DNA of 64,000 nt from Streptomyces sp. RPA4-2 (lineage in GTDB: Bacteria; Actinomycetota; Actinomycetes; Streptomycetales; Streptomycetaceae), in contig NZ_CP050975.2 of the NCBI RefSeq assembly GCF_012273515.2, positions 3,038,001 through 3,102,000 of the forward strand. The letters are read 5' to 3'. How positions within the stretch are numbered: position 1 is the first letter of the stretch; the number at the start of each line of letters is the position of its first letter. The translations under genes were made by a program, and so were the position numbers. Shown piece by piece: positions 1 through 64,000 of the stretch. The notes under the pieces are model-generated. The model was not told the DNA's origin. It searched no databases and saw nothing but the letters and a program-made list of their open reading frames with translations.

Positions 1-2363
1 CCTCCTCCGCCTCGCTCTACGACGTCGGCTTCAACCACTTCTTCCGCGGCAAGGACGGGGGCGACGGCGGTGACCAGATCTTCTTCCAGGGTCACGCGTC
101 CCCCGGCATCTACGCCCGCGCGTTCCTGCTCGACCGGCTGAGCGAGCAGCGGCTCGACGCGTTCCGCCAGGAGAAGTCGAAGGCGCCGTACGGGCTGTCC
201 TCATACCCGCACCCGCGGCTGATGCCGGACTTCTGGGAGTTCCCGACCGTCTCGATGGGCCTCGGCCCGCTCGGCGCGATCTTCCAGGCGCGGATGAACC
301 GCTACATGGAGGCGCGCGGTATCGCGGACACCTCCGCGTCGCACGTCTGGGCGTTCCTCGGGGACGGCGAGATGGACGAGCCGGAATCGCTCGGACAGTT
401 GTCCATCGCGGCTCGGGAGGGCCTCGACAACCTGACCTTCGTGGTCAACTGCAACCTCCAGCGTCTCGACGGCCCGGTGCGCGGCAACGGCAAGATCATC
501 CAGGAGCTGGAGTCACAGTTCCGGGGCGCCGGATGGAACGTCATCAAGCTGGTGTGGGACCGCAGTTGGGACCCGCTGCTGGCGCAGGACCGCGACGGCA
601 TCCTCGTCAACAAGCTGAACACCACGCCCGACGGCCAGTTCCAGACGTACGCCACCGAGACCGGTTCGTACATCCGCGACCACTTCTTCGGCGACGACCA
701 CCGGCTGCGCGCCATGGTCGAGGGCATGACCGACGACCAGATCCTGCACCTGGGCCGCGGCGGTCACGACCACAAGAAGATCTACGCGGCGTTCTCGGCG
801 GCCAAGGCGCACGCGGGCCAGCCGACGGTGATCCTGGCGCAGACGGTCAAGGGCTGGACGCTCGGGCCGAACTTCGAGGGCCGCAACGCCACGCACCAGA
901 TGAAGAAGCTGACGGTCGCCGACCTCAAGGGCTTCCGCGACCGGCTGCACCTGCCGATCTCCGACAGGGAGCTGGAGGACGGCGCGCCGCCGTACTACCA
1001 CCCGGGCCGCAACTCCGAAGAGATCCAGTACATGCACGACCGGCGCAAGGGACTCGGCGGCTACGTCCCGACGCGTGTCGTGCGCGCGAAGCCGCTGGAG
1101 CTTCCCGAGGACAAGACGTACGCGAGCGTGAAGAAGGGTTCGGGTCAGCAGTCGATCGCCACGACCATGGCGTTCGTACGGCTTCTGAAGGACCTCATGC
1201 GGGACAAGGAGATCGGCAAGCGGTTCGTGCTGATCGCGCCCGACGAGTACCGCACCTTCGGCATGGACTCCTTCTTCCCGAGCGCGAAGATCTACAACCC
1301 GCTCGGTCAGCAGTACGAGTCCGTGGACCGCGATCTGCTGCTCGCGTACAAGGAGTCGCCGACCGGTCAGATGCTGCACGACGGCATCTCGGAGGCGGGC
1401 TGCACCGCCTCGCTGATCGCGGCGGGCTCGGCGTACGCCACGCACGGCGAGCCGCTGATCCCCGTCTACGTCTTCTACTCGATGTTCGGTTTCCAGCGCA
1501 CCGGTGACCAGTTCTGGCAGATGGCCGACCAGTTGGCGCGCGGTTTCGTGCTCGGCGCGACCGCCGGCCGTACGACGCTGACCGGCGAGGGACTGCAGCA
1601 CGCGGACGGCCACTCCCAGCTGCTCGCCTCGACGAACCCGGGCTGTGTCGCGTACGACCCGGCGTACGGCTTCGAGATCGCGCACATCGTGAAGGACGGT
1701 CTGCGCCGGATGTACGGTCCGGACGCGGAGGACGTCTTCTACTACCTCACCGTCTACAACGAGCCGATCCAGCACCCGGCGGAGCCGGCGAACGTCGACG
1801 TGGAGGGCATCCTCAAGGGCGTCCACCGCTTCAGCGAGGGCACTTCGGGTTCGATCCCGGCTCAGGTCCTGGCGTCGGGCGTCGCGGTTCCGTGGGCGCT
1901 GGAGGCGCAGCGGATCCTCGCCGCCGACTGGAACGTCAGGGCGGACGTCTGGTCGGCGACCTCCTGGAACGAGCTGCGGCGCGAGGCCGTCGAGGTGGAG
2001 CGGCACAATCTGCTGCATCCCGAGGAGGAGCAGCGCGTGCCGTATGTGACGCGGAAACTGAGCGGTTCCGAGGGACCGTTCGTGGCCGTGTCGGACTGGA
2101 TGCGATCGGTTCCCGACCAGATCGCGCGCTGGGTGCCGGGGACGTACCAGTCGCTGGGCGCGGACGGTTTCGGCTTCGCGGACACCCGCGGGGCGGCGCG
2201 GCGCTTCTTCCACATCGACGCGCAGTCGATCGTGGTCGCGGTGCTGACCGAGCTGGCCCGTGAGGGCAAGGTCGACCGGTCGGTGCTGAAGCAGGCGATC
2301 GACCGCTACCAGCTGCTCGAAGTGGCGGCGGCCGATCCCGGAGCCGCCGGCGGCGACGCGTAG
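1..2363 (+). CDS. aceE: pyruvate dehydrogenase E1 component, homodimeric type (5' end cut by window)
   Basis: This thiamine-diphosphate enzyme decarboxylates pyruvate and acetylates the lipoyl domain of E2 in the pyruvate dehydrogenase complex. The reading frame is open from base 3, so the gene begins outside the window; about 786 residues are visible against roughly 900 for the family. The thiamine-diphosphate motif is clear: [10 protein letters not shown] followed by [24 protein letters not shown] near the left edge and YYLTVYNEP further on are typical of AceE. Streptomycetes use this single-chain AcnE-like form with a separate E2. A strong hairpin terminator follows 22 bases after the stop, so it is the last gene of its transcript. 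Confidence 0.97.
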
Positions 2364-2385
2364 GACCCGCCTGCGTCGGCCGTGT

Positions 2386-2420
2386 GAGGGGCGGCGGAGC
2401 CTTGAGCTCCGCCGCCCCTC
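2386..2420 (+). terminator. strong hairpin terminator after aceE
   Basis: A perfect 15-bp inverted repeat (2386-2400 and 2406-2420) with a 5-base loop CTTGA is followed by a T-rich stretch (CGTCTTTCTT). It separates aceE from the channel gene. Confidence 0.85.
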
Positions 2421-2444
2421 CGTCTTTCTTCCTACGATGCGGGT

Positions 2445-3221
2445 ATGAAAGAGCTATCGGCACAGGACCGTTGGGAGCAGCGCACGCAACGGCCCCTGCT
2501 GGCGCTCGCGGTGGCGTTCGCCCTGGCCTACGCCGTGCCGATCGTGGACAGTGACGCCTCTCCCGCCGTGGCGGTGGCGTGCACGGCGGTGGAGTGGACG
2601 GTGTGGGGGTCCTTCGCCGTCGACTACCTCGTACGGCTCCTGCTCGTCCGGCGCCGGGGGGAGTTCGTCCGGACGCACTGGCTGGACCTGTGCGCGGTGA
2701 TCCTGCCGATCCTTCAGCCGCTGCGGCTGCTGCGGCTGGTCGCCACGCTGACCCTGGTCGGGCGGCGGGCCCGGATGGCCTCGCAGATCCAGCTGACGAC
2801 CTATGTCGGGGGCGCGGTGATCGGGCTGCTCATGTTCGGTTCGCTCGCGGTGCTGTCGGTGGAGCGGGAGTCTCCGAACGGGAACATCAAGACGCTGGGT
2901 GACGCGGTGTGGTGGTCGTTCACGACGATGACGACGGTGGGGTACGGGGACCACGCGCCGACCACGGGGATGGGCCGTATCCTCGCGGTCGGTCTGATGC
3001 TCTCCGGTATCGCCCTGCTCGGTGTCGTCACCGCCAACATCGCGGCGTGGTTCATCTCGCGCTTCGAGAAGGACGACGTGGAGGAGCGCCGGCAGACGGC
3101 GGCGATCGAGGCGCTGACGGAGGAGGTGCGGGCGCTTCGCGCGGAGGTCGCCGCGCTGTCGGGCGTCCGGGAGATCGTCCTGCCCCCCGCGCCCGGGGTG
3201 GCGGAGGAGCACGCGCGCTGA
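2445..3221 (+). CDS. voltage-gated-type potassium channel, six-TM subunit
   Basis: This 258-residue membrane protein has the arrangement of a tetrameric K+ channel subunit. Hydrophobic segments occur near residues 15-35, 45-68 and 75-92, followed by an Arg-rich S4-like stretch (RLLRLVATLTLVGRRARM), a pore unit with selectivity filter TMTTVGYGDH, and a last helix near residues 185-205. The C-terminal 45 residues are charged and heptad-like (EALTEEVRALRAEVAAL), a likely coiled coil for assembly. The start at 2445 is chosen because a TACGAT box lies 6 bases upstream, the usual geometry of leaderless Streptomyces transcripts. It is convergent with the MFS gene. Its physiological role cannot be read from sequence. 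Confidence 0.88.
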   Translation: MKELSAQDRWEQRTQRPLLALAVAFALAYAVPIVDSDASPAVAVACTAVEWTVWGSFAVDYLVRLLLVRRRGEFVRTHWLDLCAVILPILQPLRLLRLVATLTLVGRRARMASQIQLTTYVGGAVIGLLMFGSLAVLSVERESPNGNIKTLGDAVWWSFTTMTTVGYGDHAPTTGMGRILAVGLMLSGIALLGVVTANIAAWFISRFEKDDVEERRQTAAIEALTEEVRALRAEVAALSGVREIVLPPAPGVAEEHAR

Positions 3222-3373
3222 CGGACGCGGCCGCGGGGCCGTCCGTCTCGGAACTGCGGGCGCGCTGCCCCCCTCCGACAGCGCGCCGCAGATCCGTTCG
3301 CCCCCGTGTTCGTGCGGAGGGCGTGACCCACTGTGACCTGCGGCGCGTGCCGAACGGGTGGGATCTTGAGCGG

Positions 3374-3394
3374 TATCACCCGGAAGGGTGAAAC
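3374..3394. terminator. possible bidirectional hairpin between convergent genes
   Basis: In the 191-base gap between the channel gene and the MFS gene, TCACCC-GGAA-GGGTGA (3376-3391) forms a short 6-bp hairpin with a GNRA-type loop. It has no T tract, so terminator function is only suggested. The rest of the gap shows nothing recognisable. Confidence 0.4.
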
Positions 3395-3412
3395 CGGGCT
3401 GGAATGCGCCGG

Positions 3413-5035
3413 TCAGATGTGACCGGCACCCGCGCCCGCGGCGTCCGCGTTCTCGCCCCTCTTGGTGAGCAGCGCGACGAAGACCGCGACCACGGCCACC
3501 ACGGCCGCGACCAGGCAGGCCAGGCTCATGCCGGAGACGAACGTGTCGTGGGCGACGGTCGTGATCTTGGCCGCGAGTTCGGGCGGGGTGCCCTTGGCCA
3601 CCGGTGCGGCGCCGACCTGGACGGCCTGCGAGGCCTGGTCGAGCTGGGCCGGGGTGAGCGGCGGAAGCTTGGCGTCGGCCCAGTTGCCCGCGAGGTCGCC
3701 GTCGACCTTGGAGGCCATCACGGCGCCCAGGACCGCCGTGCCGAGGCTGCCGCCGATCTGCATCGCGGCCTGCTGGAGACCGCCGGCGACACCGGAGAGC
3801 TCCATCGGCGCGTTGCCCACGATGACCTCGGTGGCGCCGACCATGACCGGGGCGAGCCCGAGGCCGAGACCGGCGAACCAGAGCGACATGACCGCGCCGC
3901 TGGTGCCCGTGTCCAGCGTGGACATGCCGTACATGGAGATCGCGGTGAGGGCCATGCCGCCCGCCAGGGGGATGCGCGGGCCCGTCTTGGTGATCAGGGC
4001 GCCGGCCAGCGGGGAGCCCACGATCATCATTCCGGTGAGCGGGAGCAGGTGCAGCCCGGCGTCGACCGGGCTCATGCCGTGCACGTTCTGCAGGTAGAAG
4101 GTGACGAAGAACAGGCCGCCCAGGAAGGCGATGGCCATCAGCACCATGAGGACCACGCCCGCCGACAGCGGTACGGAGCGGAACAGGCCCAGCGGGATGA
4201 GCGGCTCCGCGACCCGCGTCTCCCAGAGGGCGAAGAGCGCGAAACCGAGCACCGAGGCGCCCAGGAAGGTCCAGGTGAGGCCGGCGCCCCAGCCCCAGGC
4301 CGGGGCCTTGATGAGCGCCCAGACCAGGCAGAACATCGCGCCGGAGAGCAGGGCGATGCCGGGGATGTCGAAGGAGCGCGGGGCGTTCTGCGCGCGGTGG
4401 TCGGTCAGGATCAGCAGGCCGAGGACCAGCGCGGCGACACCGACCGGGACGTTGATGAAGAAGACCGACTGCCAGCTCACGTGCTGGACCAGCAGGCCGC
4501 CGAGGATCGGGCCGCCCGCGGTGGAGGCGCCGATGACCATGCCCCAGATACCGATCGCCATGTTCAGCTTCTCGGCCGGGAAGGTGGCCCGCAGCAGGCC
4601 GAGGGCGGCCGGCATGAGCAGCGCGCCGAACAGGCCCTGGAAGACACGGAAGGTGACCACCAGGGCGATACTGTCGGACAGGCCGATGGCCCCGGAGGCC
4701 GCGGCGAAGCCGACCACACCGATCAGGAAGGTCTGGCGGTGCCCGAAGCGGTCGCCGAGCTTGCCCGCGGTGATCAGGGTGACCGCGAGCGCGAGGAAGT
4801 ACCCGTTGGTGATCCACTGGACGTCCGCGAAGCTCGCGCCCAGGTCCTTCTGGATGGCCGGGTTGGCGATGGCGACGATGGTGCCGTCCAGGGCGACCAT
4901 CATGACGCCGACGGCGACGGTGAACAGGGTGAACCACGGGTGGCCGCGCAGCCCGGAGGCCCCCGGCGGATCCGACGGGGCGAGTGGCGTCCTGTCCCCG
5001 GACCCCGTCGTGTCGATGGTGGTCTGACTAGTCAT
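3413..5035 (-). CDS. MFS drug exporter, DHA2 family (14 TM, EmrB/QacA type)
   Basis: This 540-residue integral membrane transporter probably exports drugs or other toxic hydrophobic compounds using the proton gradient. About 14 hydrophobic segments fit the DHA2 family. Visible signatures are LDGTIVAIANPAIQKDLG in the first segment, GKLGDRFGHR (motif A) in the second loop, and GASTAGGPILGG (antiporter motif C) in the fifth segment. A long external loop near residues 420-490 (KVDGDLAGNWADAKLPPL) before the last helices is also usual for the family. It is transcribed divergently from a TetR regulator 111 bases away, a standard repressor-exporter pair. The substrate is not predictable. Confidence 0.93.
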   Translation of the reverse strand: MTSQTTIDTTGSGDRTPLAPSDPPGASGLRGHPWFTLFTVAVGVMMVALDGTIVAIANPAIQKDLGASFADVQWITNGYFLALAVTLITAGKLGDRFGHRQTFLIGVVGFAAASGAIGLSDSIALVVTFRVFQGLFGALLMPAALGLLRATFPAEKLNMAIGIWGMVIGASTAGGPILGGLLVQHVSWQSVFFINVPVGVAALVLGLLILTDHRAQNAPRSFDIPGIALLSGAMFCLVWALIKAPAWGWGAGLTWTFLGASVLGFALFALWETRVAEPLIPLGLFRSVPLSAGVVLMVLMAIAFLGGLFFVTFYLQNVHGMSPVDAGLHLLPLTGMMIVGSPLAGALITKTGPRIPLAGGMALTAISMYGMSTLDTGTSGAVMSLWFAGLGLGLAPVMVGATEVIVGNAPMELSGVAGGLQQAAMQIGGSLGTAVLGAVMASKVDGDLAGNWADAKLPPLTPAQLDQASQAVQVGAAPVAKGTPPELAAKITTVAHDTFVSGMSLACLVAAVVAVVAVFVALLTKRGENADAAGAGAGHI

Positions 5036-5047
5036 GCGTCGAGGCTA

Positions 5048-5098
5048 GTGACAGCCGCTGACAATTGACAAACCAATTCACAAGTCGGTAACTGTCAC
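5048..5098. promoter_or_regulatory. shared MFS/TetR promoter-operator region
   Basis: The divergent spacer holds an outer inverted repeat GTGACAG (5048-5054) / CTGTCAC (5092-5098) and an inner AATTG/CAATT pair. On the + strand TTGACA (5065-5070), 17 bases, then GTAACT (5088-5093) is a plausible promoter for the TetR gene. TetR autoregulation through the repeats is inference. Confidence 0.55.
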
Positions 5099-5146
5099 GT
5101 CACTCACGAGTACGCTGAGCTGGACGGGAGAACGGAAGAGGACCCC

Positions 5147-5806
5147 ATGGACACGACCCCCGTCACACAGATGGCGCCGCGTCCGGGCCTGCGCGAGCGC
5201 AAGAAGCAGCGCACCCGGGACGCGCTGCTGCGGGCCGCCCTCGAACTGTTCGTCACCCAGGGCTACGAACGCACGACCGTGGACGAGATCGCCGAGGCCG
5301 TCGACGTCTCGCAGCGCACCTTCTTCCGCTACTTCGCGGGCAAGGAGGACGTCGCCCTGTTCACCCAGGGCATCGCCGAGTCGCGCTTCCTCGCCGCCGT
5401 CCGTGAACGCCCGCCCCACGAAGCCCCGTTGGAGACACTCCGCGGTGCCGTGCTGGAGGGCTGGGACACCATCAGCGAGGCGGTCGAGGCGGTGGTCCCG
5501 ATCGAACTGCACATGCGCGCCCACCGGTTGATCGAGGCGACGCCCGCGCTGCTCGCCGCCCATCTGCGCCGTTCCGCCGAGCTGGAGGACGAGATCGCCC
5601 GGGTGATCGCCGAGCGCGAGGGGCTCGACGTGGACACGGATCCGAGACCGCGGGTCGCGGTGGCCGTCTTCTGCGGAGTGATGCGGGTGACGCACCGGAT
5701 GTGGGGCGCGGGCGAGGACGACAGTATCGAGGCGATCCGCGCGCTGACCGTCACACATCTCGACCAGCTGGGGCCCGCATTGGCGGAGAAGTGGCGCACG
5801 GAATGA
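5147..5806 (+). CDS. TetR family regulator, divergent to MFS exporter
   Basis: This 219-residue protein has a classical TetR N-terminal DNA-binding domain at about residues 18-65. The pattern ALELFVTQGYERTTVDEIA followed by VDVSQRTFFRYFAGKEDV covers helices 1-4, including the recognition helix and the FxxKxxL-like end. The C-terminal ligand-binding half is alpha-helical and Streptomyces-specific in sequence. Its position back to back with the DHA2 exporter suggests that it represses that gene and itself, released by an exported compound. A purine-rich GGAAGAGGA sequence lies upstream of the ATG. No effector can be named. Confidence 0.9.
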   Translation: MDTTPVTQMAPRPGLRERKKQRTRDALLRAALELFVTQGYERTTVDEIAEAVDVSQRTFFRYFAGKEDVALFTQGIAESRFLAAVRERPPHEAPLETLRGAVLEGWDTISEAVEAVVPIELHMRAHRLIEATPALLAAHLRRSAELEDEIARVIAEREGLDVDTDPRPRVAVAVFCGVMRVTHRMWGAGEDDSIEAIRALTVTHLDQLGPALAEKWRTE

Positions 5807-5937
5807 GCAACTCCGCGCACACAACGTCACTATTTATCTGAAACTGAACCCGCTTTGCCCCAATTACCCCGCCAGAAACGTGATCCCCACCACTCGTTTA
5901 ACGGGAGGCACCCCTCTTCTCCTAGGGTGTCCTCTCA

Positions 5938-7155
5938 GTGACTTCCTTCGACACATCTCCCCAACTGAACGTCTGGCGCGCGTTGCTCGCGCTGGCCGTG
6001 GTTTTCGTGATGCTGACCACCAGTGGCTGGACAGCGGTCCACAGCCATCGGGGGGCAACCCCCCTCCAGGCGTCCCGCTCCGCGTGGCAGCACGGCCGGG
6101 TCGCCGGACAGGCTCTCCCGGACCCCGACTCCGCACCGGGCCGCCTGTCCCGCTTCTTCGCCTCGCTCGACGCCCGCCAGCGCGGCCGGCTGGCGCACCG
6201 CTACCCGCTCGCGGTCGGCAACATGAACGGCGCGCCCGTACGGCTGCGCTACACGGCCAACCGCATCGCCATCGGGCAGCAGCGCGGGATCGAGCTCGGG
6301 CGCATGCACGACAACCGGCTCTCGTCCCTCGGGCACCAGGAGGCCGGCCGCCGCATGCACCGCTACGAGGCGATGCTGCACAAGGGCCGCACCTTCCTCG
6401 CCTTCGATCCCATGGGCTCGGGCCGGGTCGCCGAGGTCTTCGGCAACCTCGACAGGGCCCAGCGGATCTCCGTCGTGGTACCCGGCGTCGACACCGACCT
6501 GCTCACCTTCCAGCGCACCAACAAGAAGTACTCGGCACCGGTCGGCATGGCGACCTCCCTCTACGGGGCGGAGCGCGCGGCGAGCCCCCGGACGCGTACG
6601 GCCGTGATCGCCTGGGCCGACTACACCGCACCCAGCGGACTCGGCATGGACGCGGCCACCGGCGTCCGCGCGCAGGAAGGCGCGGTCCGGCTGAACGCGC
6701 TGCTGCGCGCGCTGCCCGGCAAGGCCCCCGTCGCCCTGTACTGCCACAGCTACGGCTCGGTGCTGTGCGGTGTCGCCGCTCACACGCTGCCCTCCCGGGT
6801 CTCCGACATAGCGGTCGCGGGCAGTCCCGGCATGCGGGCCGACAAGGCCTCGGCGCTGCACACCTCCGCCCGCGTCTGGGCGATGCGGGACTCCGACGAC
6901 TGGATCCAGGACGTCCCGTACCTCGAGTTCGGCGGCCTCGGACACGGCGCCGACCCGGTGTCGAAGGCGTTCGGCGCGCGGGTGCTGTCCGCCCGGGACG
7001 CGAAGGGCCACGGCGGATATTTCGAGCCCGGTACGGAGAGCCTGCGCAACTTCGCCGACATCGGCGTTGGCGCATACGACTCGGTATCGTGCGCGCACGA
7101 CGACGACGTCTGCCGGCAGGACCTGCCCGCCACCTCCGCGGCGGGACGCGCGTAG
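5938..7155 (+). CDS. alpha/beta hydrolase (DUF1023 type) with N-terminal membrane anchor
   Basis: The 405-residue product starts with a hydrophobic segment (about residues 15-38, ALLALAVVFVMLTTSGW) that acts as an uncleaved anchor or signal peptide. It continues into a DUF1023 alpha/beta-hydrolase fold. A core strand VVVPGVDTD and the nucleophile elbow CHSYGSV, with Ser at about residue 271, are visible. A later Asp (MRDSDDWI) and His (AKGHGGYFEPGTESL) are candidates for the rest of the triad. Such proteins are common in streptomycetes and presumed to be cell-surface esterases or lipases of unknown substrate. The GTG at 5938 is the only start that keeps the whole hydrophobic segment with its N-region. 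Confidence 0.83.
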   Translation: MTSFDTSPQLNVWRALLALAVVFVMLTTSGWTAVHSHRGATPLQASRSAWQHGRVAGQALPDPDSAPGRLSRFFASLDARQRGRLAHRYPLAVGNMNGAPVRLRYTANRIAIGQQRGIELGRMHDNRLSSLGHQEAGRRMHRYEAMLHKGRTFLAFDPMGSGRVAEVFGNLDRAQRISVVVPGVDTDLLTFQRTNKKYSAPVGMATSLYGAERAASPRTRTAVIAWADYTAPSGLGMDAATGVRAQEGAVRLNALLRALPGKAPVALYCHSYGSVLCGVAAHTLPSRVSDIAVAGSPGMRADKASALHTSARVWAMRDSDDWIQDVPYLEFGGLGHGADPVSKAFGARVLSARDAKGHGGYFEPGTESLRNFADIGVGAYDSVSCAHDDDVCRQDLPATSAAGRA

Positions 7156-7222
7156 AGGACCGAAGAAGTGCGGCCCGCCCGGGGAGGGGACTCCGGCGGG
7201 CGCGCCGCTTACGATGGCCCTC

Positions 7223-8077
7223 ATGGGTGACGTACTGGCCGGATTTCATGCCGCCTGGGAGTTCGAGTCCGACTCCGTGCTCATCCGCTTCGAGCGGGGG
7301 AGCCGTACACCGAAGCTGTTCCAGGCGCTCGGCGAACGCCGGGTCCCCCTGGAGGCGATCGAGGCGGTCACACTGGCGCCGGGCAGGCGCGGCACGGTCG
7401 TGCTGCACGCCGTCCCGAGGGCGGGCGCCGATCCGCTGATGGACGCGGCCGCCGGGCAGCTCAAGGAGGGGTGCGACCCCTATCGGCTGGTGCTGCCCTC
7501 CGACCGGGAGACCCTCGCCGAGTACTACGCGGACGAACTGCGCGCCCGGCTGGCCGACGACGCCGGACCCCCCGAGCGCTACCTGGTCGCGGCACCCGAG
7601 GCGCCGCTGCGTTTCAAGGCGTACGACGGGAGGGCGGCCTTCGACGGCACCTCGGTGTCCTTCCGCTGGTTCTGGACCGGCGCGTCCTCCGCCAAGTGGA
7701 AGGCCGGCGACCAGAGTTTCCCGGTCGCCGGACTGAGCGGCGTCGAGTGGCGCTCCCCCGAGGTCTTCGAGGGGCATCTGCGGCTGCTGCGCCGCGAGCC
7801 CGCCGCCGCGCAGCCCGCCCAGGCCGACCAGGATCCGGCCGCCGTCGTCTTCGGACTCGGTTACGGGCCCGTCCACGAGTCGCTCCCGTTCGCGGCCTCG
7901 GTGCTCGCCGCCGTACGGGCCTCGGGCCCGGCACCGGTGGCCGTGGTCCCCGCTCCCCGCCGCGACCCGGCCGACATCGCCGACCGCATCCGTCACCTCG
8001 GCGAGCTGCACGAGGCGGGACTGGTCACGGACGAGGAGTTCACGAGGAAGAAGGCGGAGCTGCTGGCGGAGCTGTGA
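7223..8077 (+). CDS. DUF4429 protein with C-terminal SHOCT domain
   Basis: The 284-residue protein contains two DUF4429 repeats. One opens with VLAGFHAAWEFESDSVLIRFERG; the second is recognisable from FKAYDGRAAFDGTSVSFRW. It ends in a SHOCT segment (IRHLGELHEAGLVTDEEFTRKKAELL), a short module found at protein ends in many actinobacteria and thought to mediate oligomerisation. No signal peptide or membrane segment is seen, so it should be cytoplasmic. An ATG at 7214 is an alternative in-frame start; 7223 is preferred because homologues begin at the equivalent of MGDVLAGF. Function is unknown. Confidence 0.82.
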   Translation: MGDVLAGFHAAWEFESDSVLIRFERGSRTPKLFQALGERRVPLEAIEAVTLAPGRRGTVVLHAVPRAGADPLMDAAAGQLKEGCDPYRLVLPSDRETLAEYYADELRARLADDAGPPERYLVAAPEAPLRFKAYDGRAAFDGTSVSFRWFWTGASSAKWKAGDQSFPVAGLSGVEWRSPEVFEGHLRLLRREPAAAQPAQADQDPAAVVFGLGYGPVHESLPFAASVLAAVRASGPAPVAVVPAPRRDPADIADRIRHLGELHEAGLVTDEEFTRKKAELLAEL

Positions 8078-8100
8078 GACGCGCCGGCGCCGCCGCCCTC

Positions 8101-9117
8101 CTACTCCCGCCCCGCCGACGAGAACGACATGTCCGCGTACCGCTCCCCCGCCACCTTCGAGGCGATCGGTTCCAGCAGCGCCATCTCCTCGTCGCCGAGA
8201 ACGATCCGCGTGGCCGCCGCGTTCTCCTCGACCCGGCCGCGCCGCCGCGTCCCCGGAATCGGCACCGCCGCAACCCCGTACGACGCGGCCTGCCGCTGTA
8301 CCCAGGCCAGCGCGATTTGGCCGAGCGAGGCGCCGTGCGCCCCGGCTATCTCGCGTACCGGTTCCAGCAGGGCCGCGTTGACGGCAGCGTTGTCGCCGGT
8401 GAAGCGGGGCTGCTGCCGGCGGAAGTCGGTGGCGGTGAGGTCCGTGTCGGCGTTGGCGAACGATCCGGTCAGGAAACCGCGGCCGAGCGGCGAGTACGGG
8501 ACGAGCGCCACGCCCAGCTCCCCCGCCGCCGGAACCACGCCCGCCTCGATGTCCCGGCTGAACAGCGACCACTCCGACTGCACGGCCGTGATCGGGTGCA
8601 CGGCCTGCGCGGCGCGCAGCTCCCCGCCGGTGACCTCACTGAGCCCGAGGTGCTTGACCTTGCCCTCGCGCACCAGCTCGGACATGACCCCGACGGTCTC
8701 CTCGATGGGGATCTTCACGTCACGGCGGTGCATGTAGTAGAGGTCGATCACGTCGACGTCCAGCCGCTTCAGGCTCGCCTCGACGGCCTGGCGGATGTAC
8801 GGGGCGTCGTTGCGGACGACCCGCGTCGTCGGGTTGTCCGGCGGGATCGACAGGGCGAACTTCGTCGCGATGACGAGCTCGTCGCGGTGCGCCTTGAAGA
8901 ACGGCGACAGGAACCTCTCGTTCTCGCCCTGGCCGTAGGCGTCCGCGGTGTCGAAGAGCGTGACGCCGAGTTCCAGCGCCCGCTCCAGGGTGGCCCGCGC
9001 CTCGTCGGCGTCGGTGGGCCCGTACGCGAAGCTCATCCCCATGCAGCCCAGGCCTTGTGCCCCGACCTCGGGGCCGTCGGCGCCGAGCCGTACCTTCGCG
9101 ATCTTGCTGTCCGTCAT
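8101..9117 (-). CDS. aldo/keto reductase
   Basis: This 338-residue NADPH-dependent oxidoreductase is of the YajO/AKR type and reduces aldehydes or ketones. The catalytic tetrad is visible: Asp and Tyr in LFDTADAYGQGENE, Lys in VIATKFAL, and His in DLYYMHRRD. The N-terminal GLGCMGMSFAYG and the cofactor segment PIPGTRRRGRVEENAAA are typical. The ATG at 9117 has AGAGG upstream and overlaps the stop of the preceding MerR gene by four bases (ATGA), so the two are translationally coupled. Expression therefore depends on the MerR operator at 9614-9631, and the enzyme is probably the detoxifying arm of that circuit. Confidence 0.93.
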   Translation of the reverse strand: MTDSKIAKVRLGADGPEVGAQGLGCMGMSFAYGPTDADEARATLERALELGVTLFDTADAYGQGENERFLSPFFKAHRDELVIATKFALSIPPDNPTTRVVRNDAPYIRQAVEASLKRLDVDVIDLYYMHRRDVKIPIEETVGVMSELVREGKVKHLGLSEVTGGELRAAQAVHPITAVQSEWSLFSRDIEAGVVPAAGELGVALVPYSPLGRGFLTGSFANADTDLTATDFRRQQPRFTGDNAAVNAALLEPVREIAGAHGASLGQIALAWVQRQAASYGVAAVPIPGTRRRGRVEENAAATRIVLGDEEMALLEPIASKVAGERYADMSFSSAGRE

Positions 9118-9596
9118 CGGGACCTCTCCGACGCCAGGGGCCGCCCGGCGTCCGCATAGAAACTGATCTTGTGGTCGAGGACGGCCAGGGTGTCCTGGAG
9201 CTCGGCGATCCGCGCCTTCACGTCCCGGCGGGTGGCCTCCAGCAGCTCGAAGCGCTGGAGGTAGGTGTCGTCGCCCTCCCGCACCAGTTCCGCGTACCGC
9301 ACCATGTCGGCGACCGGCATACCGGTGAGCCGGAGCTTGCCGACCAGGCTCAGCCAGTCCAGGTCGCGGTTGCTGTACCGGCGCTGTCCGGTGTGCGAGC
9401 GGTCGATGTGCGGCATGAGACCGATCCGCTCGTACCAGCGCAGGGTGTGCGCGGACAGGCCGGTGAAGGCGACGACCTCGCTGATCGTGTAGCTGTCCTG
9501 GCCGTCCGGGCGCCGGTGCCGCTCGGGAGGCGCCGCGCACACATCGGTCCTGGTGCCGGTCTCGGCGGCCTCGGCCGTGGTCTCCATCACCGTCAT
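9114..9596 (-). CDS. MerR family regulator controlling the aldo/keto reductase
   Basis: The ATG at 9596 gives a product of about 160 residues. It has a MerR winged helix-turn-helix (YTISEVVAFTGLSAHTLRWYERIGLMP, in segments, then RRYSNRDLDWLSLVGKLR) preceded by about 35 disordered residues. A long dimerisation helix follows (RFELLEATRRDVKARIAELQ). There is no Cys-rich metal-binding end, so the inducer is probably organic or redox. ATG 9596 is favoured because the promoter -10 hexamer ends at 9604, which puts the transcript start on or beside this ATG (leaderless). GTG 9605 and ATG 9587 are other in-frame options. It autoregulates an operon with the reductase, by inference from the operator. 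Confidence 0.88.
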   Translation of the reverse strand: MTVMETTAEAAETGTRTDVCAAPPERHRRPDGQDSYTISEVVAFTGLSAHTLRWYERIGLMPHIDRSHTGQRRYSNRDLDWLSLVGKLRLTGMPVADMVRYAELVREGDDTYLQRFELLEATRRDVKARIAELQDTLAVLDHKISFYADAGRPLASERSR

Positions 9597-9603
9597 GACC
9601 TCC

Positions 9604-9634
9604 ACGCTAAAACCTTGGAGTGCACTCCAAGCAA
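9604..9634 (-). promoter_or_regulatory. MerR-type promoter with perfect palindromic operator
   Basis: An 18-bp perfect palindrome CTTGGAGTGCACTCCAAG (9614-9631) sits between TTGCTT (-35, 9634-9629) and TAGCGT (-10, 9609-9604) on the minus strand. The spacer is 19 bp. A stretched 19-20 bp spacer with a central palindrome is the hallmark of MerR-activated promoters. Confidence 0.88.
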
Positions 9635-9706
9635 GCGGTATCCGGTAAAAGGCGGCCGCCGCGAAACGGAGGACGTCCGCGGGGCGCGCTGGCTACCGTG
9701 CGGATC

Positions 9707-10177
9707 ATGACTCTCGTACGCCGTGCCCTGCCCGAGGACGCACCGGAAGTGCTCCGCCTGCGCCAGATCATGCTCGACTCGGTCTTCACCACCGACGGCT
9801 CCACGGAGTGGCACGCAGGGTCGCTCCCGACGATACGCGGCAGGCTGGCCCGCCCCGAGGGCGACTTCGCGGCCTTCGTCGTCGACCACCCCGGCCGGCC
9901 GGGCGCGCTGGCCGCGCTCGTCGCCGGGACCATCGAGTACCGGATCGGGCGGCCCGGCAATCCGCGGGGCGCGGTCGGTCACGTCTTCAGCGTCGCCACC
10001 GACCCCGACGCGCGGCGCCGGGGGTACGCGCGGGCCTGCATGGAGACGCTGCTCGACTGGTTCCGCGAGCGGGACGTGCCCCAGGTCGACCTCAACGCCT
10101 CCGCCGAGGCCGAGCCGCTGTACGCGTCCCTCGGGTTCGTACGCAAGCCGGACCCCTCGATGCGGCTTCGGCTGTGA
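9707..10177 (+). CDS. GNAT family N-acetyltransferase
   Basis: This 156-residue protein shows the GNAT fold. It begins with LVRRALPEDAPEVLRLRQIM, the usual N-terminal strand-helix, and has an acetyl-CoA pyrophosphate-binding region VFSVATDPDARRRGYARACM (R-R-x-G-Y/x-A pattern). It ends with VDLNASAEAEPLYASLGF. The acyl acceptor is unknown. TACCGT lies 10 bases before the ATG at 9707 with no convincing ribosome-binding site, suggesting a leaderless or near-leaderless message. The serine hydrolase gene starts 20 bases after its stop and may be co-transcribed. Confidence 0.87.
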   Translation: MTLVRRALPEDAPEVLRLRQIMLDSVFTTDGSTEWHAGSLPTIRGRLARPEGDFAAFVVDHPGRPGALAALVAGTIEYRIGRPGNPRGAVGHVFSVATDPDARRRGYARACMETLLDWFRERDVPQVDLNASAEAEPLYASLGFVRKPDPSMRLRL

Positions 10178-10196
10178 GCCGCTTAGGCTCGTACCC

Positions 10197-11018
10197 ATGT
10201 CCCTGCGCAGCCTGGCGTTGATCGAGAACTGGCCCGTCCCCACGGCCGCGGCGGCCGTCGTCCGCGCGGACGGCACGGTGACGGGGTCGCACGGTCCGGT
10301 CGACCACCGCTTCCCCCTCGCCTCGGTCACCAAGCCGCTCGCCGCGTACGCCGCGCTCGTCGCGTACGAGGAGGGGGCCATCGATCTCGACGAGCCGGCG
10401 GGTCCGCCCGGTGCGACGGTCCGTCACCTCCTCGCGCACACCTCGGGGCTCGCGTACGACGAGCACCGGGTGACGTCCCCGCCCGGGGAGCGGCGGCTGT
10501 ACTCCAACGCCGGGTTCGAGGTGCTCGGGGACCACATCGCCAAGGCGACGGACATCTCCTTCCCCGAATACCTGCGGCAGGCGGTGCTGGAGCCGCTGGG
10601 CATGACGGGGACGTCGCTGAACGGCTCGCCCGCGAAGGACGGGGTGTCGACGGTGGCGGACCTCGTGCGGTTCGCCGCGGAGGTCCAGGCGCCACGGCTT
10701 CTCGATCCGCGGACGATGGCGGACGCGATGACCGTGCAGTACCCCGGTACGAAGGGGGTGCTGCCGGGATACGGCCACCAGAACCCCAACGACTGGGGGC
10801 TCGGTTTCGAGATCCGTGACTCCAAGTCCCCGCACTGGACGGGTGCCTCGTCCTCGCCCCGCACCTTCGGCCACTTCGGGCAGACCGGTACGTTCCTGTG
10901 GATCGACCCGGTGGTGGGCGCCGCGTGCGTCGCCCTCACGGACCGGGCGTTCGGGCCATGGGCGGCGGAGGCGTGGACGCCGTTCACGGACGCGGTTCTC
11001 TCCGAGCTGCGGGGCTGA
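10197..11018 (+). CDS. serine hydrolase, class C beta-lactamase/esterase family
   Basis: The 273-residue protein belongs to the beta-lactamase-like serine hydrolases (esterase, D-aminopeptidase and class C penicillin-recognising family). The nucleophile motif SxxK is SVTK at about residue 42. The YxN motif is YSN (RRLYSNAGFEVLG), and a terminal HxG-like motif occurs in FGHFGQTGTF. There is no signal peptide, so unlike true secreted beta-lactamases it should act inside the cell. The ATG at 10197 is preceded by GCTTAGGCTCGTACCC with a TAGGCT box. Substrate is unknown; resistance to beta-lactams should not be assumed from this fold. Confidence 0.86.
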   Translation: MSLRSLALIENWPVPTAAAAVVRADGTVTGSHGPVDHRFPLASVTKPLAAYAALVAYEEGAIDLDEPAGPPGATVRHLLAHTSGLAYDEHRVTSPPGERRLYSNAGFEVLGDHIAKATDISFPEYLRQAVLEPLGMTGTSLNGSPAKDGVSTVADLVRFAAEVQAPRLLDPRTMADAMTVQYPGTKGVLPGYGHQNPNDWGLGFEIRDSKSPHWTGASSSPRTFGHFGQTGTFLWIDPVVGAACVALTDRAFGPWAAEAWTPFTDAVLSELRG

Positions 11019-11114
11019 CCCGTTTCGGGACACAGAGGGTGGTGCTTCGGGTGCGGGTGAGTGGGGGCCGGTCGCAGCCGAAGGACCACCGCACGAAATC
11101 CGGGGCCGCGGGTC

Positions 11115-11777
11115 TCAGCGCGAGGCCGTCATCTCCCACAGCAACAGCTCCGCCGGAGCCGTCGCCACCGCCTCGAGATCCTTCGCGTCCGTGATCCGGG
11201 CCGCGTCCCCCGGGCCCAGCTCCCCGCCGTCCAGACGCACCTCGCCCCGCACGGCGTGGACGTACACGAACGGCGCGTCCGGAAGCGCCGTCCGCTCCCC
11301 CACCGCCAGCCGCCGCACATGCAGCATCGCCTCCGCCTCCGGGACCGCGTACGGCGTGGAGTCCGCGATGCCGTGGACGACCTCGTAGGACGGAACGCCA
11401 CCGGGCGCGGCCGGGGCCAGCCACATCTGTACGAACACCAGCGGACCCGGCCCGTCGTTGCGCTCGACGTGCCGGATGCCGGCCGCCGCGCTCAGCCGCT
11501 GTACGTCCCCGGCCCGCACCAGCGACTCGTGACCGGCCGAATCCCGGTGGGTCAGCTCCCCCTCCACCACCCACGTGACGATCTCGGTGTGGCTGTGCGG
11601 GTGCTCGTCGAATCCCGCACCGGGCGCGAGCCGTTCCTCGTTGCAGGCGATCACCGCGCCGAAGCGGAGGTTGTCCGGGTCGTAGTGCGGGCCGAAGGAG
11701 AAGGCGTGCAGCGAGGAGATCCCGGCCGCCGGGTCCCCTCCTCGGTAGCGCTCGTCAGCGCGCCGTACCTCGATCAC
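11115..11777 (-). CDS. pirin family protein
   Basis: The 220-residue product is a bicupin of the pirin family. The metal-binding cupin-1 residues appear in FDEHPHSHTEIVTWVVEGEL (two His, then His and Glu), with GDVQRLSAAAGIRHVERND after it. The second cupin (FVYVHAVRGEVRLDGGEL) is degenerate, as in bacterial pirins. Some bacterial pirins have quercetinase activity, others bind enzymes of pyruvate metabolism; neither can be assigned here. The GTG at 11777 begins the conserved IEVRRADERYRGGD. Just upstream are three copies of a 9-base unit GGATGTGGC that keep the frame open but are probably not translated. It is divergent from fasR. Confidence 0.88.
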   Translation of the reverse strand: MIEVRRADERYRGGDPAAGISSLHAFSFGPHYDPDNLRFGAVIACNEERLAPGAGFDEHPHSHTEIVTWVVEGELTHRDSAGHESLVRAGDVQRLSAAAGIRHVERNDGPGPLVFVQMWLAPAAPGGVPSYEVVHGIADSTPYAVPEAEAMLHVRRLAVGERTALPDAPFVYVHAVRGEVRLDGGELGPGDAARITDAKDLEAVATAPAELLLWEMTASR

Positions 11778-11912
11778 ATCCGCCACATCCGCCACATCCG
11801 ACAGCGCCGTACGTCCGTCACGTCTCCCACCGTAGCCCCGCTCCTCTCCCTCCCGGCCCCGATGGGAGACCCGCCGCCGCACAGCTCCGTCCTGATAAGG
11901 CAGTCTTGTCCC

Positions 11913-13118
11913 GTGCCCGAACCCGAACGCAGCAACCCCGAGCGCCCAGCGCACGACATCCACACGCACTCCGCGACCCTGAAGCGGCTGGAGAAGTCGT
12001 CCGGAAGTCTCGCCGCCCAGGCCATCGCGCGGATGGACGAGACGCTGCCGTGGTACCGGGCCATGCCACCGGAGAACCGTTCCTGGATCGGGCTCGTCGC
12101 CCAGGCCGGTATCGCCGCGTTCACCGAGTGGTTCCGGCGTCCCGACGCGCCCCAGGCCATCTCCACCGACGTGTTCGGCACCGCCCCCCGCGAGCTGACC
12201 AGGGCCATCACCCTGCGCCAGACCGTCGAGATGGTGCGGACGACGATCGAGGTGATGGAGAGTGCCATCGACGAGGTGGCCGCTCCCGGCGACGAGTCGG
12301 TGCTGCGCGAGGCCCTCCTCGTCTACGCCCGTGAGATCGCCTTCGCCACCGCCCAGGTCTACGCGCAGGCCGCCGAGGCACGCGGTGCCTGGGACGCCCG
12401 GCTGGAGTCCCTGGTCGTGAACGCCGTGCTCTCCGGCGAGGCGGACGAGGGCGCCGTCTCCCGCGCCGCCGCTCTCGGCTGGAATTCCCCCGAACACGTC
12501 TGCGTGGTGCTGGGTACGGCGCCCGACGGTGACAGCGAGCTGACCGTCGAGGCCATCCGGCGGGCGGCCCGGCACGCCAAGCTGCAGGTGCTGACCGGGG
12601 TGCTCGGGGACCGGCTCGTGGTGATCGCGGGCGGCAGCGACAACCCGCTCGCGGTGGCCAAGTCGCTGATCGGCCCGTACGCCGCCGGGGCCGTCGTCGC
12701 CGGGCCGATCGTGCCCGACCTGCTCGCCGCGACCCGCTCCGCGCAGGCCGCCGCGGCCGGCCTGAAGGCGTGTTTCGCCTGGCAGGACGCCCCGCGCCCG
12801 GTCCTCGCCGACGATCTGCTGCCGGAGCGCGCGATCGCCGGAGATCCCTCGGCCCGTGAGCAACTGGTGGAGGAGATCTACAGACCACTGGAGGAAGCCG
12901 GCTCCGCGCTCCTCGAAACCCTCAGTGTCTATCTGGAACAGGCGAGCAGCCTCGAAGGCGCGGCCCGAATGCTCTTCGTTCACCCCAACACCGTGCGCTA
13001 CCGGCTACGACGTGTGACTGACGTCACCGGTTGGTCACCCTCGGATGTACGATCCGCCTTCACACTGCGGATCGCGCTCATCCTGGGGCGTCTGGCCGAT
13101 GGAGATCTCCAGACGTAG
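11913..13118 (+). CDS. fasR: FasR, PucR-type transcriptional regulator of fatty acid synthesis
   Basis: The 401-residue regulator has a long N-terminal helical domain, a GGDEF-like middle region and a C-terminal PucR helix-turn-helix (SLEGAARMLFVHPNTVRYRLRR, in two parts, then DVRSAFTLRIALILGRL). In S. coelicolor the orthologue SCO2386 activates fabD-fabH-acpP-fabF, and the same four genes follow here 90 bases downstream. The GTG at 11913 is the first start in frame that fits family length. The gene is divergent from pirin and has its own promoter region at 11778-11912. Loss of FasR in S. coelicolor lowers fatty acid synthesis and shifts carbon to antibiotics, from the literature. Confidence 0.94.
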   Translation: MPEPERSNPERPAHDIHTHSATLKRLEKSSGSLAAQAIARMDETLPWYRAMPPENRSWIGLVAQAGIAAFTEWFRRPDAPQAISTDVFGTAPRELTRAITLRQTVEMVRTTIEVMESAIDEVAAPGDESVLREALLVYAREIAFATAQVYAQAAEARGAWDARLESLVVNAVLSGEADEGAVSRAAALGWNSPEHVCVVLGTAPDGDSELTVEAIRRAARHAKLQVLTGVLGDRLVVIAGGSDNPLAVAKSLIGPYAAGAVVAGPIVPDLLAATRSAQAAAAGLKACFAWQDAPRPVLADDLLPERAIAGDPSAREQLVEEIYRPLEEAGSALLETLSVYLEQASSLEGAARMLFVHPNTVRYRLRRVTDVTGWSPSDVRSAFTLRIALILGRLADGDLQT

Positions 13119-13207
13119 GCATTTGTCGGAGCCCTACAATTCCCCTTCGTGTTCTTCGTCCCTGTCCCCACGGGCGGCCGTGGCCGTCCACAAGAGAGAG
13201 TGTGAGA
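13119..13207 (+). promoter_or_regulatory. fasR-fabD intergenic promoter region
   Basis: The 89-base gap holds a good -10 match TACAAT (13135-13140). Orthologous FasR binds in this interval in S. coelicolor. I do not see a clean palindrome, so the FasR site itself is not marked. Confidence 0.5.
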
Positions 13208-14131
13208 GTGCTCGTACTCGTCGCTCCCGGCCAGGGCGCCCAGACGCCCGGCTTCCTGACCCCCTGGCTCGATCTCCCCGGTGCCGCCGACCGCCTCGCC
13301 GCGTGGTCGGACGCCATCGGTCTCGACCTTGCCCACTACGGCACGCAGGCCGACGCGGACGCGATCCGGGACACGGCTGTCGCTCAGCCGCTCCTGGTCG
13401 CCGCCGGACTCCTCTCCGCCGCGGCACTCGGCGACGTCCGCGACCTCGCGCCCGGCGCCGTCGCGGGGCACAGCGTCGGTGAGATCACCGCCGCCGCGTT
13501 CGCGGGGGTGCTCGACGACACCGCCGCGCTGACGCTCGTACGCACCCGGGGCCTGGCGATGGCCGAGGCCGCCGCCGTCACGCGGACCGGTATGTCGGCG
13601 CTGCTCGGTGGAGACCCCGAGACGACCGTCCCGCACCTGGAGAAGCTCGGCCTGACCCCCGCCAACGTGAACGGCGCGGGCCAGATCGTGGCCGCGGGCA
13701 CGCTGGAGCAGCTGGCCGCGCTGGAGGCGGACAAGCCCGACGGCGTACGCCGGGTGGTGGCCCTGAAGGTCGCCGGCGCGTTCCACACGCACCACATGGC
13801 ACCCGCCGTCGAGGCGCTCGCGCAGGCCGCGGAGGACCTCAGCCCCGCGGACCCGCGGGTCACGTACGTCTCCAACAAGGACGGCCAGGCCGTCAAGTCC
13901 GGCGCCGACGTCCTGAAGCGGCTGGTCGGCCAGGTGGCCAACCCGGTCCGCTGGGACCTGTGCATGGAGACCTTCCAGGAGCTCGGCGCGACCGCGCTGA
14001 TCGAGGTGTGCCCGGGTGGCACGCTCACCGGCCTCGCCAAGCGCGCGCTGCCGGGTGTGAAGACCCTGGCGCTGAAGACCCCAGACGACCTCGACGCGGC
14101 TCGCGAGCTCCTCGCCGAGCACAGCGCCTGA
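13208..14131 (+). CDS. fabD: malonyl CoA-acyl carrier protein transacylase FabD
   Basis: FabD transfers malonyl units from malonyl-CoA to ACP for fatty acid (and often polyketide) synthesis. The 307-residue protein shows the GQGAQTPGF oxyanion motif at the N-terminus, the active Ser in GHSVGE (Ser89), the His of the dyad in AGAFHTHHM, and the terminal CPGGTLTGL. Arg that binds the malonyl carboxylate lies in LVRTRGLAM. GTG 13208 matches the usual MLVLVAPGQGA start; GTG 13202 is an alternative. It is the first gene of the fab operon, with fabH 16 bases downstream. Confidence 0.96.
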   Translation: MLVLVAPGQGAQTPGFLTPWLDLPGAADRLAAWSDAIGLDLAHYGTQADADAIRDTAVAQPLLVAAGLLSAAALGDVRDLAPGAVAGHSVGEITAAAFAGVLDDTAALTLVRTRGLAMAEAAAVTRTGMSALLGGDPETTVPHLEKLGLTPANVNGAGQIVAAGTLEQLAALEADKPDGVRRVVALKVAGAFHTHHMAPAVEALAQAAEDLSPADPRVTYVSNKDGQAVKSGADVLKRLVGQVANPVRWDLCMETFQELGATALIEVCPGGTLTGLAKRALPGVKTLALKTPDDLDAARELLAEHSA

Positions 14132-14147
14132 CAAGGAGCCCGAGAGC

Positions 14148-15179
14148 ATGTCGAAGATCAAGCCCAGCAAGGGCGCCCCGTACGCACGGATCCTGGGCGT
14201 GGGCGGCTACCGTCCCGTCCGGGTCGTGCCCAACGAGGTGATCCTCGAGACGATCGACTCCTCCGACGAGTGGATCCGCTCGCGTTCCGGCATCGAGACC
14301 CGGCACTGGGCCTCCGACGAGGAGACCGTCGCCGCGATGTCGATCGAGGCGTCCGGCAAGGCCATCGCCAACGCCGGGATCGACGCGGACCAGATCGGCG
14401 CCGTGGTCGTCTCCACCGTGTCCCACTTCAGCCAGACCCCGGCCATCGCCACCGAGATCGCCGACAAGCTCGGTACGAACAAGGCCGCCGCCTTCGACAT
14501 CTCGGCCGGCTGCGCGGGCTTCGGCTACGGACTGACCCTGGCCAAGGGCATGGTCGTCGAGGGTTCGGCGGAGTACGTCCTGGTCATCGGCGTGGAGCGG
14601 CTGTCCGACCTCACCGACCTGGAGGACCGTGCGACGGCCTTCCTGTTCGGCGACGGCGCGGGCGCGGTCGTCGTGGGCCCCTCCCAGGAGCCGCACATCG
14701 GCCCCACGGTGTGGGGCAGTGAGGGCGACAAGGCCGGCACCATCAAGCAGACCGTCCCGTGGGACCGTTTCCACATCGGCGACGTCTCGACGCTCCCGCT
14801 CGACTCCAAGGGCGAGATCAAGTTCCCTGCGATCACGCAGGAGGGCCAGGCGGTCTTCCGCTGGGCCGTGTTCGAGATGGCGAAGGTCGCCCAGCAGGCG
14901 CTGGACGCGGCCGGGATCAGCCCGGACGACCTGGATGTCTTCATTCCCCACCAGGCCAACGAGCGGATCATCGACTCGATGGTGAAGACGCTGAAACTGC
15001 CGGCGCACGTCACGGTCGCCCGGGACGTACGCACCACCGGCAACACCTCGGCCGCCTCGATTCCGCTCGCGATGGAGCGGCTTCTGGCGACCGGTGAGGC
15101 GAAGAGCGGCGACACCGCGCTCGTCATCGGATTCGGGGCGGGTCTCGTGTACGCCGCCACGGTCGTTACCCTCCCCTAG
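14148..15179 (+). CDS. fabH: beta-ketoacyl-ACP synthase III FabH
   Basis: FabH condenses an acyl-CoA primer, often branched in Streptomyces, with malonyl-ACP to start each fatty acid. The 343-residue protein carries the full Cys-His-Asn triad: Cys122 in ISAGCAGFGYGL, His in FIPHQANERI and Asn in TGNTSAASIPLAM. A GAGCCCGAGAGC sequence precedes the ATG. It lies between fabD (16 bases) and acpP (72 bases), in the order fixed across streptomycetes. Confidence 0.97.
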   Translation: MSKIKPSKGAPYARILGVGGYRPVRVVPNEVILETIDSSDEWIRSRSGIETRHWASDEETVAAMSIEASGKAIANAGIDADQIGAVVVSTVSHFSQTPAIATEIADKLGTNKAAAFDISAGCAGFGYGLTLAKGMVVEGSAEYVLVIGVERLSDLTDLEDRATAFLFGDGAGAVVVGPSQEPHIGPTVWGSEGDKAGTIKQTVPWDRFHIGDVSTLPLDSKGEIKFPAITQEGQAVFRWAVFEMAKVAQQALDAAGISPDDLDVFIPHQANERIIDSMVKTLKLPAHVTVARDVRTTGNTSAASIPLAMERLLATGEAKSGDTALVIGFGAGLVYAATVVTLP

Positions 15180-15251
15180 GCACACCGTTCCGGACCACTC
15201 CGGCCGGAGTACCGCCACACCAACTGGATACATACCGAAGGAGCGCCTGAC

Positions 15252-15500
15252 ATGGCCGCCACTCAGGAAGAGATCGTCGAAGGTCTCGCCGAGATCGTGA
15301 ACGAGATCGCCGGGATCCCCACCGAGGACGTCCAGCTGGACAAGTCCTTCACCGACGACCTGGACGTCGACTCGCTGTCCATGGTCGAGGTCGTCGTCGC
15401 CGCCGAAGAGCGCTTCGACGTCAAGATCCCGGACGACGACGTCAAGAACCTCAAGACCGTCGGCGACGCGACCGACTACATCCTCAAGAACCAGGCCTGA
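15252..15500 (+). CDS. acpP: acyl carrier protein AcpP
   Basis: This 82-residue acidic four-helix protein carries the growing acyl chain. The phosphopantetheine attachment Ser is in DVDSLSMVE (Ser41), followed by the recognition helix EVVVAAEERFDVKIPDDD. GAAGGAGCGCCTGAC gives a strong ribosome-binding site, as expected for a highly expressed carrier. It is the third gene of the fab operon. Confidence 0.97.
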   Translation: MAATQEEIVEGLAEIVNEIAGIPTEDVQLDKSFTDDLDVDSLSMVEVVVAAEERFDVKIPDDDVKNLKTVGDATDYILKNQA

Positions 15501-15600
15501 TCCGCGGACCGGGCCCGGCCCGGTCCATCGATCAGTCCGTTGCCCCGCCACCCGGCGGTGGCGCCGCTGAATCCTCGTATCCGTTGGAGAAAGAATTCCC

Positions 15601-16872
15601 GTGAGCTCGACCAATCGCACCGTGGTCGTCACCGGTATCGGCGCAACCACACCGCTGGGTGGCGACGTAGCCTCTACCTGGGAGGGCCTCGTCGCCGGTA
15701 AGTCCGGTGTCCGCCCCCTGGAGCAGGAATGGGCCGCCGAACAGGCGGTCCGTATCGCGGCGCAGATCGCCGTGGAACCGGGCGAGGTCATCCCCCGCCC
15801 GCAGGCCCGCCGTCTGGACCGCTCGGCGCAGTTCGCGCTGATCGCGGCCAAGGAGGCCTGGGCGGACGCCGGCTTCACCGACCGGGCCGGCGACGACCCG
15901 GCCATCGACCCGGACCGCCTCGGCACCGTCATCGCCTCCGGCATCGGCGGCGTGACCACCCTGCTCGACCAGTACGACGTGCTGAAGGAGAAGGGCGTCC
16001 GCCGCGTCTCCCCGCACACCGTCCCCATGCTCATGCCGAACGGCCCGTCGGCCAACGTGGGCCTGCTCGTGGGCGCCCGCGCCGGCGTGCACACCCCGGT
16101 CTCCGCCTGCGCCTCGGGCGCCGAGGCGATCGGCTACGCCATCGAGATGATCCGCACCGGCCGCGCCGACGTCGTCGTCGCCGGCGGTACCGAGGCGGCC
16201 ATCCACCCGCTGCCCATCGCCGCCTTCGGCAACATGATGGCGATGTCGAAGAACAACGACGACCCGCAGGGTGCCTCACGGCCCTACGACGTCGCTCGCG
16301 ACGGCTTCGTGCTGGGCGAGGGCGCCGGCGTCCTGATCCTGGAGTCCGCCGAGCACGCCGCCGAGCGCGGTGCCCGGGTCTACGCCGAGGCGGTCGGCCA
16401 GGGCATCTCCGCCGACGGCCACGACATCGTGCAGCCGGAGCCGGAGGGCCGCGGCATCTCGCGCGCCCTGCAGAACCTGCTGGACAACACCGACCTCGAC
16501 CCGGCCGAGATCGTGCACGTGAACGCGCACGCGACCTCGACGCCCGCCGGTGACGTGGCGGAACTGAAGGCGCTGCGCAAGGTCTTCGGTGACGACGCCG
16601 ACCACATGGCGGTCTCCGCGACCAAGTCGATGACCGGTCACCTCCTCGGTGGTGCCGGGGGTGTGGAGTCGGTGGCGTCGGTGCTGGCTCTGTACAACCG
16701 GATCGCTCCGCCGACCATCAACGTCGACAACCTCGACCCCGAGGCCGAGGCGAACGCCGACATCGTGCGCGGGGAGGCTCGCAAGCTGCCCGTCGAGGGC
16801 CGCATCGCCGCGCTGAACGACTCGTTCGGGTTCGGCGGGCACAACGTGGTGCTGGCGTTCCGGACGATCTGA
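15601..16872 (+). CDS. fabF: beta-ketoacyl-ACP synthase II FabF
   Basis: FabF extends acyl-ACP chains by condensation with malonyl-ACP. The 423-residue thiolase-fold protein has the nucleophile Cys170 in VSACASGAEAIG and the two catalytic His in VNAHATSTPAGD and SMTGHLLGGAG. The C-terminal NDSFGFGGHNVVLAF is canonical. A GTG start at 15601 follows a GGAG-type site (GTTGGAGAAAGAA). It is the last gene of the fab operon and is closed by a strong hairpin at 16901-16935. Confidence 0.97.
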   Translation: MSSTNRTVVVTGIGATTPLGGDVASTWEGLVAGKSGVRPLEQEWAAEQAVRIAAQIAVEPGEVIPRPQARRLDRSAQFALIAAKEAWADAGFTDRAGDDPAIDPDRLGTVIASGIGGVTTLLDQYDVLKEKGVRRVSPHTVPMLMPNGPSANVGLLVGARAGVHTPVSACASGAEAIGYAIEMIRTGRADVVVAGGTEAAIHPLPIAAFGNMMAMSKNNDDPQGASRPYDVARDGFVLGEGAGVLILESAEHAAERGARVYAEAVGQGISADGHDIVQPEPEGRGISRALQNLLDNTDLDPAEIVHVNAHATSTPAGDVAELKALRKVFGDDADHMAVSATKSMTGHLLGGAGGVESVASVLALYNRIAPPTINVDNLDPEAEANADIVRGEARKLPVEGRIAALNDSFGFGGHNVVLAFRTI

Positions 16873-16900
16873 AGCCGGCCGTAGGTGCACTGAACCGGCG

Positions 16901-16935
16901 TGTGGCCCGGACTCCCTGTCGGAGTCCGGGCCACA
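16901..16935. terminator. terminator of the fab operon
   Basis: A perfect 15-bp inverted repeat (16901-16915 / 16921-16935) has loop CTGTC. It lies between the convergent fabF and DUF3145 genes and can serve both strands. The remaining gap up to 17032 contains TTCCCCGCGCCCCTAAAGG, a piece of a dispersed Streptomyces intergenic motif. Confidence 0.85.
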
Positions 16936-17032
16936 TCCGTGTGTGCGTCCTGTTCGTCGGGTGCGGGGTCGTGGAGGCCGGGCACGCGGTTCCCCGCGCC
17001 CCTAAAGGCTTTCCGTCACGCCCGTCATCAGG

Positions 17033-17527
17033 TCAGACCACCTGGTGGAGCCAGCGGACCGGGGCGCCCTCGCCCGCGTACCGGAAGGGTTCCAGTTCGT
17101 CGTCCCAGGGCTTGCCCAGGAGCTTGGCGAGGTCGGCCTCCAGGTCGGTCTCGCCGCGCTGGGAGCGCAGGAGCGCGGCGCGCAGCCGGTCCTCGGGGAT
17201 CAGGATGTCGCCGTGGATCCCGGTGACGGCGTGGAAGATGCCGAGCTCGGGGGTGCAGCTGTAGCGCTCGCCCTCGGCCGTGGCGCAGGGCTCGGCGGTC
17301 ACCTCGAAGCGCAGCATCTGCCAGCCGCGCAGCGCGGAGGCGAGTTTGGAGGCGGTGCCCACCTCGCCCTTCCAGGAGAACTCGGATCTCCAGGTGCCCG
17401 GCGCCGCGGGCTGCCGGATCCAGTCGAGGTTGACGCGCGTACCGAGCACACCCGCGACCGCCCACTCGACGTGCGGGCACAACGCGCGGGGCGCGGAGTG
17501 CACGTAGAGAACTCCACGTGTCGTCAC
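17033..17527 (-). CDS. DUF3145 family protein
   Basis: The 164-residue protein is a conserved actinobacterial family next to the fab genes (SCO2391 position). It begins TRGVLYVHSAPRALCPHVEW and contains KGEVGTASKLASALRGW and TPELGIFHAVTGIHGDI. No membrane segment, signal or catalytic motif is evident. The stable linkage to fabF in actinobacteria hints at a role tied to lipid synthesis, but this is inference. The GTG at 17527 follows GGAGGCCCCA, and TTACAAG about 40 bases upstream resembles a -10 box. Confidence 0.9.
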   Translation of the reverse strand: MTTRGVLYVHSAPRALCPHVEWAVAGVLGTRVNLDWIRQPAAPGTWRSEFSWKGEVGTASKLASALRGWQMLRFEVTAEPCATAEGERYSCTPELGIFHAVTGIHGDILIPEDRLRAALLRSQRGETDLEADLAKLLGKPWDDELEPFRYAGEGAPVRWLHQVV

Positions 17528-17770
17528 TGGGGCCTCCGGGCAGAGCGAGACATCTTGTAACTTAGCGGAACGGCAGTGGCAGGGCGGCCACGTGGCGAGG
17601 CTACCGTGCGGTGGCGCAAGGAGTGTGACGTACCGTCGGTCCCAGCGCCCAGAAACATTGAGGTTTCACCCAAGGGGACGCGGTGCGACCGACCCTGTAC
17701 TGCGCGGTGTCGGCCAACCGTGTCGGTCAGGTGCTGACCGATTATGTTCAACGAACGAGGGGACCAGGGG

Positions 17771-18670
17771 ATGCGCATCCGTAGCCACCGTCCGCGCGCC
17801 GTCCTCGCCCTGGTGGCGGCGGCCCTGCTGGGTGTGGCCGGGTGCGACGCCTCGGGTGACGGCTCCTCCGCTCCGCACGGCGCGGTCGAGGGCCGGCCGT
17901 CCCCGAAGCCGTCCCCCCTCTGGAACCGCAGTCCCCACTCCGTGGCCGCCGTCGGGGACTCCATCACCCGTGGCTTCGACGCCTGCACCGTGCTGTCCGA
18001 CTGTCCCGAGGTCTCCTGGGCGACCGGCAGCGACACCGGGGTCCGCAGCCTGGCCGTGCGGCTGCTCGGGCCGGAGGGGGCCGCCGAGCGCAGCTGGAAC
18101 TACGCGGTGACCGGTGCGCGGGTGGCGGACCTGCCGGAGCAGATGGCGCGGGCCGTCGCCGAGAAGCCGGAGCTGGTGACCGTGATGGTGGGCGCCAACG
18201 ACGCCTGCCGCTCGTCGGTCTCGGCGATGACCTCGGTCGCCCGCTTCCGCGCCGCGTTCCAGGACGCGATGAGCACCCTGCGCGACGAGCTGCCGAAGAC
18301 CCAGGTGTACGTGTCGAGCGTGCCGGATCTGAAGCGGCTGTGGTCCGAGGGGCGCGGCAACCCGCTGGGCAAGCAGATCTGGAAACTGGGCATCTGTCCC
18401 TCGATGCTGGCCGACGCGGACTCCCTGGGCTCGCGTGCGGCGCTGCGGCGGGCGAAGGTGCAGGACCGGGTGGAGCAGTACAACAAGGTTCTCGGGGACG
18501 TGTGCGCCAAGGACCGGCGCTGCCGTTTCGACGGGGGCGCGGTCTTCGGCTTCCGCTTCGGCACGGACCAGCTGAGCCACTGGGACTGGTTCCACCCGAG
18601 CAGGGACGGTCAGGCCCGGCTCGCGGAGCTGGCCTACCGGGTGGTGACGGCCCGGCAGCCGATGGCATAG
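17771..18670 (+). CDS. secreted SGNH-hydrolase lipoprotein
   Basis: The 299-residue precursor has a lipoprotein signal peptide with lipobox GVAGC, so it is anchored outside the membrane. The catalytic blocks of GDSL/SGNH esterases are present: GDSITRG (Ser), an Asn-containing block VGANDAC, and the C-terminal HPSRDGQ with catalytic His. A Pro/Ser-rich linker (EGRPSPKPSPLW) follows the lipid anchor. Six Cys in the mature part suggest disulfides, as in the Streptomyces secreted lipase family. The ATG at 17771 is chosen because GAGGGG lies 8 bases upstream and it gives a normal signal peptide; an ATG at 17744 is less likely. Confidence 0.9.
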   Translation: MRIRSHRPRAVLALVAAALLGVAGCDASGDGSSAPHGAVEGRPSPKPSPLWNRSPHSVAAVGDSITRGFDACTVLSDCPEVSWATGSDTGVRSLAVRLLGPEGAAERSWNYAVTGARVADLPEQMARAVAEKPELVTVMVGANDACRSSVSAMTSVARFRAAFQDAMSTLRDELPKTQVYVSSVPDLKRLWSEGRGNPLGKQIWKLGICPSMLADADSLGSRAALRRAKVQDRVEQYNKVLGDVCAKDRRCRFDGGAVFGFRFGTDQLSHWDWFHPSRDGQARLAELAYRVVTARQPMA

Positions 18671-18750
18671 GGCGTGTTGCGAAAGTCCCGTCTGCCTCGC
18701 GACGCCTGGCACGCCCTCCGGGCGGACGACGGGACTTTCGCCCCACGCCC
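18670..18750. repeat. inverted-repeat element between SGNH and galM genes
   Basis: The arms 18670-18692 and 18728-18750 are complementary at 21 of 23 positions and share the core GCGAAAGTCCCGTC. The left arm starts on the last base of the SGNH gene stop codon. The element could fold into a long hairpin and act as a terminator. Similar GACGGGACTTTCGCAACACGCC elements occur widely in Streptomyces, from memory, suggesting a MITE-like or REP-like dispersed repeat. Confidence 0.75.
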
Positions 18751-18790
18751 TGGGCGAGGGGGCACAGGTCATTGGCCTAGGCTTCCGATC

Positions 18791-19768
18791 ATGGACAGCG
18801 AACTCTTCGGCACCCTTCCCGACGGCACCCCGGTCCACCGCTGGACGCTGGAGCGTGCCGGGGTGCGGGTGCGGATCCTGACGTACGGCGGGATCGTCCA
18901 GTCGGTCGAGATCCCCGACCGGGACGGGCACCGCGCGGACGTGGTGCTGGGCTTCCCCGGCCTCGACGGGTACCTCGCCCACCCGGACCCGTACCTCGGG
19001 GCGCTGGTCGGGCGGTACGCCAACCGGATCGCCGGCGGCCGCTTCCCGCTCGACGGTCTCACCTACAGCCTCGCGCAGAACAACGCCCCCAACTCCCTGC
19101 ACGGCGGGGATCGCGGTTTCGACAAGCGGGTGTGGGACGTGGAACCGGTCGGACACGGGCTGCGGCTCACCCGGGTCTCCCCGCACGGCGAGGAGGGCTT
19201 CCCGGGCCGTCTGGAGGTCACGGCGACGTACGGACTGGACGCGGCGGGCGCGCTGCGCATCGCGTACGAGGCGGTCACCGACGCGCCGACCGTGGTGAAC
19301 CTGACGAACCACTCGTACTGGAACCTGGCAGGTTCGGGGAACGCCGGCGGTCACGAACTCCGGCTGTCCGCGTCACGGTTCACGCCGGTGGACGCGGATC
19401 TCATTCCCACCGGGGTGCTGGAGTCCGTGGACGGCACGCGCTTCGACTTCCGGACGGCGCGGAAGGCCGGCGGGGGGTACGACCACAACTTCGTGCTGGA
19501 CAAGGGGACGACGGCGAGCGCGGTCGAGGTCGCCGAGCTCCACGACCCCTCCTCCGGGCGGGTGCTGACGGTCGCGACCACCGAGCCCGGCCTCCAGCTC
19601 TACACCGCGGACCACCTGGGCGACCCGTTCGCGCCCGGCGACGGGATCGCGCTGGAGACGCAGCACTTCCCCGACTCCCCGAACCGGCCGGAGTTCCCGA
19701 GCACGCGGCTGCGGCCGGGGGACACGTACCGCTCGGAGACGGTGTACGGGTTCGGGATGCGCTCCTAG
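18791..19768 (+). CDS. galM: aldose 1-epimerase (galactose mutarotase)
   Basis: GalM interconverts alpha and beta anomers of free aldoses. This 325-residue cytoplasmic enzyme shows the family motifs GRYANRIAGGRF, NNAPNSLHGG with His, VNLTNHSYWNL with the second catalytic His, and the Glu-containing ALETQHFPDSPN near the end. It has no signal peptide, unlike the second mutarotase at 41048. The ATG at 18791 lies downstream of TAGGCTTCCGATC, a leaderless-like context. It stands alone between the repeat element and a convergent GH3 gene, so its sugar is not indicated by neighbours. Confidence 0.94.
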   Translation: MDSELFGTLPDGTPVHRWTLERAGVRVRILTYGGIVQSVEIPDRDGHRADVVLGFPGLDGYLAHPDPYLGALVGRYANRIAGGRFPLDGLTYSLAQNNAPNSLHGGDRGFDKRVWDVEPVGHGLRLTRVSPHGEEGFPGRLEVTATYGLDAAGALRIAYEAVTDAPTVVNLTNHSYWNLAGSGNAGGHELRLSASRFTPVDADLIPTGVLESVDGTRFDFRTARKAGGGYDHNFVLDKGTTASAVEVAELHDPSSGRVLTVATTEPGLQLYTADHLGDPFAPGDGIALETQHFPDSPNRPEFPSTRLRPGDTYRSETVYGFGMRS

Positions 19769-19785
19769 AGGTCCGGGAACCGACG

Positions 19786-19821
19786 AGCCCCGGTCCGGAT
19801 GTCAGGTTCCGGACCGGGGCT
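19786..19821. terminator. bidirectional terminator between galM and GH3 gene
   Basis: A perfect 14-bp stem (19786-19799 / 19808-19821) with an 8-base loop lies between the convergent stops. Confidence 0.82.
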
Positions 19822-19843
19822 ACTCGGGGGGGGCTGTCCCGGA

Positions 19844-22333
19844 TCAGACGTTAATCGTCGCCACGACCCGGCGGTCGGTGATCGAGCGGCCTGCGGCAAC
19901 CTCGTACGAACCCTTCACAAACGCCCACGTGCCGGCGTCCTCGTCCCAGACCTCGAAGGCGCGGCGGGGGATGCCGAGCACGGCCTCGGCGGTCTCACCC
20001 GGACCCGCCCCGACTCCGGCGAAGGCGGCGAGCCTGCGGACCGGGCGCTCGCTGTCCGCCTCGACCGGCGTCAGATAGAGCTGGACGACCTCGCGGCCGG
20101 AGCGCGCGCCGGAGTTGCGGACGCGGACCGTGACCGTCGCGGCGCTGTCACCGTCGCCGTCGGAAGGTTCGATCGACTCGTACGCCCAGTCGGTGTAGCC
20201 GAGGCCGTGCCCGAAGGGGTACGCGGGGGTTTTGCCGTCCCTCTCCCAGGCCCGGTAGCCGATGAAGGCGCCCTCGGTGTACGGGAGTTCGCCGTCGACG
20301 GGCACCACCTGGGTGACCGGGGCGTCCGCGAGCGGACCCCAGGTCGTGGGCAGCCGGCCGCCGGGCTCGTGCGCGCCCGTGAGGACGTCCGCGAGGGCGC
20401 TGCCGCCCTCCTGGCCGGGGAACCAGGTGAGCAGCACGGCGGCGACCTCCTCGCGCCACGGGAGTTCCACCGGTGAGCCGGAGTTGACGATCACGACGGT
20501 GTTCGGGTTGGCGGCGGCGACGGCGTGCACCAGGTCGTCCTGGCGCCCGGGGAGCCGGAGGTCCCCGCGGTCGAAGCCCTCGGACTCGACACGTTCGGTG
20601 GTGGCGACCACGACGACGGCGGTGTCCGCGGCGCGGGCCGCCTCGACCGCCTCGGCGATCAGTTCGTCGGGGTCGCGCCGCGGTTCCTGGTGGACGAGGG
20701 AGAAGCCGACCATCCGCAGGGGCGCGCCCTCGGGCTGGACGACCACCTGGCGCAGGGACACCTCGTAGGTCTCTCCTGCGGTGAGATCGACCCGGGCGCG
20801 CTCCTCGGGGGCGCCGAAGAACGCCGTGAAGGGGCTGTCCTCCGTGGGGAGCTGGGTGCCCTCGAAGTGGACCGTGCCGTCGACGGTGAGCGTGAACGCG
20901 CCGAGGCCCTTGATGCCGAAGGTGTGCGTGCCGCTCACTCGCGGGGTGAAGGTGCCCCGCAGGTCCACGGTGTGGAGGGTGTCGTGGGTGACGCCTTCGG
21001 GGAGGTCGTTGCCCATCCACTGGAGGTGGCCGTTGGGCGCGGAGCCGCTGCCGATCAGCTCGCCGTCGCGGTCGCGGCATTCCGCGCGGAGTGTGAACCC
21101 CTTGTCGGCGACGGCGAGTTCCTGGTTCGGGTCGGCGCCGACCGCGTACGTCAGGCTGCCTTCGGGGAGTGCGGCGGTGAGACCGTCCAGGGGCGACACC
21201 ACGTGGGCGGGGAAGACGGTGGCGGAGCCGCCGCCGAGGACCCTGGCGTCGCGGGCGGCGGCGCCGCTCAGCGCCACCGTGCCCGGCCGCAGCGGCAGCG
21301 TCGCGTTCTCGTTGCGTACGAGGACGAAGGAGCGGCGGGCGATCTCGCGGGCCAGGGCCTCGCCGTCCACCTGCTCCGGCAGCTCCGTGACCACCGGTTC
21401 GGCGCCCTCCAGGATGCCGACGCGGGCGGCGAGCCGCAGGACGTTGCGGACGGCCTCGTCGACCTTCGCCTCCTCGGTGCGGCCCGCGCGGACGGCGGCG
21501 GCGAGCGCGTCGCCGTACACGGTCTCGGGACCGGGCATGGCGACGTCGAGGCCACCCTCGATCGCCCCGACCGTCGAGCGGGCCGCCGTCCAGTCGGAGA
21601 CGTTGAAGCCGTCGAAGCCCCACTCGCCGCGCAGGACCTCGTTCACGAGGTGGTGGTGCTCGGTCATCGTGGTGCCGTTGACCGAGTTGTAGGCGGTCAT
21701 GATGCCCCAGGGGTGGGCGTTCTCGACGATGGCCTCGAAGGGGGCCAGATAGAGCTCACGCAGGGCGCGTGCGGAGACGAGGTTGTCCACCGTGAAACGG
21801 TCGGTCTCGGCATCGTTGGCCACGAAGTGCTTGACGGTGGTGCCGACGCCGCCGGACTGCACGCCCCGCACATAGCCGGCGCCGATCCGTCCGGTCAGGT
21901 ACGGATCCTCGCTGTACGCCTCGAAGTGACGGCCGCCGAGCGGTGAGCGGTGCAGGTTGACCGTGGGCGCGAGCAGCACGTGGACATGCTTGCGGCGGGC
22001 CTCCTGGGCGAGGAGGACGCCCGCACGGTGGGCCAGTGCGGGGTCCCAGGTGGCGGCGAGCGCGGTCGGTGAGGGGAGGGCGATGGACGGGTCGTCGGCG
22101 GTCCAGCGCACGCCCCGCACGCCGATCGGACCGTCGGACATGACGAGGGAGCGCAGTCCGATCTCGGGGAGTCCGGGCAGCGACCACATGTCCTGCCCCG
22201 CGAGCAGCCGCGCCTTCGCGTCCAGGCCGAGCCTGCCCAGGGCCGCCTCGACGACCGTCTCGCGCTCCCGGTCCGCCGCGCTCCCGCCCCTGGTCCCGGT
22301 CCGGCTCTCCGCTGTCTCCGCTGCCTCCGTCAC
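19844..22333 (-). CDS. glycoside hydrolase family 3 beta-glycosidase with PA14 insert
   Basis: The 829-residue enzyme removes terminal beta-linked sugars from oligosaccharides. Domain order: GH3 N-terminal barrel (residues about 40-300) with substrate motif KHFVANDAETDR and nucleophile Asp in GFNVSDW; a GH3 C-terminal domain split by a PA14 carbohydrate-binding module (THTFGIKGLGAFTLTVDG); and a C-terminal fibronectin-III-like domain. There is no signal peptide, so it should act on imported sugars in the cytoplasm. GTG 22333 has GAGGAGG upstream. It is divergent from a TetR regulator that probably controls it. Exact specificity (glucoside, xyloside or other) is not determined. Confidence 0.92.
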   Translation of the reverse strand: MTEAAETAESRTGTRGGSAADRERETVVEAALGRLGLDAKARLLAGQDMWSLPGLPEIGLRSLVMSDGPIGVRGVRWTADDPSIALPSPTALAATWDPALAHRAGVLLAQEARRKHVHVLLAPTVNLHRSPLGGRHFEAYSEDPYLTGRIGAGYVRGVQSGGVGTTVKHFVANDAETDRFTVDNLVSARALRELYLAPFEAIVENAHPWGIMTAYNSVNGTTMTEHHHLVNEVLRGEWGFDGFNVSDWTAARSTVGAIEGGLDVAMPGPETVYGDALAAAVRAGRTEEAKVDEAVRNVLRLAARVGILEGAEPVVTELPEQVDGEALAREIARRSFVLVRNENATLPLRPGTVALSGAAARDARVLGGGSATVFPAHVVSPLDGLTAALPEGSLTYAVGADPNQELAVADKGFTLRAECRDRDGELIGSGSAPNGHLQWMGNDLPEGVTHDTLHTVDLRGTFTPRVSGTHTFGIKGLGAFTLTVDGTVHFEGTQLPTEDSPFTAFFGAPEERARVDLTAGETYEVSLRQVVVQPEGAPLRMVGFSLVHQEPRRDPDELIAEAVEAARAADTAVVVVATTERVESEGFDRGDLRLPGRQDDLVHAVAAANPNTVVIVNSGSPVELPWREEVAAVLLTWFPGQEGGSALADVLTGAHEPGGRLPTTWGPLADAPVTQVVPVDGELPYTEGAFIGYRAWERDGKTPAYPFGHGLGYTDWAYESIEPSDGDGDSAATVTVRVRNSGARSGREVVQLYLTPVEADSERPVRRLAAFAGVGAGPGETAEAVLGIPRRAFEVWDEDAGTWAFVKGSYEVAAGRSITDRRVVATINV

Positions 22334-22339
22334 GGTGGC

Positions 22340-22423
22340 ACCTCCTCGTTGAAGTCCGTGAAACCCGTGAAGCCCATGAATCCCGTGAAACCCGCACGGC
22401 TGTACGGCTGTACGGCTGTACGG
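22340..22423. repeat. short tandem repeats in the GH3 upstream region
   Basis: Upstream of the GH3 start, a degenerate 9-base unit around CCCGTGAAA is repeated several times (about 22345-22393). An 8-base unit ACGGCTGT then occurs three times exactly (22396-22419) plus ACGG. They lie in the GH3 leader/promoter interval and could alter expression by length change. Confidence 0.7.
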
Positions 22424-22531
22424 CCGCGGGATCCGCCGGGCGTTCTCATCCTGCACCCGCGACCTGTAGAGCGGTAGGTTTCGTTGCCTTGCCGTGATAT
22501 TCGGGGTGAGTGGATACCGTACGGTGACGCC

Positions 22532-23089
22532 ATGACGAGCAGGACCAGGAGCGAGGAGCGGCGCGCGGAGATCGTGCGCGCGGCCCTGGAGGTGATCGCC
22601 GAACGCGGTTACCGGGGCGCGAGCATGGCCGCGGTCGCCGAGCGCGTGGGCCTCACCCAGCAGGGGCTGCTGCACTACTTCCCGACCAAGGACACCCTGC
22701 TGGTAGCGGTCCTCAAGGAACGTGACCAGTGGGACGCCGTGCCCGACAGCCAGTGGCGGCTGGACCTGCTGGCCTCGCTCGCCGACTACAACGCGATGCG
22801 GCCCGGCATCGTGCAGACCTTCTCGGCGCTGCTCGGCGAGAGCGTCACGGAGGGGCATCCGGCGCGCGAGTTCTTCACCCGGCGGTATGTCGCCGTGCGC
22901 GCGAGCATGGCGCAGGTGCTGCGCGCCGAGTACGGGGAACGGCTGCCGAGCGGGCTCACGCCGGAGCGCGCCGCCCCCCTGCTGGTGGCGGTGATGGACG
23001 GGCTCCAGTACCAGTGGCTGCTGGATCCGGAGTCGGTGGACATGCCGGCCGCGTTCCGGGACTTCCTGGTGCTGCTGGGCGAGGCCTGA
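22532..23089 (+). CDS. TetR family regulator, divergent to GH3 gene
   Basis: The 185-residue protein has a TetR DNA-binding domain at residues 8-55 (IVRAALEVIAERGYRGASM, then LTQQGLLHYFPTKDTLLVAVL). The C-terminal domain resembles the TetR_C_6 type found with sugar-utilisation genes (DGLQYQWLLDPESVDM is characteristic). Its divergent placement to the GH3 beta-glycosidase suggests that it represses that gene in the absence of an oligosaccharide. A TACCGT box (22515-22520) lies 11 bases before the ATG. A 10-bp palindrome ACCGTACGGT (22516-22525) overlaps it and is a candidate autoregulatory operator. Confidence 0.9.
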   Translation: MTSRTRSEERRAEIVRAALEVIAERGYRGASMAAVAERVGLTQQGLLHYFPTKDTLLVAVLKERDQWDAVPDSQWRLDLLASLADYNAMRPGIVQTFSALLGESVTEGHPAREFFTRRYVAVRASMAQVLRAEYGERLPSGLTPERAAPLLVAVMDGLQYQWLLDPESVDMPAAFRDFLVLLGEA

Positions 23090-23152
23090 GCCCCGGCCAC
23101 GGACGGGTCGCCCACCGCCGACGCTCCACCGTCGTCGGCCCACCGCGTCGGC

Positions 23153-23491
23153 TCACTGGTGCCAGACGACCGCCAGTGCCTTGCTCACCACGCAGACGGC
23201 GCCGAGGGCGACGGCCCAGCCCGTGGCCCCGGCGAGGGCCGACGCGGCCACGCCCGCCCCGAACCAGAGCAGTTCGAAGCCGACGCGGACCGCGCCACGG
23301 GTCTTGTGGCGCGACTTCGGGGAACCGAAGAGCGCCCACAGAACGATCAGTACGGCCGGGGCCCCGATGCCGAGCAGCCAGGTCACCGGTGCCGCCGTGT
23401 CCCCGCTGAACCCCCAGTACCCGGCTGCCACGAGGACGGCGAGCTCCAGCAGGAACAGGACGCCCAGGTTCACCGCCTTGATGACCTTCAT
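23153..23491 (-). CDS. YrdB family (DUF2568) small membrane protein
   Basis: The 112-residue protein has four hydrophobic segments and matches the YrdB/DUF2568 pattern: KVIKAVNLGVLFLLELAVL at the start, YWGFSG, and ALFGSPKS. Function in the family is unknown. ATG 23491 is the conserved family start; a GTG at 23506 would add five residues. It is in the same orientation as and just downstream of the RidA gene (25-base gap), possibly in one transcript. The stretch before it (GTATCACCCGGAAGG, 23498-23512) resembles a sequence at 3373-3388. Confidence 0.83.
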   Translation of the reverse strand: MKVIKAVNLGVLFLLELAVLVAAGYWGFSGDTAAPVTWLLGIGAPAVLIVLWALFGSPKSRHKTRGAVRVGFELLWFGAGVAASALAGATGWAVALGAVCVVSKALAVVWHQ

Positions 23492-23516
23492 GCGCGGCAG
23501 TATCACCCGGAAGGAA

Positions 23517-23915
23517 TCACTCCGGCCCCCGGGCGGCGGGGACGGCGGCCACGACCTCGATCTCGATGAGCGCCTCCGGCCTGAAGAGGCGGGACACCTC
23601 GAAGGTCATGCTGGTGGGCGGGGTGCCGGTGAGGTACCGGGCGCGTACGGCGCCGTACTCGGGGAGCCGGGTGATGTCCGTCAGGTACGTACGGATGTTG
23701 ATGACGTCGGCGAGCGTGGCGCCGTGTGCCTTCAGCAGCGCGTCGATCGTCTCGAAGACACCCCGGCTCTGCTCGGCCAGGCCGACACCGTCGGCGACCT
23801 GACCGGAGAGGTACAACAGGGCCCCACCGCCCGCGAGTTCGACGCGGGCCACCTGGGAGTAGTAGCCGTTGGCGGGCTGGGGCGCGGCGGCCGGGTTGTC
23901 GAGTGTGATCCGCAC
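23517..23915 (-). CDS. RidA (YjgF/YER057c) family protein
   Basis: The 132-residue protein is a RidA-family member. These trimers hydrolyse reactive enamine/imine intermediates or act in related deaminations. LYLSGQVADGVG, RTYLTDITRLPEY and the C-terminal IEIEVVAAVP fit the family. The key Arg that binds the substrate carboxylate in true RidA (R-x-x-Q/E near the C-terminus) is not clearly placed, so it may be a related non-RidA subgroup. Its start is 9 bases after the stop of the upstream dehydrogenase gene, so the two are likely an operon. Confidence 0.88.
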   Translation of the reverse strand: MRITLDNPAAAPQPANGYYSQVARVELAGGGALLYLSGQVADGVGLAEQSRGVFETIDALLKAHGATLADVINIRTYLTDITRLPEYGAVRARYLTGTPPTSMTFEVSRLFRPEALIEIEVVAAVPAARGPE

Positions 23916-23924
23916 GGAGTCTCC

Positions 23925-24740
23925 TCAGGCCGAATGCCGGCGGATGCGTTCGACGGCCTGTGCGATGTCCGCGCCGGCGACGGCGGGATCGGCCGCCGCC
24001 CGCTGATAGTGCTCCAGCACCGCCTCCATGGCGGGGAGCCGGGCGGTCTCCGTGGCGAGGGCGACGTCCTTCACCGCGAGCGAGGTACCGAAGTGCACGT
24101 CCTCGGCGAAGGCACGGCCGACGGCGCCGCCGAGCGGACCGCCCGCGAGCGAGGATCGCACGGTGTCCTCGTCGAGGCCGAGCGCGTCCGCGAGGACCAT
24201 GGCCTCGGCGACGAGGGCGACCCCGCCGAGCACGGCGGTGTTGACGACGAGCTTGAGCGCGGCGCCCGAGCCGGACGGGCCGGTACGGGTGACGGTGCCG
24301 AGAGGGGCGAGCACCCGCTCGACGCCCGCCACGTCACCGCCCGCGAGAATGCCGAGCTGCCCCGCGGCCGCCTTGTCCGTGCTGCCCGCCACCGGCGCGT
24401 CGACGAGCCGCACGCCCTCCCCCAGCCGGGCGGCCAGCTCCTTCACCACGTCCGGGCCGACGGTCGACATCTCCACCCAGTACGTCCCCGGGCGCAGTCG
24501 CGGCACGACGGTGTCCGCGACCGCGAAGAGCGCGGCAGGGTCGGCGAGCATCGTGATCACCACATCGGCGTCCCGCACGGCCTCGCCCGGGGACGCGGCG
24601 AGCGTGGCCCCTGCGGCGACCAGCGGCTCCGCCTTCGCGGCGGTACGGTTCCAGACGGTCAACGGGTGCCCCGCGTCGAGGAGTCGGCGCGCCATCGCCG
24701 CGCCCATGTGACCGAGTCCGAGGAATGCGATCTTTTCCAT
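23925..24740 (-). CDS. NAD(P)-dependent beta-hydroxyacid dehydrogenase
   Basis: The 271-residue enzyme belongs to the 3-hydroxyisobutyrate/tartronate semialdehyde dehydrogenase family. The Rossmann motif GLGHMGAAMARRLL opens the protein. The substrate motif VDAPVAGSTDKAAAGQL, the catalytic Lys in SGAALKLVVN, and the cofactor loop WNRTAAKAE are all visible. The Arg in WNRT suggests NADP preference. The ATG at 24740 sits 7 bases after a TAGCGT box, hinting at a leaderless transcript. It is divergent from a LysR gene and followed by ridA. The substrate is not known. Confidence 0.92.
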   Translation of the reverse strand: MEKIAFLGLGHMGAAMARRLLDAGHPLTVWNRTAAKAEPLVAAGATLAASPGEAVRDADVVITMLADPAALFAVADTVVPRLRPGTYWVEMSTVGPDVVKELAARLGEGVRLVDAPVAGSTDKAAAGQLGILAGGDVAGVERVLAPLGTVTRTGPSGSGAALKLVVNTAVLGGVALVAEAMVLADALGLDEDTVRSSLAGGPLGGAVGRAFAEDVHFGTSLAVKDVALATETARLPAMEAVLEHYQRAAADPAVAGADIAQAVERIRRHSA

Positions 24741-24747
24741 GTCCCCG

Positions 24748-24791
24748 ACGCTAGGCGCGCCCGGGTGATGCGGCAAGCGAATGTCTAGCAT
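24748..24791. promoter_or_regulatory. overlapping divergent promoters of dehydrogenase and LysR genes
   Basis: On the minus strand TTGCCG (24776-24771), 17 bases, TAGCGT (24753-24748), then 7 bases to the ATG. On the plus strand TAGCAT (24786-24791) lies 7 bases before the LysR ATG at 24799. Both transcripts would be leaderless or nearly so, and LysR bound between them could control both. Confidence 0.65.
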
Positions 24792-24798
24792 GGGTCCC

Positions 24799-25722
24799 AT
24801 GCCCGACCCGCATGACGTACCCGGTCTCTCCACCACCTGGCTGCGAGTCTTCCTGGAGGTGGCCCGGCACGGTTCGTTCACCGTGGCCGCGCGGACCCTC
24901 GGCTGGACGCAGTCCGCGGTCTCCCGGCAGATCTCCTCGCTGGAGTCGGCGCTCGGCGGGGCCGCGCTCTTCGACCGGCTGCCCCGGGGCGTCCGGCTGA
25001 CGGAGGCGGGACGGGTCCTCGTGCCGCACGCCGAGACGGTGGTCGAGCGGCTGCACGGCGCCGGACGCGAACTGGCGGAGCTGCGCGAGGCGGCGGGCGG
25101 CCGGCTCCGCTTCGGGGCCTTCGCCACGGCCGACGCGGCACTGGTGCCGCGCGCCATCGCCGCCTTCCGCGCCCACCGTCCGGGGGTACGGCTCAGCCGC
25201 GAGGAGGGACTGACCCCCGCGCTCCTGGACCGGCTGTCCGCGGGCCATCTGGACCTGGCGATCGTCTCGACGACGGGCCGCGCCCCCTTGGAGGCCTACG
25301 CCCTGCACCATCTCCTCGACGAGTCCCTGTACGTCGCCGTGCCCGCCGGTCACCCGCTCGCCGCCGAGACGTCGGTGCGGCTGCCCCAACTCGCCGACGC
25401 CGACTGGATATCCGGCTCCGCCCGCCCCGAGGGCACTCTTCTGGACGCGGCCCTGCGGCACGGCTTCCGTCCGCGCGTCGCGCATGTCGTGGCCGAGTGG
25501 ACCGCCAAGCAGGGGTACGTCGCCGCCGGTCTCGGGGTGACCCTGGTCCCGGCGCTCGCCGCCGAGTCCGTGCGCCCGGACGTCGTCCTGCTTCCGGTGC
25601 GCGACGAGGGGGCGACGGCCCGCGCGGTGTACGCGGCGACGGTACGTGGCCGGTCCCCGGCACCGGCCACGGCGGCGTTCCTGGGCGCGCTGCGGGAGGC
25701 GGCGGCACGGATCCCCGTGTGA
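24799..25722 (+). CDS. LysR family regulator
   Basis: The 307-residue protein has the LysR winged helix-turn-helix at residues 10-65 (FLEVARHGSFTVAARTL, then TQSAVSRQISSLESALGG) and a periplasmic-binding-protein-like effector domain after residue 90. It is divergent from the hydroxyacid dehydrogenase-ridA operon, the usual target arrangement for LysR. ATG 24799 is preferred over 24781 and 24790 because TAGCAT lies 7 bases upstream. The effector is unknown. Confidence 0.9.
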   Translation: MPDPHDVPGLSTTWLRVFLEVARHGSFTVAARTLGWTQSAVSRQISSLESALGGAALFDRLPRGVRLTEAGRVLVPHAETVVERLHGAGRELAELREAAGGRLRFGAFATADAALVPRAIAAFRAHRPGVRLSREEGLTPALLDRLSAGHLDLAIVSTTGRAPLEAYALHHLLDESLYVAVPAGHPLAAETSVRLPQLADADWISGSARPEGTLLDAALRHGFRPRVAHVVAEWTAKQGYVAAGLGVTLVPALAAESVRPDVVLLPVRDEGATARAVYAATVRGRSPAPATAAFLGALREAAARIPV

Positions 25723-25840
25723 CGGAGCTCCCCGTACGACCGTCGCACCGCGCGTCACCCCTCATGGCGTACGCCCCCTCGGGCACGCGATACTGCGGCC
25801 GTCCGGCAGCACCCCACGGCGACGGAAGGCATGAACTCCC

Positions 25841-27205
25841 TTGACCTACAAAGGCGTTCGCATCGGATTACTCGCACTGACCTTGATGGCGGGGTCGGCC
25901 GCCGTCCCCACCGCGTCGGCCGCGGCGCACCCCCGCCTCACGGACTCCGGCACCACGGGCTCCGCCACCTTGGATTCCGGCACCGTGGATTCCGCCACCG
26001 TGGATTCCGGCACCGTGGATTCCGCCACCGTGGAGGAGCGGCGGCTCGACCGGGCCGCGCCCCAGGAGATTCTGCGGCGCTCCGGATTCGACACGGTGGC
26101 GACGGAGTTCGCCCGGGCGCTGGAACGGTCGGGCTCGTACGCGAGGGCCGAGCACGTGGTCGCCCGGCAGGGTGCGCGGCTGTGGCGGCGGGCCGTGGAC
26201 CGGGCTCAGGGACGCGGCCCCGCGGGCGGCGACCTGAGCCGCGACGACGACCGGCCACTGTACTGGGCGCGGCTCGGAATGACCCGCGAAGTGCGGCAGT
26301 GGACGCCCCGGTTCGGGCTGACGGACGCGCAACGCACCGGTCTGCTCGACGCGTTGGAGCAGACCTCGCGCGGTCGGCAGGACATCCACTGGCCGTGCGC
26401 CAAAGGCCTGAAGCGGATCCTGGTCACCGGATTCGACCCGTTCACGCTGGACCAGGACGTCCGGACCTCCAATCCGTCCGGGGCCACGGCCCTCGCCCTC
26501 GACGGCACGACGATCCGCACGGCGCACGGACCCGCGCGGGTCGAGACCGCCGTCTTCCCCGTCCGCTGGCAGGACTTCGCCGACGGCACGGTGGAGCGGA
26601 CGCTGCGGCGGCAACTGCCGCGCGTGGACCTGTTCACGACCGTGAGCCAGGGCCGCGTCGGCCGCTTCGACGTGGAGCGGACCAACGGGGCCTGGCGGGG
26701 CGGCTACCCGGACAACGAGAACGTGTCACGGACCGGGACGGTCCCGGTCACCGATCCGGCCTCGCAGCCGCAGTGGACGACGACGACCCTCCCGTACGCG
26801 CGGATCGTGGCCGCGGACACGGGCCGCTTCCCGGTGTACGACCACACGTCGGTGACCGAGATCCCGGCGGGAGGCACCGATCCGGTCGTACGCCCCGACG
26901 GCCCGACCCCGGGCTCGACGGCGCGTGCCGGGGGCGGCGGCGACTATCTCTCCAACGAGATCGCCTACCGCGCGACGCTGCTGCGCGACCGCCTCGGCCT
27001 GCACGACAGCCTGCCGGGCGGCCATGTCCACACGCCCGTGCTCGAGTTCGGCACCGGCAACACGGACCCGGCGACCGGGACGGTCACCGATCCCGGGTTC
27101 GTACGCAACCGGCTGGACATCATCGCCCAGGTCCGGTCGATCCTGACGGTGGCCGCCGACGCGGGCGCGCCGGGGATCAGTGGGACGGCGCGAACGCGGG
27201 ACTGA
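25841..27205 (+). CDS. secreted pyroglutamyl-peptidase-like protein lacking the usual Cys
   Basis: The 454-residue precursor starts with a signal peptide (GLLALTLMAGSAAVPTASAA). A Ser/Thr/Val repeat follows (four 15-bp DNA units, 25973-26032). The C-terminal half resembles pyrrolidone carboxypeptidase: KRILVTGFDPF, SNPSGATALALDG, and HVHTPVLEFGTG with the likely catalytic His. Where peptidase Cys is expected, the sequence reads GGDYLSNEIAYRAT, with Ser. It may use Ser, be inactive, or have changed role. The start is TTG at 25841, with GGAAGG 11 bases upstream; no better start retains the signal peptide. Confidence 0.75.
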   Translation: MTYKGVRIGLLALTLMAGSAAVPTASAAAHPRLTDSGTTGSATLDSGTVDSATVDSGTVDSATVEERRLDRAAPQEILRRSGFDTVATEFARALERSGSYARAEHVVARQGARLWRRAVDRAQGRGPAGGDLSRDDDRPLYWARLGMTREVRQWTPRFGLTDAQRTGLLDALEQTSRGRQDIHWPCAKGLKRILVTGFDPFTLDQDVRTSNPSGATALALDGTTIRTAHGPARVETAVFPVRWQDFADGTVERTLRRQLPRVDLFTTVSQGRVGRFDVERTNGAWRGGYPDNENVSRTGTVPVTDPASQPQWTTTTLPYARIVAADTGRFPVYDHTSVTEIPAGGTDPVVRPDGPTPGSTARAGGGGDYLSNEIAYRATLLRDRLGLHDSLPGGHVHTPVLEFGTGNTDPATGTVTDPGFVRNRLDIIAQVRSILTVAADAGAPGISGTARTRD

Positions 27206-27253
27206 CGCCGAGGCCGGCCAGGACGGTGATGACGGCCACCGCGAGAACCTGGT

Positions 27254-28069
27254 TCACGCCGTAGCCCCCAGCTCCCGGTCCTCCTGGTCCCCCTGGTCCT
27301 CCCGGTCCGGGTTCGGCTCGCCCGTCTCCTCGCCCAGCAGGTCACGGGCCATCAGCGTGGCGCCCGCGACGGCGCCCGGCATCAGGAAGACGGCGACCAC
27401 GGGGACCAGGAAGGCGAGGCCCAGGGGGGTGCCGAAGCCCCAGACCAGCATCTTGCGGGAACGGAGCAGGGTGAGGCGGGCGCGGAGGTCGACGCGGCGG
27501 CGCTGGAGGGCCACCGCGGTCAGTTCCTCGGTGAGGAAGAAGCCGGTGACGAAGAAGCCGATCACCGGGACGACCGTCTGGCCGACGACCGGGACGAAGC
27601 CGAGGGCGAAGAGGAGGATGCCCCAGACCAGGGCCCGTACGACGATACGGAGGCTGTCGCGTCCGGAGATCCACAGCTCGCGCCAGAGCGGCAGCCCGGA
27701 TTCGGGGGCGGTGCCGTCCCGGGAGACGTCACGGTCGACCTTCTCGGAGAGCGACTCGTAGAAGGGCTGTCCGACGAGGAGCGTGACCGCGGTGAAGGTG
27801 ATCACGGCGAGCAGGAGGGCGAGGGCGAAGAGCACGGCGGTCAGAAGTCCGCGGAAGAGGCCCTGCCACGGACTCGTCCAGTGGTCCGCGAAAGGGGTGG
27901 CCCAGGTGACGAAGTCCTCACCGTAGACGGCGAGCGCGATGAGTGCCGCCGCGTACAGCACGAGGGTGATCAGCCCCGGAAGCAGGCCGAATCCGTACTG
28001 CTTCCCATGCCGTGCGACCCATCGCTGGCCCTGTATGAGGTAGTTGAACCCTGCCCCGAGATCACGCAT
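27254..28069 (-). CDS. EI24 domain (CysZ-like) membrane protein
   Basis: The 271-residue protein has about five hydrophobic segments and the EI24/CysZ pattern: LGAGFNYLIQGQRWV at the start, VGQPFYESLSEKVD, and VVGQTVVPVIGFFVTGFFL. CysZ of enteric bacteria takes up sulfate, but actinobacterial members are unproven and no sulfur genes lie nearby. The C-terminal 25 residues are acidic and disordered. ATG 28069 is preferred; GTG 28078 is possible. It is convergent with the pyroglutamyl-peptidase-like gene. Confidence 0.85.
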   Translation of the reverse strand: MRDLGAGFNYLIQGQRWVARHGKQYGFGLLPGLITLVLYAAALIALAVYGEDFVTWATPFADHWTSPWQGLFRGLLTAVLFALALLLAVITFTAVTLLVGQPFYESLSEKVDRDVSRDGTAPESGLPLWRELWISGRDSLRIVVRALVWGILLFALGFVPVVGQTVVPVIGFFVTGFFLTEELTAVALQRRRVDLRARLTLLRSRKMLVWGFGTPLGLAFLVPVVAVFLMPGAVAGATLMARDLLGEETGEPNPDREDQGDQEDRELGATA

Positions 28070-28305
28070 GCGGGCCACTTTACCGGCGCCCCCGCCGCCT
28101 TCCCCGTGCCCGGCGCCCCTGGACGCGTGGGCGCTTAAGCGGGCCTACGCCGGGGTCACCGCCACCACCGCGCTTCCGTCCGCCGCGGGCGACACCGCCG
28201 CCGACACCCGGACTGCCGCCGCCCGCCCCACCCGTCCCGCCCGGGACGCGGAGGCCGCAGCAGTGGCTGGAGACGTTCGAGGCCGGAGACGAGGAGTTCC
28301 TCGCT

Positions 28306-28980
28306 CTAAGCGATCAGGACGGGACGGACGGCGTTCGTCGTGGCGGCCGCCGCCTCCGTGAGGTCGGCCAGCGGCGGCAGCGCGGCCCGTACCACCCCCG
28401 CACCCGCCGTGGCCGCCCGCTCGGCGAGCGCCGCGGTCGACGCGTCGGCGATGCGCCGGAGCTCCGGGGACGCGTCGCGCAGGACCTCGGCCGCCGCGCG
28501 GACCACCGGTGTCGACGCGAGCAGCACCCCCGCCACCACCCCCGCGACCGTCGGCAGCAACGGCGACCCCGCCTCCAACAGCTCCCCGAGCGCGGCGGCC
28601 GCCTCCTCCACCGCGGGCTCCACCGCGTCGAGGACCGGCAGCAGGCTGTCGCCCACGGCGGCCAGCAGCACCCGGGCCGGTTCACTCACGGGATGCGTCG
28701 CCGGCGGCGCCCCGGTCGTCCCCAGCCGCGTCAGTGTGTCCACGATGCGGTAGAAGGCCTCCTGCGCCTGCGGCGACGCGCTCGCCTCGGCCAGCTCCGC
28801 CGTGGTCTCCCGGAGCACCCGCAGCGCCTCCGCCCCCGACCCGTCCCGGGGATCAAGGGTGTTGAGCGCGATTCTGGTGATGTTCCCCGCCGTGTCGAGG
28901 AGTTGGCCGGTGACGTCGGTCGCCGTGCGCGCCATGCGCAGCAGGTCGTCCCTGCTGGGGAGCGACGGAATCGGGGACAT
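28306..28980 (-). CDS. hypothetical protein, Ala-rich and helical
   Basis: The 224-residue protein has no recognised domain. It is rich in Ala, Val, Leu and Glu, with long amphipathic helices and one fairly hydrophobic stretch (LLPTVAGVVAGVLLASTPVV, about residues 140-160) that could be a membrane segment. The N-terminus (DDLLRMARTATDVTGQLLD) recalls small helical granule- or membrane-associated proteins, but this is only an impression. ATG 28980 has GAGGAGG 8 bases upstream, and codon use is typical, so it is probably a real gene. The 236-base gap to 28069 contains an open Pro-rich frame but no supported gene. Confidence 0.65.
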   Translation of the reverse strand: MSPIPSLPSRDDLLRMARTATDVTGQLLDTAGNITRIALNTLDPRDGSGAEALRVLRETTAELAEASASPQAQEAFYRIVDTLTRLGTTGAPPATHPVSEPARVLLAAVGDSLLPVLDAVEPAVEEAAAALGELLEAGSPLLPTVAGVVAGVLLASTPVVRAAAEVLRDASPELRRIADASTAALAERAATAGAGVVRAALPPLADLTEAAAATTNAVRPVLIA

Positions 28981-29079
28981 GGGCCCTCCTCGCCACGCGC
29001 GGCACATCGGTCCGGAGCCCACGCGGCCCTCCGTCGCGCCGGTGCCCAACCCCAGCATGCCCTCTGCGACCCGCCGGGG

Positions 29080-30216
29080 ATGCGCCGGGGATGCGCCATC
29101 CGTGGCATTGGTGACGTCGAGGCCCGCGGTTTCCGGCTCGCGGGACGGTCGTACGCGCGGGGCTCGTACGTCGTCGACCTGCACCAGCCCAGACGCGGGC
29201 TGGCGAACGTGCTGCTGGCGGACGGGCGGGACATCAGCGACAAGGTCTCGACGATGTACGACATCTCCGGCTGGAGCCTGGGGCGGCTGTGGGGCGCGTC
29301 GGTCGTACGGGTACGGGCCGGCGACCTGCCGGCGGCGGCCGCGGCCGCCGCCGCCCGGCCGGTGCGGGCGGCCGCACCGGCCGGGTACGTCGCCCCGCAC
29401 GGCGACCTGCGTCTGCGTCTCGACACCCCCCAGGCGGTCGCGGCGCTCAACTCCCTGCTCCGGCAAGGGGTCGCGGTACGGCGGCGGGCGGACGGCAGCG
29501 CGGCCGTGCCCTCCTCGGCGCGGTCGCGGGCCACCGCCCTCGCCCGGCGGTACGACGTCGTCTTCGAAGCGGCCCCGGACGCCCGGGGAACTCTGCTGCA
29601 CCGGGTCCGGGTCGCCGCGGCAGTCACTCCGGGCGAGCTCTTCGCGCTGCGTGAGATGGACTTCGACGTCGTACCGGTGTCGACGGCGGTCCTCGACGCG
29701 GGCTTCGACTGGTCCGCGGCGGACGTCCTGTTCGTGTCGGCGGGACTCGATCGCGCCCGTCTGAACCCGGCCGCGCGGGCGGCCCTCGACGCCTTCCTCG
29801 GCAGCCACGGACTGGTCGGACGCGGCACCTCCGGGGCCGCGCTCACCAGCGCGACAGGTCTGCTCGCGGCAGTGCCCGTCGAGGGCGACGCGGACGCCAA
29901 CGGCGTGGTACGCGTGGTGAATTCGGGGAACGGCGGCATCACGTCCGGCGCTCCGGCCCACAGCTTCGTCTACGCGCCCGTCTGGTTCACCGGCCTCGGC
30001 CCCGACGTCCGCGTCGAGCAGGCGTACGCGCCGGGCGACCCGCTCGTCTCGGGCCACTGGCGGCCGACGGCGGGCGGCGGCCCGAGAGCGGCCGGCGGCC
30101 ACGCCTGCGTCATCAGCGGCCCGCACGCGGTCCTCTTCGGCACCGAACCGCTCTTCCGCGATCACCCGAAGGGCGAATTCCCGCAAGTGGCACGGGCGTT
30201 GCTGACCGTGTCCTGA
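29080..30216 (+). pseudogene. 5'-truncated M14 zinc carboxypeptidase (C-terminal part only)
   Basis: The frame reads FRLAGRSYARGSYVVDLHQP and GLANVLLADGRDISDKV, then MYDISGWSLGRLWGASV, which match the region C-terminal to the catalytic domain of large Streptomyces M14-family secreted peptidases, from memory. The N-terminal zinc domain (HxxE...H) and the signal peptide are absent. The sequence upstream is the promoter side of the divergent hypothetical gene. The nearest ATG (29080) lies in a duplicated GGGGATGCGCC and has no good ribosome-binding site. About 378 codons remain open with normal codon bias, so truncation seems recent. A new function for the stump cannot be excluded. Confidence 0.7.
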
Positions 30217-30252
30217 GGCGGTGCGAGGTCCGGCCGCCGCCCGCCCCACCGC

Positions 30253-30290
30253 GCGCGGGCCGCGCCCCGTTCCCGGGACGCGGCCCGCGC
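30253..30290. terminator. hairpin between M14 remnant and ohr
   Basis: A 12-bp perfect stem GCGCGGGCCGCG (30253-30264) / CGCGGCCCGCGC (30279-30290) with a 14-base loop separates the convergent genes. Confidence 0.75.
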
Positions 30291-30307
30291 CGCGGTCGGT
30301 GGGCCCG

Positions 30308-30727
30308 TCAGACGAGCGTCACCGTGACGTCGCCGCGGGTCGCCTTCGAGTACGGGCAGACCTGATGGGCCTGCTCGAGCAGGTCCCGCGCCGTCGCCGC
30401 GTCCACGGCCGGGAGGGTCGCGGAGATCTCGACGATGATGCCGAACCCGTCGTCGTTCTTGCCCAGACCGACCCTGGCGGTGACCGTCGAGCCGGTGAGG
30501 TCGGCGTTCCGCCCGCGGGCGACGACGCCGAGCGCGCCCTGGAAGCAGGCGCTGTACCCGGCGGCGAAGAGCTGCTCCGGGTTGGTCCCGGCGCCGCTCC
30601 CGCCCAGTTCCTCCGGCGGGTTCACGACGACGTCGAGCCTGCCGTCGTCGGTGGCGACCCGGCCGTCGCGGCCGTTGTGCGCGGTGGCGACGGCGGTGTA
30701 CAGGACGTCGGACTGCTGGATGGACAT
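30308..30727 (-). CDS. ohr: organic hydroperoxide resistance protein Ohr
   Basis: Ohr is a thiol peroxidase that reduces organic and fatty acid hydroperoxides using lipoylated partners. The 139-residue protein has both redox Cys: one in GYSACFQGAL and one in HQVCPYSKATRG, which distinguishes Ohr from OsmC. The N-terminal VLYTAVATAHNGRDG and NPEQLFAAGYSACF are typical. The usual OhrR (MarR) partner is not adjacent; the closest MarR gene, at 31980, is paired with an oxidoreductase instead. A 9-base inverted repeat ACATACGGT / ACCGTATGT flanks its start and promoter. Confidence 0.94.
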   Translation of the reverse strand: MSIQQSDVLYTAVATAHNGRDGRVATDDGRLDVVVNPPEELGGSGAGTNPEQLFAAGYSACFQGALGVVARGRNADLTGSTVTARVGLGKNDDGFGIIVEISATLPAVDAATARDLLEQAHQVCPYSKATRGDVTVTLV

Positions 30728-30832
30728 ACGGTGCGTTCCTCCCTGGTCCGCCGCGACTCGCGCCCACGATCGCGACGACTTCGGAAAAAAGTTACCGTAT
30801 GTCGGAAGTCCAGCAGAAGCCCCGCCGGGGCG

Positions 30833-31852
30833 TCAGAGCTTGACGATCATCTTTCCGGTGTTGTCGCCGCGCAGGACGCCGAAGAACGCCTCGAGGTTGT
30901 TCTCGATGCCCTCGACGACGGTCTCGTTGTACTTGAGCTCGCCGGAGCGGACCCAGGCTCCGACCTCCTGGACGAACTGCGGCTGCAGGTCGTAGTGGTC
31001 GCCGACCAGGAAGCCCTGGATGCGGCCGCGGGTCTGGATGAGACGGGCGAGGTTCCTCGGGCCGGGAGCGGGCTCGGTGTTGTTGTAGACGGAGATCATG
31101 CCGCAGACCGCGACGCGACCGTCCCGGTTCAGCCGGCCGATGGCGGCCTCCAGGTGGTCGCCGCCCACGTTGTCGAAGTAGACGTCGACGCCGTCGGGGG
31201 CGGCCTCGCGCAGCTGCTCGCCCACCGGGCCGTTCTTGTAGTTGAACGCGGCGTCGAAGCCGTACTCCTCGACGAGCAGCTTCACCTTCTCGTCGGAGCC
31301 CGCCGAACCGATGACCCGCGAGGCACCCTTGAGCCTGGCGATCTGTCCGACCTGGCTGCCGACGGCACCGGCCGCGCCCGACACGAAGACGGAGTCGCCC
31401 TCCTTGAAGGAGGCGACGCGCAGGAGACCCGCGTAGGCGGTGAGGCCGGTCATACCGAGGACACCGAGGTACGCGGAGAGCGGCGCGGCCTCAGGGTCGA
31501 CCTTGACGGCCTGCTTGGCGTCCACGACGGCGTACTCCCGCCAGCCGAGGAAGTGCAGGACGTGGTCACCGGCCGCGATCCCCTCGGCGCGGGAGGCGAC
31601 GACCTCACCGACCGCACCGCCCTGCATGGCCGCGCCCAGCTCGTAGGGGGCGGCGTACGACTTGGCGGCGCTCATCCGGCCGCGCATGTAGGGGTCGACG
31701 GAGACGTACTTGTTGCGGACGAGGACCTGGCCCTCCCCGGGCTGCGGAACCTCGGCCTCGACCAGGGCGAAGTCCTCGGGCTTCGGCCAGCCGACCGGGC
31801 GGGCGGTCAGGTGCCATTCGCGGCTGACGGAGGGAAGCTGGGTGTCGGTCAT
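30833..31852 (-). CDS. NADP-dependent oxidoreductase, MDR family (leukotriene B4 dehydrogenase/Curl type)
   Basis: The 339-residue enzyme is a zinc-free medium-chain dehydrogenase/reductase that reduces alkenal/enone double bonds with NADPH. It shows VDPYMRGRMS, the fold-specific LGMTGLTAYAGLL, the Rossmann motif VSGAAGAVGSQVGQIARLKG, and YFDNVGGDHLEAAIGRL. No catalytic-zinc Cys-His set is present. The ATG at 31852 matches the family N-terminus (MTDTQLPSVSREW). The divergent MarR gene probably regulates it through the paired sites at 31912-31957, suggesting a response to electrophiles. Confidence 0.93.
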   Translation of the reverse strand: MTDTQLPSVSREWHLTARPVGWPKPEDFALVEAEVPQPGEGQVLVRNKYVSVDPYMRGRMSAAKSYAAPYELGAAMQGGAVGEVVASRAEGIAAGDHVLHFLGWREYAVVDAKQAVKVDPEAAPLSAYLGVLGMTGLTAYAGLLRVASFKEGDSVFVSGAAGAVGSQVGQIARLKGASRVIGSAGSDEKVKLLVEEYGFDAAFNYKNGPVGEQLREAAPDGVDVYFDNVGGDHLEAAIGRLNRDGRVAVCGMISVYNNTEPAPGPRNLARLIQTRGRIQGFLVGDHYDLQPQFVQEVGAWVRSGELKYNETVVEGIENNLEAFFGVLRGDNTGKMIVKL

Positions 31853-31911
31853 GAGGGTGTGTGCCTTTCCTGCATGCATGCACGCTTGCCTGCGCACTAC
31901 GGCTCTAATAC

Positions 31912-31972
31912 TTCACTACCTGAAACAACCATGCTCCTGAATATTTCATGATGTCAAGTAAGGGAGTAGCCT
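31912..31972. promoter_or_regulatory. paired MarR operator and divergent promoters
   Basis: Two related sites in opposite orientation, TTCACTACCTGAA (31912-31924) and TTCATGATGTCAA (31945-31957; reverse TTGACATCATGAA), are each partly palindromic. TAGCCT (31967-31972) lies 7 bases before the MarR ATG, a leaderless -10. The right site overlaps the expected -35, so MarR should repress its own gene. Confidence 0.65.
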
Positions 31973-31979
31973 GGAGGCC

Positions 31980-32414
31980 ATGGCCACCCAGAAGACGCAC
32001 CGGATCGACCCTCTCACCCTGGAGGTCGTCGACCTCATCGGCTCGGTCGTGGCGCGCTACCACGAGGAGTACGAGGACGCCGCCGCCGAGCACGCCCTCA
32101 CCGGGGCGCAGGCGCGGCTGCTCGGTCTGCTGTCGCTGGAGCCGCTGCCGATGCGGAGGCTGGCGCAGAAGCTGAAGTGCGAGCCGTCGAACGTGACGGG
32201 GATCGTGGACCGGCTGGAGGTGCGGGGGCTGGTGGAGCGGCGCCCGGACCCCTCCGACCGGCGGGTCAAGCTGGCGGCCGCGACCGAGGAGGGGCGGCGG
32301 GTGGCGCATTCCCTGCGGGAGTCACTGCGTTTTGCCCGGGAGCCGTTGGCGGGGCTGTCGCGTGAGGAGCGGGTGTCTTTGCGCGATCTGCTTCAGCGCA
32401 TGCTGACGCCGTAA
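31980..32414 (+). CDS. MarR family regulator
   Basis: The 144-residue winged-helix protein has the MarR layout: helix-turn-helix PMRRLAQKLKCEPSNVTGI, then DRLEVRGLVERRPDPSDRR with the Asp-Arg wing, and a helical dimer interface. It contains one Cys (KLKCEPSN) within the recognition region, which could serve redox sensing but is not at the OhrR position. It is divergent from the MDR oxidoreductase gene, its probable target. The stop is followed at once by a hairpin-rich repeat cluster. Confidence 0.91.
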   Translation: MATQKTHRIDPLTLEVVDLIGSVVARYHEEYEDAAAEHALTGAQARLLGLLSLEPLPMRRLAQKLKCEPSNVTGIVDRLEVRGLVERRPDPSDRRVKLAAATEEGRRVAHSLRESLRFAREPLAGLSREERVSLRDLLQRMLTP

Positions 32415-32415
32415 C

Positions 32416-32588
32416 TGGGGGCTCCGCCCCCAGACCCCCGTTCGGCCTCAAGGGCCTTGTCCTCAAGCGCCGGACGGGCTGATGGTGCGGGCCTGGGCTG
32501 CTGATTTTCAGCCCGTCCCGCGTTTGAGGACGAGCCCTGGCGAGGCGGGGGTCCAGGGGCGCAGCGCCCCTGGCGGGGCGGAGCCCCA
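32416..32588. repeat. cluster of long inverted repeats (palindromic intergenic element)
   Basis: Four nested hairpins fill this gap: TGGGGGC/GCCCCCA (32416-32432); a 23-bp pair at 32460-32482 and 32508-32530 complementary at 21 positions; CCAGGGGCG/CGCCCCTGG (32553-32573); and GGGGC/GCCCC (32576-32588). The 23-bp arms (TCAGCCCGTCC...TTGAGGA) match one of the most abundant Streptomyces palindromic repeats, from memory. The element probably also ends transcription of the marR gene and the convergent membrane protein gene. Confidence 0.8.
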
Positions 32589-32589
32589 G

Positions 32590-33401
32590 CTACGAGACGG
32601 GCGGCGGGGCGACGTGCACCACCACAGGAAACGATTGCACGTGTGCGACGGTAAGCGGCGCCGACGTCGGCGCGGCCGGCGGCGTCGTGGCGGAACGCGG
32701 CGGCCCCGAGGAGGCGGGCGCCGACACCGGGGCCCCACCCCCGTCCCCGCCGTGGCCGACTGCCCCTGAGTGTCCTTCTTGTCGCCGTCCTTGGACTTGT
32801 CGCCCTTGGCGGACTCGGACGCGGAAGCGGAGGGCGACGCCGAGGCACTCGGCGAGCCCGTGGCGGTGGGCGCCCCGCCCCCGGAACCGCCGGTGTCACC
32901 GGTCGGCCGCGCCGTACGCTCCGCGGAGGCACCCGAGCCGCCGTCGGCGGACGCGTCCGCGCTGGCCGCGTGCGGGGTCACTCCGGGCGCCTCGATACCG
33001 AGTTCGGCGAGGCTCAGTCCGCCCGCGGCGAGCAACAGCCCCGCTCCGGCGAAGAGCACCCTGCGGCGCCTCCTGCGGTGCGCCGCGGCCTTCCGGTCGC
33101 GCCGGCTCGCACCGGCGGGAGCGCGCCCGCGCCGTCGCCCGCCGGTCCGGCGACGACCATCGTCCCCGCCGTCGCCCCCGTCGCCCCCGTCACCGTCGTC
33201 GCCGTCGTCATCGGGGCCTTCCCCGTACGCGCCCTCGCTCTCGTACCGATCGTCGGAGTCGTACGGGTTCGTCCCCGCGTCCGGTTCCGGGTGCGCCCCG
33301 GTGCGGCCCGCGGATGAGCGGAGCTGTTCGGCTGAGGTGCCGCACCCCGGGCAGGCAAGGGCGCCGTTGAGGTGCCTTCGGCACGGGTCGCAGTAGTCCA
33401 T
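32590..33401 (-). pseudogene. SCO2400-like single-pass membrane protein with apparent frameshift
   Basis: The N-terminus MDYCDPCRRHLNGALACPGC is a zinc-ribbon-like Cys cluster. A long acidic Gly/Asp-rich stretch, a basic region, one membrane helix (VLFAGAGLLLAAGGLSLAEL) and a Ser/Ala/Pro-rich outer tail follow. Near 32728-32740, in a GGGGCCCC run, the frame shifts: the direct frame turns Arg-rich and reads through the repeat cluster. Adding one base restores a normal Pro/Ala tail ending VHVAPPPVS at a TAG (32590-32592). The indel may be real or a sequencing error. Function of the family is unknown; the Cys cluster would lie in the cytoplasm. Confidence 0.7.
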
Positions 33402-33607
33402 GACGCCGGAAGACTAAGTTCCTCATGCGTCCCGTTGATAGTCACGGCTGTGAAAGTTGTGTGGTGAACCATCCGTTTCGGCGCGTCGCCCCCCTCGTTC
33501 ACAGCGGCACGTGTGCGACGACCCGAGGCATACCGCCAAAATCCGCCGCCGACCGTCGCGTTCGACCCATTGACACTCCCGGGCCCGCATCCTACTGTCA
33601 CGCCAGC

Positions 33608-33636
33608 ATTTCGAACGTGTGACGAAATTTCGAACA
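33608..33636 (+). promoter_or_regulatory. candidate IclR operator upstream of the sugar-acid operon
   Basis: ATTTCGAAC occurs twice in direct order (33608-33616, 33627-33635), and CGAAATTTCG (33623-33632) is a perfect palindrome. On the minus strand TGTTCGAAATTTC (33636-33624) is identical over 13 bases to a site at 52397-52409 just before the IclR gene. The 264-base gap 33402-33665 holds nothing else recognisable. Confidence 0.72.
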
Positions 33637-33665
33637 GAACCGCAAGAGCACAGGGGGCAACTGCC

Positions 33666-34823
33666 GTGCGCATCACGGGAATCAGCACACACGTGGTCGG
33701 GACGCCCTGGCGGAACCTGACCTACGTCCAGGTGCACACCGACGAGGGCGTCACCGGAGTCGGCGAGACCCGCATGCTGGGCCACACCGACGCACTGATC
33801 GGCTATCTGCGGGAGGCGGAGGCCAATCACATTCTCGGTTCCGACCCGTTCGCTGTCGAGGACCTCGTCCGGCGCATGAAGTACGGCGACTACGGGCGCG
33901 CCGGCGAGATCGTGATGTCGGGCATCGCCGTCATCGAGATGGCCTGCTGGGACATCAAGGGGAAGGCGCTCGGCGTCCCCGTGTGGCAGTTGCTCGGCGG
34001 CAAGGTCACCGACCGGGTCAAGGCCTACGCGAACGGCTGGTACACGACCGAGCGGACCCCGGAGGCGTACCACAAGGCCGCTCAGGAGGTCGTCGCCCGC
34101 GGGTACCGTGCCCTCAAGATCGACCCGTTCGGCACCGGCCACTTCGAGCTCGACCACGAGGCCACGCTCTACTCCGTCTCGCTCATCGAGGCGGTGCGCG
34201 ACGCGATCGGCCCCGAGACCGAGCTGATGCTGGAGATGCACGGCCGTTTCTCGCCCTCGACCGCCGTCCGGCTCGCCCGCGAGCTCGCGCCCTTCAAGCC
34301 CGCGTGGCTGGAGGAGCCGGTGCCGCCGGAGAACCTGAAGGCGCTGGAGAAGGTGGCCGCCAAGGTCGACATCCCGATCGCCACCGGCGAGCGGATCCAC
34401 GACCGCATCGAGTTCCGTGAGCTGTTCGAGAGCCAGGCCGTCGACGTCATCCAGCCCGACGTCGGTCATCTCGGCGGGATCTGGGAGACCAGGAAGCTGG
34501 CCGCGACCGCCGAGGCCCACTACGTGCTCGTCGCTCCGCACAACGTCGGCGGCCCGGTCCTCACCGCCGCCTCCCTCCAGGTCGGCTTCAGCACCCCCAA
34601 CTTCAAGATCCTGGAACACTTCAACGACTTCGCGGACGCGGAGATCAAGAAGGTCGTGAAGGGCGCCCCGCAGGTCGTCGACGGTTACTTCGAGCTGTCC
34701 CACGAACCCGGTCTCGGTGTCGAGCTGGACGTCGACGCGGCGGCCGAGTTCCCGCAGCAGCAGGCCCGCTTCGACCTCTGGGCGGACGGCTGGGAGCAGC
34801 GCAGGCCGAAGGGGGCGCAGTGA
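33666..34823 (+). CDS. enolase-superfamily sugar acid dehydratase (galactonate dehydratase-like)
   Basis: The 385-residue protein belongs to the mandelate racemase/muconate lactonizing family and probably dehydrates an aldonic acid to a 2-keto-3-deoxy acid. Visible parts: capping domain (VHTDEGVTGVGETRM, MACWDIKGKALGVPVWQLLGG), barrel with LEMHGRF (His plus metal ligand), WLEEPVPPEN, TGERIHDR and VIQPDVGHLGG as further metal-binding ends, and APHN with catalytic His. The His-bearing LEMHGR resembles the galactonate dehydratase subgroup more than mandelate racemase. GTG 33666 has AGGGGG upstream. It heads a seven-gene sugar cluster and overlaps the dehydrogenase gene by four bases. Confidence 0.88.
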   Translation: MRITGISTHVVGTPWRNLTYVQVHTDEGVTGVGETRMLGHTDALIGYLREAEANHILGSDPFAVEDLVRRMKYGDYGRAGEIVMSGIAVIEMACWDIKGKALGVPVWQLLGGKVTDRVKAYANGWYTTERTPEAYHKAAQEVVARGYRALKIDPFGTGHFELDHEATLYSVSLIEAVRDAIGPETELMLEMHGRFSPSTAVRLARELAPFKPAWLEEPVPPENLKALEKVAAKVDIPIATGERIHDRIEFRELFESQAVDVIQPDVGHLGGIWETRKLAATAEAHYVLVAPHNVGGPVLTAASLQVGFSTPNFKILEHFNDFADAEIKKVVKGAPQVVDGYFELSHEPGLGVELDVDAAAEFPQQQARFDLWADGWEQRRPKGAQ

Positions 34824-35824
34824 GTACCGCGGTCGTCGTCGACGCGCCGGGTGAGCACCGGCTGACCGCCCACGAGCCGGTGCCGCCGGCCGCGGGCGAG
34901 GCGCTGGTCCGGGTCCACGCCGTCGGCATCTGCGGCAGCGACCGCGAGGTGTACCAGGGCAACCGGCCCGAAGGGTACGTGCGTTATCCCCTCACCCCCG
35001 GCCACGAGTGGTCCGGGACGGTGGCGGAGGTGGGTGCCGGGGTGCCCGCCGGTCTCGTCGGCCGCAAGGTCGTCGGCGAGGGCTTCCGCAACTGCCAGGT
35101 CTGCGACCGCTGCCACGCGGGCGAGACCACGCTGTGCACGGCGGGGTACGAGGAGACGGGCTTCACCCAGCCGGGTGCGATGGCCGCCACCCTCACCCTG
35201 CCGGCCCGGCTGCTGCACGTCCTGCCGGACGACGCCGACCTGACGGCGGCGGCCCTCCTGGAGCCGGCCGCCTGTGTCGCGGCGGCCGCGCTCAAGGCGG
35301 ACGCGCGCCCCGGTGAACGGGTCGCGGTGGTGGGCACGGGGACGCTCGGGATGTTCGCCGTCCAGTTCCTGCGGGCGGGTTCCCCCGGGGAGCTGCTCGT
35401 CGTGGGCACCCGCCCCGACCGGGACAAGCTCTCGCGGACCTTCGGTGCCACCGACTTCCGTACGAAGGACCAGGAACTGCCCGCCGACTTCGACGTCGTC
35501 ATCGAGACCGCCGGGTCCGCGTCCGCCGCGCGCACCGCCGCCTCCCTGCTCCGGCGCGGCGGACGCCTGGTCCTCACGGGCATCCCGGCGCCGGGCGCCG
35601 AGGGGCTCGACCCGACCGACCTCGTCGTACGGCAGTTGGAGGTGCACACCGTGTTCGGGGCGCCGCCGGCGGCCTGGGCGCACACGGTGCGGGTGTTCGG
35701 CGCGGGGCTGCTCAGCCCCTTGCCGCTGGTCACGCACGAACTGCCGCTCGCCGGGTTCGCCGAGGCCATCGAGTTGGTGGGGTCCGGCGATCCCGCGGTC
35801 GGCAAGGTCCTTCTGCGTCCTTAG
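34820..35824 (+). CDS. zinc-dependent sugar/alcohol dehydrogenase, MDR family
   Basis: The 334-residue enzyme probably oxidises a sugar or sugar alcohol with NAD(P). The catalytic zinc ligands are seen in GICGSD and GHEWSG. The structural zinc lobe is NCQVCDRCHAGETTLC with four Cys. The nucleotide site is VVGTGTLGMFAVQFL, and an Arg-Pro after VGTRPDRDK suggests NADP use. The start overlaps the dehydratase stop (GTGA), so the two are coupled in translation. In context it could form an aldonolactone or act on a downstream intermediate. Galactitol-, threonine- and glucose-dehydrogenase subgroups are hard to tell apart here. Confidence 0.88.
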   Translation: MSTAVVVDAPGEHRLTAHEPVPPAAGEALVRVHAVGICGSDREVYQGNRPEGYVRYPLTPGHEWSGTVAEVGAGVPAGLVGRKVVGEGFRNCQVCDRCHAGETTLCTAGYEETGFTQPGAMAATLTLPARLLHVLPDDADLTAAALLEPAACVAAAALKADARPGERVAVVGTGTLGMFAVQFLRAGSPGELLVVGTRPDRDKLSRTFGATDFRTKDQELPADFDVVIETAGSASAARTAASLLRRGGRLVLTGIPAPGAEGLDPTDLVVRQLEVHTVFGAPPAAWAHTVRVFGAGLLSPLPLVTHELPLAGFAEAIELVGSGDPAVGKVLLRP

Positions 35825-35826
35825 CC

Positions 35827-35869
35827 GTACGCCGGTACGGAGTCACCTGACGGCTCCGTACCGGCGTAC
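35827..35869 (+). terminator. intercistronic hairpin after the dehydrogenase gene
   Basis: A perfect 16-bp stem (35827-35842 / 35854-35869) with an 11-base loop starts 3 bases after the stop codon. It has no T tract and may only reduce or stabilise the upstream transcript. Confidence 0.65.
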
Positions 35870-35940
35870 CACCCGGCCTCCGCACGCCCAGAGCCGCGAA
35901 CTCCGTCCGAAATCACGAACAAGAACATGAAGGACAGCCA

Positions 35941-36909
35941 GTGACCGACCCCTCTCCCTCGGTTCCCCGTCGACCCGGTGAGCAGGCACTCGCCGCGCTC
36001 GGCCTGGGCGCGCCCGCCCTCTCCCCCGCCGACGCCTCGCCGCACAGCTTCCCGGAAGGCGGCCGCTGGCGCACCGAGGTCCCGTCCGTGGAGGGTCCCG
36101 AGGCCCTGGCCGTGGTCCTCAAGGAGTCCTCGCGGCTCGATGTGCCGATCCACCGCATCAGCCAGGGCAGCGGTGTCTGGATGCTGACCGACGCCGAGAT
36201 CACCGAGATGGTCGAGGCCACCGCCTCGCGCGACATCGAGCTGTGTCTGTTCACCGGTCCGCGCGGCACCTGGGACATCGGCGGTTCGGTACGCTCCGAC
36301 TCCCGCGGCGGCGGACTGCGCGCCCGCGGCCACGACGCGGTGGCCGGCTGTGTCGAAGACGCCGTCAGGGCAACGGAGTTGGGCGTCCAGTGTCTGCTCG
36401 TCGCCGACGAGGGCGTGCTGTGGACGCTGCACCGGGCGCGCGTGGCCGGGATCATCCCGGCCGACACGACGCTCAAGCTCTCGGCACTCGTGGGGCCGGT
36501 CAACCCGGCCTCGTACGCGGTATACGAAAGGCTCGGCGCTGACTCCGTCAACGTGCCGAGCGACCTGACGCTCGATCACCTCACGGAGATCCGTCGGGTT
36601 TCGGCCGCACCCATGGACATGTACATCGAAGCCCCCGACGATCTCGGCGGGTATGTCCGGATGTACGAGGTGGCCGAGCTGATCCGGCGCGGCGCACCGA
36701 TCTATCTGAAGTTCGGCCTGTCCAAGGCCCCCGGGATCTACCCGTACGGCCACCACCTGCGGGATCTGACCCTGAACACCGCCAGGGAGCGGGTGCGGCG
36801 CGGCAGGCTCGCCCTGGACCTGCTCGCACGGCACGGAGCGGACGGCGACATGGCGCCGCTCGGCTCGCGAACTCCCGGTCCGATGTCGCGTTTTGACACC
36901 TCCTCATAA
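35941..36909 (+). CDS. U32-peptidase-like / TIM-barrel protein in sugar operon
   Basis: The 322-residue protein looks like an alpha/beta barrel. Repeated strand-helix pairs include [52 protein letters not shown] and [16 protein letters not shown] recall the family being annotated as U32 peptidase-like, but the Cys-rich U32 signature is absent. It has no signal peptide. GTG 35941 follows AAGGACAGCCA. Placement between a sugar-acid dehydratase/dehydrogenase pair and a sugar importer makes an aldolase or isomerase acting on the dehydratase product possible; this is inference. Gly/Arg-rich [19 protein letters not shown] may bind a carboxylate or phosphate. Confidence 0.7.
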
Positions 36910-37054
36910 CGTTCCGACTAACTCCCCTTCACAAAAGCCGACACGGCCGCGCACAATCCCACACACCTCTCCTCGGTCTTTTCTTCGCACCGCCCCGCGG
37001 AGCGTCCCCGCATCGCGAGGCCGAGTCCGGTCCACGACATCAAGGAAGATGATC

Positions 37055-38167
37055 ATGCGTAATCGCAGAGCTGCCCTCACCGCCATAGCCGGCGCCGCAT
37101 CCCTCGCCCTGTCCCTGTCCGCCTGCGGCCAGAGCAGCGACGGCGGCAGCAAGAGCGACAGCAAGGACATCAAGGGAGCCACCATCGGCATCTCGATGCC
37201 GACCAAGTCCTCCGAGCGCTGGATCGGGGACGGCAAGAACGTGGTCAAGGACCTTGAGTCGAAGGGGTACAAGACCAAGCTGGCCTTCGGTGAGGACGAC
37301 CCGGACCAGCAGGTCTCGCAGATCGAGAACATGATCACGCAGGGTGTGAAGGCGCTGATCATCGCGGCCATCGACAACAAGTCGATGAACAACGTGCTCC
37401 AGCAGGCCGCCGACGCCAAGATCCCGGTCATCTCCTACGACCGCCTCATCCTCGGCACCAAGAACGTCGACTACTACGCGTCGTTCGACAACACCAAGGT
37501 CGGCGAGCTGCAGGCCGGTTACATCGTCGACAAGCTCGGTCTGAAGGACGGCAGCAAGAAGGGCCCGTTCAACATCGAGCTGTTCGCGGGCTCGAACGAC
37601 GACAACAACACGAAGTACTTCTTCCAGGGCGCGATGACCGTCCTGCAGCCGTACATCGACAAGAAGCAGCTCGTCGTCAAGTCCGGCCAGACGCAGCTGA
37701 ACCAGGTCACCACGCTGCGCTGGGACGGCGGCACCGCGCAGAAGCGCATGGACGACATCCTGACCTCCGCGTACAAGACGGCCCACGTCGACGCGGTGCT
37801 CTCGCCCTACGACGGCATCTCCATCGGCATCCTGTCGTCGCTGAAGTCGGACGACTACGGGTCCAAGAGCAAGCCGCTGCCGATCGTCTCCGGCCAGGAC
37901 GCCGAGCTCGCGTCGGTGAAGTCGATCATCGCCGGCGACCAGACGATGACCGTCTACAAGGACACCCGCAAGCTCGCGACGGTGGCCTCGAACATGGTCG
38001 ACGCGGCGCTCAAGGGCAAGAAGCCCGAGATCAACGACGACAAGACCTACGACAACGGCACCAAGGTCGTCCCCGCGTACCTGCTGCAGCCGGTGAGCGT
38101 CGACAAGACCAACTACGAGAAGGAACTGGTCGCCACCGGCTACTACAAGGAAAGCGACCTCAAGTAA
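37055..38167 (+). CDS. chvE: sugar-binding lipoprotein of an ABC importer (ChvE type)
   Basis: The 370-residue precursor has a lipoprotein signal with lipobox LSAC. The mature part is a type I periplasmic-binding fold of the ChvE/XylF/MglB group: [58 protein letters not shown] and [15 protein letters not shown]. ChvE of Agrobacterium binds several aldoses (arabinose, galactose, glucose), so several monosaccharides are possible. ATG 37055 is preferred over 37049 because AAGGA lies 8 bases upstream. The 145-base leader may hold its own promoter. The gguA and gguB homologues follow directly. Confidence 0.94.
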
Positions 38168-38199
38168 CCGCCACCTCCTAGTGATTGGAAGGCACGACC

Positions 38200-39750
38200 A
38201 TGGCGGGACCCGTCCTGGAAATGCGCTCGATCGTCAAGACCTTTCCCGGCGTCAAGGCGCTGTCGGACGTCACTCTGACCGTCCAGCAGGGCGAGGTCCA
38301 TGCCATCTGCGGGGAGAACGGCGCCGGCAAGTCGACCTTGATGAAGGTCCTCTCCGGCGTTCACCCGCACGGGAGTTACGAAGGGGACATCCTCTTCGAG
38401 TCGGAGGTCTGCACGTTCAAGGACATCAGGGCCAGTGAACAGCACGGCATCGTGATCATCCACCAGGAGCTGGCCCTGGTGCCCTACCTCTCCATCGCGG
38501 AGAACATCTTCCTCGGCAACGAGCACGCCACCCGCGGGCTCATCAGCTGGACCGAGACGCTGCGGCACGCGTCCGAGCTGCTGCGGCGGGTCGGGCTCGA
38601 CGAGAACCCGCAGACCCGGGTCGCCGACATCGGCGTGGGCAAGCAGCAGCTCGTCGAGATCGCCAAGGCGCTGTCGAAGAAGGTGAAGCTGCTCATCCTG
38701 GACGAGCCGACCGCCGCCCTGAACGACGAGGACAGCGGCAAACTCCTGGATCTCATCCTGGAGTTGAAGAACCAGGGCATGACCTCGATCATCATCTCCC
38801 ACAAGCTGAACGAGATCGAGCGGGTCGCGGACTCGGTGACCATCCTGCGCGACGGGCGGACCATCGAGACGCTCGACGTGAAGGCCGCGGAGACCACCGA
38901 GGACCGGATCATCAGCGGCATGGTCGGCCGCGACCTGGAACACCGCTTCCCGGAGCGGACTCCGCACCACCCGCAGGAGGGAGCCGCGCCCGCCCTGGAG
39001 ATCCGCGACTGGACCGTGTTCCACCCGATCGACCAGCAGCGCAAGGTGGTCGACGACGTGTCGATCACCGTACGGCGCGGTGAGATCGTCGGCATCGCCG
39101 GGCTCATGGGCGCCGGGCGCACCGAACTGGCGATGAACGTCTTCGGGCGCGCCTACGGCCGCTACGCGGGCGGCACGGTGCACAGGGACGGCAAGGAGAT
39201 CCGGACGAAGACCGTGTCCGAGGCGGTCGGGCACGGGATCGCGTACGTCACCGAGGACCGCAAGCACTACGGCCTCAACCTGATCGACACGATCAACCGC
39301 AACATCACGCTCAGCGCCCTGGGCAAGGTCTCCAAGCGCGGGATCGTCGACGAGCACGAGGAGCGACAGGTCTCCGAGGGCTTCCGCAAGTCGATGAACA
39401 TCAAGGCACCCACGGTGTTCGAGCCGGTGGGCAAGCTGTCGGGCGGCAACCAGCAGAAGGTCGTCCTGAGCAAGTGGATCTTCGCGGGCCCGGAGGTGCT
39501 GATCCTGGACGAGCCGACCCGCGGGATCGACGTGGGCGCCAAGTTCGAGATCTACACGGTCATCGACCGGCTGGCGGCCGAGGGCAAGGCGGTCGTCTTC
39601 ATCTCCTCCGAGCTGCCGGAGCTGCTCGGCATGTGCGACCGCATCTACACGATGGCAGCGGGACGGCTGACGGGTGAGTTCTCGCGGGCGGAAGCCTCGC
39701 AGGAATCGCTGATGCGTCAGATGACAAAGGACAAAGAGGTAACCCGATGA
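38200..39750 (+). CDS. gguA: sugar ABC transporter ATP-binding protein, two cassettes (GguA type)
   Basis: The 516-residue protein fuses two ATPase domains, as usual for pentose/galactose importers. The first cassette has Walker [10 protein letters not shown] and Walker [12 protein letters not shown]. The second has a degenerate Walker A (GLMGAGRTE), signature [14 protein letters not shown] and Walker [15 protein letters not shown]. The ATG at 38200 has GGAAGG upstream; an upstream in-frame TTG (38185) is unlikely. It lies 32 bases after chvE and overlaps gguB by four bases. It energises uptake of the sugar bound by the ChvE-type protein. Confidence 0.96.
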
Positions 39751-40991
39751 GCACGGATGTGACCGCCAAGACGCCGGCCCCCGCGCCGGCCGGGAAGAGC
39801 GGCTCGGACACGGCAGGGAGCCTGCTTCAGCTGATGCTGGACGGCATGCGCCGCAACATGCGGCAGTACGGCATGCTGTTCGCCCTCGGTCTGATCGTGG
39901 TGCTGTTCGCCGTGTGGACCAACGGCGACCTGCTGCTGCCGCGCAACGTGTCCAACCTGGTGCTGCAGAACAGCTACATCCTGATCCTCGCGATCGGGAT
40001 GATGCTCGTCATCATCGCGGGCCACATCGACCTGTCGGTCGGCTCGCTGACGGCGTTCGTGGGCGCGATCGGCGCCGTGCTGATGGTCAACCACAACCTC
40101 TCCTGGCCACTCGCCCTGGTGCTGTGCCTGGCCATCGGCGCGGCCGCGGGCGCGGCGCAGGGCTTCCTCATCGCGTATCTCGGCATACCGTCGTTCATCG
40201 TGACCCTGGCGGGCATGCTGACCTTCCGCGGTCTCACCGAGATCTTCCTCAAGGGCCAGACGATCGGCCCGTTCCCCGAGGGTCTGCAGAAGGTCGCCAA
40301 CAGCTTCCTGCCCGAGGTCGGGCCCGACACGAACTACCACAACCTCACGCTGCTGCTCGGCATCGCCCTGATCGCCTTCGTGGTGTTCCAGGAGGTCCGT
40401 GACCGCAAGCGGCAGCAGGAGTTCTCACTCGGCGTCCTGCCCAGGAACCTCTTCCTGCTCAAGCTCGTCGCGCTGATCGCCGCCGTACTCACCGTCACCA
40501 TGCTGCTCGCCAGTTACAAGGGCGCTCCGGTGGTCCTGCTGATCCTCGGCGTCCTGGTCGCCGGCTTCGGCTACCTGATGCGCAACGCGGTCATCGGCCG
40601 CCACATCTACGCGATCGGCGGCAACCTCCCGGCGGCGAAGCTGTCGGGCGTGAAGGACAAGAAGGTCACCTTCCTGGTCTTCCTGAACATGGGCATGCTC
40701 GCGGCCCTGGCGGGTCTGGTCTTCGCCGCCCGCTTCAACGCGGCCTCGCCCAAGGCCGGTCTGAACTTCGAACTCGAAGCGATCGCGGCCTCGTTCATCG
40801 GCGGCGCGTCGATGAGCGGCGGCGTGGGCACGGTCCTCGGCGCGATCATCGGTGGTCTCGTCCTGGGCGTGCTGAACAATGGTATGAACCTCGTCGGCAT
40901 CGGCAGCGACTGGCAGCAGGTCATCAAGGGTCTGGTACTGCTGGCCGCGGTCGGGTTCGACGTGTGGAACAAGCGCAAGGTCGGTTCGTAA
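39747..40991 (+). CDS. gguB: sugar ABC transporter permease (GguB type)
   Basis: The 414-residue membrane protein has about ten hydrophobic segments of the BPD_transp_2 fold. Motifs are [18 protein letters not shown] (EAA-like contact region), [18 protein letters not shown], and the terminal [20 protein letters not shown]. XylH- and GguB-type permeases have an inserted loop with charged residues ([18 protein letters not shown]), seen here at about residues 215-235. It overlaps gguA by ATGA and ends just before a hairpin terminator. It forms the membrane channel of the ChvE-GguAB importer. Confidence 0.95.
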
Positions 40992-40997
40992 GTCGCT

Positions 40998-41019
40998 AGG
41001 GCCCCCACCTCGGTGGGGG
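40998..41019 (+). terminator. hairpin terminator after gguB
   Basis: GGCCCCCACC (40998-41007) pairs with GGTGGGGGCC (41010-41019), followed by TTCAACTT. It lies only 28 bases before the secreted mutarotase gene, so it could act as an attenuator within the operon rather than its end. Confidence 0.75.
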
Positions 41020-41047
41020 CCTTCAACTTCCACTGCAGGAGCCGTAT

Positions 41048-42196
41048 ATGGAAACCAGCAGACGAACGATCATCGCCGCGGCTGCCGCCGCGGGTGTCAC
41101 CGCCGCCACCGTCGGCACCGCGCACGCCGGCACCGGGGGCGGGAAACCGGTCAAGGAACTCTTCGGCAGGCTCGCCGACGGCACGAAGGTCCACCGCTGG
41201 TCGCTCGCCAACGGCGGCACACGTCTGAAGGTCATCTCCTACGGCGGGATCGTCCAGTCCCTGGAGATCCCCGACCGGCACGGCCACTACGCGAACGTCT
41301 CCCTCGGATACGACGACCTGGCGTCCTACGTCGCCGGTACGACGTTCTTCGGGGCGACGATCGGCCGTTACGGCAACCGCATCGCGGCCGGGCGCTTCAC
41401 TCTCGACGGCAAGACCTACCAACTCTCCGTCAACGACGGCGTGAACAGCCTGCACGGCGGGGCCAAGGGCTTCAACACCAAGGTCTGGGACATCGAGGGC
41501 TTCACCTCCGGCTCCGACGTCGGCCTGCACCTGCACTACACCAGCATCGACGGCGAGATGGGCTACCCGGGCACGCTCCGGGTGAAGGTGACCTACACCC
41601 TCACCCGGCACGGCGACTGGCGCATCGACTACGAGGCCACCACCGACAAGGCCACGGTCGTCAACCTCACCAACCACACGTACTACAACCTCGCCGGTGA
41701 GGGCCGCGGCGGCATCTACGACCACGAACTCACCCTGGCGGCGGGGCGCTTCACCCCCACCGACGCCGGTCTGATCCCCACCGGCGAACTGTCGAAGGTC
41801 GCGGGCACCCCCTTCGACTTCCGGCGCGCCAAGCCGGTCGGCCGCGACATCCGGGCAGGCCACCCCCAGCTGGTCACCGCCAAGGGCTTCGACCACAACT
41901 GGGTGCTCGACAAGGGCGTCACCGCCCGGCCCGAGCACATCGCCACCCTGCGCGACCCGGGCTCCGGCCGCACCCTGAAGATCGCGACCGACCAGCCGGG
42001 CGTGCAGTTCTACTCGGGCAACTTCCTGGACGGCACCCTGGTGGGCACCTCCGGACACACCTATCGGCAGGGCGACGGCATGTGCCTGGAGACCCAGCAC
42101 TTCCCGGACTCCCCGAACCAGCCCTCCTTCCCCTCGACGGTGCTGCGCCCGGGGCAGACCTACCGCACGACGACGGTGCACTCCTTCGGCGCCTGA
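41048..42196 (+). CDS. secreted aldose 1-epimerase, Tat signal
   Basis: The 382-residue precursor has a twin-arginine signal (SRRTIIAAAAAAGVTAATVGTAHA) and then a galactose-mutarotase domain. Motifs: GRYGNRIAAGRF, GVNSLHGGAKGFN with His, VNLTNHTYYNLAGEG with the second His, and CLETQHFPDSPN with Glu. It would equilibrate anomers outside the cell, before uptake by the adjacent ChvE-type importer; this fits beta-anomer release by a secreted beta-galactosidase (47623). It is the last gene of the + strand sugar cluster. Exported mutarotases are unusual compared with the cytoplasmic copy at 18791. Confidence 0.93.
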   Translation: METSRRTIIAAAAAAGVTAATVGTAHAGTGGGKPVKELFGRLADGTKVHRWSLANGGTRLKVISYGGIVQSLEIPDRHGHYANVSLGYDDLASYVAGTTFFGATIGRYGNRIAAGRFTLDGKTYQLSVNDGVNSLHGGAKGFNTKVWDIEGFTSGSDVGLHLHYTSIDGEMGYPGTLRVKVTYTLTRHGDWRIDYEATTDKATVVNLTNHTYYNLAGEGRGGIYDHELTLAAGRFTPTDAGLIPTGELSKVAGTPFDFRRAKPVGRDIRAGHPQLVTAKGFDHNWVLDKGVTARPEHIATLRDPGSGRTLKIATDQPGVQFYSGNFLDGTLVGTSGHTYRQGDGMCLETQHFPDSPNQPSFPSTVLRPGQTYRTTTVHSFGA

Positions 42197-42312
42197 CACC
42201 CCGAAACCCGGTGCCGGACGCCGTCGAGGGCCTTGAGGTTGCCCCGGTGCTCGGACCCTCACCGGATCCTCACGAGTTGAACAGCGCCACCCCCGTCTCC
42301 GTATGAGAGGGC

Positions 42313-42336
42313 GGCCCGTGCTCCCCCGCACGGGCC
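42313..42336 (+). other. leader hairpin before the aminotransferase gene
   Basis: GGCCCGTGC (42313-42321) pairs with GCACGGGCC (42328-42336). It sits 11 bases upstream of the GGAGG ribosome-binding site of the aminotransferase gene. No riboswitch class is recognised. Confidence 0.4.
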
Positions 42337-42355
42337 ACCCAGAGACGGAGGTTCC

Positions 42356-44071
42356 ATGGCCGACAACGTCGCCTCGCTGTTCCGCGGTACTGCGGCGCAC
42401 AGCCCCTCGATGGCTGCGCTCGCCCGCGAGAGCGATGGAGTCGGCCCGATCGACTTCTGTATCCCGTGCAACCCGTACTTCCCCACGCCCGGCATGTTCG
42501 ACGAACTGGCCGGGCGGCTGCGCGAGATCATCACGTACTACCCGAGCAGCGCCGACACCATCACGGCCGAGCTGTGCGCGCTGCTCCAGCTTCCGCCGAG
42601 CTGTGTCGCCATGGGCAACGGCTCCACGGAACTGATCACCTGGATCGACCACCTGCTGGTCCGCGAGTCCCTCGCCATCCCCGTCCCCACCTTCGGCCGC
42701 TGGACCGACCAGCCGATGGAGACCGGCAAGCGCGTCGACATGTTCCCGCTCCAGGAGTCGACGGCCTTCGCCCTCGACCCCGCGAAGTACATCCAGTTCA
42801 TCCGTGCCCGGGGCACCCGGGTCGCCGTCATCTGCAACCCCAACAACCCGGACGGCGGCTTCCTGAGCCGGCAGACGGTCGTGAACTTCATGGACGCGCT
42901 CCAGGACCTGGACCTGGTGATCATCGACGAGTCGTTCCTGGAGTTCGCCGACGCGGAGAACGAACCGAGTGTCGTCGAGGAGGCGGTGCTGCGGCCCAAC
43001 GTCATCGTGCTGCGCAGCCTCGGCAAGAACTTCGGCCTGCACGGCATCCGCTTCGGCTACCTCGTGGCCAACCCCGCGCTCGCGGGCAAGATCCGCTCCA
43101 TGCTGCCCAAGTGGAACCTCAACTCCTTGGCGGAGACCGTGGTGTTCATGCTCAAGGAGCACGGCGCCGAGTACATGGAGAGCCTGCACCTGGTGCGCCG
43201 CGACCGGCTCGACATGGCGCGTCAGCTGACCGCGCTGCCCGGTCTGACGGTCTACCCCTCGCAGGGCAACTTCCTCTTCGTACGGCTGCCCGTGGGTGCC
43301 GAGGGCACCGTCGTCCGCGACCGGCTGCTCACCGAGCACCGGATCCTGGTCCGCGAGTGCGGCAACAAGATCGGTTCGTCCAGTCGCTTCCTGAGACTCG
43401 TGGTGCGCCCCCAGGTGGACGTGCGTCGCCTGGTGTCCGGCCTGGAACAGGTGCTCTACGGGTCCAGGAGGGGAGCCGTCGTGCCCGAGCCGAGCACAGG
43501 GACCGGCTACAGCTCGGGCACGGCGGCGGTCGACCGCCTGATCAGCGAGACGAACGGGGTCGGCATGCCGCTGGCCGCGCAGGCCGCCGCGATGCCCAGC
43601 CTGCCGCCCGCGCAGACCTGGCCGGGCCCGGCGCAGGCTCCGGCACAACTGCCCGGCGGCATGCCCGGTCTGATGCCCGCGCCGGCCGCCGCCATGATGC
43701 CCGCCCCCGCCCCGGCGGCCGCCATGATGCCGCCCATGGCCCCCATGCCCCCGGCCGCCCCGCCGCGGCAGCAGCCCATGCCCGCGGTCGCCCAGATGCA
43801 GCCCCCGCCGATGCCGGCGGTGGCCCAGATGCAGCCCGCGCCGATGTCCGCGCCCCCCATGCCGAGCATGCCCGGCATGCCTGTTCCGAACGGTATGCCT
43901 GGTATGACTCCCGCGCCGGCCGCCGGACTCGGCCAGACCGGGATACCGGGCCTGCGCAACGGCGGCCTGACCGCCGCCCAGGTCCGGGGCCGCACCCAGC
44001 CGGAACCTGAGCCCGCGCCGCAGCCGACGGGCTGGCCGGCCGCCGGCGCGATGTACAACCAGGTCGGCTAG
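42356..44071 (+). CDS. class I/II aminotransferase with long Met/Pro-rich tail
   Basis: The 571-residue protein has a fold type I PLP domain in its first 365 residues. The PLP Lys is Lys224 in LRSLGKNFGLHGIRFGYL. VICNPNNPDGG and IIDESFLEFAD supply the cofactor Asn and Asp, and SSRFLRLVVRP the carboxylate-binding Arg. It most resembles histidinol-phosphate/threonine-phosphate aminotransferases, but no histidine or cobalamin genes are near. The last 200 residues are low complexity, rich in Pro, Ala and Met (MMPAPAPAAAMMPPMAPMPP), unlike normal HisC (about 360 residues). GGAGG precedes the ATG. The tail could mediate protein contacts; its role is unknown. Confidence 0.86.
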   Translation: MADNVASLFRGTAAHSPSMAALARESDGVGPIDFCIPCNPYFPTPGMFDELAGRLREIITYYPSSADTITAELCALLQLPPSCVAMGNGSTELITWIDHLLVRESLAIPVPTFGRWTDQPMETGKRVDMFPLQESTAFALDPAKYIQFIRARGTRVAVICNPNNPDGGFLSRQTVVNFMDALQDLDLVIIDESFLEFADAENEPSVVEEAVLRPNVIVLRSLGKNFGLHGIRFGYLVANPALAGKIRSMLPKWNLNSLAETVVFMLKEHGAEYMESLHLVRRDRLDMARQLTALPGLTVYPSQGNFLFVRLPVGAEGTVVRDRLLTEHRILVRECGNKIGSSSRFLRLVVRPQVDVRRLVSGLEQVLYGSRRGAVVPEPSTGTGYSSGTAAVDRLISETNGVGMPLAAQAAAMPSLPPAQTWPGPAQAPAQLPGGMPGLMPAPAAAMMPAPAPAAAMMPPMAPMPPAAPPRQQPMPAVAQMQPPPMPAVAQMQPAPMSAPPMPSMPGMPVPNGMPGMTPAPAAGLGQTGIPGLRNGGLTAAQVRGRTQPEPEPAPQPTGWPAAGAMYNQVG

Positions 44072-44118
44072 GGCGGACGCTCGCGGCGGGAGATCCTCCC
44101 GGACCGCGCGGACGACGA

Positions 44119-44148
44119 AGGGCAAGGAGAACTCCCGCTCCTTGCCCT
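44119..44148 (+). terminator. terminator after the aminotransferase gene
   Basis: AGGGCAAGGAG (44119-44129) pairs with CTCCTTGCCCT (44138-44148), followed by CTTCAACGTATA. It isolates the rox gene from upstream transcription. Confidence 0.75.
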
Positions 44149-44169
44149 CTTCAACGTATAGCGCGCCAG

Positions 44170-44189
44170 GGGGCTTGCGGCAAGGCCCC
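44170..44189 (+). promoter_or_regulatory. rifamycin-associated element (RAE) upstream of rox
   Basis: The inverted repeat GGGGCTTGCGGCAAGGCCCC matches the rifamycin-associated element found upstream of many actinobacterial rifamycin-resistance genes, as described in the literature. It lies 155 bases before the rox start and after a terminator. TTGCGG inside it could serve as a -35 element. Expression in response to rifamycins is expected. Confidence 0.85.
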
Positions 44190-44332
44190 GGTCGTGCCGC
44201 AGAATCGTCGACCGGGGCCGGAACCTGCGGAAATGCCTGCTTCACGACGTACATGCGCCGTTGTCCGCGTATGACGTCGGTCGGCGCGCGGGCCTGCGCA
44301 CGGGGCGTCCGGCCAACATCCCCTCTGGTTGA

Positions 44333-45793
<1,461 letters not shown>

Positions 45794-45819
45794 CCGCGCG
45801 GTGGGGGCCGGCGTCCCGT

Positions 45820-46299
45820 TCACCTCCCGTCCGCTCGTCCGGTCAGGGCCGACCGTCCCGGCAGGTCGATCTCGGCGCGGACCGTCTTGCCGGGCGGTTC
45901 CCGGTCCAGTACCTCCCAGCGTGCGGCGAGCGCCTCGACGAGGACGAGCCCGCGCCCCTGTTCGCCGAGCGGGTCCGCGGGCGGTACGGCGCCCGGTCCC
46001 GGCGGACGTGTCCCGTCGCGCGTGTCGCTGACCTCGACCCGGACGCTGCCCGTGACGAGGGAGAGCCGCAGCTCGAAGTCGCGGCCCGGCACCCGGCCGT
46101 GGGTCACCGCGTTGGCGGCCAGTTCGGCGACGATCACGGCGGCGGTGTCGGAGGCGTCCGTGCCGTGCGGGACGCCCCAGGTGTGCAGCTGGTCCAGGGC
46201 GAGGTGGCGGGCGAGGCGGGCGCCGCGCGGGGTGGCGCTGAAACGCTGCGTGAACACACGTACGGTAACCGGGCGTCGGGGGGTGGATGGTGCGGTCAT
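45820..46299 (-). CDS. RsbW-like ATP-binding protein (GHKL anti-sigma kinase family)
   Basis: The 159-residue protein has the HATPase_c domain of the RsbW/SpoIIAB kind. N-box: VIVAELAANAVTHGR with Asn. G1 box: VEVSDTRDGTRPP. G2: EQGRGLVLVEALAARW. Streptomycetes encode dozens of these; some bind sigma factors, most have unknown partners. It is convergent with rox and divergent from the XRE/DUF397 pair at 46426. Such an ATPase next to XRE and DUF397 genes is a recurring Streptomyces trio (whiJ/abaA-like loci), so a developmental or antibiotic-control role is plausible. Confidence 0.9.
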   Translation of the reverse strand: MTAPSTPRRPVTVRVFTQRFSATPRGARLARHLALDQLHTWGVPHGTDASDTAAVIVAELAANAVTHGRVPGRDFELRLSLVTGSVRVEVSDTRDGTRPPGPGAVPPADPLGEQGRGLVLVEALAARWEVLDREPPGKTVRAEIDLPGRSALTGRADGR

Positions 46300-46388
46300 G
46301 CCCCCAATCTGACGGTGGTCACGGGCACTTCACCAGGTCGGCGCCGCGTACGCCGCGGGAGCGTACGCGGTGACGGGGTGGACAGTAC

Positions 46389-46407
46389 TGGTCACGGGGC
46401 GTGACCA
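46389..46407. promoter_or_regulatory. candidate operator in front of XRE gene
   Basis: TGGTCAC (46389-46395) and GTGACCA (46401-46407) form a 7-bp inverted repeat with 5-base spacer, 18 bases before the XRE start. The GTGACCATGG half recurs at 46420-46429 across the start codon. Autoregulation is suggested. Confidence 0.45.
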
Positions 46408-46425
46408 TGGTCGCGGGAGGTGACC

Positions 46426-47274
46426 ATGGCGGTCGAGGGTGCGGTGGGGACGGGTGGCGAGCCGGAGTCGTCCGACAGTCTGCGGACGTTCGGGGCGGTC
46501 GTACAGGCGTTACGGGAGCACGCGGGGCTGAGCCGGGAGGAGTTCGGCGAACGGGTGCGGTTCTCCAAACACACGGTGGCTTCGGTGGAGTTGGGACGCC
46601 GCATGCCGGACCCGACGTTCGTCGACCGGGCGGAGCAGGTACTGGGGAACACCGGGGCGTTACGGAAGGCGGCGGGGCATCTGGCACGGCAGCCGGGACT
46701 GGCGGCGTGGTTCCGGCGATGGGCCCGGTTGGAAGCGGTGGGAATCAGCCTGTACACGTACGAATGCCGAGTCGTACCGGGGCTTTTACAGACGGAGGCG
46801 TACGCACGGGCGGTGTCGTTGAGCGTGCCACCGATTCCGGACGAGGAGGAGTTGAACGAACGGATCGTGGCGCGGTTGGCCCGGCACGAGCTGCTGTCCA
46901 CACGCAGGAAGCCGCCCTGTGCGTTCAGCTTCATCGTGGAACAGTCGGTACTGGAGCGGCGCACCGGTGGCACCGAAGTCACGCGAGCATTGCTCGACCA
47001 CCTGCTGGAGGTAACCGACCGGCACTGGAACGTGGAGTTGCAGATCATGCAGCTCCAACAACCTGTGCACGCGGGGCTGGACGGCCCGATGCAGTTGCTG
47101 GAGACCCCGGAGAATCAGTGGTTCGGCTATTCCGAGGGGCAAGAAAATGGTCGACTCATCTCCGACCCGAAAGAGATCAGCCGCCTCCATCAGCGGTATG
47201 CAAAACTGCGCTCGCAGGCCCTCACCCCAGAGGATTCCAGGGGCCTGCTGAAGCGCATGCGAGGAGACCTATGA
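46426..47274 (+). CDS. XRE family regulator with DUF5753 (Scr1/WhiJ type)
   Basis: The 282-residue protein has a Cro/CI helix-turn-helix at about residues 20-75 (VVQALREHAGLSREEFGERV, then SKHTVASVELGRRMPDP) and a DUF5753 domain after it (TYECRVVPGLLQTEAYARAV, then ERIVARLARHELLS). This is the Streptomyces Scr1/WhiJ class, which works with a small DUF397 partner. The DUF397 gene follows with a 4-base overlap. GGGAGG lies 5 bases before ATG 46426; the in-frame GTG at 46420 is possible. A 7-bp inverted repeat just upstream could be its own operator. Confidence 0.92.
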   Translation: MAVEGAVGTGGEPESSDSLRTFGAVVQALREHAGLSREEFGERVRFSKHTVASVELGRRMPDPTFVDRAEQVLGNTGALRKAAGHLARQPGLAAWFRRWARLEAVGISLYTYECRVVPGLLQTEAYARAVSLSVPPIPDEEELNERIVARLARHELLSTRRKPPCAFSFIVEQSVLERRTGGTEVTRALLDHLLEVTDRHWNVELQIMQLQQPVHAGLDGPMQLLETPENQWFGYSEGQENGRLISDPKEISRLHQRYAKLRSQALTPEDSRGLLKRMRGDL

Positions 47275-47519
47275 GCACCAGCGGACTGATGTGGTTCAAG
47301 TCGAGCTACAGCAGTGGCAGCCAGGGCGACTGCGTAGAGGTTGCCCTCTCCTGGCGCAAGTCCAGCTACAGCAGCGGCGGCGACGGCGACTGCGTAGAGG
47401 TCGCTGCCTCCCCCCGCACCATCCACGTCCGCGACTCCAAGAACCCCCAGGGCCCCCACCTCACCCTCTCCCCGGCCACCTGGTCCGGCTTCCTCACCTA
47501 CGCCGTCTCCCGCGCCTGA
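47271..47519 (+). CDS. DUF397 protein with partial internal duplication
   Basis: The 82-residue partner of the XRE regulator carries the DUF397 core twice. A partial copy, WFKSSYSSGSQGDCVEVAL, is followed by a full copy, WRKSSYSSGGDGDCVEVA, then VRDSKNPQGPHLTLSPATW, which completes the domain. The DNA shows a 60-base tandem duplication (47291-47350 and 47351-47410). Family members are normally about 60-70 residues with one core. It overlaps the XRE stop by ATGA, so translation is coupled. In known pairs the DUF397 protein antagonises or modulates its XRE partner. Confidence 0.9.
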   Translation: MSTSGLMWFKSSYSSGSQGDCVEVALSWRKSSYSSGGDGDCVEVAASPRTIHVRDSKNPQGPHLTLSPATWSGFLTYAVSRA

Positions 47520-47622
47520 GGCCCGGCTGCCGTTGCCGCGCCGGGAATCTCATATGACCGGAATAGGACGTATCGCTGTGGACAATGATCACAGCGACGC
47601 CGCTGTCCCTGGGAGGCCCCGC

Positions 47623-50604
47623 ATGGTGTTGAGCAGACGTACCTTCAGCGCACTCGCCGGCACCGCCGCACTCGGCCTCACGCTGGGCGGCAGCGGGGAC
47701 GGCGGCGCGTACGCGGCCGGCACCGTGCCCACCGGGCCCGCGCCCGGACCGCCCCGCGCCGACGGACGGCGGCACACCATCGGGTTCGACAGCTACTCCA
47801 TGCTGATCGACGGCAGGCGCGTGGTGCTGTGGTCCGGCGAGGTCCACCCCTTCCGGCTGCCGAGCCCCTCCCTCTGGCGCGACGTGCTGCAGAAGCTGCG
47901 CGCCCACGGCTACAACACGATCAGCGTCTACGTCTCCTGGAACTACCACTCCCCCGCCCCCGGGCACTACGACTTCACGGGCGTCCGCGACCTCGGCCTG
48001 TTCCTGCGCACGGCGGCCGAGACGGGTCTGTACGTGATCCTGCGGCCCGGCCCGTACATCAACGCCGAGGTCGACGCCGGCGGCTTCCCGGGCTGGCTGA
48101 CGGCCACCCGGGGCACCGCCCGGACCTCCGACCCGACGTACCTGTCGCACGTGGACGAGTGGCTGACCGCCGTGAACCGGGTCGCGGCCCGGCACCTCCA
48201 CACCGACGGCGGCGGCACGATCGTCCTCTACCAGCTGGAGAACGAGTACGCGAACAACGTCACCAGCCCGCGCGGCCGCGACTACATGGCCCACCTGTAC
48301 GCCAAGGTCCGCGCCGACGGCATCGACGTACCGCTGTTCCACAACGACAAGGGCAGGAACGGCCACTGGGCACCGGGAACCTTCAGCACCGGTGGGGAGA
48401 AGGGCCGTTACCTGTACGGGTTCGACGGCTACCCGTCCCCGGCCGAACCGCCGCCGGACTGGGGCTACTACGGCGTCGGCGGAACGAAGGGCGGTGCGAC
48501 CGCGAGCCCCGGAACCCCGGGGTTCGTCGCCGAGTTCGGCGGCGGCTGGTTCGACCCGTGGGGCGGGGTGGAGTTCGACGGCAAGGGGTACGCGGAGTCG
48601 GCCCGGACCCGGGACGCGGCGTACGAGCGGCGCTTCTACCTGACCAACCTCGCCAACGGCATCAAGATCCACAACGTCTACATGACCTTCGGCGGCACCT
48701 CCTGGGGCTGGCTGCCCGCGCCGATCGTCTACACGTCGTACGACTACGGGGCCGCTCTCGACGAGGCCCGCAGGCCGACCCCGAAGCTGGTCCCCATGCA
48801 CCAGATCGGGCAGCTCCTGCACTCCGTGCCCGACCTCGCCAAACTGGACCGGGCGCCGGCCGTCGCGGTCGGCGACGGCGGCGGGTCGCGGGCCGTCGCC
48901 GGGATCACGGCGTACCACCTCGTCAATCCCGACACCAAGGCGCACTTCCACGTGCTGCGCAACGACCGGCCCGCCGACGTCGTGGCCGCCGTCACGCTCG
49001 CCGGCGAGAGCGTCCGCGTGCCCCTCCCCGGTCTCGACGCCCGGCTGCTCGCCACCGGACTCTCCCTCGGGCGGCGGACCCTGCGGTACTCCAGCGCGCA
49101 GCCCATGCTGCGGCTGGCCGCCGGGCGTCAGGACATCGCGGTGTTCACGGGGCGCGAGGGCGAGGCGACCTGGACGGTGCTGGAGTGCGCCAGCACGCCG
49201 AAGGTCACCGTGCTGGAGGGCAGCGCACGCCATGAGCACGCGCACGGCCTGCTGCGCATCGACGCCGAACTCAGTGGCCTGACACGCGTGTTGGTGGAGG
49301 GCGGTGGCAACACGGTGCCCCTCCTGCTGCTCCTGGCCGACGACAGGGCCTCGGCGCGGCTGTGGCGTCACGACACCCCGTCCGGCCCGGTCCTGGTGCG
49401 GGGCCCGGCCCTGGTGCGCACCGCGGAGCTGCGCGGCACCACCGTCCATCTCACCGGGGACACGGTGACGGCCGCGGACCTGGAGGTGTGGGGGCCGCGC
49501 GGGGTGGACGGCGTGGTCTGGAACCAGGGCGCGGTGCGCACCCGCGCGACCCCGTCCGGCAGTCGGCTGGCCGAGCGGCGGCTGCCCGGCGTACCGGCCG
49601 TCGCGCTCCCCGCGCTGGGGAAGTGGCGCCATCACTCCGAGAACCCGGAGTCCGCCGCCCCTTTCGACGACTCGGCCTGGCGGACCGCCGACCGGACGTC
49701 CTCCCACAGCGTCACCCCCGTACCGGCCGGACAGCCCGTGCTGTTCGCCGACGACTACGGCTTCCACTACGGGGACGTCTGGTACCGGGGTCATTTCGCG
49801 GACACGGCCGGCGCGGAGTCGGTGTCCCTGTCGTACGTCACGGGCACGCAGGGGCTGCTGATGGCGTGGCTGGACGGCAGGCCGCTGGGCACGCACCGGA
49901 TGCCGGTGCCGGACAAGAAGACGGTCCGGCAGGGGACCTGGGCCGCCAGGGCCACCTTCCCGATCACGCCGGAGGCCCGCCGGGCGAAGGGGCCGCATGT
50001 GCTGTCGGTCCTGGTGCGCCGGATGCAGCACGACCAGGACGGCGCGGCCCGGGACACGCACAAGGCGGCCCGCGGGCTGACGGCCGTGACCTTCGGGGGC
50101 GCCTCGCCCGCGCTCTCCTGGCGGATCCAGGGCGCGGCGGCCCCGGACCCGGTGCGCGGGCCGCTGAACCACGGCGGTCTGTACGGGGAGCGGCAGGGCT
50201 GGCATCTGCCGGGGTTCGCGGACGGCGGCTGGAAGGCCGTGGAGTTCCCGCAGGCGCGGCGGGGGCAGGGAGTCTGCTGGTACCGCACCGGGTTCCGGCT
50301 CGCGGTCGACCCCGCCGTGGACGCCTCGATCGGGCTCACCCTCACCGACGACCCGTCCCGCGCCTACCGTGTCCAGATCTTCCTGAACGGCTGGAACCTG
50401 GGCCAGTACATCAACGACGTAGGTCCTCAGCACACCTTCGTGCTGCCGAACGGGGTGCTGAACACACGTGGTGCCAACACCCTGGCCCTCGCCGTGCTGG
50501 CGGACGGGACCACACCCGCGGGGCCGGGCACCGTGCGGCTGACGCTGATGGGCAGCGCGGCCGGAGGAGTGCCGGTGACACCGGTGGCCTCCCCCGGCCG
50601 GTGA
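47623..50604 (+). CDS. secreted beta-galactosidase, GH35
   Basis: The 993-residue precursor has a twin-arginine signal (SRRTFSALAGTAALGLTLGG). The GH35 barrel begins FDSYSMLIDGRRVVLWSGE, with HPFRLPSPSLWRD. The acid/base is Glu208 in LENEYANN, and the nucleophile is Glu304 in FVAEFGGGWFDPW. C-terminal beta-sandwich domains (FHYGDVWYRGHF, FLNGWNLGQYINDVGPQ) are galactose-binding-like. It releases terminal beta-galactose from polysaccharides outside the cell. ATG 47623 has GGGAGG upstream. It may feed the ChvE-GguAB importer and secreted mutarotase at 37-42 kb. No TGTTCGAAATTTC motif is seen in its own leader (47520-47622). Confidence 0.93.
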   Translation: MVLSRRTFSALAGTAALGLTLGGSGDGGAYAAGTVPTGPAPGPPRADGRRHTIGFDSYSMLIDGRRVVLWSGEVHPFRLPSPSLWRDVLQKLRAHGYNTISVYVSWNYHSPAPGHYDFTGVRDLGLFLRTAAETGLYVILRPGPYINAEVDAGGFPGWLTATRGTARTSDPTYLSHVDEWLTAVNRVAARHLHTDGGGTIVLYQLENEYANNVTSPRGRDYMAHLYAKVRADGIDVPLFHNDKGRNGHWAPGTFSTGGEKGRYLYGFDGYPSPAEPPPDWGYYGVGGTKGGATASPGTPGFVAEFGGGWFDPWGGVEFDGKGYAESARTRDAAYERRFYLTNLANGIKIHNVYMTFGGTSWGWLPAPIVYTSYDYGAALDEARRPTPKLVPMHQIGQLLHSVPDLAKLDRAPAVAVGDGGGSRAVAGITAYHLVNPDTKAHFHVLRNDRPADVVAAVTLAGESVRVPLPGLDARLLATGLSLGRRTLRYSSAQPMLRLAAGRQDIAVFTGREGEATWTVLECASTPKVTVLEGSARHEHAHGLLRIDAELSGLTRVLVEGGGNTVPLLLLLADDRASARLWRHDTPSGPVLVRGPALVRTAELRGTTVHLTGDTVTAADLEVWGPRGVDGVVWNQGAVRTRATPSGSRLAERRLPGVPAVALPALGKWRHHSENPESAAPFDDSAWRTADRTSSHSVTPVPAGQPVLFADDYGFHYGDVWYRGHFADTAGAESVSLSYVTGTQGLLMAWLDGRPLGTHRMPVPDKKTVRQGTWAARATFPITPEARRAKGPHVLSVLVRRMQHDQDGAARDTHKAARGLTAVTFGGASPALSWRIQGAAAPDPVRGPLNHGGLYGERQGWHLPGFADGGWKAVEFPQARRGQGVCWYRTGFRLAVDPAVDASIGLTLTDDPSRAYRVQIFLNGWNLGQYINDVGPQHTFVLPNGVLNTRGANTLALAVLADGTTPAGPGTVRLTLMGSAAGGVPVTPVASPGR

Positions 50605-50622
50605 CCGTCGGCGGAGCCTGAT

Positions 50623-50655
50623 CGTCCCCGTCCGGTCGGCGACCGGGCGGGGACG
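50623..50655. terminator. terminator between beta-galactosidase and lactonase genes
   Basis: A 15-bp stem (50623-50637 / 50641-50655), with one G-T pair and a 3-base loop, lies between the convergent genes. Confidence 0.78.
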
Positions 50656-50685
50656 TCGGGGGGGAGCCTGTTGTCCGGGAAACCG

Positions 50686-51606
50686 TCAGCCGGCGAACGC
50701 GGGCTGTGCCAGGCCCTTGCCCGCGCCGGGGACGACGAGGACCGAGCCGGAGAGCGGGTGCGGCGCGACCAGACCCGTACGGGCGGTGGTGATGTACAGG
50801 TCGGTCAGGTCCGCGCCACCGAACGCGCAGGCGGTGGGGCGGCGGACCGGGAGGGCGATCACGCGGTCGAGGCGGCCGTCGGGGGTGTAGCGGCGGACCG
50901 CGCCGCCGTCCCAGAACGCCACCCAGACGCAGCCATCGGCGTCCACGGTGAGGCCGTCCGGGTAACCCTCGTCAGCAGCGATGGTCACCAAAGCCCGCCT
51001 GTTGCGGGGAAGTTGGTCCTCGCCGACGTCGAAGACGTCGATCCGCCGGGTCGGGGTGTCGATGTAGTACATCAGCCGGCCGTCGGGGCTCCATCCCGTG
51101 CCGTTGCTGACGGTGACGTCGTCCAGGACGGTGTGCGCGGTGCCGTCCGCGGCGATCCGGGACAGCGCGCCGCCGCCCCGGTCCTCGTCGTAGCGCATGC
51201 TGCCGGCCCAGAGCGCGCCGTCGGGGGCGACCGCCGCGTCGTTGCCCCGGCGGCCGGGGACGAGTTCGCGGTGCAGCCAGCGGAATCCCCCGGATGAACC
51301 GGATGAACCTGATGAACCTGATGAACCTGATGAACCTGATGAACCTGATGAACCTGATGAACCTGCGGGATCGTACAGCCCCACCCCGTCACGGAGGTTG
51401 ACCACCAGGCCGCCGCCCACGCGGGGCTTGGCCGCGCCCACGTGCTGCTCGGTGACCATGACCGTACGGCGCCCGGAGACGGGATCGTAGGTGTGGACCC
51501 GGGAGCCGAGGATGTCGACCCAGATCAGCCGCTGTTCGCGGGCGTCCCAGGTCGGGCCCTCGCCGAGGGCCGCGTCGGCGCGTATCGCGACGTCGAAGGA
51601 GGTCAT
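50686..51606 (-). CDS. SMP-30/gluconolaconase family lactonase with Ser-Ser-Gly repeat insert
   Basis: The 306-residue six-bladed propeller probably hydrolyses an aldono-1,4- or 1,5-lactone to the sugar acid. Metal ligands fit the family: Glu in ALGEGPTWD, Asn in VSNGTGWSPDG, and Asp in YPDGLTVDADG. In the first third a run of Ser-Ser-Gly units (8 copies, DNA 51292-51363) interrupts a surface loop. It follows the IclR regulator with a 4-base overlap (ATGA), so both come from the promoter with the TGTTCGAAATTTC motif. With the dehydratase at 33666 it would form lactone-to-ketodeoxy-acid steps of one pathway. Confidence 0.9.
   Translation of the reverse strand: MTSFDVAIRADAALGEGPTWDAREQRLIWVDILGSRVHTYDPVSGRRTVMVTEQHVGAAKPRVGGGLVVNLRDGVGLYDPAGSSGSSGSSGSSGSSGSSGSSGSSGGFRWLHRELVPGRRGNDAAVAPDGALWAGSMRYDEDRGGGALSRIAADGTAHTVLDDVTVSNGTGWSPDGRLMYYIDTPTRRIDVFDVGEDQLPRNRRALVTIAADEGYPDGLTVDADGCVWVAFWDGGAVRRYTPDGRLDRVIALPVRRPTACAFGGADLTDLYITTARTGLVAPHPLSGSVLVVPGAGKGLAQPAFAG
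51292..51363. repeat. 9-bp minisatellite within the lactonase gene
   Basis: Eight tandem copies of a 9-base unit: two GGATGAACC, then six TGATGAACC. They encode Ser-Ser-Gly on the minus strand. The unit length is a multiple of three, so gain or loss keeps the frame. Confidence 0.95.
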
Positions 51607-52379
51607 CCCCGCACGCTCCGGTGGCCGAGCCGCTCGGAGAGGTCGGCCGCGCCCTTCGCGGCGAGCTGCTCCAGCTCGGCGCGGCGCTCGTCGCTCCAGC
51701 GGATCATCGGTACGGAGATGGAGAGCGCGGCGACGACCTGTCCCGTGCGGTCGCGCACCGGGGCGGCGACACAGCTGACGTCCGGGTTCGACTCACGGCT
51801 CTCCACGGCGACGCCGCGGCGGCGGATCTCCGCCAGGGCCTCGCGCAGGGCGCCCGGTTCGGTGATGCTGTTCGGTGTCATCGCGGCCAGGTCCGCGTCG
51901 TCGGGGATGCGGGAGGCCAGCTCCGGATCGGGCAGCGAGGCGAGCAGCATCTTGCCCACGGAGGTGCAGTGGGCGGGAAGGCGGCGCCCGGCCGCCGACA
52001 CCATGCGCACGGCGTGCGTGGAGTCGACCTTCGCGATGTAGATGACGTCCGTGCCCTCGAGGATCGCCACATGGACCGTCTCGTCGCAGGTCTCGGCGAC
52101 GGTGCGGGCGACCTGCTGGCCCTCCGCGGCGAGGTCCAGCTGCTCGGCATAGCGGCTGCCGAGCTGGTACGGCCGCACGCCGAGGCGGTAGCGTCCGGGC
52201 TGGCCCGGTATCTGCACGATGTACGAGCGGGCGGCGAGCGTGGTGACCAGCTCGTGCACCGTCGTCCGCGGCAGTTGCAGCCTGCGCACGATGTCGGGGG
52301 CGGAGAGCGTGCCGTCCCCGTCGAGGAAGAGCTCGAGAATGTCGAGAGCTCGGGTCACGGCAGGTACGAGGCGTCCCAC
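51603..52379 (-). CDS. IclR family regulator of the sugar-acid pathway
   Basis: The 258-residue protein has the IclR winged helix-turn-helix (ALDILELFLDGDGTLSAPDI, then RRLQLPRTTVHELVTTL) and a GAF-like effector domain (HVAILEGTDVIYIAKVDS, LPAHCTSVGKMLLASL, then SCVAAPVRDRTGQVVAALS). The conserved Cys and effector-loop residues are present. GTG 52379 follows GGGAGGGGGCCGGTT. The lactonase gene overlaps its end, forming a regulator-enzyme operon. The TGTTCGAAATTTC site 18 bases upstream is shared with the dehydratase operon 18.8 kb away, so IclR probably controls both; the effector may be a sugar acid or its dehydration product. Confidence 0.92.
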   Translation of the reverse strand: MGRLVPAVTRALDILELFLDGDGTLSAPDIVRRLQLPRTTVHELVTTLAARSYIVQIPGQPGRYRLGVRPYQLGSRYAEQLDLAAEGQQVARTVAETCDETVHVAILEGTDVIYIAKVDSTHAVRMVSAAGRRLPAHCTSVGKMLLASLPDPELASRIPDDADLAAMTPNSITEPGALREALAEIRRRGVAVESRESNPDVSCVAAPVRDRTGQVVAALSISVPMIRWSDERRAELEQLAAKGAADLSERLGHRSVRG

Positions 52380-52396
52380 AACCGGCCCCCTCCCTA

Positions 52397-52413
52397 TGTT
52401 CGAAATTTCAACA
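52397..52413 (-). promoter_or_regulatory. candidate IclR operator before its own gene
   Basis: TGTTCGAAATTTCAACA is a near-palindrome (core GAAATTTC, flanks TGTT/AACA). Its first 13 bases equal the minus-strand sequence at 33636-33624 in front of the dehydratase operon. Its position just upstream of the GTG suggests autorepression. Confidence 0.72.
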
Positions 52414-52580
52414 GACGATCGGCATGACGAACACAGGCTACTCATGGTGGTCTTGGAGGGGCAATGGGTGGGCGACAGCGAGGTGCCAGGGGCTGATTTC
52501 GACCGGTGGGGACGGCGGGACGTACGGACCTCCCGCGCGACGCCGCCCGTGGGCCGGCCCGATGCGCGATCATGGGCCGC

Positions 52581-53177
52581 ATGCCCGCCAAGCGACCCGC
52601 AGGACCCTTCACACCGCTCGACTTCCAACTGGTCCTGCTGCGCCGCATGGCCGACCACAACCCGGACCTCGTCGACGACGCCCGCCACGAACTGGGTGTC
52701 TCCCTCGCGGACATGCGCGAGGCCAACCGGCGCTGGCAGGCGATGCTGCACGCCCCGCGCTCCCGCTCCGCCGCCCACCGCTACCGCTCGGTCCTCGGCA
52801 CCCCGGAGTCGGTCACCCCGCGCCGGATCGGCGACCTCGCCTGCGAGGCCCTGCTGTGGCCCGTGCCCCTCTGGCCCGGTCTGCGCTTCGAGGTCCTCGC
52901 CCTGTCGAACGGCGTGGTCTGGAACGAATGGCTGGTCCGCGCCCCCGGCACCGCGGGCCCGGTGCTGAGGACCCTGGACGACCTGACCCCCTGGTCCTGC
53001 ACGGTCGACGAGGCCGCCCGCGCCTTCGCCCCCGCCCGGCCGCTGGAGGGCACCGCCCCCACCCGCTGGGGGCTCGCCTTCACGGCCCCGGACGCGTCGG
53101 GGGTACGGCAGGAGTGCGCGGCCGAGTTCACCTGGGGGCTGCTGCAGCGGGTGGCCGTCAGCGGGCGGCCCGGATGA
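52581..53177 (+). CDS. hypothetical protein
   Basis: The 198-residue protein has no recognised domain. It starts KRPAGPFTPLDFQLVLLRRM and includes a helical region (HELGVSLADMREANRRWQAM) and an aromatic stretch (LLWPVPLWPGLRFEVLALSN). No signal or membrane segment is seen. ATG 52581 is chosen because GATCAT lies 7 bases upstream, as in leaderless genes of this window; ATG 52572 is an alternative. Its last 20 bases overlap the end of the convergent ATP-grasp gene. It is probably a conserved Streptomyces protein, but I cannot name a family. Confidence 0.7.
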   Translation: MPAKRPAGPFTPLDFQLVLLRRMADHNPDLVDDARHELGVSLADMREANRRWQAMLHAPRSRSAAHRYRSVLGTPESVTPRRIGDLACEALLWPVPLWPGLRFEVLALSNGVVWNEWLVRAPGTAGPVLRTLDDLTPWSCTVDEAARAFAPARPLEGTAPTRWGLAFTAPDASGVRQECAAEFTWGLLQRVAVSGRPG

Positions 53178-54114
53178 CCGCCTCCGCGACGGCGGGCACC
53201 GACTCCGGGTGCAGCCAGAGGAAGAGGTTGGGTTCCACCAGTTCCAGTTCCATGACGCACGGCCGGCCGTCGTCGCCGTCGACGACGTCGACCCGGGCGT
53301 AGAGCAGGGCGTCGCCGTCCGTACCGTGCGGCCCGTCCGTACCATGCGGCCCGTCCGTACCGTGCGGCCCGTGCGGTACGGCGGCCAGCGCGCGCTCGGC
53401 GAGGGCGAGTTCGGCCGGGGTCGGCTGCCAGACCTCCATCCGGGGATGCGGGACCTTGTCCGCGTCGTAGGCCGTCCCGGGCTCGAGGACGGCGCCCTTG
53501 CGGCCGGCGTGCAGGAAGCGTCCGCCGAAGAACTGCAGCGCCCGCTCGCCGGAGGTGTCGACGCCGCGCAGGTAGGGCTGGACCATCGCGGTCAGCCCCC
53601 GTTCGTGCAGACGGGCGAGGTGCCGCAGCGCGGTCTCCCGCTCCTCGGGCCGGTAGCGGGCGGCGAGCCGTGCGCCCGCGCCCGACGTGGGCTTCACCAC
53701 GTACTCGTGGCCGTCCGGAAGGTCGGCGGGGTCGCCGGGTGCGAGGTACCGGGTCGGCACGGTCGGCACCCCGGCCCCGGCCAGCTCACCGAGGTACCGC
53801 TTGTCGGTGTTCCACCGCACGATCGCCGCCGGATTCGCCAGCCGGGTGAGCTTCGCGACCCGCTCGGCCCACGCCACGAACTCCGCGACCCGCCAGCTGT
53901 AGTCCCAGGTCGAGCGGATGACGACCAGGTCGAAGTCCGCCCAGTCGACGGCCGGATCGTCCCAGTGCACGATCCCCGCCCGCGCCCCGGCGTCCTCCAG
54001 GGCCCCCTTGAGCACGGGCAGGTCCCGGTCCGCGCTCGTCGTGCCCTCCTCGGGCCGGTAGGTGGCGAGTGCGATGCGGGGGCGGGCGGCGCTGCGGGCC
54101 ACGGCGGACTCCAT
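53158..54114 (-). CDS. ATP-grasp domain protein with PHGTDG repeats
   Basis: The 318-residue protein has an ATP-grasp layout. The N-terminal pre-ATP domain reads RIALATYRPEEGTTSADRDL and IVHWDDPAVDWADFDLVVIRS. The ATP lid has the Lys in EYVVKPTSGAGARLAARY. Metal ligands appear in CVMELELVEPNLFLWL (Glu, Glu, Asn). Such enzymes ligate a carboxylate to an amine or thiol; many serve peptide or siderophore assembly. The substrate is unknown. An in-frame repeat of 18 bases (53317-53370, three copies) encodes PHGTDG between the last domain strands. The gene overlaps the convergent hypothetical gene by 20 bases. Confidence 0.85.
   Translation of the reverse strand: MESAVARSAARPRIALATYRPEEGTTSADRDLPVLKGALEDAGARAGIVHWDDPAVDWADFDLVVIRSTWDYSWRVAEFVAWAERVAKLTRLANPAAIVRWNTDKRYLGELAGAGVPTVPTRYLAPGDPADLPDGHEYVVKPTSGAGARLAARYRPEERETALRHLARLHERGLTAMVQPYLRGVDTSGERALQFFGGRFLHAGRKGAVLEPGTAYDADKVPHPRMEVWQPTPAELALAERALAAVPHGPHGTDGPHGTDGPHGTDGDALLYARVDVVDGDDGRPCVMELELVEPNLFLWLHPESVPAVAEAVIRAAR
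53317..53370. repeat. 18-bp tandem repeat within the ATP-grasp gene
   Basis: Three units of GTCCGTACCGTGCGGCCC (the second has one A for G), in frame on the minus strand, encode three PHGTDG blocks. Confidence 0.93.
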
Positions 54115-54185
54115 CCTCGTAACGTCTGATCCCCGGGGAGGCTACAACCGCCCGTGCGGACCCGGCCCGTGCGGGGGCCGGGCGC

Positions 54186-55400
54186 TCATCGGACCGTGAC
54201 GCGCTCGGCCGGGACGGCCGCGACGGCGCGCACCGCCCGGATGTCCTCGGGGCGGCGCAGGGCCCGGGACACGGACTCGATCTCCGCCAGCAGGTTCTCG
54301 GTGTCCGGGTCCACGAGGGGAGCGGTGGCGTCGTCCCGACGCGTTCGCCGCCCGGTCTCGACGGCGTCCTGGAGCGTCACCGCGTGGGCGAGCGCCCTCG
54401 CCCGGCCGGTCTCGAACCCCAGGCCGACCGCCGCCTCGTACGCCGTGCGCCGCAGGTCCTCGTCGAGGAACCGGGCGAGGTGGAGCAGCGCGTCCCGGAT
54501 GTACGTCTCACGGCGCATCAGGCGCAGTTCCGGGGTGACCCGGAGCTTGAAGGGGACCCGGCTTCCCACGGCCGTCCGCATCAGCCGGTACAGGGGCCGC
54601 AGCCGCCAGAGGCCGAGCCGGGTGCGCGCCCGCCGCTGCACGTACTGGCCCACGTGCGGCAGGATGAAGCCGACCGCGATCAGGACGGCGGAGAGGGAGG
54701 CGACCGGCGGGGCCAGGTCGGTGCTGAGCCGGTCCAGGTCGTGGCCGCTCCAGCGGGCGCCGACCGCGGAGAGCTTCGCGCCGTCGTAGACCAGGTTCAT
54801 CGTGTACCCGACGCCCAGGAACTTCAGCCCGCCGCGCAGCCATACGTCGAGTCCGTCGGTACGGATCCAGTTCCAGATCAGCTTGGACGTGATCAGGCAG
54901 GCCGCGGTGTGCGCGAGCAGGTAGAGGACGATCTCCTCGCGCATGAAGGGCGTGCGGGCGTAGTACGTGTCGAGGTCCCGGATCCGCTCGTCGGGCGTGT
55001 CGGCGAGCGCGAACAGCACCCACAGCGCGACGATCACGCCGGCGTAGACGGCGACGACCCAGCGGGTGGCGCGGCGGGTGGCCGCGCGGTCGGTGATGCC
55101 GTTGCGCCAGGTGGTGATCATCAGCAGGCAGGCTCCGCCGAAGGCGGTGACGAGGCTGTAGAGCAGGGGCGCCGAGATGTTCGGTACGCCGGTGACGCGG
55201 TTGGTCCACGTGATCGTCGGCGGCGCGGCGGAGACGAAGACGGCGCAGGCGAGGACGAGGAGGCCGCCGACGGCTCTCAGGAGCGGGTCCCTCCAGAGCT
55301 TGACGATGCTGGGCAGCTTGATGGCGAGGGCGGCGGTGAGGACCGCGATCGGTATCCAGAAGGAGATGTAGATCCCGGCGAGGAAGTGGGAGGGATCCAT
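54186..55400 (-). CDS. MAB_1171c/DUF6545 family membrane protein
   Basis: The 404-residue protein has about seven hydrophobic segments in the first 250 residues (for example WIPIAVLTAALAIKLPSIV and VVAVYAGVIVALWVLFALA). A cytoplasmic helical C-terminal domain follows (RPLYRLMRTAVGSRVPFKL, then LRRETYIRDALLHLARF in part). This pattern fits actinobacterial MAB_1171c-type proteins, often called putative transporters without proof. It starts 6 bases after the stop of the ImmA/IrrE-type gene, so the two form an operon, an arrangement repeated in many Streptomyces genomes together with XRE regulators. Confidence 0.82.
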   Translation of the reverse strand: MDPSHFLAGIYISFWIPIAVLTAALAIKLPSIVKLWRDPLLRAVGGLLVLACAVFVSAAPPTITWTNRVTGVPNISAPLLYSLVTAFGGACLLMITTWRNGITDRAATRRATRWVVAVYAGVIVALWVLFALADTPDERIRDLDTYYARTPFMREEIVLYLLAHTAACLITSKLIWNWIRTDGLDVWLRGGLKFLGVGYTMNLVYDGAKLSAVGARWSGHDLDRLSTDLAPPVASLSAVLIAVGFILPHVGQYVQRRARTRLGLWRLRPLYRLMRTAVGSRVPFKLRVTPELRLMRRETYIRDALLHLARFLDEDLRRTAYEAAVGLGFETGRARALAHAVTLQDAVETGRRTRRDDATAPLVDPDTENLLAEIESVSRALRRPEDIRAVRAVAAVPAERVTVR

Positions 55401-55406
55401 CGCCGG

Positions 55407-56051
55407 TCAGTCCTGGGAGCCGCGGTAGCCCAGGGAGGCCTGGATGGCGCGTCCGACCGGATCGGCGGGGCCCTGTGGGCGGGAGCCGGTCACCCAGGAG
55501 CGGAAGACGCTCGCGAGGTGGAGGCCGAAGTCCTCGGCCTCGGCCTCGTCGGCCTCGTGCGAGCCGTTGCGGGCGGCGACGGTGAGCGCGATCTCCTGCC
55601 AGCGGGGGTCGTCCGACAGGGCGCGGGCGGCCGCCGCGCCGGCGAAGTGGTGGTGGGAGTGCGCGTGACCGGCCGACATGTGCCACAACTCATGGCCGAG
55701 GATGACGAGTTGCTGGACCGTTTCGGCTCGCTCCTCGACGATGACGAGGTCGAAGTCGTGGAACTCCACCCACAGACCGGTGACCTCGATCTCGTCGGGG
55801 AAGCGTTCGAAGCGGAGCTGGACGGGGCGGCCGTCCCGGCGCCGGCTCATCTCCTCGCAGAGCGCGCCGGCCAGTTCCCGTACGTCGACGGGCGTGTCGA
55901 GGCGCTTCCTCAGGGACCGGGAGAGCTCGACCGCGAGGGCGCGCATCTCGGAGTCGGCTCTTCGGGAGAACAGTGCCGCCGCGCGCTTCCAGACGCCGCC
56001 GGCCCGTCCGGCCGTCCTGCCCGTCACACCGCTCGCCGCACTCCGCGTCAC
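55407..56051 (-). CDS. ImmA/IrrE-type metallopeptidase (toxin-antitoxin-like component)
   Basis: The product, up to 214 residues, contains a zinc-protease motif HELWHMSAGH (HExxH) in a domain of the ImmA/IrrE type. Similar Streptomyces proteins are annotated as 'toxin component' and sit next to MAB_1171c proteins. An XRE 'antitoxin' is usually upstream; here that space is taken by repeat DNA. A long basic N-terminus (KRAAALFSRRADSEMRALAV) precedes the domain. GTG 56051 is uncertain; GTG 56027 is another option. Its substrate could be a repressor, as for ImmA, but this is inference. Confidence 0.8.
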   Translation of the reverse strand: MTRSAASGVTGRTAGRAGGVWKRAAALFSRRADSEMRALAVELSRSLRKRLDTPVDVRELAGALCEEMSRRRDGRPVQLRFERFPDEIEVTGLWVEFHDFDLVIVEERAETVQQLVILGHELWHMSAGHAHSHHHFAGAAAARALSDDPRWQEIALTVAARNGSHEADEAEAEDFGLHLASVFRSWVTGSRPQGPADPVGRAIQASLGYRGSQD

Positions 56052-56279
56052 TCCTCGCTCCGCCCCGCTCCTCGCTCCGTCGCCCGGTCGACCCGTGATG
56101 GCGTCGTGGATGTTGACCCGTCAAATGGTCGCGCCGTGGGCGAGACTACGGGCCCGGATCGTCCCACGCCATGGTTTTCCGCACGGGCGTTCCCGGTTCG
56201 GGAACGGCGCGGCCACCCGCCGCCCGGACGTCCCGGCGCGCGTGCCCGGCACGCGCCCTCGCGTGGACGTCGACGCGCG

Positions 56280-56475
56280 TCCTCGTGCGGGTCTTGGTAC
56301 GGGCCCTGGTGCGGGGCCCTCGTGCGGGTCGCTGAGCGCGTCCGGGGCCGGGTCCCGGTGCGGGTCTCGGTAGGGGCCCTCGCGCGGGTCGCCGAGCGCG
56401 TCCGGGGCCGGGTCCCGGTGCGGGTCTCGGTAGGGGCCCTCGCGCGGGTCGCCGAGCGCGTCCGGGGGCGGGTCG
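56280..56475. repeat. 60-bp tandem repeat upstream of the metallopeptidase gene
   Basis: Bases 56341-56400 and 56401-56460 are identical 60-mers. A degenerate copy precedes them (56281-56340) and a partial one follows from 56461. In the minus-strand frame they encode a 20-residue Asp/Pro/Arg-rich unit (DPREGPYRDPHRDPAPD). An open frame (56501-56121, 126 codons) contains them, but I do not consider it a proven gene. The 580-base gap 56052-56631 otherwise holds only the AAGGAG site of matB. Confidence 0.92.
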
Positions 56476-56631
56476 CCGTGTGAGGCCGGGCGGGGCCTCA
56501 CCCTGTGCCGTGCGGTGTGATCTGCCTCGCGCTCGGCCGGTCGCGGGCTCCGGCAGGTTTCCCGCGCCCTGGTGTAGGAACGGTTCTGACTGTCACCGGC
56601 AGAACGTCCCTACTGGCAAGGAGCACCCCGC

Positions 56632-58200
56632 GTGTCCTCCCTCTTCCCGGCCCTGGTCAGCGGTTCGACCGCACGGCGGCCCGCCCTCCGCTTCGGCGAC
56701 CGGTCCCTGACGTACGCGGAACTCGCCGCCTCGGCGGGCGCCCTGGCCGCGCGCCTCGAAGGCCGGGGACGGATCGCCGTATGGGCGACGCCGTCCCTGG
56801 AGACGGCCGTCGGGGTGGTGGCCGCGCTGCTCGCCCAGGTACCCGCCGTACCGCTCAACCCCAAGTCGGGCGAGGGCGAACTGGGGCACATCGTGTCCGA
56901 CAGCGCGCCCTCACTGGTGCTCGCCGCGGAGGGGGACGACCTCCCCTCACCCGTACGGGAGTTGGAGCGCATCGACGTCGGGACGCGGCACGCTGGCGGT
57001 GTCGTGCCGCAGCCCCCGGCCGAGCCGGACGACCCCGCCGCCCCCGCCCTCGTCGTCTACACCTCCGGCACCACGGGTCCGCCCAAGGGCGCCGTCGTCC
57101 CGCGCCGCGCGATCGCCTCGACCCTGGACGCGCTGGCCGACGCCTGGCAGTGGACGGGCGACGACGTGCTCGTGCACGGACTGCCGCTCTTCCATGTGCA
57201 CGGGCTGATCCTGGGCGTCCTCGGGCCGTTGCGGCGCGGCGGGGCCGTCCGGCACCTGGGGCGGTTCAGCACGGAGGGCGTGACGCGTGAGCTGAACGCG
57301 GGGGCCACCATGCTGTTCGGGGTGCCGACGATGTACCACCGGCTCGCCGAGGCGCTCGCCGAGGACGCGGAGCTGGCCAAGGCGCTCGGCCGGGCGCGGC
57401 TGCTGGTCTCCGGTTCCGCCGCGCTGCCGGTGCACGACCACGAGCGGATCACGGCGGCGACCGGGCGGCCGGTCGTCGAGCGGTACGGCATGACCGAGAC
57501 CCTCATGAACACCAGCGTCCGGGTGGACGGCCCGGCGCGGCCCGGGACCGTCGGGGTGCCGCTGCCGGGCGTCGGGCTGCGGCTGGTCGAGGAGGACGGT
57601 TCGACGCTCGCCTCGTACGACGCGGACGGCACCCCGACCGGCTCGTACGACACCGAGGGCAACCCCACCGGCGCCTACGACGGCGAGAGCGTGGGCGAGA
57701 TCCAGGTGCGCGGGCCGAACCTGTTCACCGAGTACCTGAACCGGCCCGACGCCACCGCCGCCGCGTTCACCGCGGACGGCTGGTTCCGTACCGGTGACAT
57801 GGCGGTGCGCGACGCCGACGGCTGCGTACGCATCGTGGGCCGCAAGGCCACCGACCTGATCAAGAGCGGTGGTTACAAGATCGGCGCCGGTGAGATCGAG
57901 AACGCGCTGCTCGAACACCCCGCCGTGCGCGAGGCCGCCGTCACCGGGGAGCCCGACGACGACCTGGGCGAACGGATCGTGGCCTGGGTGGTGCCGGTGG
58001 ACGCCCCCGCCCCCGGCCTCGACCGCGAACTCGCCGACCACGTGGCCCGCCGGCTCGCCCCGCACAAGCGCCCGCGCACCGTGCGCTTCCTGTCGGCCCT
58101 GCCCCGCAACGACATGGGCAAGATCCTGAAGCGAGCGCTCCCGGACGCCCTCGCGGACTCCCGCCCGAGCGCCCACCCGAACGACGTCACGCATGACTGA
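56632..58200 (+). CDS. matB: malonyl-CoA synthetase (MatB)
   Basis: MatB activates malonate, and often methylmalonate, to the CoA ester with ATP. The 522-residue ANL-family protein is very similar to the S. coelicolor MatB (SCO2444) as I remember it: VVYTSGTTGPPKGAVVPRRA (P-loop), HGLPLFHVHGLILG, MTETLMNTSVR, the hinge GRKATDLIKSGGYKIGAGEI and the catalytic Lys in NDMGKILKRALP. A 30-base tandem insert (57613-57672) adds SYDADGTPTG-SYDTEGNPTG in a surface loop absent from SCO2444. GTG 56632 has AAGGAG upstream. It overlaps the carboxyltransferase gene by 8 bases; both supply malonyl-CoA. Confidence 0.94.
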   Translation: MSSLFPALVSGSTARRPALRFGDRSLTYAELAASAGALAARLEGRGRIAVWATPSLETAVGVVAALLAQVPAVPLNPKSGEGELGHIVSDSAPSLVLAAEGDDLPSPVRELERIDVGTRHAGGVVPQPPAEPDDPAAPALVVYTSGTTGPPKGAVVPRRAIASTLDALADAWQWTGDDVLVHGLPLFHVHGLILGVLGPLRRGGAVRHLGRFSTEGVTRELNAGATMLFGVPTMYHRLAEALAEDAELAKALGRARLLVSGSAALPVHDHERITAATGRPVVERYGMTETLMNTSVRVDGPARPGTVGVPLPGVGLRLVEEDGSTLASYDADGTPTGSYDTEGNPTGAYDGESVGEIQVRGPNLFTEYLNRPDATAAAFTADGWFRTGDMAVRDADGCVRIVGRKATDLIKSGGYKIGAGEIENALLEHPAVREAAVTGEPDDDLGERIVAWVVPVDAPAPGLDRELADHVARRLAPHKRPRTVRFLSALPRNDMGKILKRALPDALADSRPSAHPNDVTHD

Positions 58201-59533
58201 CCGCCTCCCGGCCCGTGAGGCCATCGCCCTCGTCACCGACGAGTTCACCGGACTCCGGGTACCGATACGGCATTTCGAGCCGGACGGCCCGCTGTCCTGG
58301 CAGGGGTACGACGAGGCGCGCTCCCGTGCCGCCGCCCGCACCGGCGAGGACGAGTCCGTCGTCTGCGGCAGCGCGGTCGTCGGCGGTACCAGGGTCGCGC
58401 TGATCGCCTTCGAGTTCGGCTTCCTCGGCGGCTCGCTCGGCGAACGCACCGGGGACCGGCTGGAGGCCGCGTACACCCATGCCCGCGAACACCGGCTGCC
58501 GGTCGTCTCGTTGGTCGCGACGGGCGGCAGCCGGATGCAGGAGGGCATGCTCGCGCTCACCCAGCTCCAGCGGGTGGCACGGCAGTCGGCGCTGACCCGG
58601 GAGGCCGGGCTGCCGCAGATCGCGGTGGTCCGGGATCCGACGACGGGGGGCGGCTGGGCCACGCTGGGCGCGGGTTCCGACGTGATCCTGGCGCTGCCCG
58701 GCGCCCAGGTGGGATTCGCCGGTTCCCGGGTCCGCCCGCCCGGCGCGGACCCGGCGGCGTACACGGCCGAGGCCCAGGTCGCGGCGGGCGCGGTGGACGC
58801 CGTCGTACCGGAAGGGGAGCTGCGGGAGACGCTGGCGCTGTGGCTGGCCCTGCTCAGCGCCCCCTCCGCCGAGGCCGCACCGGTGCCGGCCGCCCTCGGC
58901 GCGCCCGGTCTGCCCGCCACCGGCCGGGACGCCGTCGACCGGGCCCGCTCCCCCGAACGCCCCCGCGCCGAGGCCTACTTGGACGCGTACTTCAGCCGCC
59001 GCGCGGCGATCGGCGGCGACCGCTGCGGCGGCACCGACGCCGGTCTGCTGTGCGGGTTCGGCTCCGGGCCACGGGGGCGGACGGTCGCGTACGCGGCGCA
59101 GTGCGGGACCGCGACCCGTCCCGCCGGGTACCGCACCGCGGCCCGGCTGATCCGTCTCGCGGGCCGGCTCGGCATCCCGGTGCTGACGCTGGTGGACACC
59201 CCGGGCGCCGCCAACGACGAGCAGGCCGAGCGGCAGGGCGCGGGCTCCGCGATCGCGGACCTGTTCGCCGCGGTGGCCACCGCCCGCACGCCCGTCACCA
59301 CCCTGGTGATCGGCGAGGGCGGCTCGGGCGGCGCCCTCGCGCTGGCCGCGCCGGGCAACACCTGGGCCACGCCGGACAGTTACTTCTCGGTCATCGCGCC
59401 CGAGCTGGCGGCCGCCATCCTCAAGCGTCCCGCGAGCGAGGTGCGCGCCACGGCGGACCAGCTCCGCATCCGGCCGCAGGACCTGCTGGACCTGGGGGTC
59501 GTGCGGGGCATCGCGGAGCACCGGGGGGAGTGA
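58193..59533 (+). CDS. fused acetyl-CoA carboxylase carboxyltransferase (beta-alpha)
   Basis: The 446-residue protein joins a beta-like half (residues 1-225: SVVCGSAVVGGTRVALIAFE, GGSRMQEGMLALTQLQRV, DPTTGGGWATLGAGSD) with an alpha-like half (residues 250-446: TLVDTPGAANDEQAERQG, GEGGSGGALALAAPGN). These are the two oxyanion-hole Gly-rich regions of the carboxyltransferase. The AccD zinc finger is absent. It overlaps matB, so the pair links malonate activation to acetyl-CoA carboxylation or decarboxylation. The biotin carrier partner is not in the window. Acceptor specificity (acetyl- or propionyl-CoA) cannot be fixed. Confidence 0.9.
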   Translation: MTDRLPAREAIALVTDEFTGLRVPIRHFEPDGPLSWQGYDEARSRAAARTGEDESVVCGSAVVGGTRVALIAFEFGFLGGSLGERTGDRLEAAYTHAREHRLPVVSLVATGGSRMQEGMLALTQLQRVARQSALTREAGLPQIAVVRDPTTGGGWATLGAGSDVILALPGAQVGFAGSRVRPPGADPAAYTAEAQVAAGAVDAVVPEGELRETLALWLALLSAPSAEAAPVPAALGAPGLPATGRDAVDRARSPERPRAEAYLDAYFSRRAAIGGDRCGGTDAGLLCGFGSGPRGRTVAYAAQCGTATRPAGYRTAARLIRLAGRLGIPVLTLVDTPGAANDEQAERQGAGSAIADLFAAVATARTPVTTLVIGEGGSGGALALAAPGNTWATPDSYFSVIAPELAAAILKRPASEVRATADQLRIRPQDLLDLGVVRGIAEHRGE

Positions 59534-59539
59534 GCGCGC

Positions 59540-59582
59540 GGGCGGCGCCGGCTCCCCTTGGGAGGGGGAGCCGGCGCCGCCC
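59540..59582 (+). terminator. terminator of the matB operon
   Basis: A perfect 18-bp stem (59540-59557 / 59565-59582) with a 7-base loop begins 7 bases after the stop. Confidence 0.85.
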
Positions 59583-59681
59583 CCACCATGGGGCCCGCGA
59601 CCGCGTCCCCACCGCCCGGAGGGGCTCCTGGTTCGGGCGGGAAGGCGCCCTGGCGGCTTCCCGCCGGGACCGGCCGGGTGA

Positions 59682-59768
59682 GTCCGGACGCGCCGGGTGA
59701 GTCGGAACAGCCAGGGTGGGTCGGAACAGGCCGGGGTGGGTCGGAACAGGCCGGGGCGAGTCGGGCGG
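59682..59768. repeat. degenerate 19-20 bp tandem repeat in the matB operon-mbl gap
   Basis: Four imperfect copies of GTCGGAACAGGCCGGGGTGG begin at 59701, 59720, 59740 and 59760, with a weaker one near 59682. The rest of the 490-base gap (59583-60072) holds the mbl promoter region and the GGAGGA ribosome-binding site; nothing else was recognised. Confidence 0.75.
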
Positions 59769-60072
59769 GCCGCGGAAAGCGGGACATCGGCGCGACTTGC
59801 GGGGACCCGGGGAGCGGCACGGGTTGCGAGGACGGGGGGCATCTGCACGCGCACGGGGAAGCGGGGCCCGGCCGGTCGCCCCCCGCCGGGACGGTCCTCC
59901 GGTCTGCCGATCCTCCCGCCCGCCGATCGTCGGGGACCGCCCGGCGTCACCCGTTCGGCGGTACCCCGCCCGGCCCCCCTTCAGAAGGCGCCCCGGCCCT
60001 CTTGAGCGGACGATGCGAGATAGGGACCGCCACGAGGCGGAGCCCGACGGTCTGCTCTCGGGAGGACCCGCC

Positions 60073-61110
60073 ATGACCGCCAGTCTGGAGCAGCTGCGCC
60101 GCTGCCACTTCGCAGTCGACCTGGGCGCGGCCAGGACCCGTGTGTATGTGAAGGGCGCGGGACTGGTCGTCGACCAGCCGAGTGTCGCCGCGATCAACAC
60201 GAAGAACGGCGCGCTGATCGCGGTCGGTGAGTTCGCGGAGAAGATGACGGGCCGCACCCCCGACTACATCCGGGTGATGCGGCCGGTGTCGGGCGGCACG
60301 GTCGTCGACATCGAGATGGCCCAGCGCATGCTGCGGCAGTTGCTCGGCGACAAGGTGCGCCGCACCCTGCGCCGCAAGCCGAGGCTGCGCGCCGCCGCCT
60401 GCACCCCGCACGACGCGGACCCGCTGGCGCAGCGCGCGACGATCGAGACGCTCGTCGGCCTCGGGGCGAGGCGGGTGGAGCTGGTCGACACGCTGATCGC
60501 CGCGGCGGTGGGCTGCGGGCTGCCGGTCGAGCGGCCGGAGGCCACCATGATCATGGTGTGCGGTGCCGCCGCCACCCAGGTCGCCGTGCTGTCCCTCGGC
60601 TCCATCGTGACCGCCGAACGCATTCCGGTGGGCGGTGAGGCCGTCGACCGCGCGATCGTGCAGCATCTGCGCCACCAGCACGAGCTGATGCTTCCGTCGC
60701 AGTCCGTACGGCCCCTCCAGCTCGCCCTGTCCGGCAACGGGCTCACCCCGCACGGCCCGACGTCCACGGAGATCCACGGGCGCGACGTGGCGACCGGCCT
60801 CGCCCGTTCGGTGCAGGTCGACACCGCCGCCGTACGCGATGCCATCCAGACCCCGCTGACGGCCGTACTCGACGGGATCGGGAAGGTGCTGCGGGCCTGT
60901 CCGCCGGATCTGGTGGCCGACCTCGCCGACCGCGGGATCATGATGGTCGGCGGGAGCGCGCTGCTCCCGGGGCTCGACCAGATGCTGCGGCACGCGACGG
61001 GCATGCCGGTGCACATCGCCGAGCGGCCGGACGTCTGCGCGGTGCAGGGCCTGGGCTACATGCTGGAGGGCAAGATCGAGCCGCTGACGCTGGAGCCGCT
61101 GCCGGGCTGA
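60073..61110 (+). CDS. mbl: MreB-like cytoskeletal protein Mbl
   Basis: The 345-residue actin-fold protein corresponds to the Streptomyces Mbl, which helps MreB build the spore wall in S. coelicolor (SCO2451 from memory). Actin-family motifs: phosphate-1 HFAVDLGAARTRVYVKGAG, connect-1 region VGCGLPVERPEATMIMVCG, and phosphate-2/adenosine GIMMVGGSALLPGLDQML. Several usually conserved positions (DLGTAN in MreB) are changed to DLGAAR, typical of this divergent paralogue. GGAGGA precedes the ATG. A GAF histidine kinase gene follows 56 bases later and may share its transcript. Confidence 0.92.
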   Translation: MTASLEQLRRCHFAVDLGAARTRVYVKGAGLVVDQPSVAAINTKNGALIAVGEFAEKMTGRTPDYIRVMRPVSGGTVVDIEMAQRMLRQLLGDKVRRTLRRKPRLRAAACTPHDADPLAQRATIETLVGLGARRVELVDTLIAAAVGCGLPVERPEATMIMVCGAAATQVAVLSLGSIVTAERIPVGGEAVDRAIVQHLRHQHELMLPSQSVRPLQLALSGNGLTPHGPTSTEIHGRDVATGLARSVQVDTAAVRDAIQTPLTAVLDGIGKVLRACPPDLVADLADRGIMMVGGSALLPGLDQMLRHATGMPVHIAERPDVCAVQGLGYMLEGKIEPLTLEPLPG

Positions 61111-61166
61111 CGGCCGGCCCGCCCGGGAGCGGTCGATCCCCGTCCTCCGACCCCCGAGGGGCCCGT

Positions 61167-62678
61167 ATGACCGACCCCGTCCCCCGTCTCCCGGCCCTCG
61201 TGGAAGCCGTCCTGTGCGTCGGCTCCGATCTCGAACTGCGGGCCACGCTCCAGCACATCGTGGATGCCGCCGCCGAACTGACGGGGGCCCGGAGCGCGGC
61301 GCTGGACATGGCCGATCCCGGCGACGCGGGGCTGCTGGAGATCCGTACGGATCGGCCACCGGCGGCCGGACCTGACCGGTGGCCCCATGAGCGGCCCGAC
61401 GGCTCCCTGGGCGTCCCGATCCTCGTCGACGACGCGGTGTTCGGGAACCTGTACGTCGCCGGGAAGCGCGGCGGTCCGTTCACGGATGAGGACGAGCAGT
61501 TGCTGCGGGTGCTGGCGACCCAGGCCGGCGTGGCGATCGGCAACGCCCGGCTGTACGAGACGGCCCGGCAGCGCGAGCGGTGGATCGAGGGCGCGGCTGC
61601 CGTCACCACCGCGCTGCTCAGCGGGGAGGACGCCGCCGACGCGCTGCTGACCGTCGCCGAGCGGGCCAGGATCCTCGCCGACGCCTCGGCCGGTCTCATC
61701 CTGCAGCCCACGGAGGAGAGCGGCATGAGGATCGTGACCGCCGCCACCCCGGACGGCTCCGCCGACCTCGGTGACATCGTCGGCACCACGATCACTCCCG
61801 GCAGCCCCCTGCTGGAACAACTCCTGGCCGGCGAACCGGTGTTCATCGACGACTCGGCGACCGACCCGCGACTGACCACCCACGTACGACACCGGTTCGG
61901 GCCGAACATGATGCTGCCGCTGCAGTCGGGCGGCCGTCTCATCGGCACACTCGCCCTGCCCCGCGACCGCGGCGGCCGCCCGTACAGCGCGGCGGAACGG
62001 CTGCTCGCCGCACAGTTCGCCTCACAGGCCGCGCTGGCGCTGGTCCTCGCGGACGCCCGGCACAGCCGGGAGCGGCTCGCGGTCTACGAGGACCGCGACC
62101 GGATCGCTCGCGACCTGCACGACCTGGTCGTCCAGCGGCTCTTCGCCACCGGCATGATGCTGGAGTCCACGCAGCGGCGCAGCGCCGGGGAGGTCGACGC
62201 GGAGGTGCACGAGATCCTGGGCCGGGCCGTCGACGAACTGCAGTCCACCGTCCAGGAGGTACGCACCGCGATCTTCGCCCTCCAGCAGCCGCCGGCCGAC
62301 GCCCCCACCACCCTGCGCGGCAAGGTGCTGCGCGAGACGGCGGGCGCGGCGGCGGCCCTGGGTTTCCAGCCGTCCACCCGATTCACCGGCGCGGTGGAGG
62401 CACTCGTGCCGGAGCCCGTTGTCGGCCACCTGCTCGTGGCTCTCCGCCGCGCCCTCGCCTCCGCCGCGCGCCGCTCCGGGGTGTCCCGTATCGAGGTCAC
62501 GGTGGACGCGACGAGGAGACTTCCCGACGGGCGGGCCGGGGTGCGGCTGACGGTGTTCGACGACGGCGACACGGGCGGGGGCCGCAGGGAGGACGAAGGC
62601 ACGGGGGACGGAGACACGGAGGACGGAGACGGGCGCGGACGTGCGGGGACGACGGTCGTGTGGCAGTCACCCCTGTGA
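61167..62678 (+). CDS. GAF-domain histidine kinase with degraded ATPase domain
   Basis: The 503-residue protein has two GAF domains (about residues 20-130 and 150-310) and a HisKA_3 dimerisation helix with phospho-acceptor His318 in IARDLHDLVVQRLFATGM. The terminal HATPase region is poor: the N-box reads LLVALRRALASAARRSG instead of the usual REALxNAxRHA. The G1 motif is a short FDDGDTGGG, and no G2 is seen; a 35-residue acidic Gly/Asp run (DEGTGDGDTEDGDGRGRAG) fills the end. No response regulator is adjacent. It may be a sensor that no longer phosphorylates itself, or it may bind ATP weakly. Linkage to mbl is conserved in streptomycetes, by memory. Confidence 0.85.
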   Translation: MTDPVPRLPALVEAVLCVGSDLELRATLQHIVDAAAELTGARSAALDMADPGDAGLLEIRTDRPPAAGPDRWPHERPDGSLGVPILVDDAVFGNLYVAGKRGGPFTDEDEQLLRVLATQAGVAIGNARLYETARQRERWIEGAAAVTTALLSGEDAADALLTVAERARILADASAGLILQPTEESGMRIVTAATPDGSADLGDIVGTTITPGSPLLEQLLAGEPVFIDDSATDPRLTTHVRHRFGPNMMLPLQSGGRLIGTLALPRDRGGRPYSAAERLLAAQFASQAALALVLADARHSRERLAVYEDRDRIARDLHDLVVQRLFATGMMLESTQRRSAGEVDAEVHEILGRAVDELQSTVQEVRTAIFALQQPPADAPTTLRGKVLRETAGAAAALGFQPSTRFTGAVEALVPEPVVGHLLVALRRALASAARRSGVSRIEVTVDATRRLPDGRAGVRLTVFDDGDTGGGRREDEGTGDGDTEDGDGRGRAGTTVVWQSPL

Positions 62679-62855
62679 GCGCCGGTCCGGTCGGGCCTCC
62701 TCATCAACTGCGCTTTTCTCACGGCCACTTGACGCCCTCCCCCGGCCTCCGTACCGTCACCACTCGCATACGCGGATATGACTTCTGTTCACATCCACGG
62801 ACGTGCGGGAGACAGGGCGAGTTGGGGACGGGACAAGGGTGAGGACGGGGTGACC

Positions 62856-63605
62856 ATGGCCCAGCGGCGCGTGGTGGTGTCCGGTGGCGGCACCGGGATC
62901 GGCCTGGCGACGGCGGAGGCGTTCGCCGCGGACGGGGATCGGCTGGTGCTCCTCGGCCGCCGCGAGGAGGTGCTGCGCAAGGCGGCCGACACACTGAACA
63001 GCCGGTTCGGGGAGTCGGCGGCGACCTGGTGCGCGGCGGACCTCTCCGACCCCGAACAGGTCGGCACGGTGCGGGACTTCATCACGGCGGACGAGGCTCC
63101 GGTGGACGTGCTCGTGGCCAACGCGGGCGGCAACGTGGCCGCCGCGCACGACGGCACCCTCGCCTCCGTCGCGGACGGCTACCGCCGCAACTTCGACGCC
63201 AACGTCCTGACCGCGGTGCTGCTCACCGAGGCCCTGCTCCCGCACATCCGCAGGCCCGGCGGGCGCATCGTGCAGCTCTCCTCCATCGCCTCGCTGCGCG
63301 GCCCGGGGTCGTACGGCGGCTCCAAGGCCTGGATCAACACGTACACCTACGACCTCGCCCAGCGCGTCGGCCCCGAGGGCATCACCGTCAACGCGGTCGC
63401 CCCCGGCTTCGTCGGCGACACGGAGTTCTTCGGCGACCGCGCGACCCCGGAGTTCGTGGCGTCGCGGGTCGCGCAGTCCCTGACGGGGCAGCCGGGACAC
63501 CCCTCGGAGATCGCCGCGGCCGTCCGCTACGTCGCGTCGCCCGAGGCGGCGTATCTGACGGGGCAGCTGCTGCACATCAACGGCGGGGCGGCACTGGGGC
63601 GCTGA
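62856..63605 (+). CDS. short-chain dehydrogenase/reductase
   Basis: The 249-residue SDR uses NAD(P). Cofactor motif VVVSGGGTGIGLATAEAFAA lies at the N-terminus (TGxxxGxG variant), with VLVANAGGN, catalytic Ser in VQLSSIASLRG, and the YxxxK motif in GSYGGSKAWIN. LTGQLLHINGGAALG ends the protein. ATG 62856 lies 10 bases after GAGGA; GTG 62850, 4 bases away, is an alternative. A longer frame to 62778 is not supported by a ribosome-binding site. Substrate is unknown. Confidence 0.9.
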   Translation: MAQRRVVVSGGGTGIGLATAEAFAADGDRLVLLGRREEVLRKAADTLNSRFGESAATWCAADLSDPEQVGTVRDFITADEAPVDVLVANAGGNVAAAHDGTLASVADGYRRNFDANVLTAVLLTEALLPHIRRPGGRIVQLSSIASLRGPGSYGGSKAWINTYTYDLAQRVGPEGITVNAVAPGFVGDTEFFGDRATPEFVASRVAQSLTGQPGHPSEIAAAVRYVASPEAAYLTGQLLHINGGAALGR

Positions 63606-64000
63606 GGCGTGCTGCGGGCGTCCCCGCCGTCGCCGGTGGCGAGGGCCGCGAGCCGGCCGGTGGACGCGTCCGCGAGCCGCCCGACGAGCTGCCGTGCGAC
63701 GCCGAGCGAGCCGACGGAGGGGTAACCGACCAGGTACAGGGGTTTGTGACGCCGCGTTCACCAGTTGGGGCGAGCCCGGCCCTGTCGCCCCGCCCCTCCC
63801 GGGGAGGTGGACTCGGCTGCCCTCCGGACGGGCGTGGGCGCGCGTGGATGCCGGATCATCCGACCGCCGTCCCGCACACCGTCACCGAAGGCCGTGCGGC
63901 CGCCGACGGGGGTCCGTGGGGATCCGCCGGGCCGTGGGTCGGCCGTCCGTGCGCGGGTGGGCCGCCTGGTCCTGGTCCGGATGGATGAATGGGGACCGCC
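63606..64000. other. 395-base stretch without a supported gene
   Basis: No start, ribosome-binding site or domain pattern could be supported. A minus-strand frame at about 63640-63740 reads LYLVGYPSVGSLGVARQLVG, which looks coding-like but has a stop just upstream (about 63757); it may be an eroded gene end. The right part is GC-rich without repeats that I recognise. Confidence 0.5.

Follow-up and report, generated by a model that had tools for sequence, protein, structure and literature searches.

A conserved two-box operator links an IclR-family regulator to a putative sugar-acid regulon in Streptomyces

Non-phosphorylative pathways for L-arabinose or D-galactose use SMP-30 lactonases, and the D-galactose/D-galactonate route is that of the De Ley–Doudoroff type. 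Within the IclR family of regulators, whose members reportedly act both as activators and as repressors, PcaU regulates aromatic catabolism. Published work on IclR sites (Suvorova and Gelfand 2021, PMC8222616) gives tandem group-1 operators with half-sites GTTCG/CGAAC and boxes 18–22 nt apart, describes sugar and sugar-acid genes as common members of NGT-12-ACN subgroup regulons, and assigns three boxes to sites of the PcaU type. Here we describe two operons (Table 1) in a 64,000-nt stretch of the Streptomyces sp. RPA4-2 genome, hereafter the window. Taken together, the evidence is best explained by a sugar-acid catabolic regulon of which the IclR-family protein encoded at 51603–52379 is, in all likelihood, the local repressor.

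Table 1. Coordinates of genes, operators, predicted promoters and a hairpin at the two operons (positions in the window)
Feature	Position	Strand	Details
Predicted dgoD-like operon promoter	33570..33598	+	TTGACA, 17-nt spacer, TACTGT; read from sequence; block present in relatives
dgoD operator ATTTCGAACGTGTGACGAAATTTCGAACA	33608..33636	.	contains 13-mer (33624-33636, - strand); CGAAC-N14-CGAAC geometry
dgoD-like sugar-acid dehydratase (MR_MLE, enolase superfamily)	33666..34823	+	Pfam PF13378/PF02746
Zn-dependent alcohol/sugar dehydrogenase	34820..35824	+	Pfam PF08240/PF00107
Hairpin, 18-bp stem, between dehydrogenase gene and next gene	35826..35870	+	fold -43.3 kcal/mol, z -5.2
Third operator CGAACTCCGTCCGAAATCACGAACA	35897..35921	.	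before TIM-barrel gene; also picked up as 35904-35921
Conserved protein, predicted (beta/alpha)8 (TIM) barrel	35941..36909	+	AlphaFold mean pLDDT 86
ChvE-type sugar-binding protein	36893..38167	+	NF040907 535.6 bits, cut-off 460
GguA sugar ABC transporter ATPase	38185..39750	+	NF040905 872.8 bits, cut-off 810
GguB sugar ABC transporter permease	39747..40991	+	NF040906 563.1 bits, cut-off 450
Aldose 1-epimerase (GalM-like)	41048..42196	+	PF01263 315.1 bits
SMP-30/gluconolactonase-family lactonase (predicted)	50686..51606	-	PF08450 276.4 bits, cut-off 26.3
IclR-family transcriptional regulator, 258 aa, GTG start	51603..52379	-	PF09339 (N-terminal HTH_IclR) 50.4 bits, cut-off 22; PF01614 (C-terminal IclR_C) 161.7 bits, cut-off 24
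iclR operator, 37 bp, two tandem boxes	52397..52433	.	TGTTCGTCATGCCGATCG t CTGTTGAAATTTCGAACA on - strand
Predicted iclR promoter	52435..52464	-	TTGCCC, 18-nt spacer, TAGCCT; read from sequence

The sequence-only reading had singled out an identical 13-mer, TGTTCGAAATTTC, before each operon, and both copies are where it placed them, at 33624–33636 on the minus strand and 52397–52409 on the plus strand. Its further claim that they occupy promoter positions also holds, each lying just downstream of a predicted −10 box (dgoD-like and iclR). A whole-genome scan returned these as the sole exact copies in the 9.86-Mb genome, in agreement with the view that the motif is limited to the two promoters and far above chance; the two matches in the window compare with none in 100 shuffles, and from composition alone one expects ∼0.007 copies in the genome and 5e-5 in the window. 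Repeats as such are common, with 1284 distinct repeated 13-mers in the window, so that the case for TGTTCGAAATTTC rests on its AT-rich make-up (it alone among them has at least nine A/T) together with its promoter position. As read from the sequence, the 13-mer is the common part of a longer, two-box putative operator that the sequence-only reading had not described, and the candidate third operator, ahead of the TIM-barrel gene, is likewise an addition to it. The half-site repeats at 19 bp in all three. Start codons do lie near both 13-mer copies (the GTG of the dgoD-like gene at 33666 is 30 nt away, that of iclR at 52379 is 18 nt away), as would suit a chance match or an element acting in the RNA, for instance a signal for translation, but we give such an origin practically no credence in view of the chance expectation, the two-copy genome scan and the conservation of the operators in relatives. 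Moreover, among the relatives whose upstream regions were displayed (L021 over a longer range), the iclR operator keeps beside the TAGCCT box while its distance from the start codon varies by tens of bases, with small insertions in L019 and L030.

The consensus promoter scanner reported no promoter at either place, because it needs four of six positions per hexamer, and TACTGT and TAGCCT each have three. A TAGCCTGTGTTCG-like block recurs in relatives at the iclR promoter, and the iclR operator, which starts near the expected transcription start, is a 37-nt palindrome in one relative (L102). Searched through the whole genome, the 29-nt two-box pattern has perfect matches solely at the dgoD and iclR sites, and the one place with a single mismatch stands at the front of a degenerate second copy of the same operon elsewhere in the genome; when the spacing was changed by one base as an off-register control, no genome site fell below two mismatches. 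Further scans of the same genome with the perfect palindrome (up to three mismatches), the 18-mer TGTTCGNNATNNCGAACA (up to two) and TTCGAAATTTC (up to one) gave scattered matches. We claim as targets neither those near 289359, 2811461 and 6967901, the last flanked by ORFs for a TrmB-like regulator and a PP2C phosphatase, nor the candidate site at 464840, which is 410 nt from a GH54 arabinofuranosidase ORF.

Conservation was counted over distinct upstream regions of fetched relatives passing set limits, with a search pattern derived from the window's own two sites. The operator is present in 123/123 dgoD regions at no more than one mismatch of 17 and in 76/76 iclR regions at no more than three, counts that are not independent events because the relatives share ancestry. 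With the 22 loci that hold both genes set aside, it is found in 103/103 dgoD and 57/57 iclR regions. Nearly all control-gene regions show at least five mismatches to the pattern, and the reversed pattern never fell below three in the relatives; in some lineages the iclR sites match at three mismatches, often in the other orientation. Operator columns at dgoD carry 1.83 bits and the downstream flank 0.36 (33 rows), and those at iclR 1.21 bits as compared with 0.32–0.46 (37 rows); the upstream dgoD flank is also conserved (1.3 bits) because the promoter lies there. Before the TIM-barrel gene, the palindrome occurs within 250 nt, at no more than one mismatch, in 77 of the 80 named Streptomyces loci. 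The cobD-like gene between the operons has no operator (68 distinct regions, at least four mismatches). Zero-mismatch matches in 3 of 65 marR control regions were rejected as artefacts, since overlong ‘upstream’ strings had run into the dgoD promoter. In distant families, whose IclR is 50–58% identical, three of ten loci have the palindrome, in one case beside iclR.

The arrangement of the genes themselves provides a clean natural experiment, in which the operators stay while the genes shift from a shared intergenic region to separations of tens of kilobases and then megabases. In a sister lineage dgoD and iclR stand next to each other in divergent orientation, with a common intergenic region, in all 12 loci fetched for that arrangement, and the same divergent region is seen in L271, L273 and L153. 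Both operators are also kept in three genomes where the genes are 4.0–4.5 Mb apart and in four where they lie on different contigs. Close IclR homologues (E up to 1e-60) occur in 172 of 246 sampled genomes of the genus; two homologue tables compared by eye give 166 genomes with both genes, 6 with iclR only, 4 with dgoD only and 70 with neither. One genome (G168) keeps iclR, the lactonase, the importer, the epimerase and the operator, and the 19.9 kb read there contain no dgoD, dehydrogenase or TIM-barrel gene. The importer gene chvE is present in 80/80 loci. An internal stop (‘1 TGA’) flagged in many dgoD homologues was dismissed, as among the fetched matches displayed a single one has it, at the natural C-terminal end (L104).

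Because the same operator stands at both operons and is kept across the genus both beside and apart from iclR, IclR very probably controls both. The sequence-only reading had proposed as much, and its proposal gains support from operator conservation, divergent adjacency, persistence when the genes are apart and co-occurrence. Control of both operons by one IclR is thus a well-supported reading of these comparisons, and the protein would very probably govern itself, the lactonase, the sugar-acid dehydratase and the sugar importer together. That some other regulator, an IclR paralogue or a LacI-type protein, binds the operators and has the local IclR merely as one target seems distinctly improbable: there are 68 candidate IclR-like places in the genome (a loose first look, with 10 scored) and the two main sites depart from the strict IclR consensus, but the divergent adjacency in the sister lineage singles out the local IclR, and both the co-occurrence counts and the persistence of the two operators across megabases tell against a different protein.

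Sequence comparison shows which genes are present, where the operators lie, how well they are conserved and how they are linked to iclR; from these results we infer how IclR would bind and repress as a tetramer, and what its effector and substrate may be. Two dimers would form a tetramer on tandem boxes with a spacing of 19 bp, binding shortly after the −10 box at its own iclR–lactonase promoter and at the dgoD-like promoter, and probably also at the third site inside the dgoD-like operon, before its TIM-barrel–chvE–gguAB–galM part. An intermediate of the pathway, which is probably a sugar acid or a 2-keto-3-deoxy acid, would release it, whereupon the steps from import and epimerisation through lactone opening to dehydration, and those that follow, would switch on together. 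The location of the operators downstream of predicted −10 boxes suggests repression. Both modes are possible for IclR-family members, yet an activator, or a protein that represses one promoter and activates the other, is an unlikely reading, as at both promoters the operator coincides with the predicted transcription start or lies beyond it, a placement typical of repression. The hairpin that follows the dehydrogenase gene is a possible terminator or attenuator; its inverted repeat (arms of at least 12) is found in 67 of 112 relatives, compared with 0/83 for gguA and 15/68 for cobD as controls.

By Pfam the dgoD-like protein belongs to the MR_MLE family, and it scores 299.8 bits with the NCBIfam galactonate dehydratase model NF010624, under the cut-off of 311; the label ‘DgoD’ is therefore a weak one. 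All three NCBIfam models of the ChvE-GguAB multiple monosaccharide ABC importer are above cut-off. The two operons are ∼19 kb apart in the Streptomyces genome, with cobD-like, GH35 and rifampin monooxygenase genes between them; the GH35 beta-galactosidase gene adjoins the lactonase gene.

Gene neighbours suggest oxidative breakdown of L-arabinose, perhaps of D-galactose, and L-arabinose, perhaps together with D-galactose, is the likeliest substrate and would be oxidised without phosphorylation. In L153 the sites have the lactonase on one side and, on the other, a CUT1 importer cluster containing an alpha-L-arabinofuranosidase. Among the distant loci, L263 and L267 have GH43 genes, with an arabinofuranosidase in L263, while L260 and L261 have a GntP permease and L261 an IlvD/EDD dehydratase; no arabinose genes are among the neighbours in L264 and L269. 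A substrate of D-galactose or D-galactonate instead, by the De Ley–Doudoroff type of route, is a credible though less probable choice. Galactonate dehydratase is the best NCBIfam match of the dgoD-like protein, a GalM-like epimerase is in the operon and the GH35 gene is close by, but that match is under its curated cut-off, the GH35 gene has no operator in the window or in two distinct relatives (seven mismatches), and in L153 and L263 the system comes together with arabinofuranosidase genes.

Of all parts of the regulon, the TIM-barrel protein is the one about which least is known. It has no match in Pfam (E up to 1e-5), NCBIfam (1e-10) or PDB sequences (E up to 1), and a fold search with its model listed TIM barrels from several families, including class II aldolases, RuBisCO, RuBisCO-like proteins, CutC, a U32 protein and others, none prominent. 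Some sources name the protein peptidase U32. In 8 of the 10 distant loci its gene and the IclR homologue are no more than ∼3 kb apart, even where the enolase-type dehydratase is absent, and we saw no recognisable aldolase in the dgoD-like cluster. With an operator of its own, the protein might, as a tentative suggestion, belong to a class of enzyme not yet described, one that carries out the next step on the 2-keto-3-deoxy sugar acid; if so, it would complete an oxidative L-arabinose/D-galactose pathway in Streptomyces.

The corresponding cluster of S. coelicolor may be SCO2402–2407. PMC10704036 names SCO2404 as a GlnR target. In a literature search of material outside subscription papers and supplementary tables, we recognised no paper on the regulon among the matches listed. 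As a type, the regulon is sound but ordinary for bacteria; through it, an anonymous IclR regulator gains a sugar-acid regulon that can be put to the test, with three precisely placed operators, and an uncharacterised conserved TIM-barrel protein becomes tied to a sugar-acid pathway.

Compared with the group-1 IclR regulons as described in PMC8222616, the operators here have the same half-sites, and their box centres, 19 bp apart at all three, fall within the published 18–22 nt; the dgoD and iclR sites differ in having one degenerate half. Since one half of each box is degenerate, the strict consensus (NGTYCRAW4TYGRACN or GKTYCRYW3-4RYGRAMC) is found in 0/123 distinct dgoD and 0/76 distinct iclR regions, and it is absent from all ten gene sets other than that of the third operator (dgoD, iclR and eight non-operator sets). 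The third operator has the subgroup-iv form NGTYCRAW4TYGRACN in 24 of 98 distinct relatives, and the window's own copy deviates. Likeness to published IclR sites is consequently a weaker support for IclR control than conservation and linkage. Like the three-box sites of the PcaU type described there, the dgoD operator and the third operator have the half-site directly repeated on the outside (CGAAC-N14-CGAAC). The putative targets here are sugar-acid genes, whereas those of PcaU belong to aromatic catabolism. As in non-phosphorylative pathways, a lactonase, a sugar-acid dehydratase, a dehydrogenase, a ChvE-GguAB importer and an epimerase stand together, here under one operator; the locus differs from them in that its dehydratase is of the enolase superfamily and that the TIM-barrel protein stands in place of a recognisable aldolase or KDA dehydratase.

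The 13-mer TGTTCGAAATTTC, which the sequence-only reading had placed at the promoters of a dgoD-like dehydratase/sugar importer operon and an iclR-lactonase operon, was found at both places by a search of the window, and a scan of the 9.86-Mb genome retrieved these two copies and no third. Recurrence as such is not rare, the window containing 1284 distinct repeated 13-mers, but TGTTCGAAATTTC is the only one of these with at least nine A/T, and composition alone (window GC 71.7%) predicts only ∼0.007 copies per genome. Because of this composition and its promoter position, the claim that the repeat is not due to chance is upheld.

Sites and genes of the two operons, and between or beside them
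Feature	Position	Strand	Remark
Further match to the two-box geometry	29730-29753		
dgoD promoter (predicted)	33570-33598		TTGACA-17-TACTGT, read by eye; site directly after
13-mer, first copy	33624-33636	-	
dgoD-like dehydratase, enolase superfamily	33666-34823		downstream of first site; then Zn dehydrogenase, protein without Pfam match, ChvE-GguA-GguB sugar importer, aldose epimerase
Hairpin, 18-bp stem	35826-35870		dehydrogenase/TIM-barrel gap
Third operator	35897-35920		
TIM-barrel gene	35941-36909		
Intervening genes			aminotransferase, rifampin monooxygenase, HTH/DUF5753 and DUF397 domain genes, GH35 beta-galactosidase
Rifampin monooxygenase	44345-45793		NCBIfam NF033145, 838.5 bits (cut-off of 800 exceeded)
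IclR regulator	start 52379	-	preceded by second site; then SMP-30 lactonase
13-mer, second copy	52397-52409	+	
iclR promoter (predicted)	52464-52435		TTGCCC-18-TAGCCT, read by eye; 37-bp site at expected start
D-cycloserine-synthetase-like protein	53158-54114	-	314.8 bits, under cut-off of 360

A consensus scanner requiring at least four of six matches per hexamer called neither the dgoD nor the iclR promoter, and both are therefore given as predictions. The geometry CGA[AT]C-N14-CGAAC has four matches in the window, namely the dgoD and iclR operators, the third operator, and one further place. With up to two mismatches allowed, the 29-nt two-box pattern occurs in the genome twice perfectly, once with one mismatch (9768341-9768369), and seven times with two, while an off-by-one spacing control found nothing in the genome under two mismatches. 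The single-mismatch place belongs to a second dgoD operon copy that has decayed (∼9768325-9769982; L275:8325-9982), in which the operator and remnants matching dgoD (residues 1-53) and the TIM-barrel protein (residues 230-271) are followed by a ChvE gene that scores over its curated cut-off. Elsewhere in the genome, a GH54 arabinofuranosidase ORF is separated by 410 nt from an IclR-like palindrome (464840-464857; L270:4841-4858) that has more half-sites nearby.

Among 246 sampled genomes of the genus, iclR homologues (E up to 1e-60) are present in 172 and dgoD homologues (E up to 1e-100) in 170; by comparison of the tables by eye, 166 genomes have both, 6 iclR only, 4 dgoD only, and 70 neither. 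A paralogue-like match near 1e-103 is the only dgoD match in three of the dgoD-only genomes (G010, G075, and G149) and in one counted as having both (G047). The top 80 of a longer list of loci from named genomes all carry dgoD, the dehydrogenase gene, the TIM-barrel gene, chvE, gguA, and gguB, and 76 carry galM. Operators were counted over distinct upstream sequences of up to 200 nt from fetched loci in which identity was 70% or more for dgoD and iclR (60% for other genes), the match started no later than residue 40, and 120 nt or more of upstream DNA was available; own-genome loci, scattered pattern matches, and loci outside these limits were left out. Bearing in mind that these homologous sequences are not independent, the operator was found with zero mismatches in 106 and one in 17 of the 123 dgoD regions, and with zero, one, two, or three mismatches in 39, 14, 7, and 16 of the 76 iclR regions. 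Setting aside the 22 loci that carry both genes leaves 103/103 and 57/57, respectively. Control regions showed at least six mismatches for the dehydrogenase (n = 106) and gguA (n = 83), at least five for galM (n = 76), and at least four for cobD (n = 68), curA (n = 63), lactonase (n = 63), gguB (n = 81), and chvE (n = 54); the reversed pattern reached three in one dehydrogenase region and at least four in the rest. Apparent perfect matches in 3 of 65 marR regions proved to be a slicing artefact, the remaining marR regions having at least four mismatches. Operator columns average 1.83 bits at dgoD (33 rows with enough flank), where the downstream flank has 0.36 and the upstream flank, which holds the promoter, 1.3; at iclR (37 rows) they average 1.21 bits, as compared to 0.32 and 0.46 in the flanks. 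In relatives the iclR operator adjoins the TAGCCT box, at a variable distance from the start codon (in L021 as read over a longer range).

Gene order varies between lineages and offers a natural experiment. The two operons converge in the window's lineage, with kilobases to tens of kilobases between them. In all 12 loci L089-L100, dgoD and iclR are divergent neighbours with both operators readable in one common intergenic region, the iclR-side operator of L096 being degenerate; this arrangement is also found in L271, L273, and L153. The genes lie close together without a common intergenic region in L101-L103, where the iclR operator of L102 is a 37-nt palindrome. They are 4.0 to 4.5 Mb apart on the same contig in three sampled genomes (G170, G232, and G052) and on separate contigs in four (G072, G245, G053, and G029), and all seven retain the operator at both promoters, with no mismatches at dgoD and three, in opposite orientation, at iclR. 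One genome counts against the reading of both operons as one putative IclR regulon: over the 19.9 kb read, G168 has iclR, the operator, lactonase, importer, and epimerase, and lacks dgoD, the dehydrogenase, and the TIM-barrel gene.

Upstream of the TIM-barrel gene, at no more than 250 nt, 77 of the 80 named loci carry the palindrome GTYCGNNATNNCGRAC, perfectly in 62 and with one mismatch in 15; it is matched with at most one mismatch at 54 other places in the same 80 loci. A looser operator pattern, counted at the third site alone, is found in 108/112 loci. The hairpin that precedes this operator (-43 kcal/mol, z -5.2) is possibly a terminator or attenuator, and 67/112 relatives have at its place an inverted repeat whose arms are 12 or longer, compared to 0/83 gguA and 15/68 cobD regions. 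The dgoD operon therefore probably comprises two regulated parts, despite no clear promoter being visible at the third operator. The TIM-barrel protein itself is highly conserved, with at least 1216 homologues among the candidates scored, and those with a name among the matches listed are called hypothetical or peptidase U32. It has no match in Pfam, NCBIfam, or PDB sequence, structure prediction gives it a TIM barrel (mean pLDDT 86, pTM 0.87), and fold matches to this are generic only; it is the best lead here for something new. A TGTTCGGTATTTCGGCCA-like site also recurs upstream of dgoD in several loci, at a distance of 1.5-7.3 kb (L178:7490, L162:7226, L180:8438, and similar); in L178 it falls where the ORF of a YtfQ-like binding protein starts, adjoining a LacI gene.

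The dehydratase, whose closest named relatives among the matches listed are from Streptomyces, scores under the curated cut-off for the DgoD label (299.8 bits against 311). L153 has sites in the stretch that separates the lactonase gene from a CUT1 importer cluster with alpha-L-arabinofuranosidase. Ten loci from more distant families (IclR 50-58% identical) have the TIM-barrel gene near iclR in eight and dgoD in three. Among 20 chosen neighbour proteins scanned from six of these loci are GH43 (L263 and L267), arabinofuranosidase (L263), GntP permease (L260 and L261), and IlvD/EDD dehydratase (L261); to the contrary, L264 has fatty-acid-type genes and L269 a mixed set. On balance we lean toward oxidative L-arabinose catabolism, perhaps with D-galactose, as the pathway. 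Only 3 of these 10 loci showed a palindrome, and motif conservation is therefore shown within the genus and no further.

Suvorova and Gelfand (PMC8222616) describe IclR operators built from these half-sites, tandem sites whose centres are 18-22 nt apart, sites of three boxes, and a motif subgroup in which sugar-acid genes are frequent. Their strict subgroup-iv palindrome occurs in 24/98 third-operator regions and in 0/123 dgoD regions, 0/76 iclR regions, and none of eight non-operator gene sets. That the two main sites lack this strict consensus counts against the single-regulon reading. The likeness to the IclR-family operators described there is therefore one of half-site and spacing, with one half degenerate here. 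We assign the regulator to the IclR family, and sort the putative regulon with an already known kind of system.
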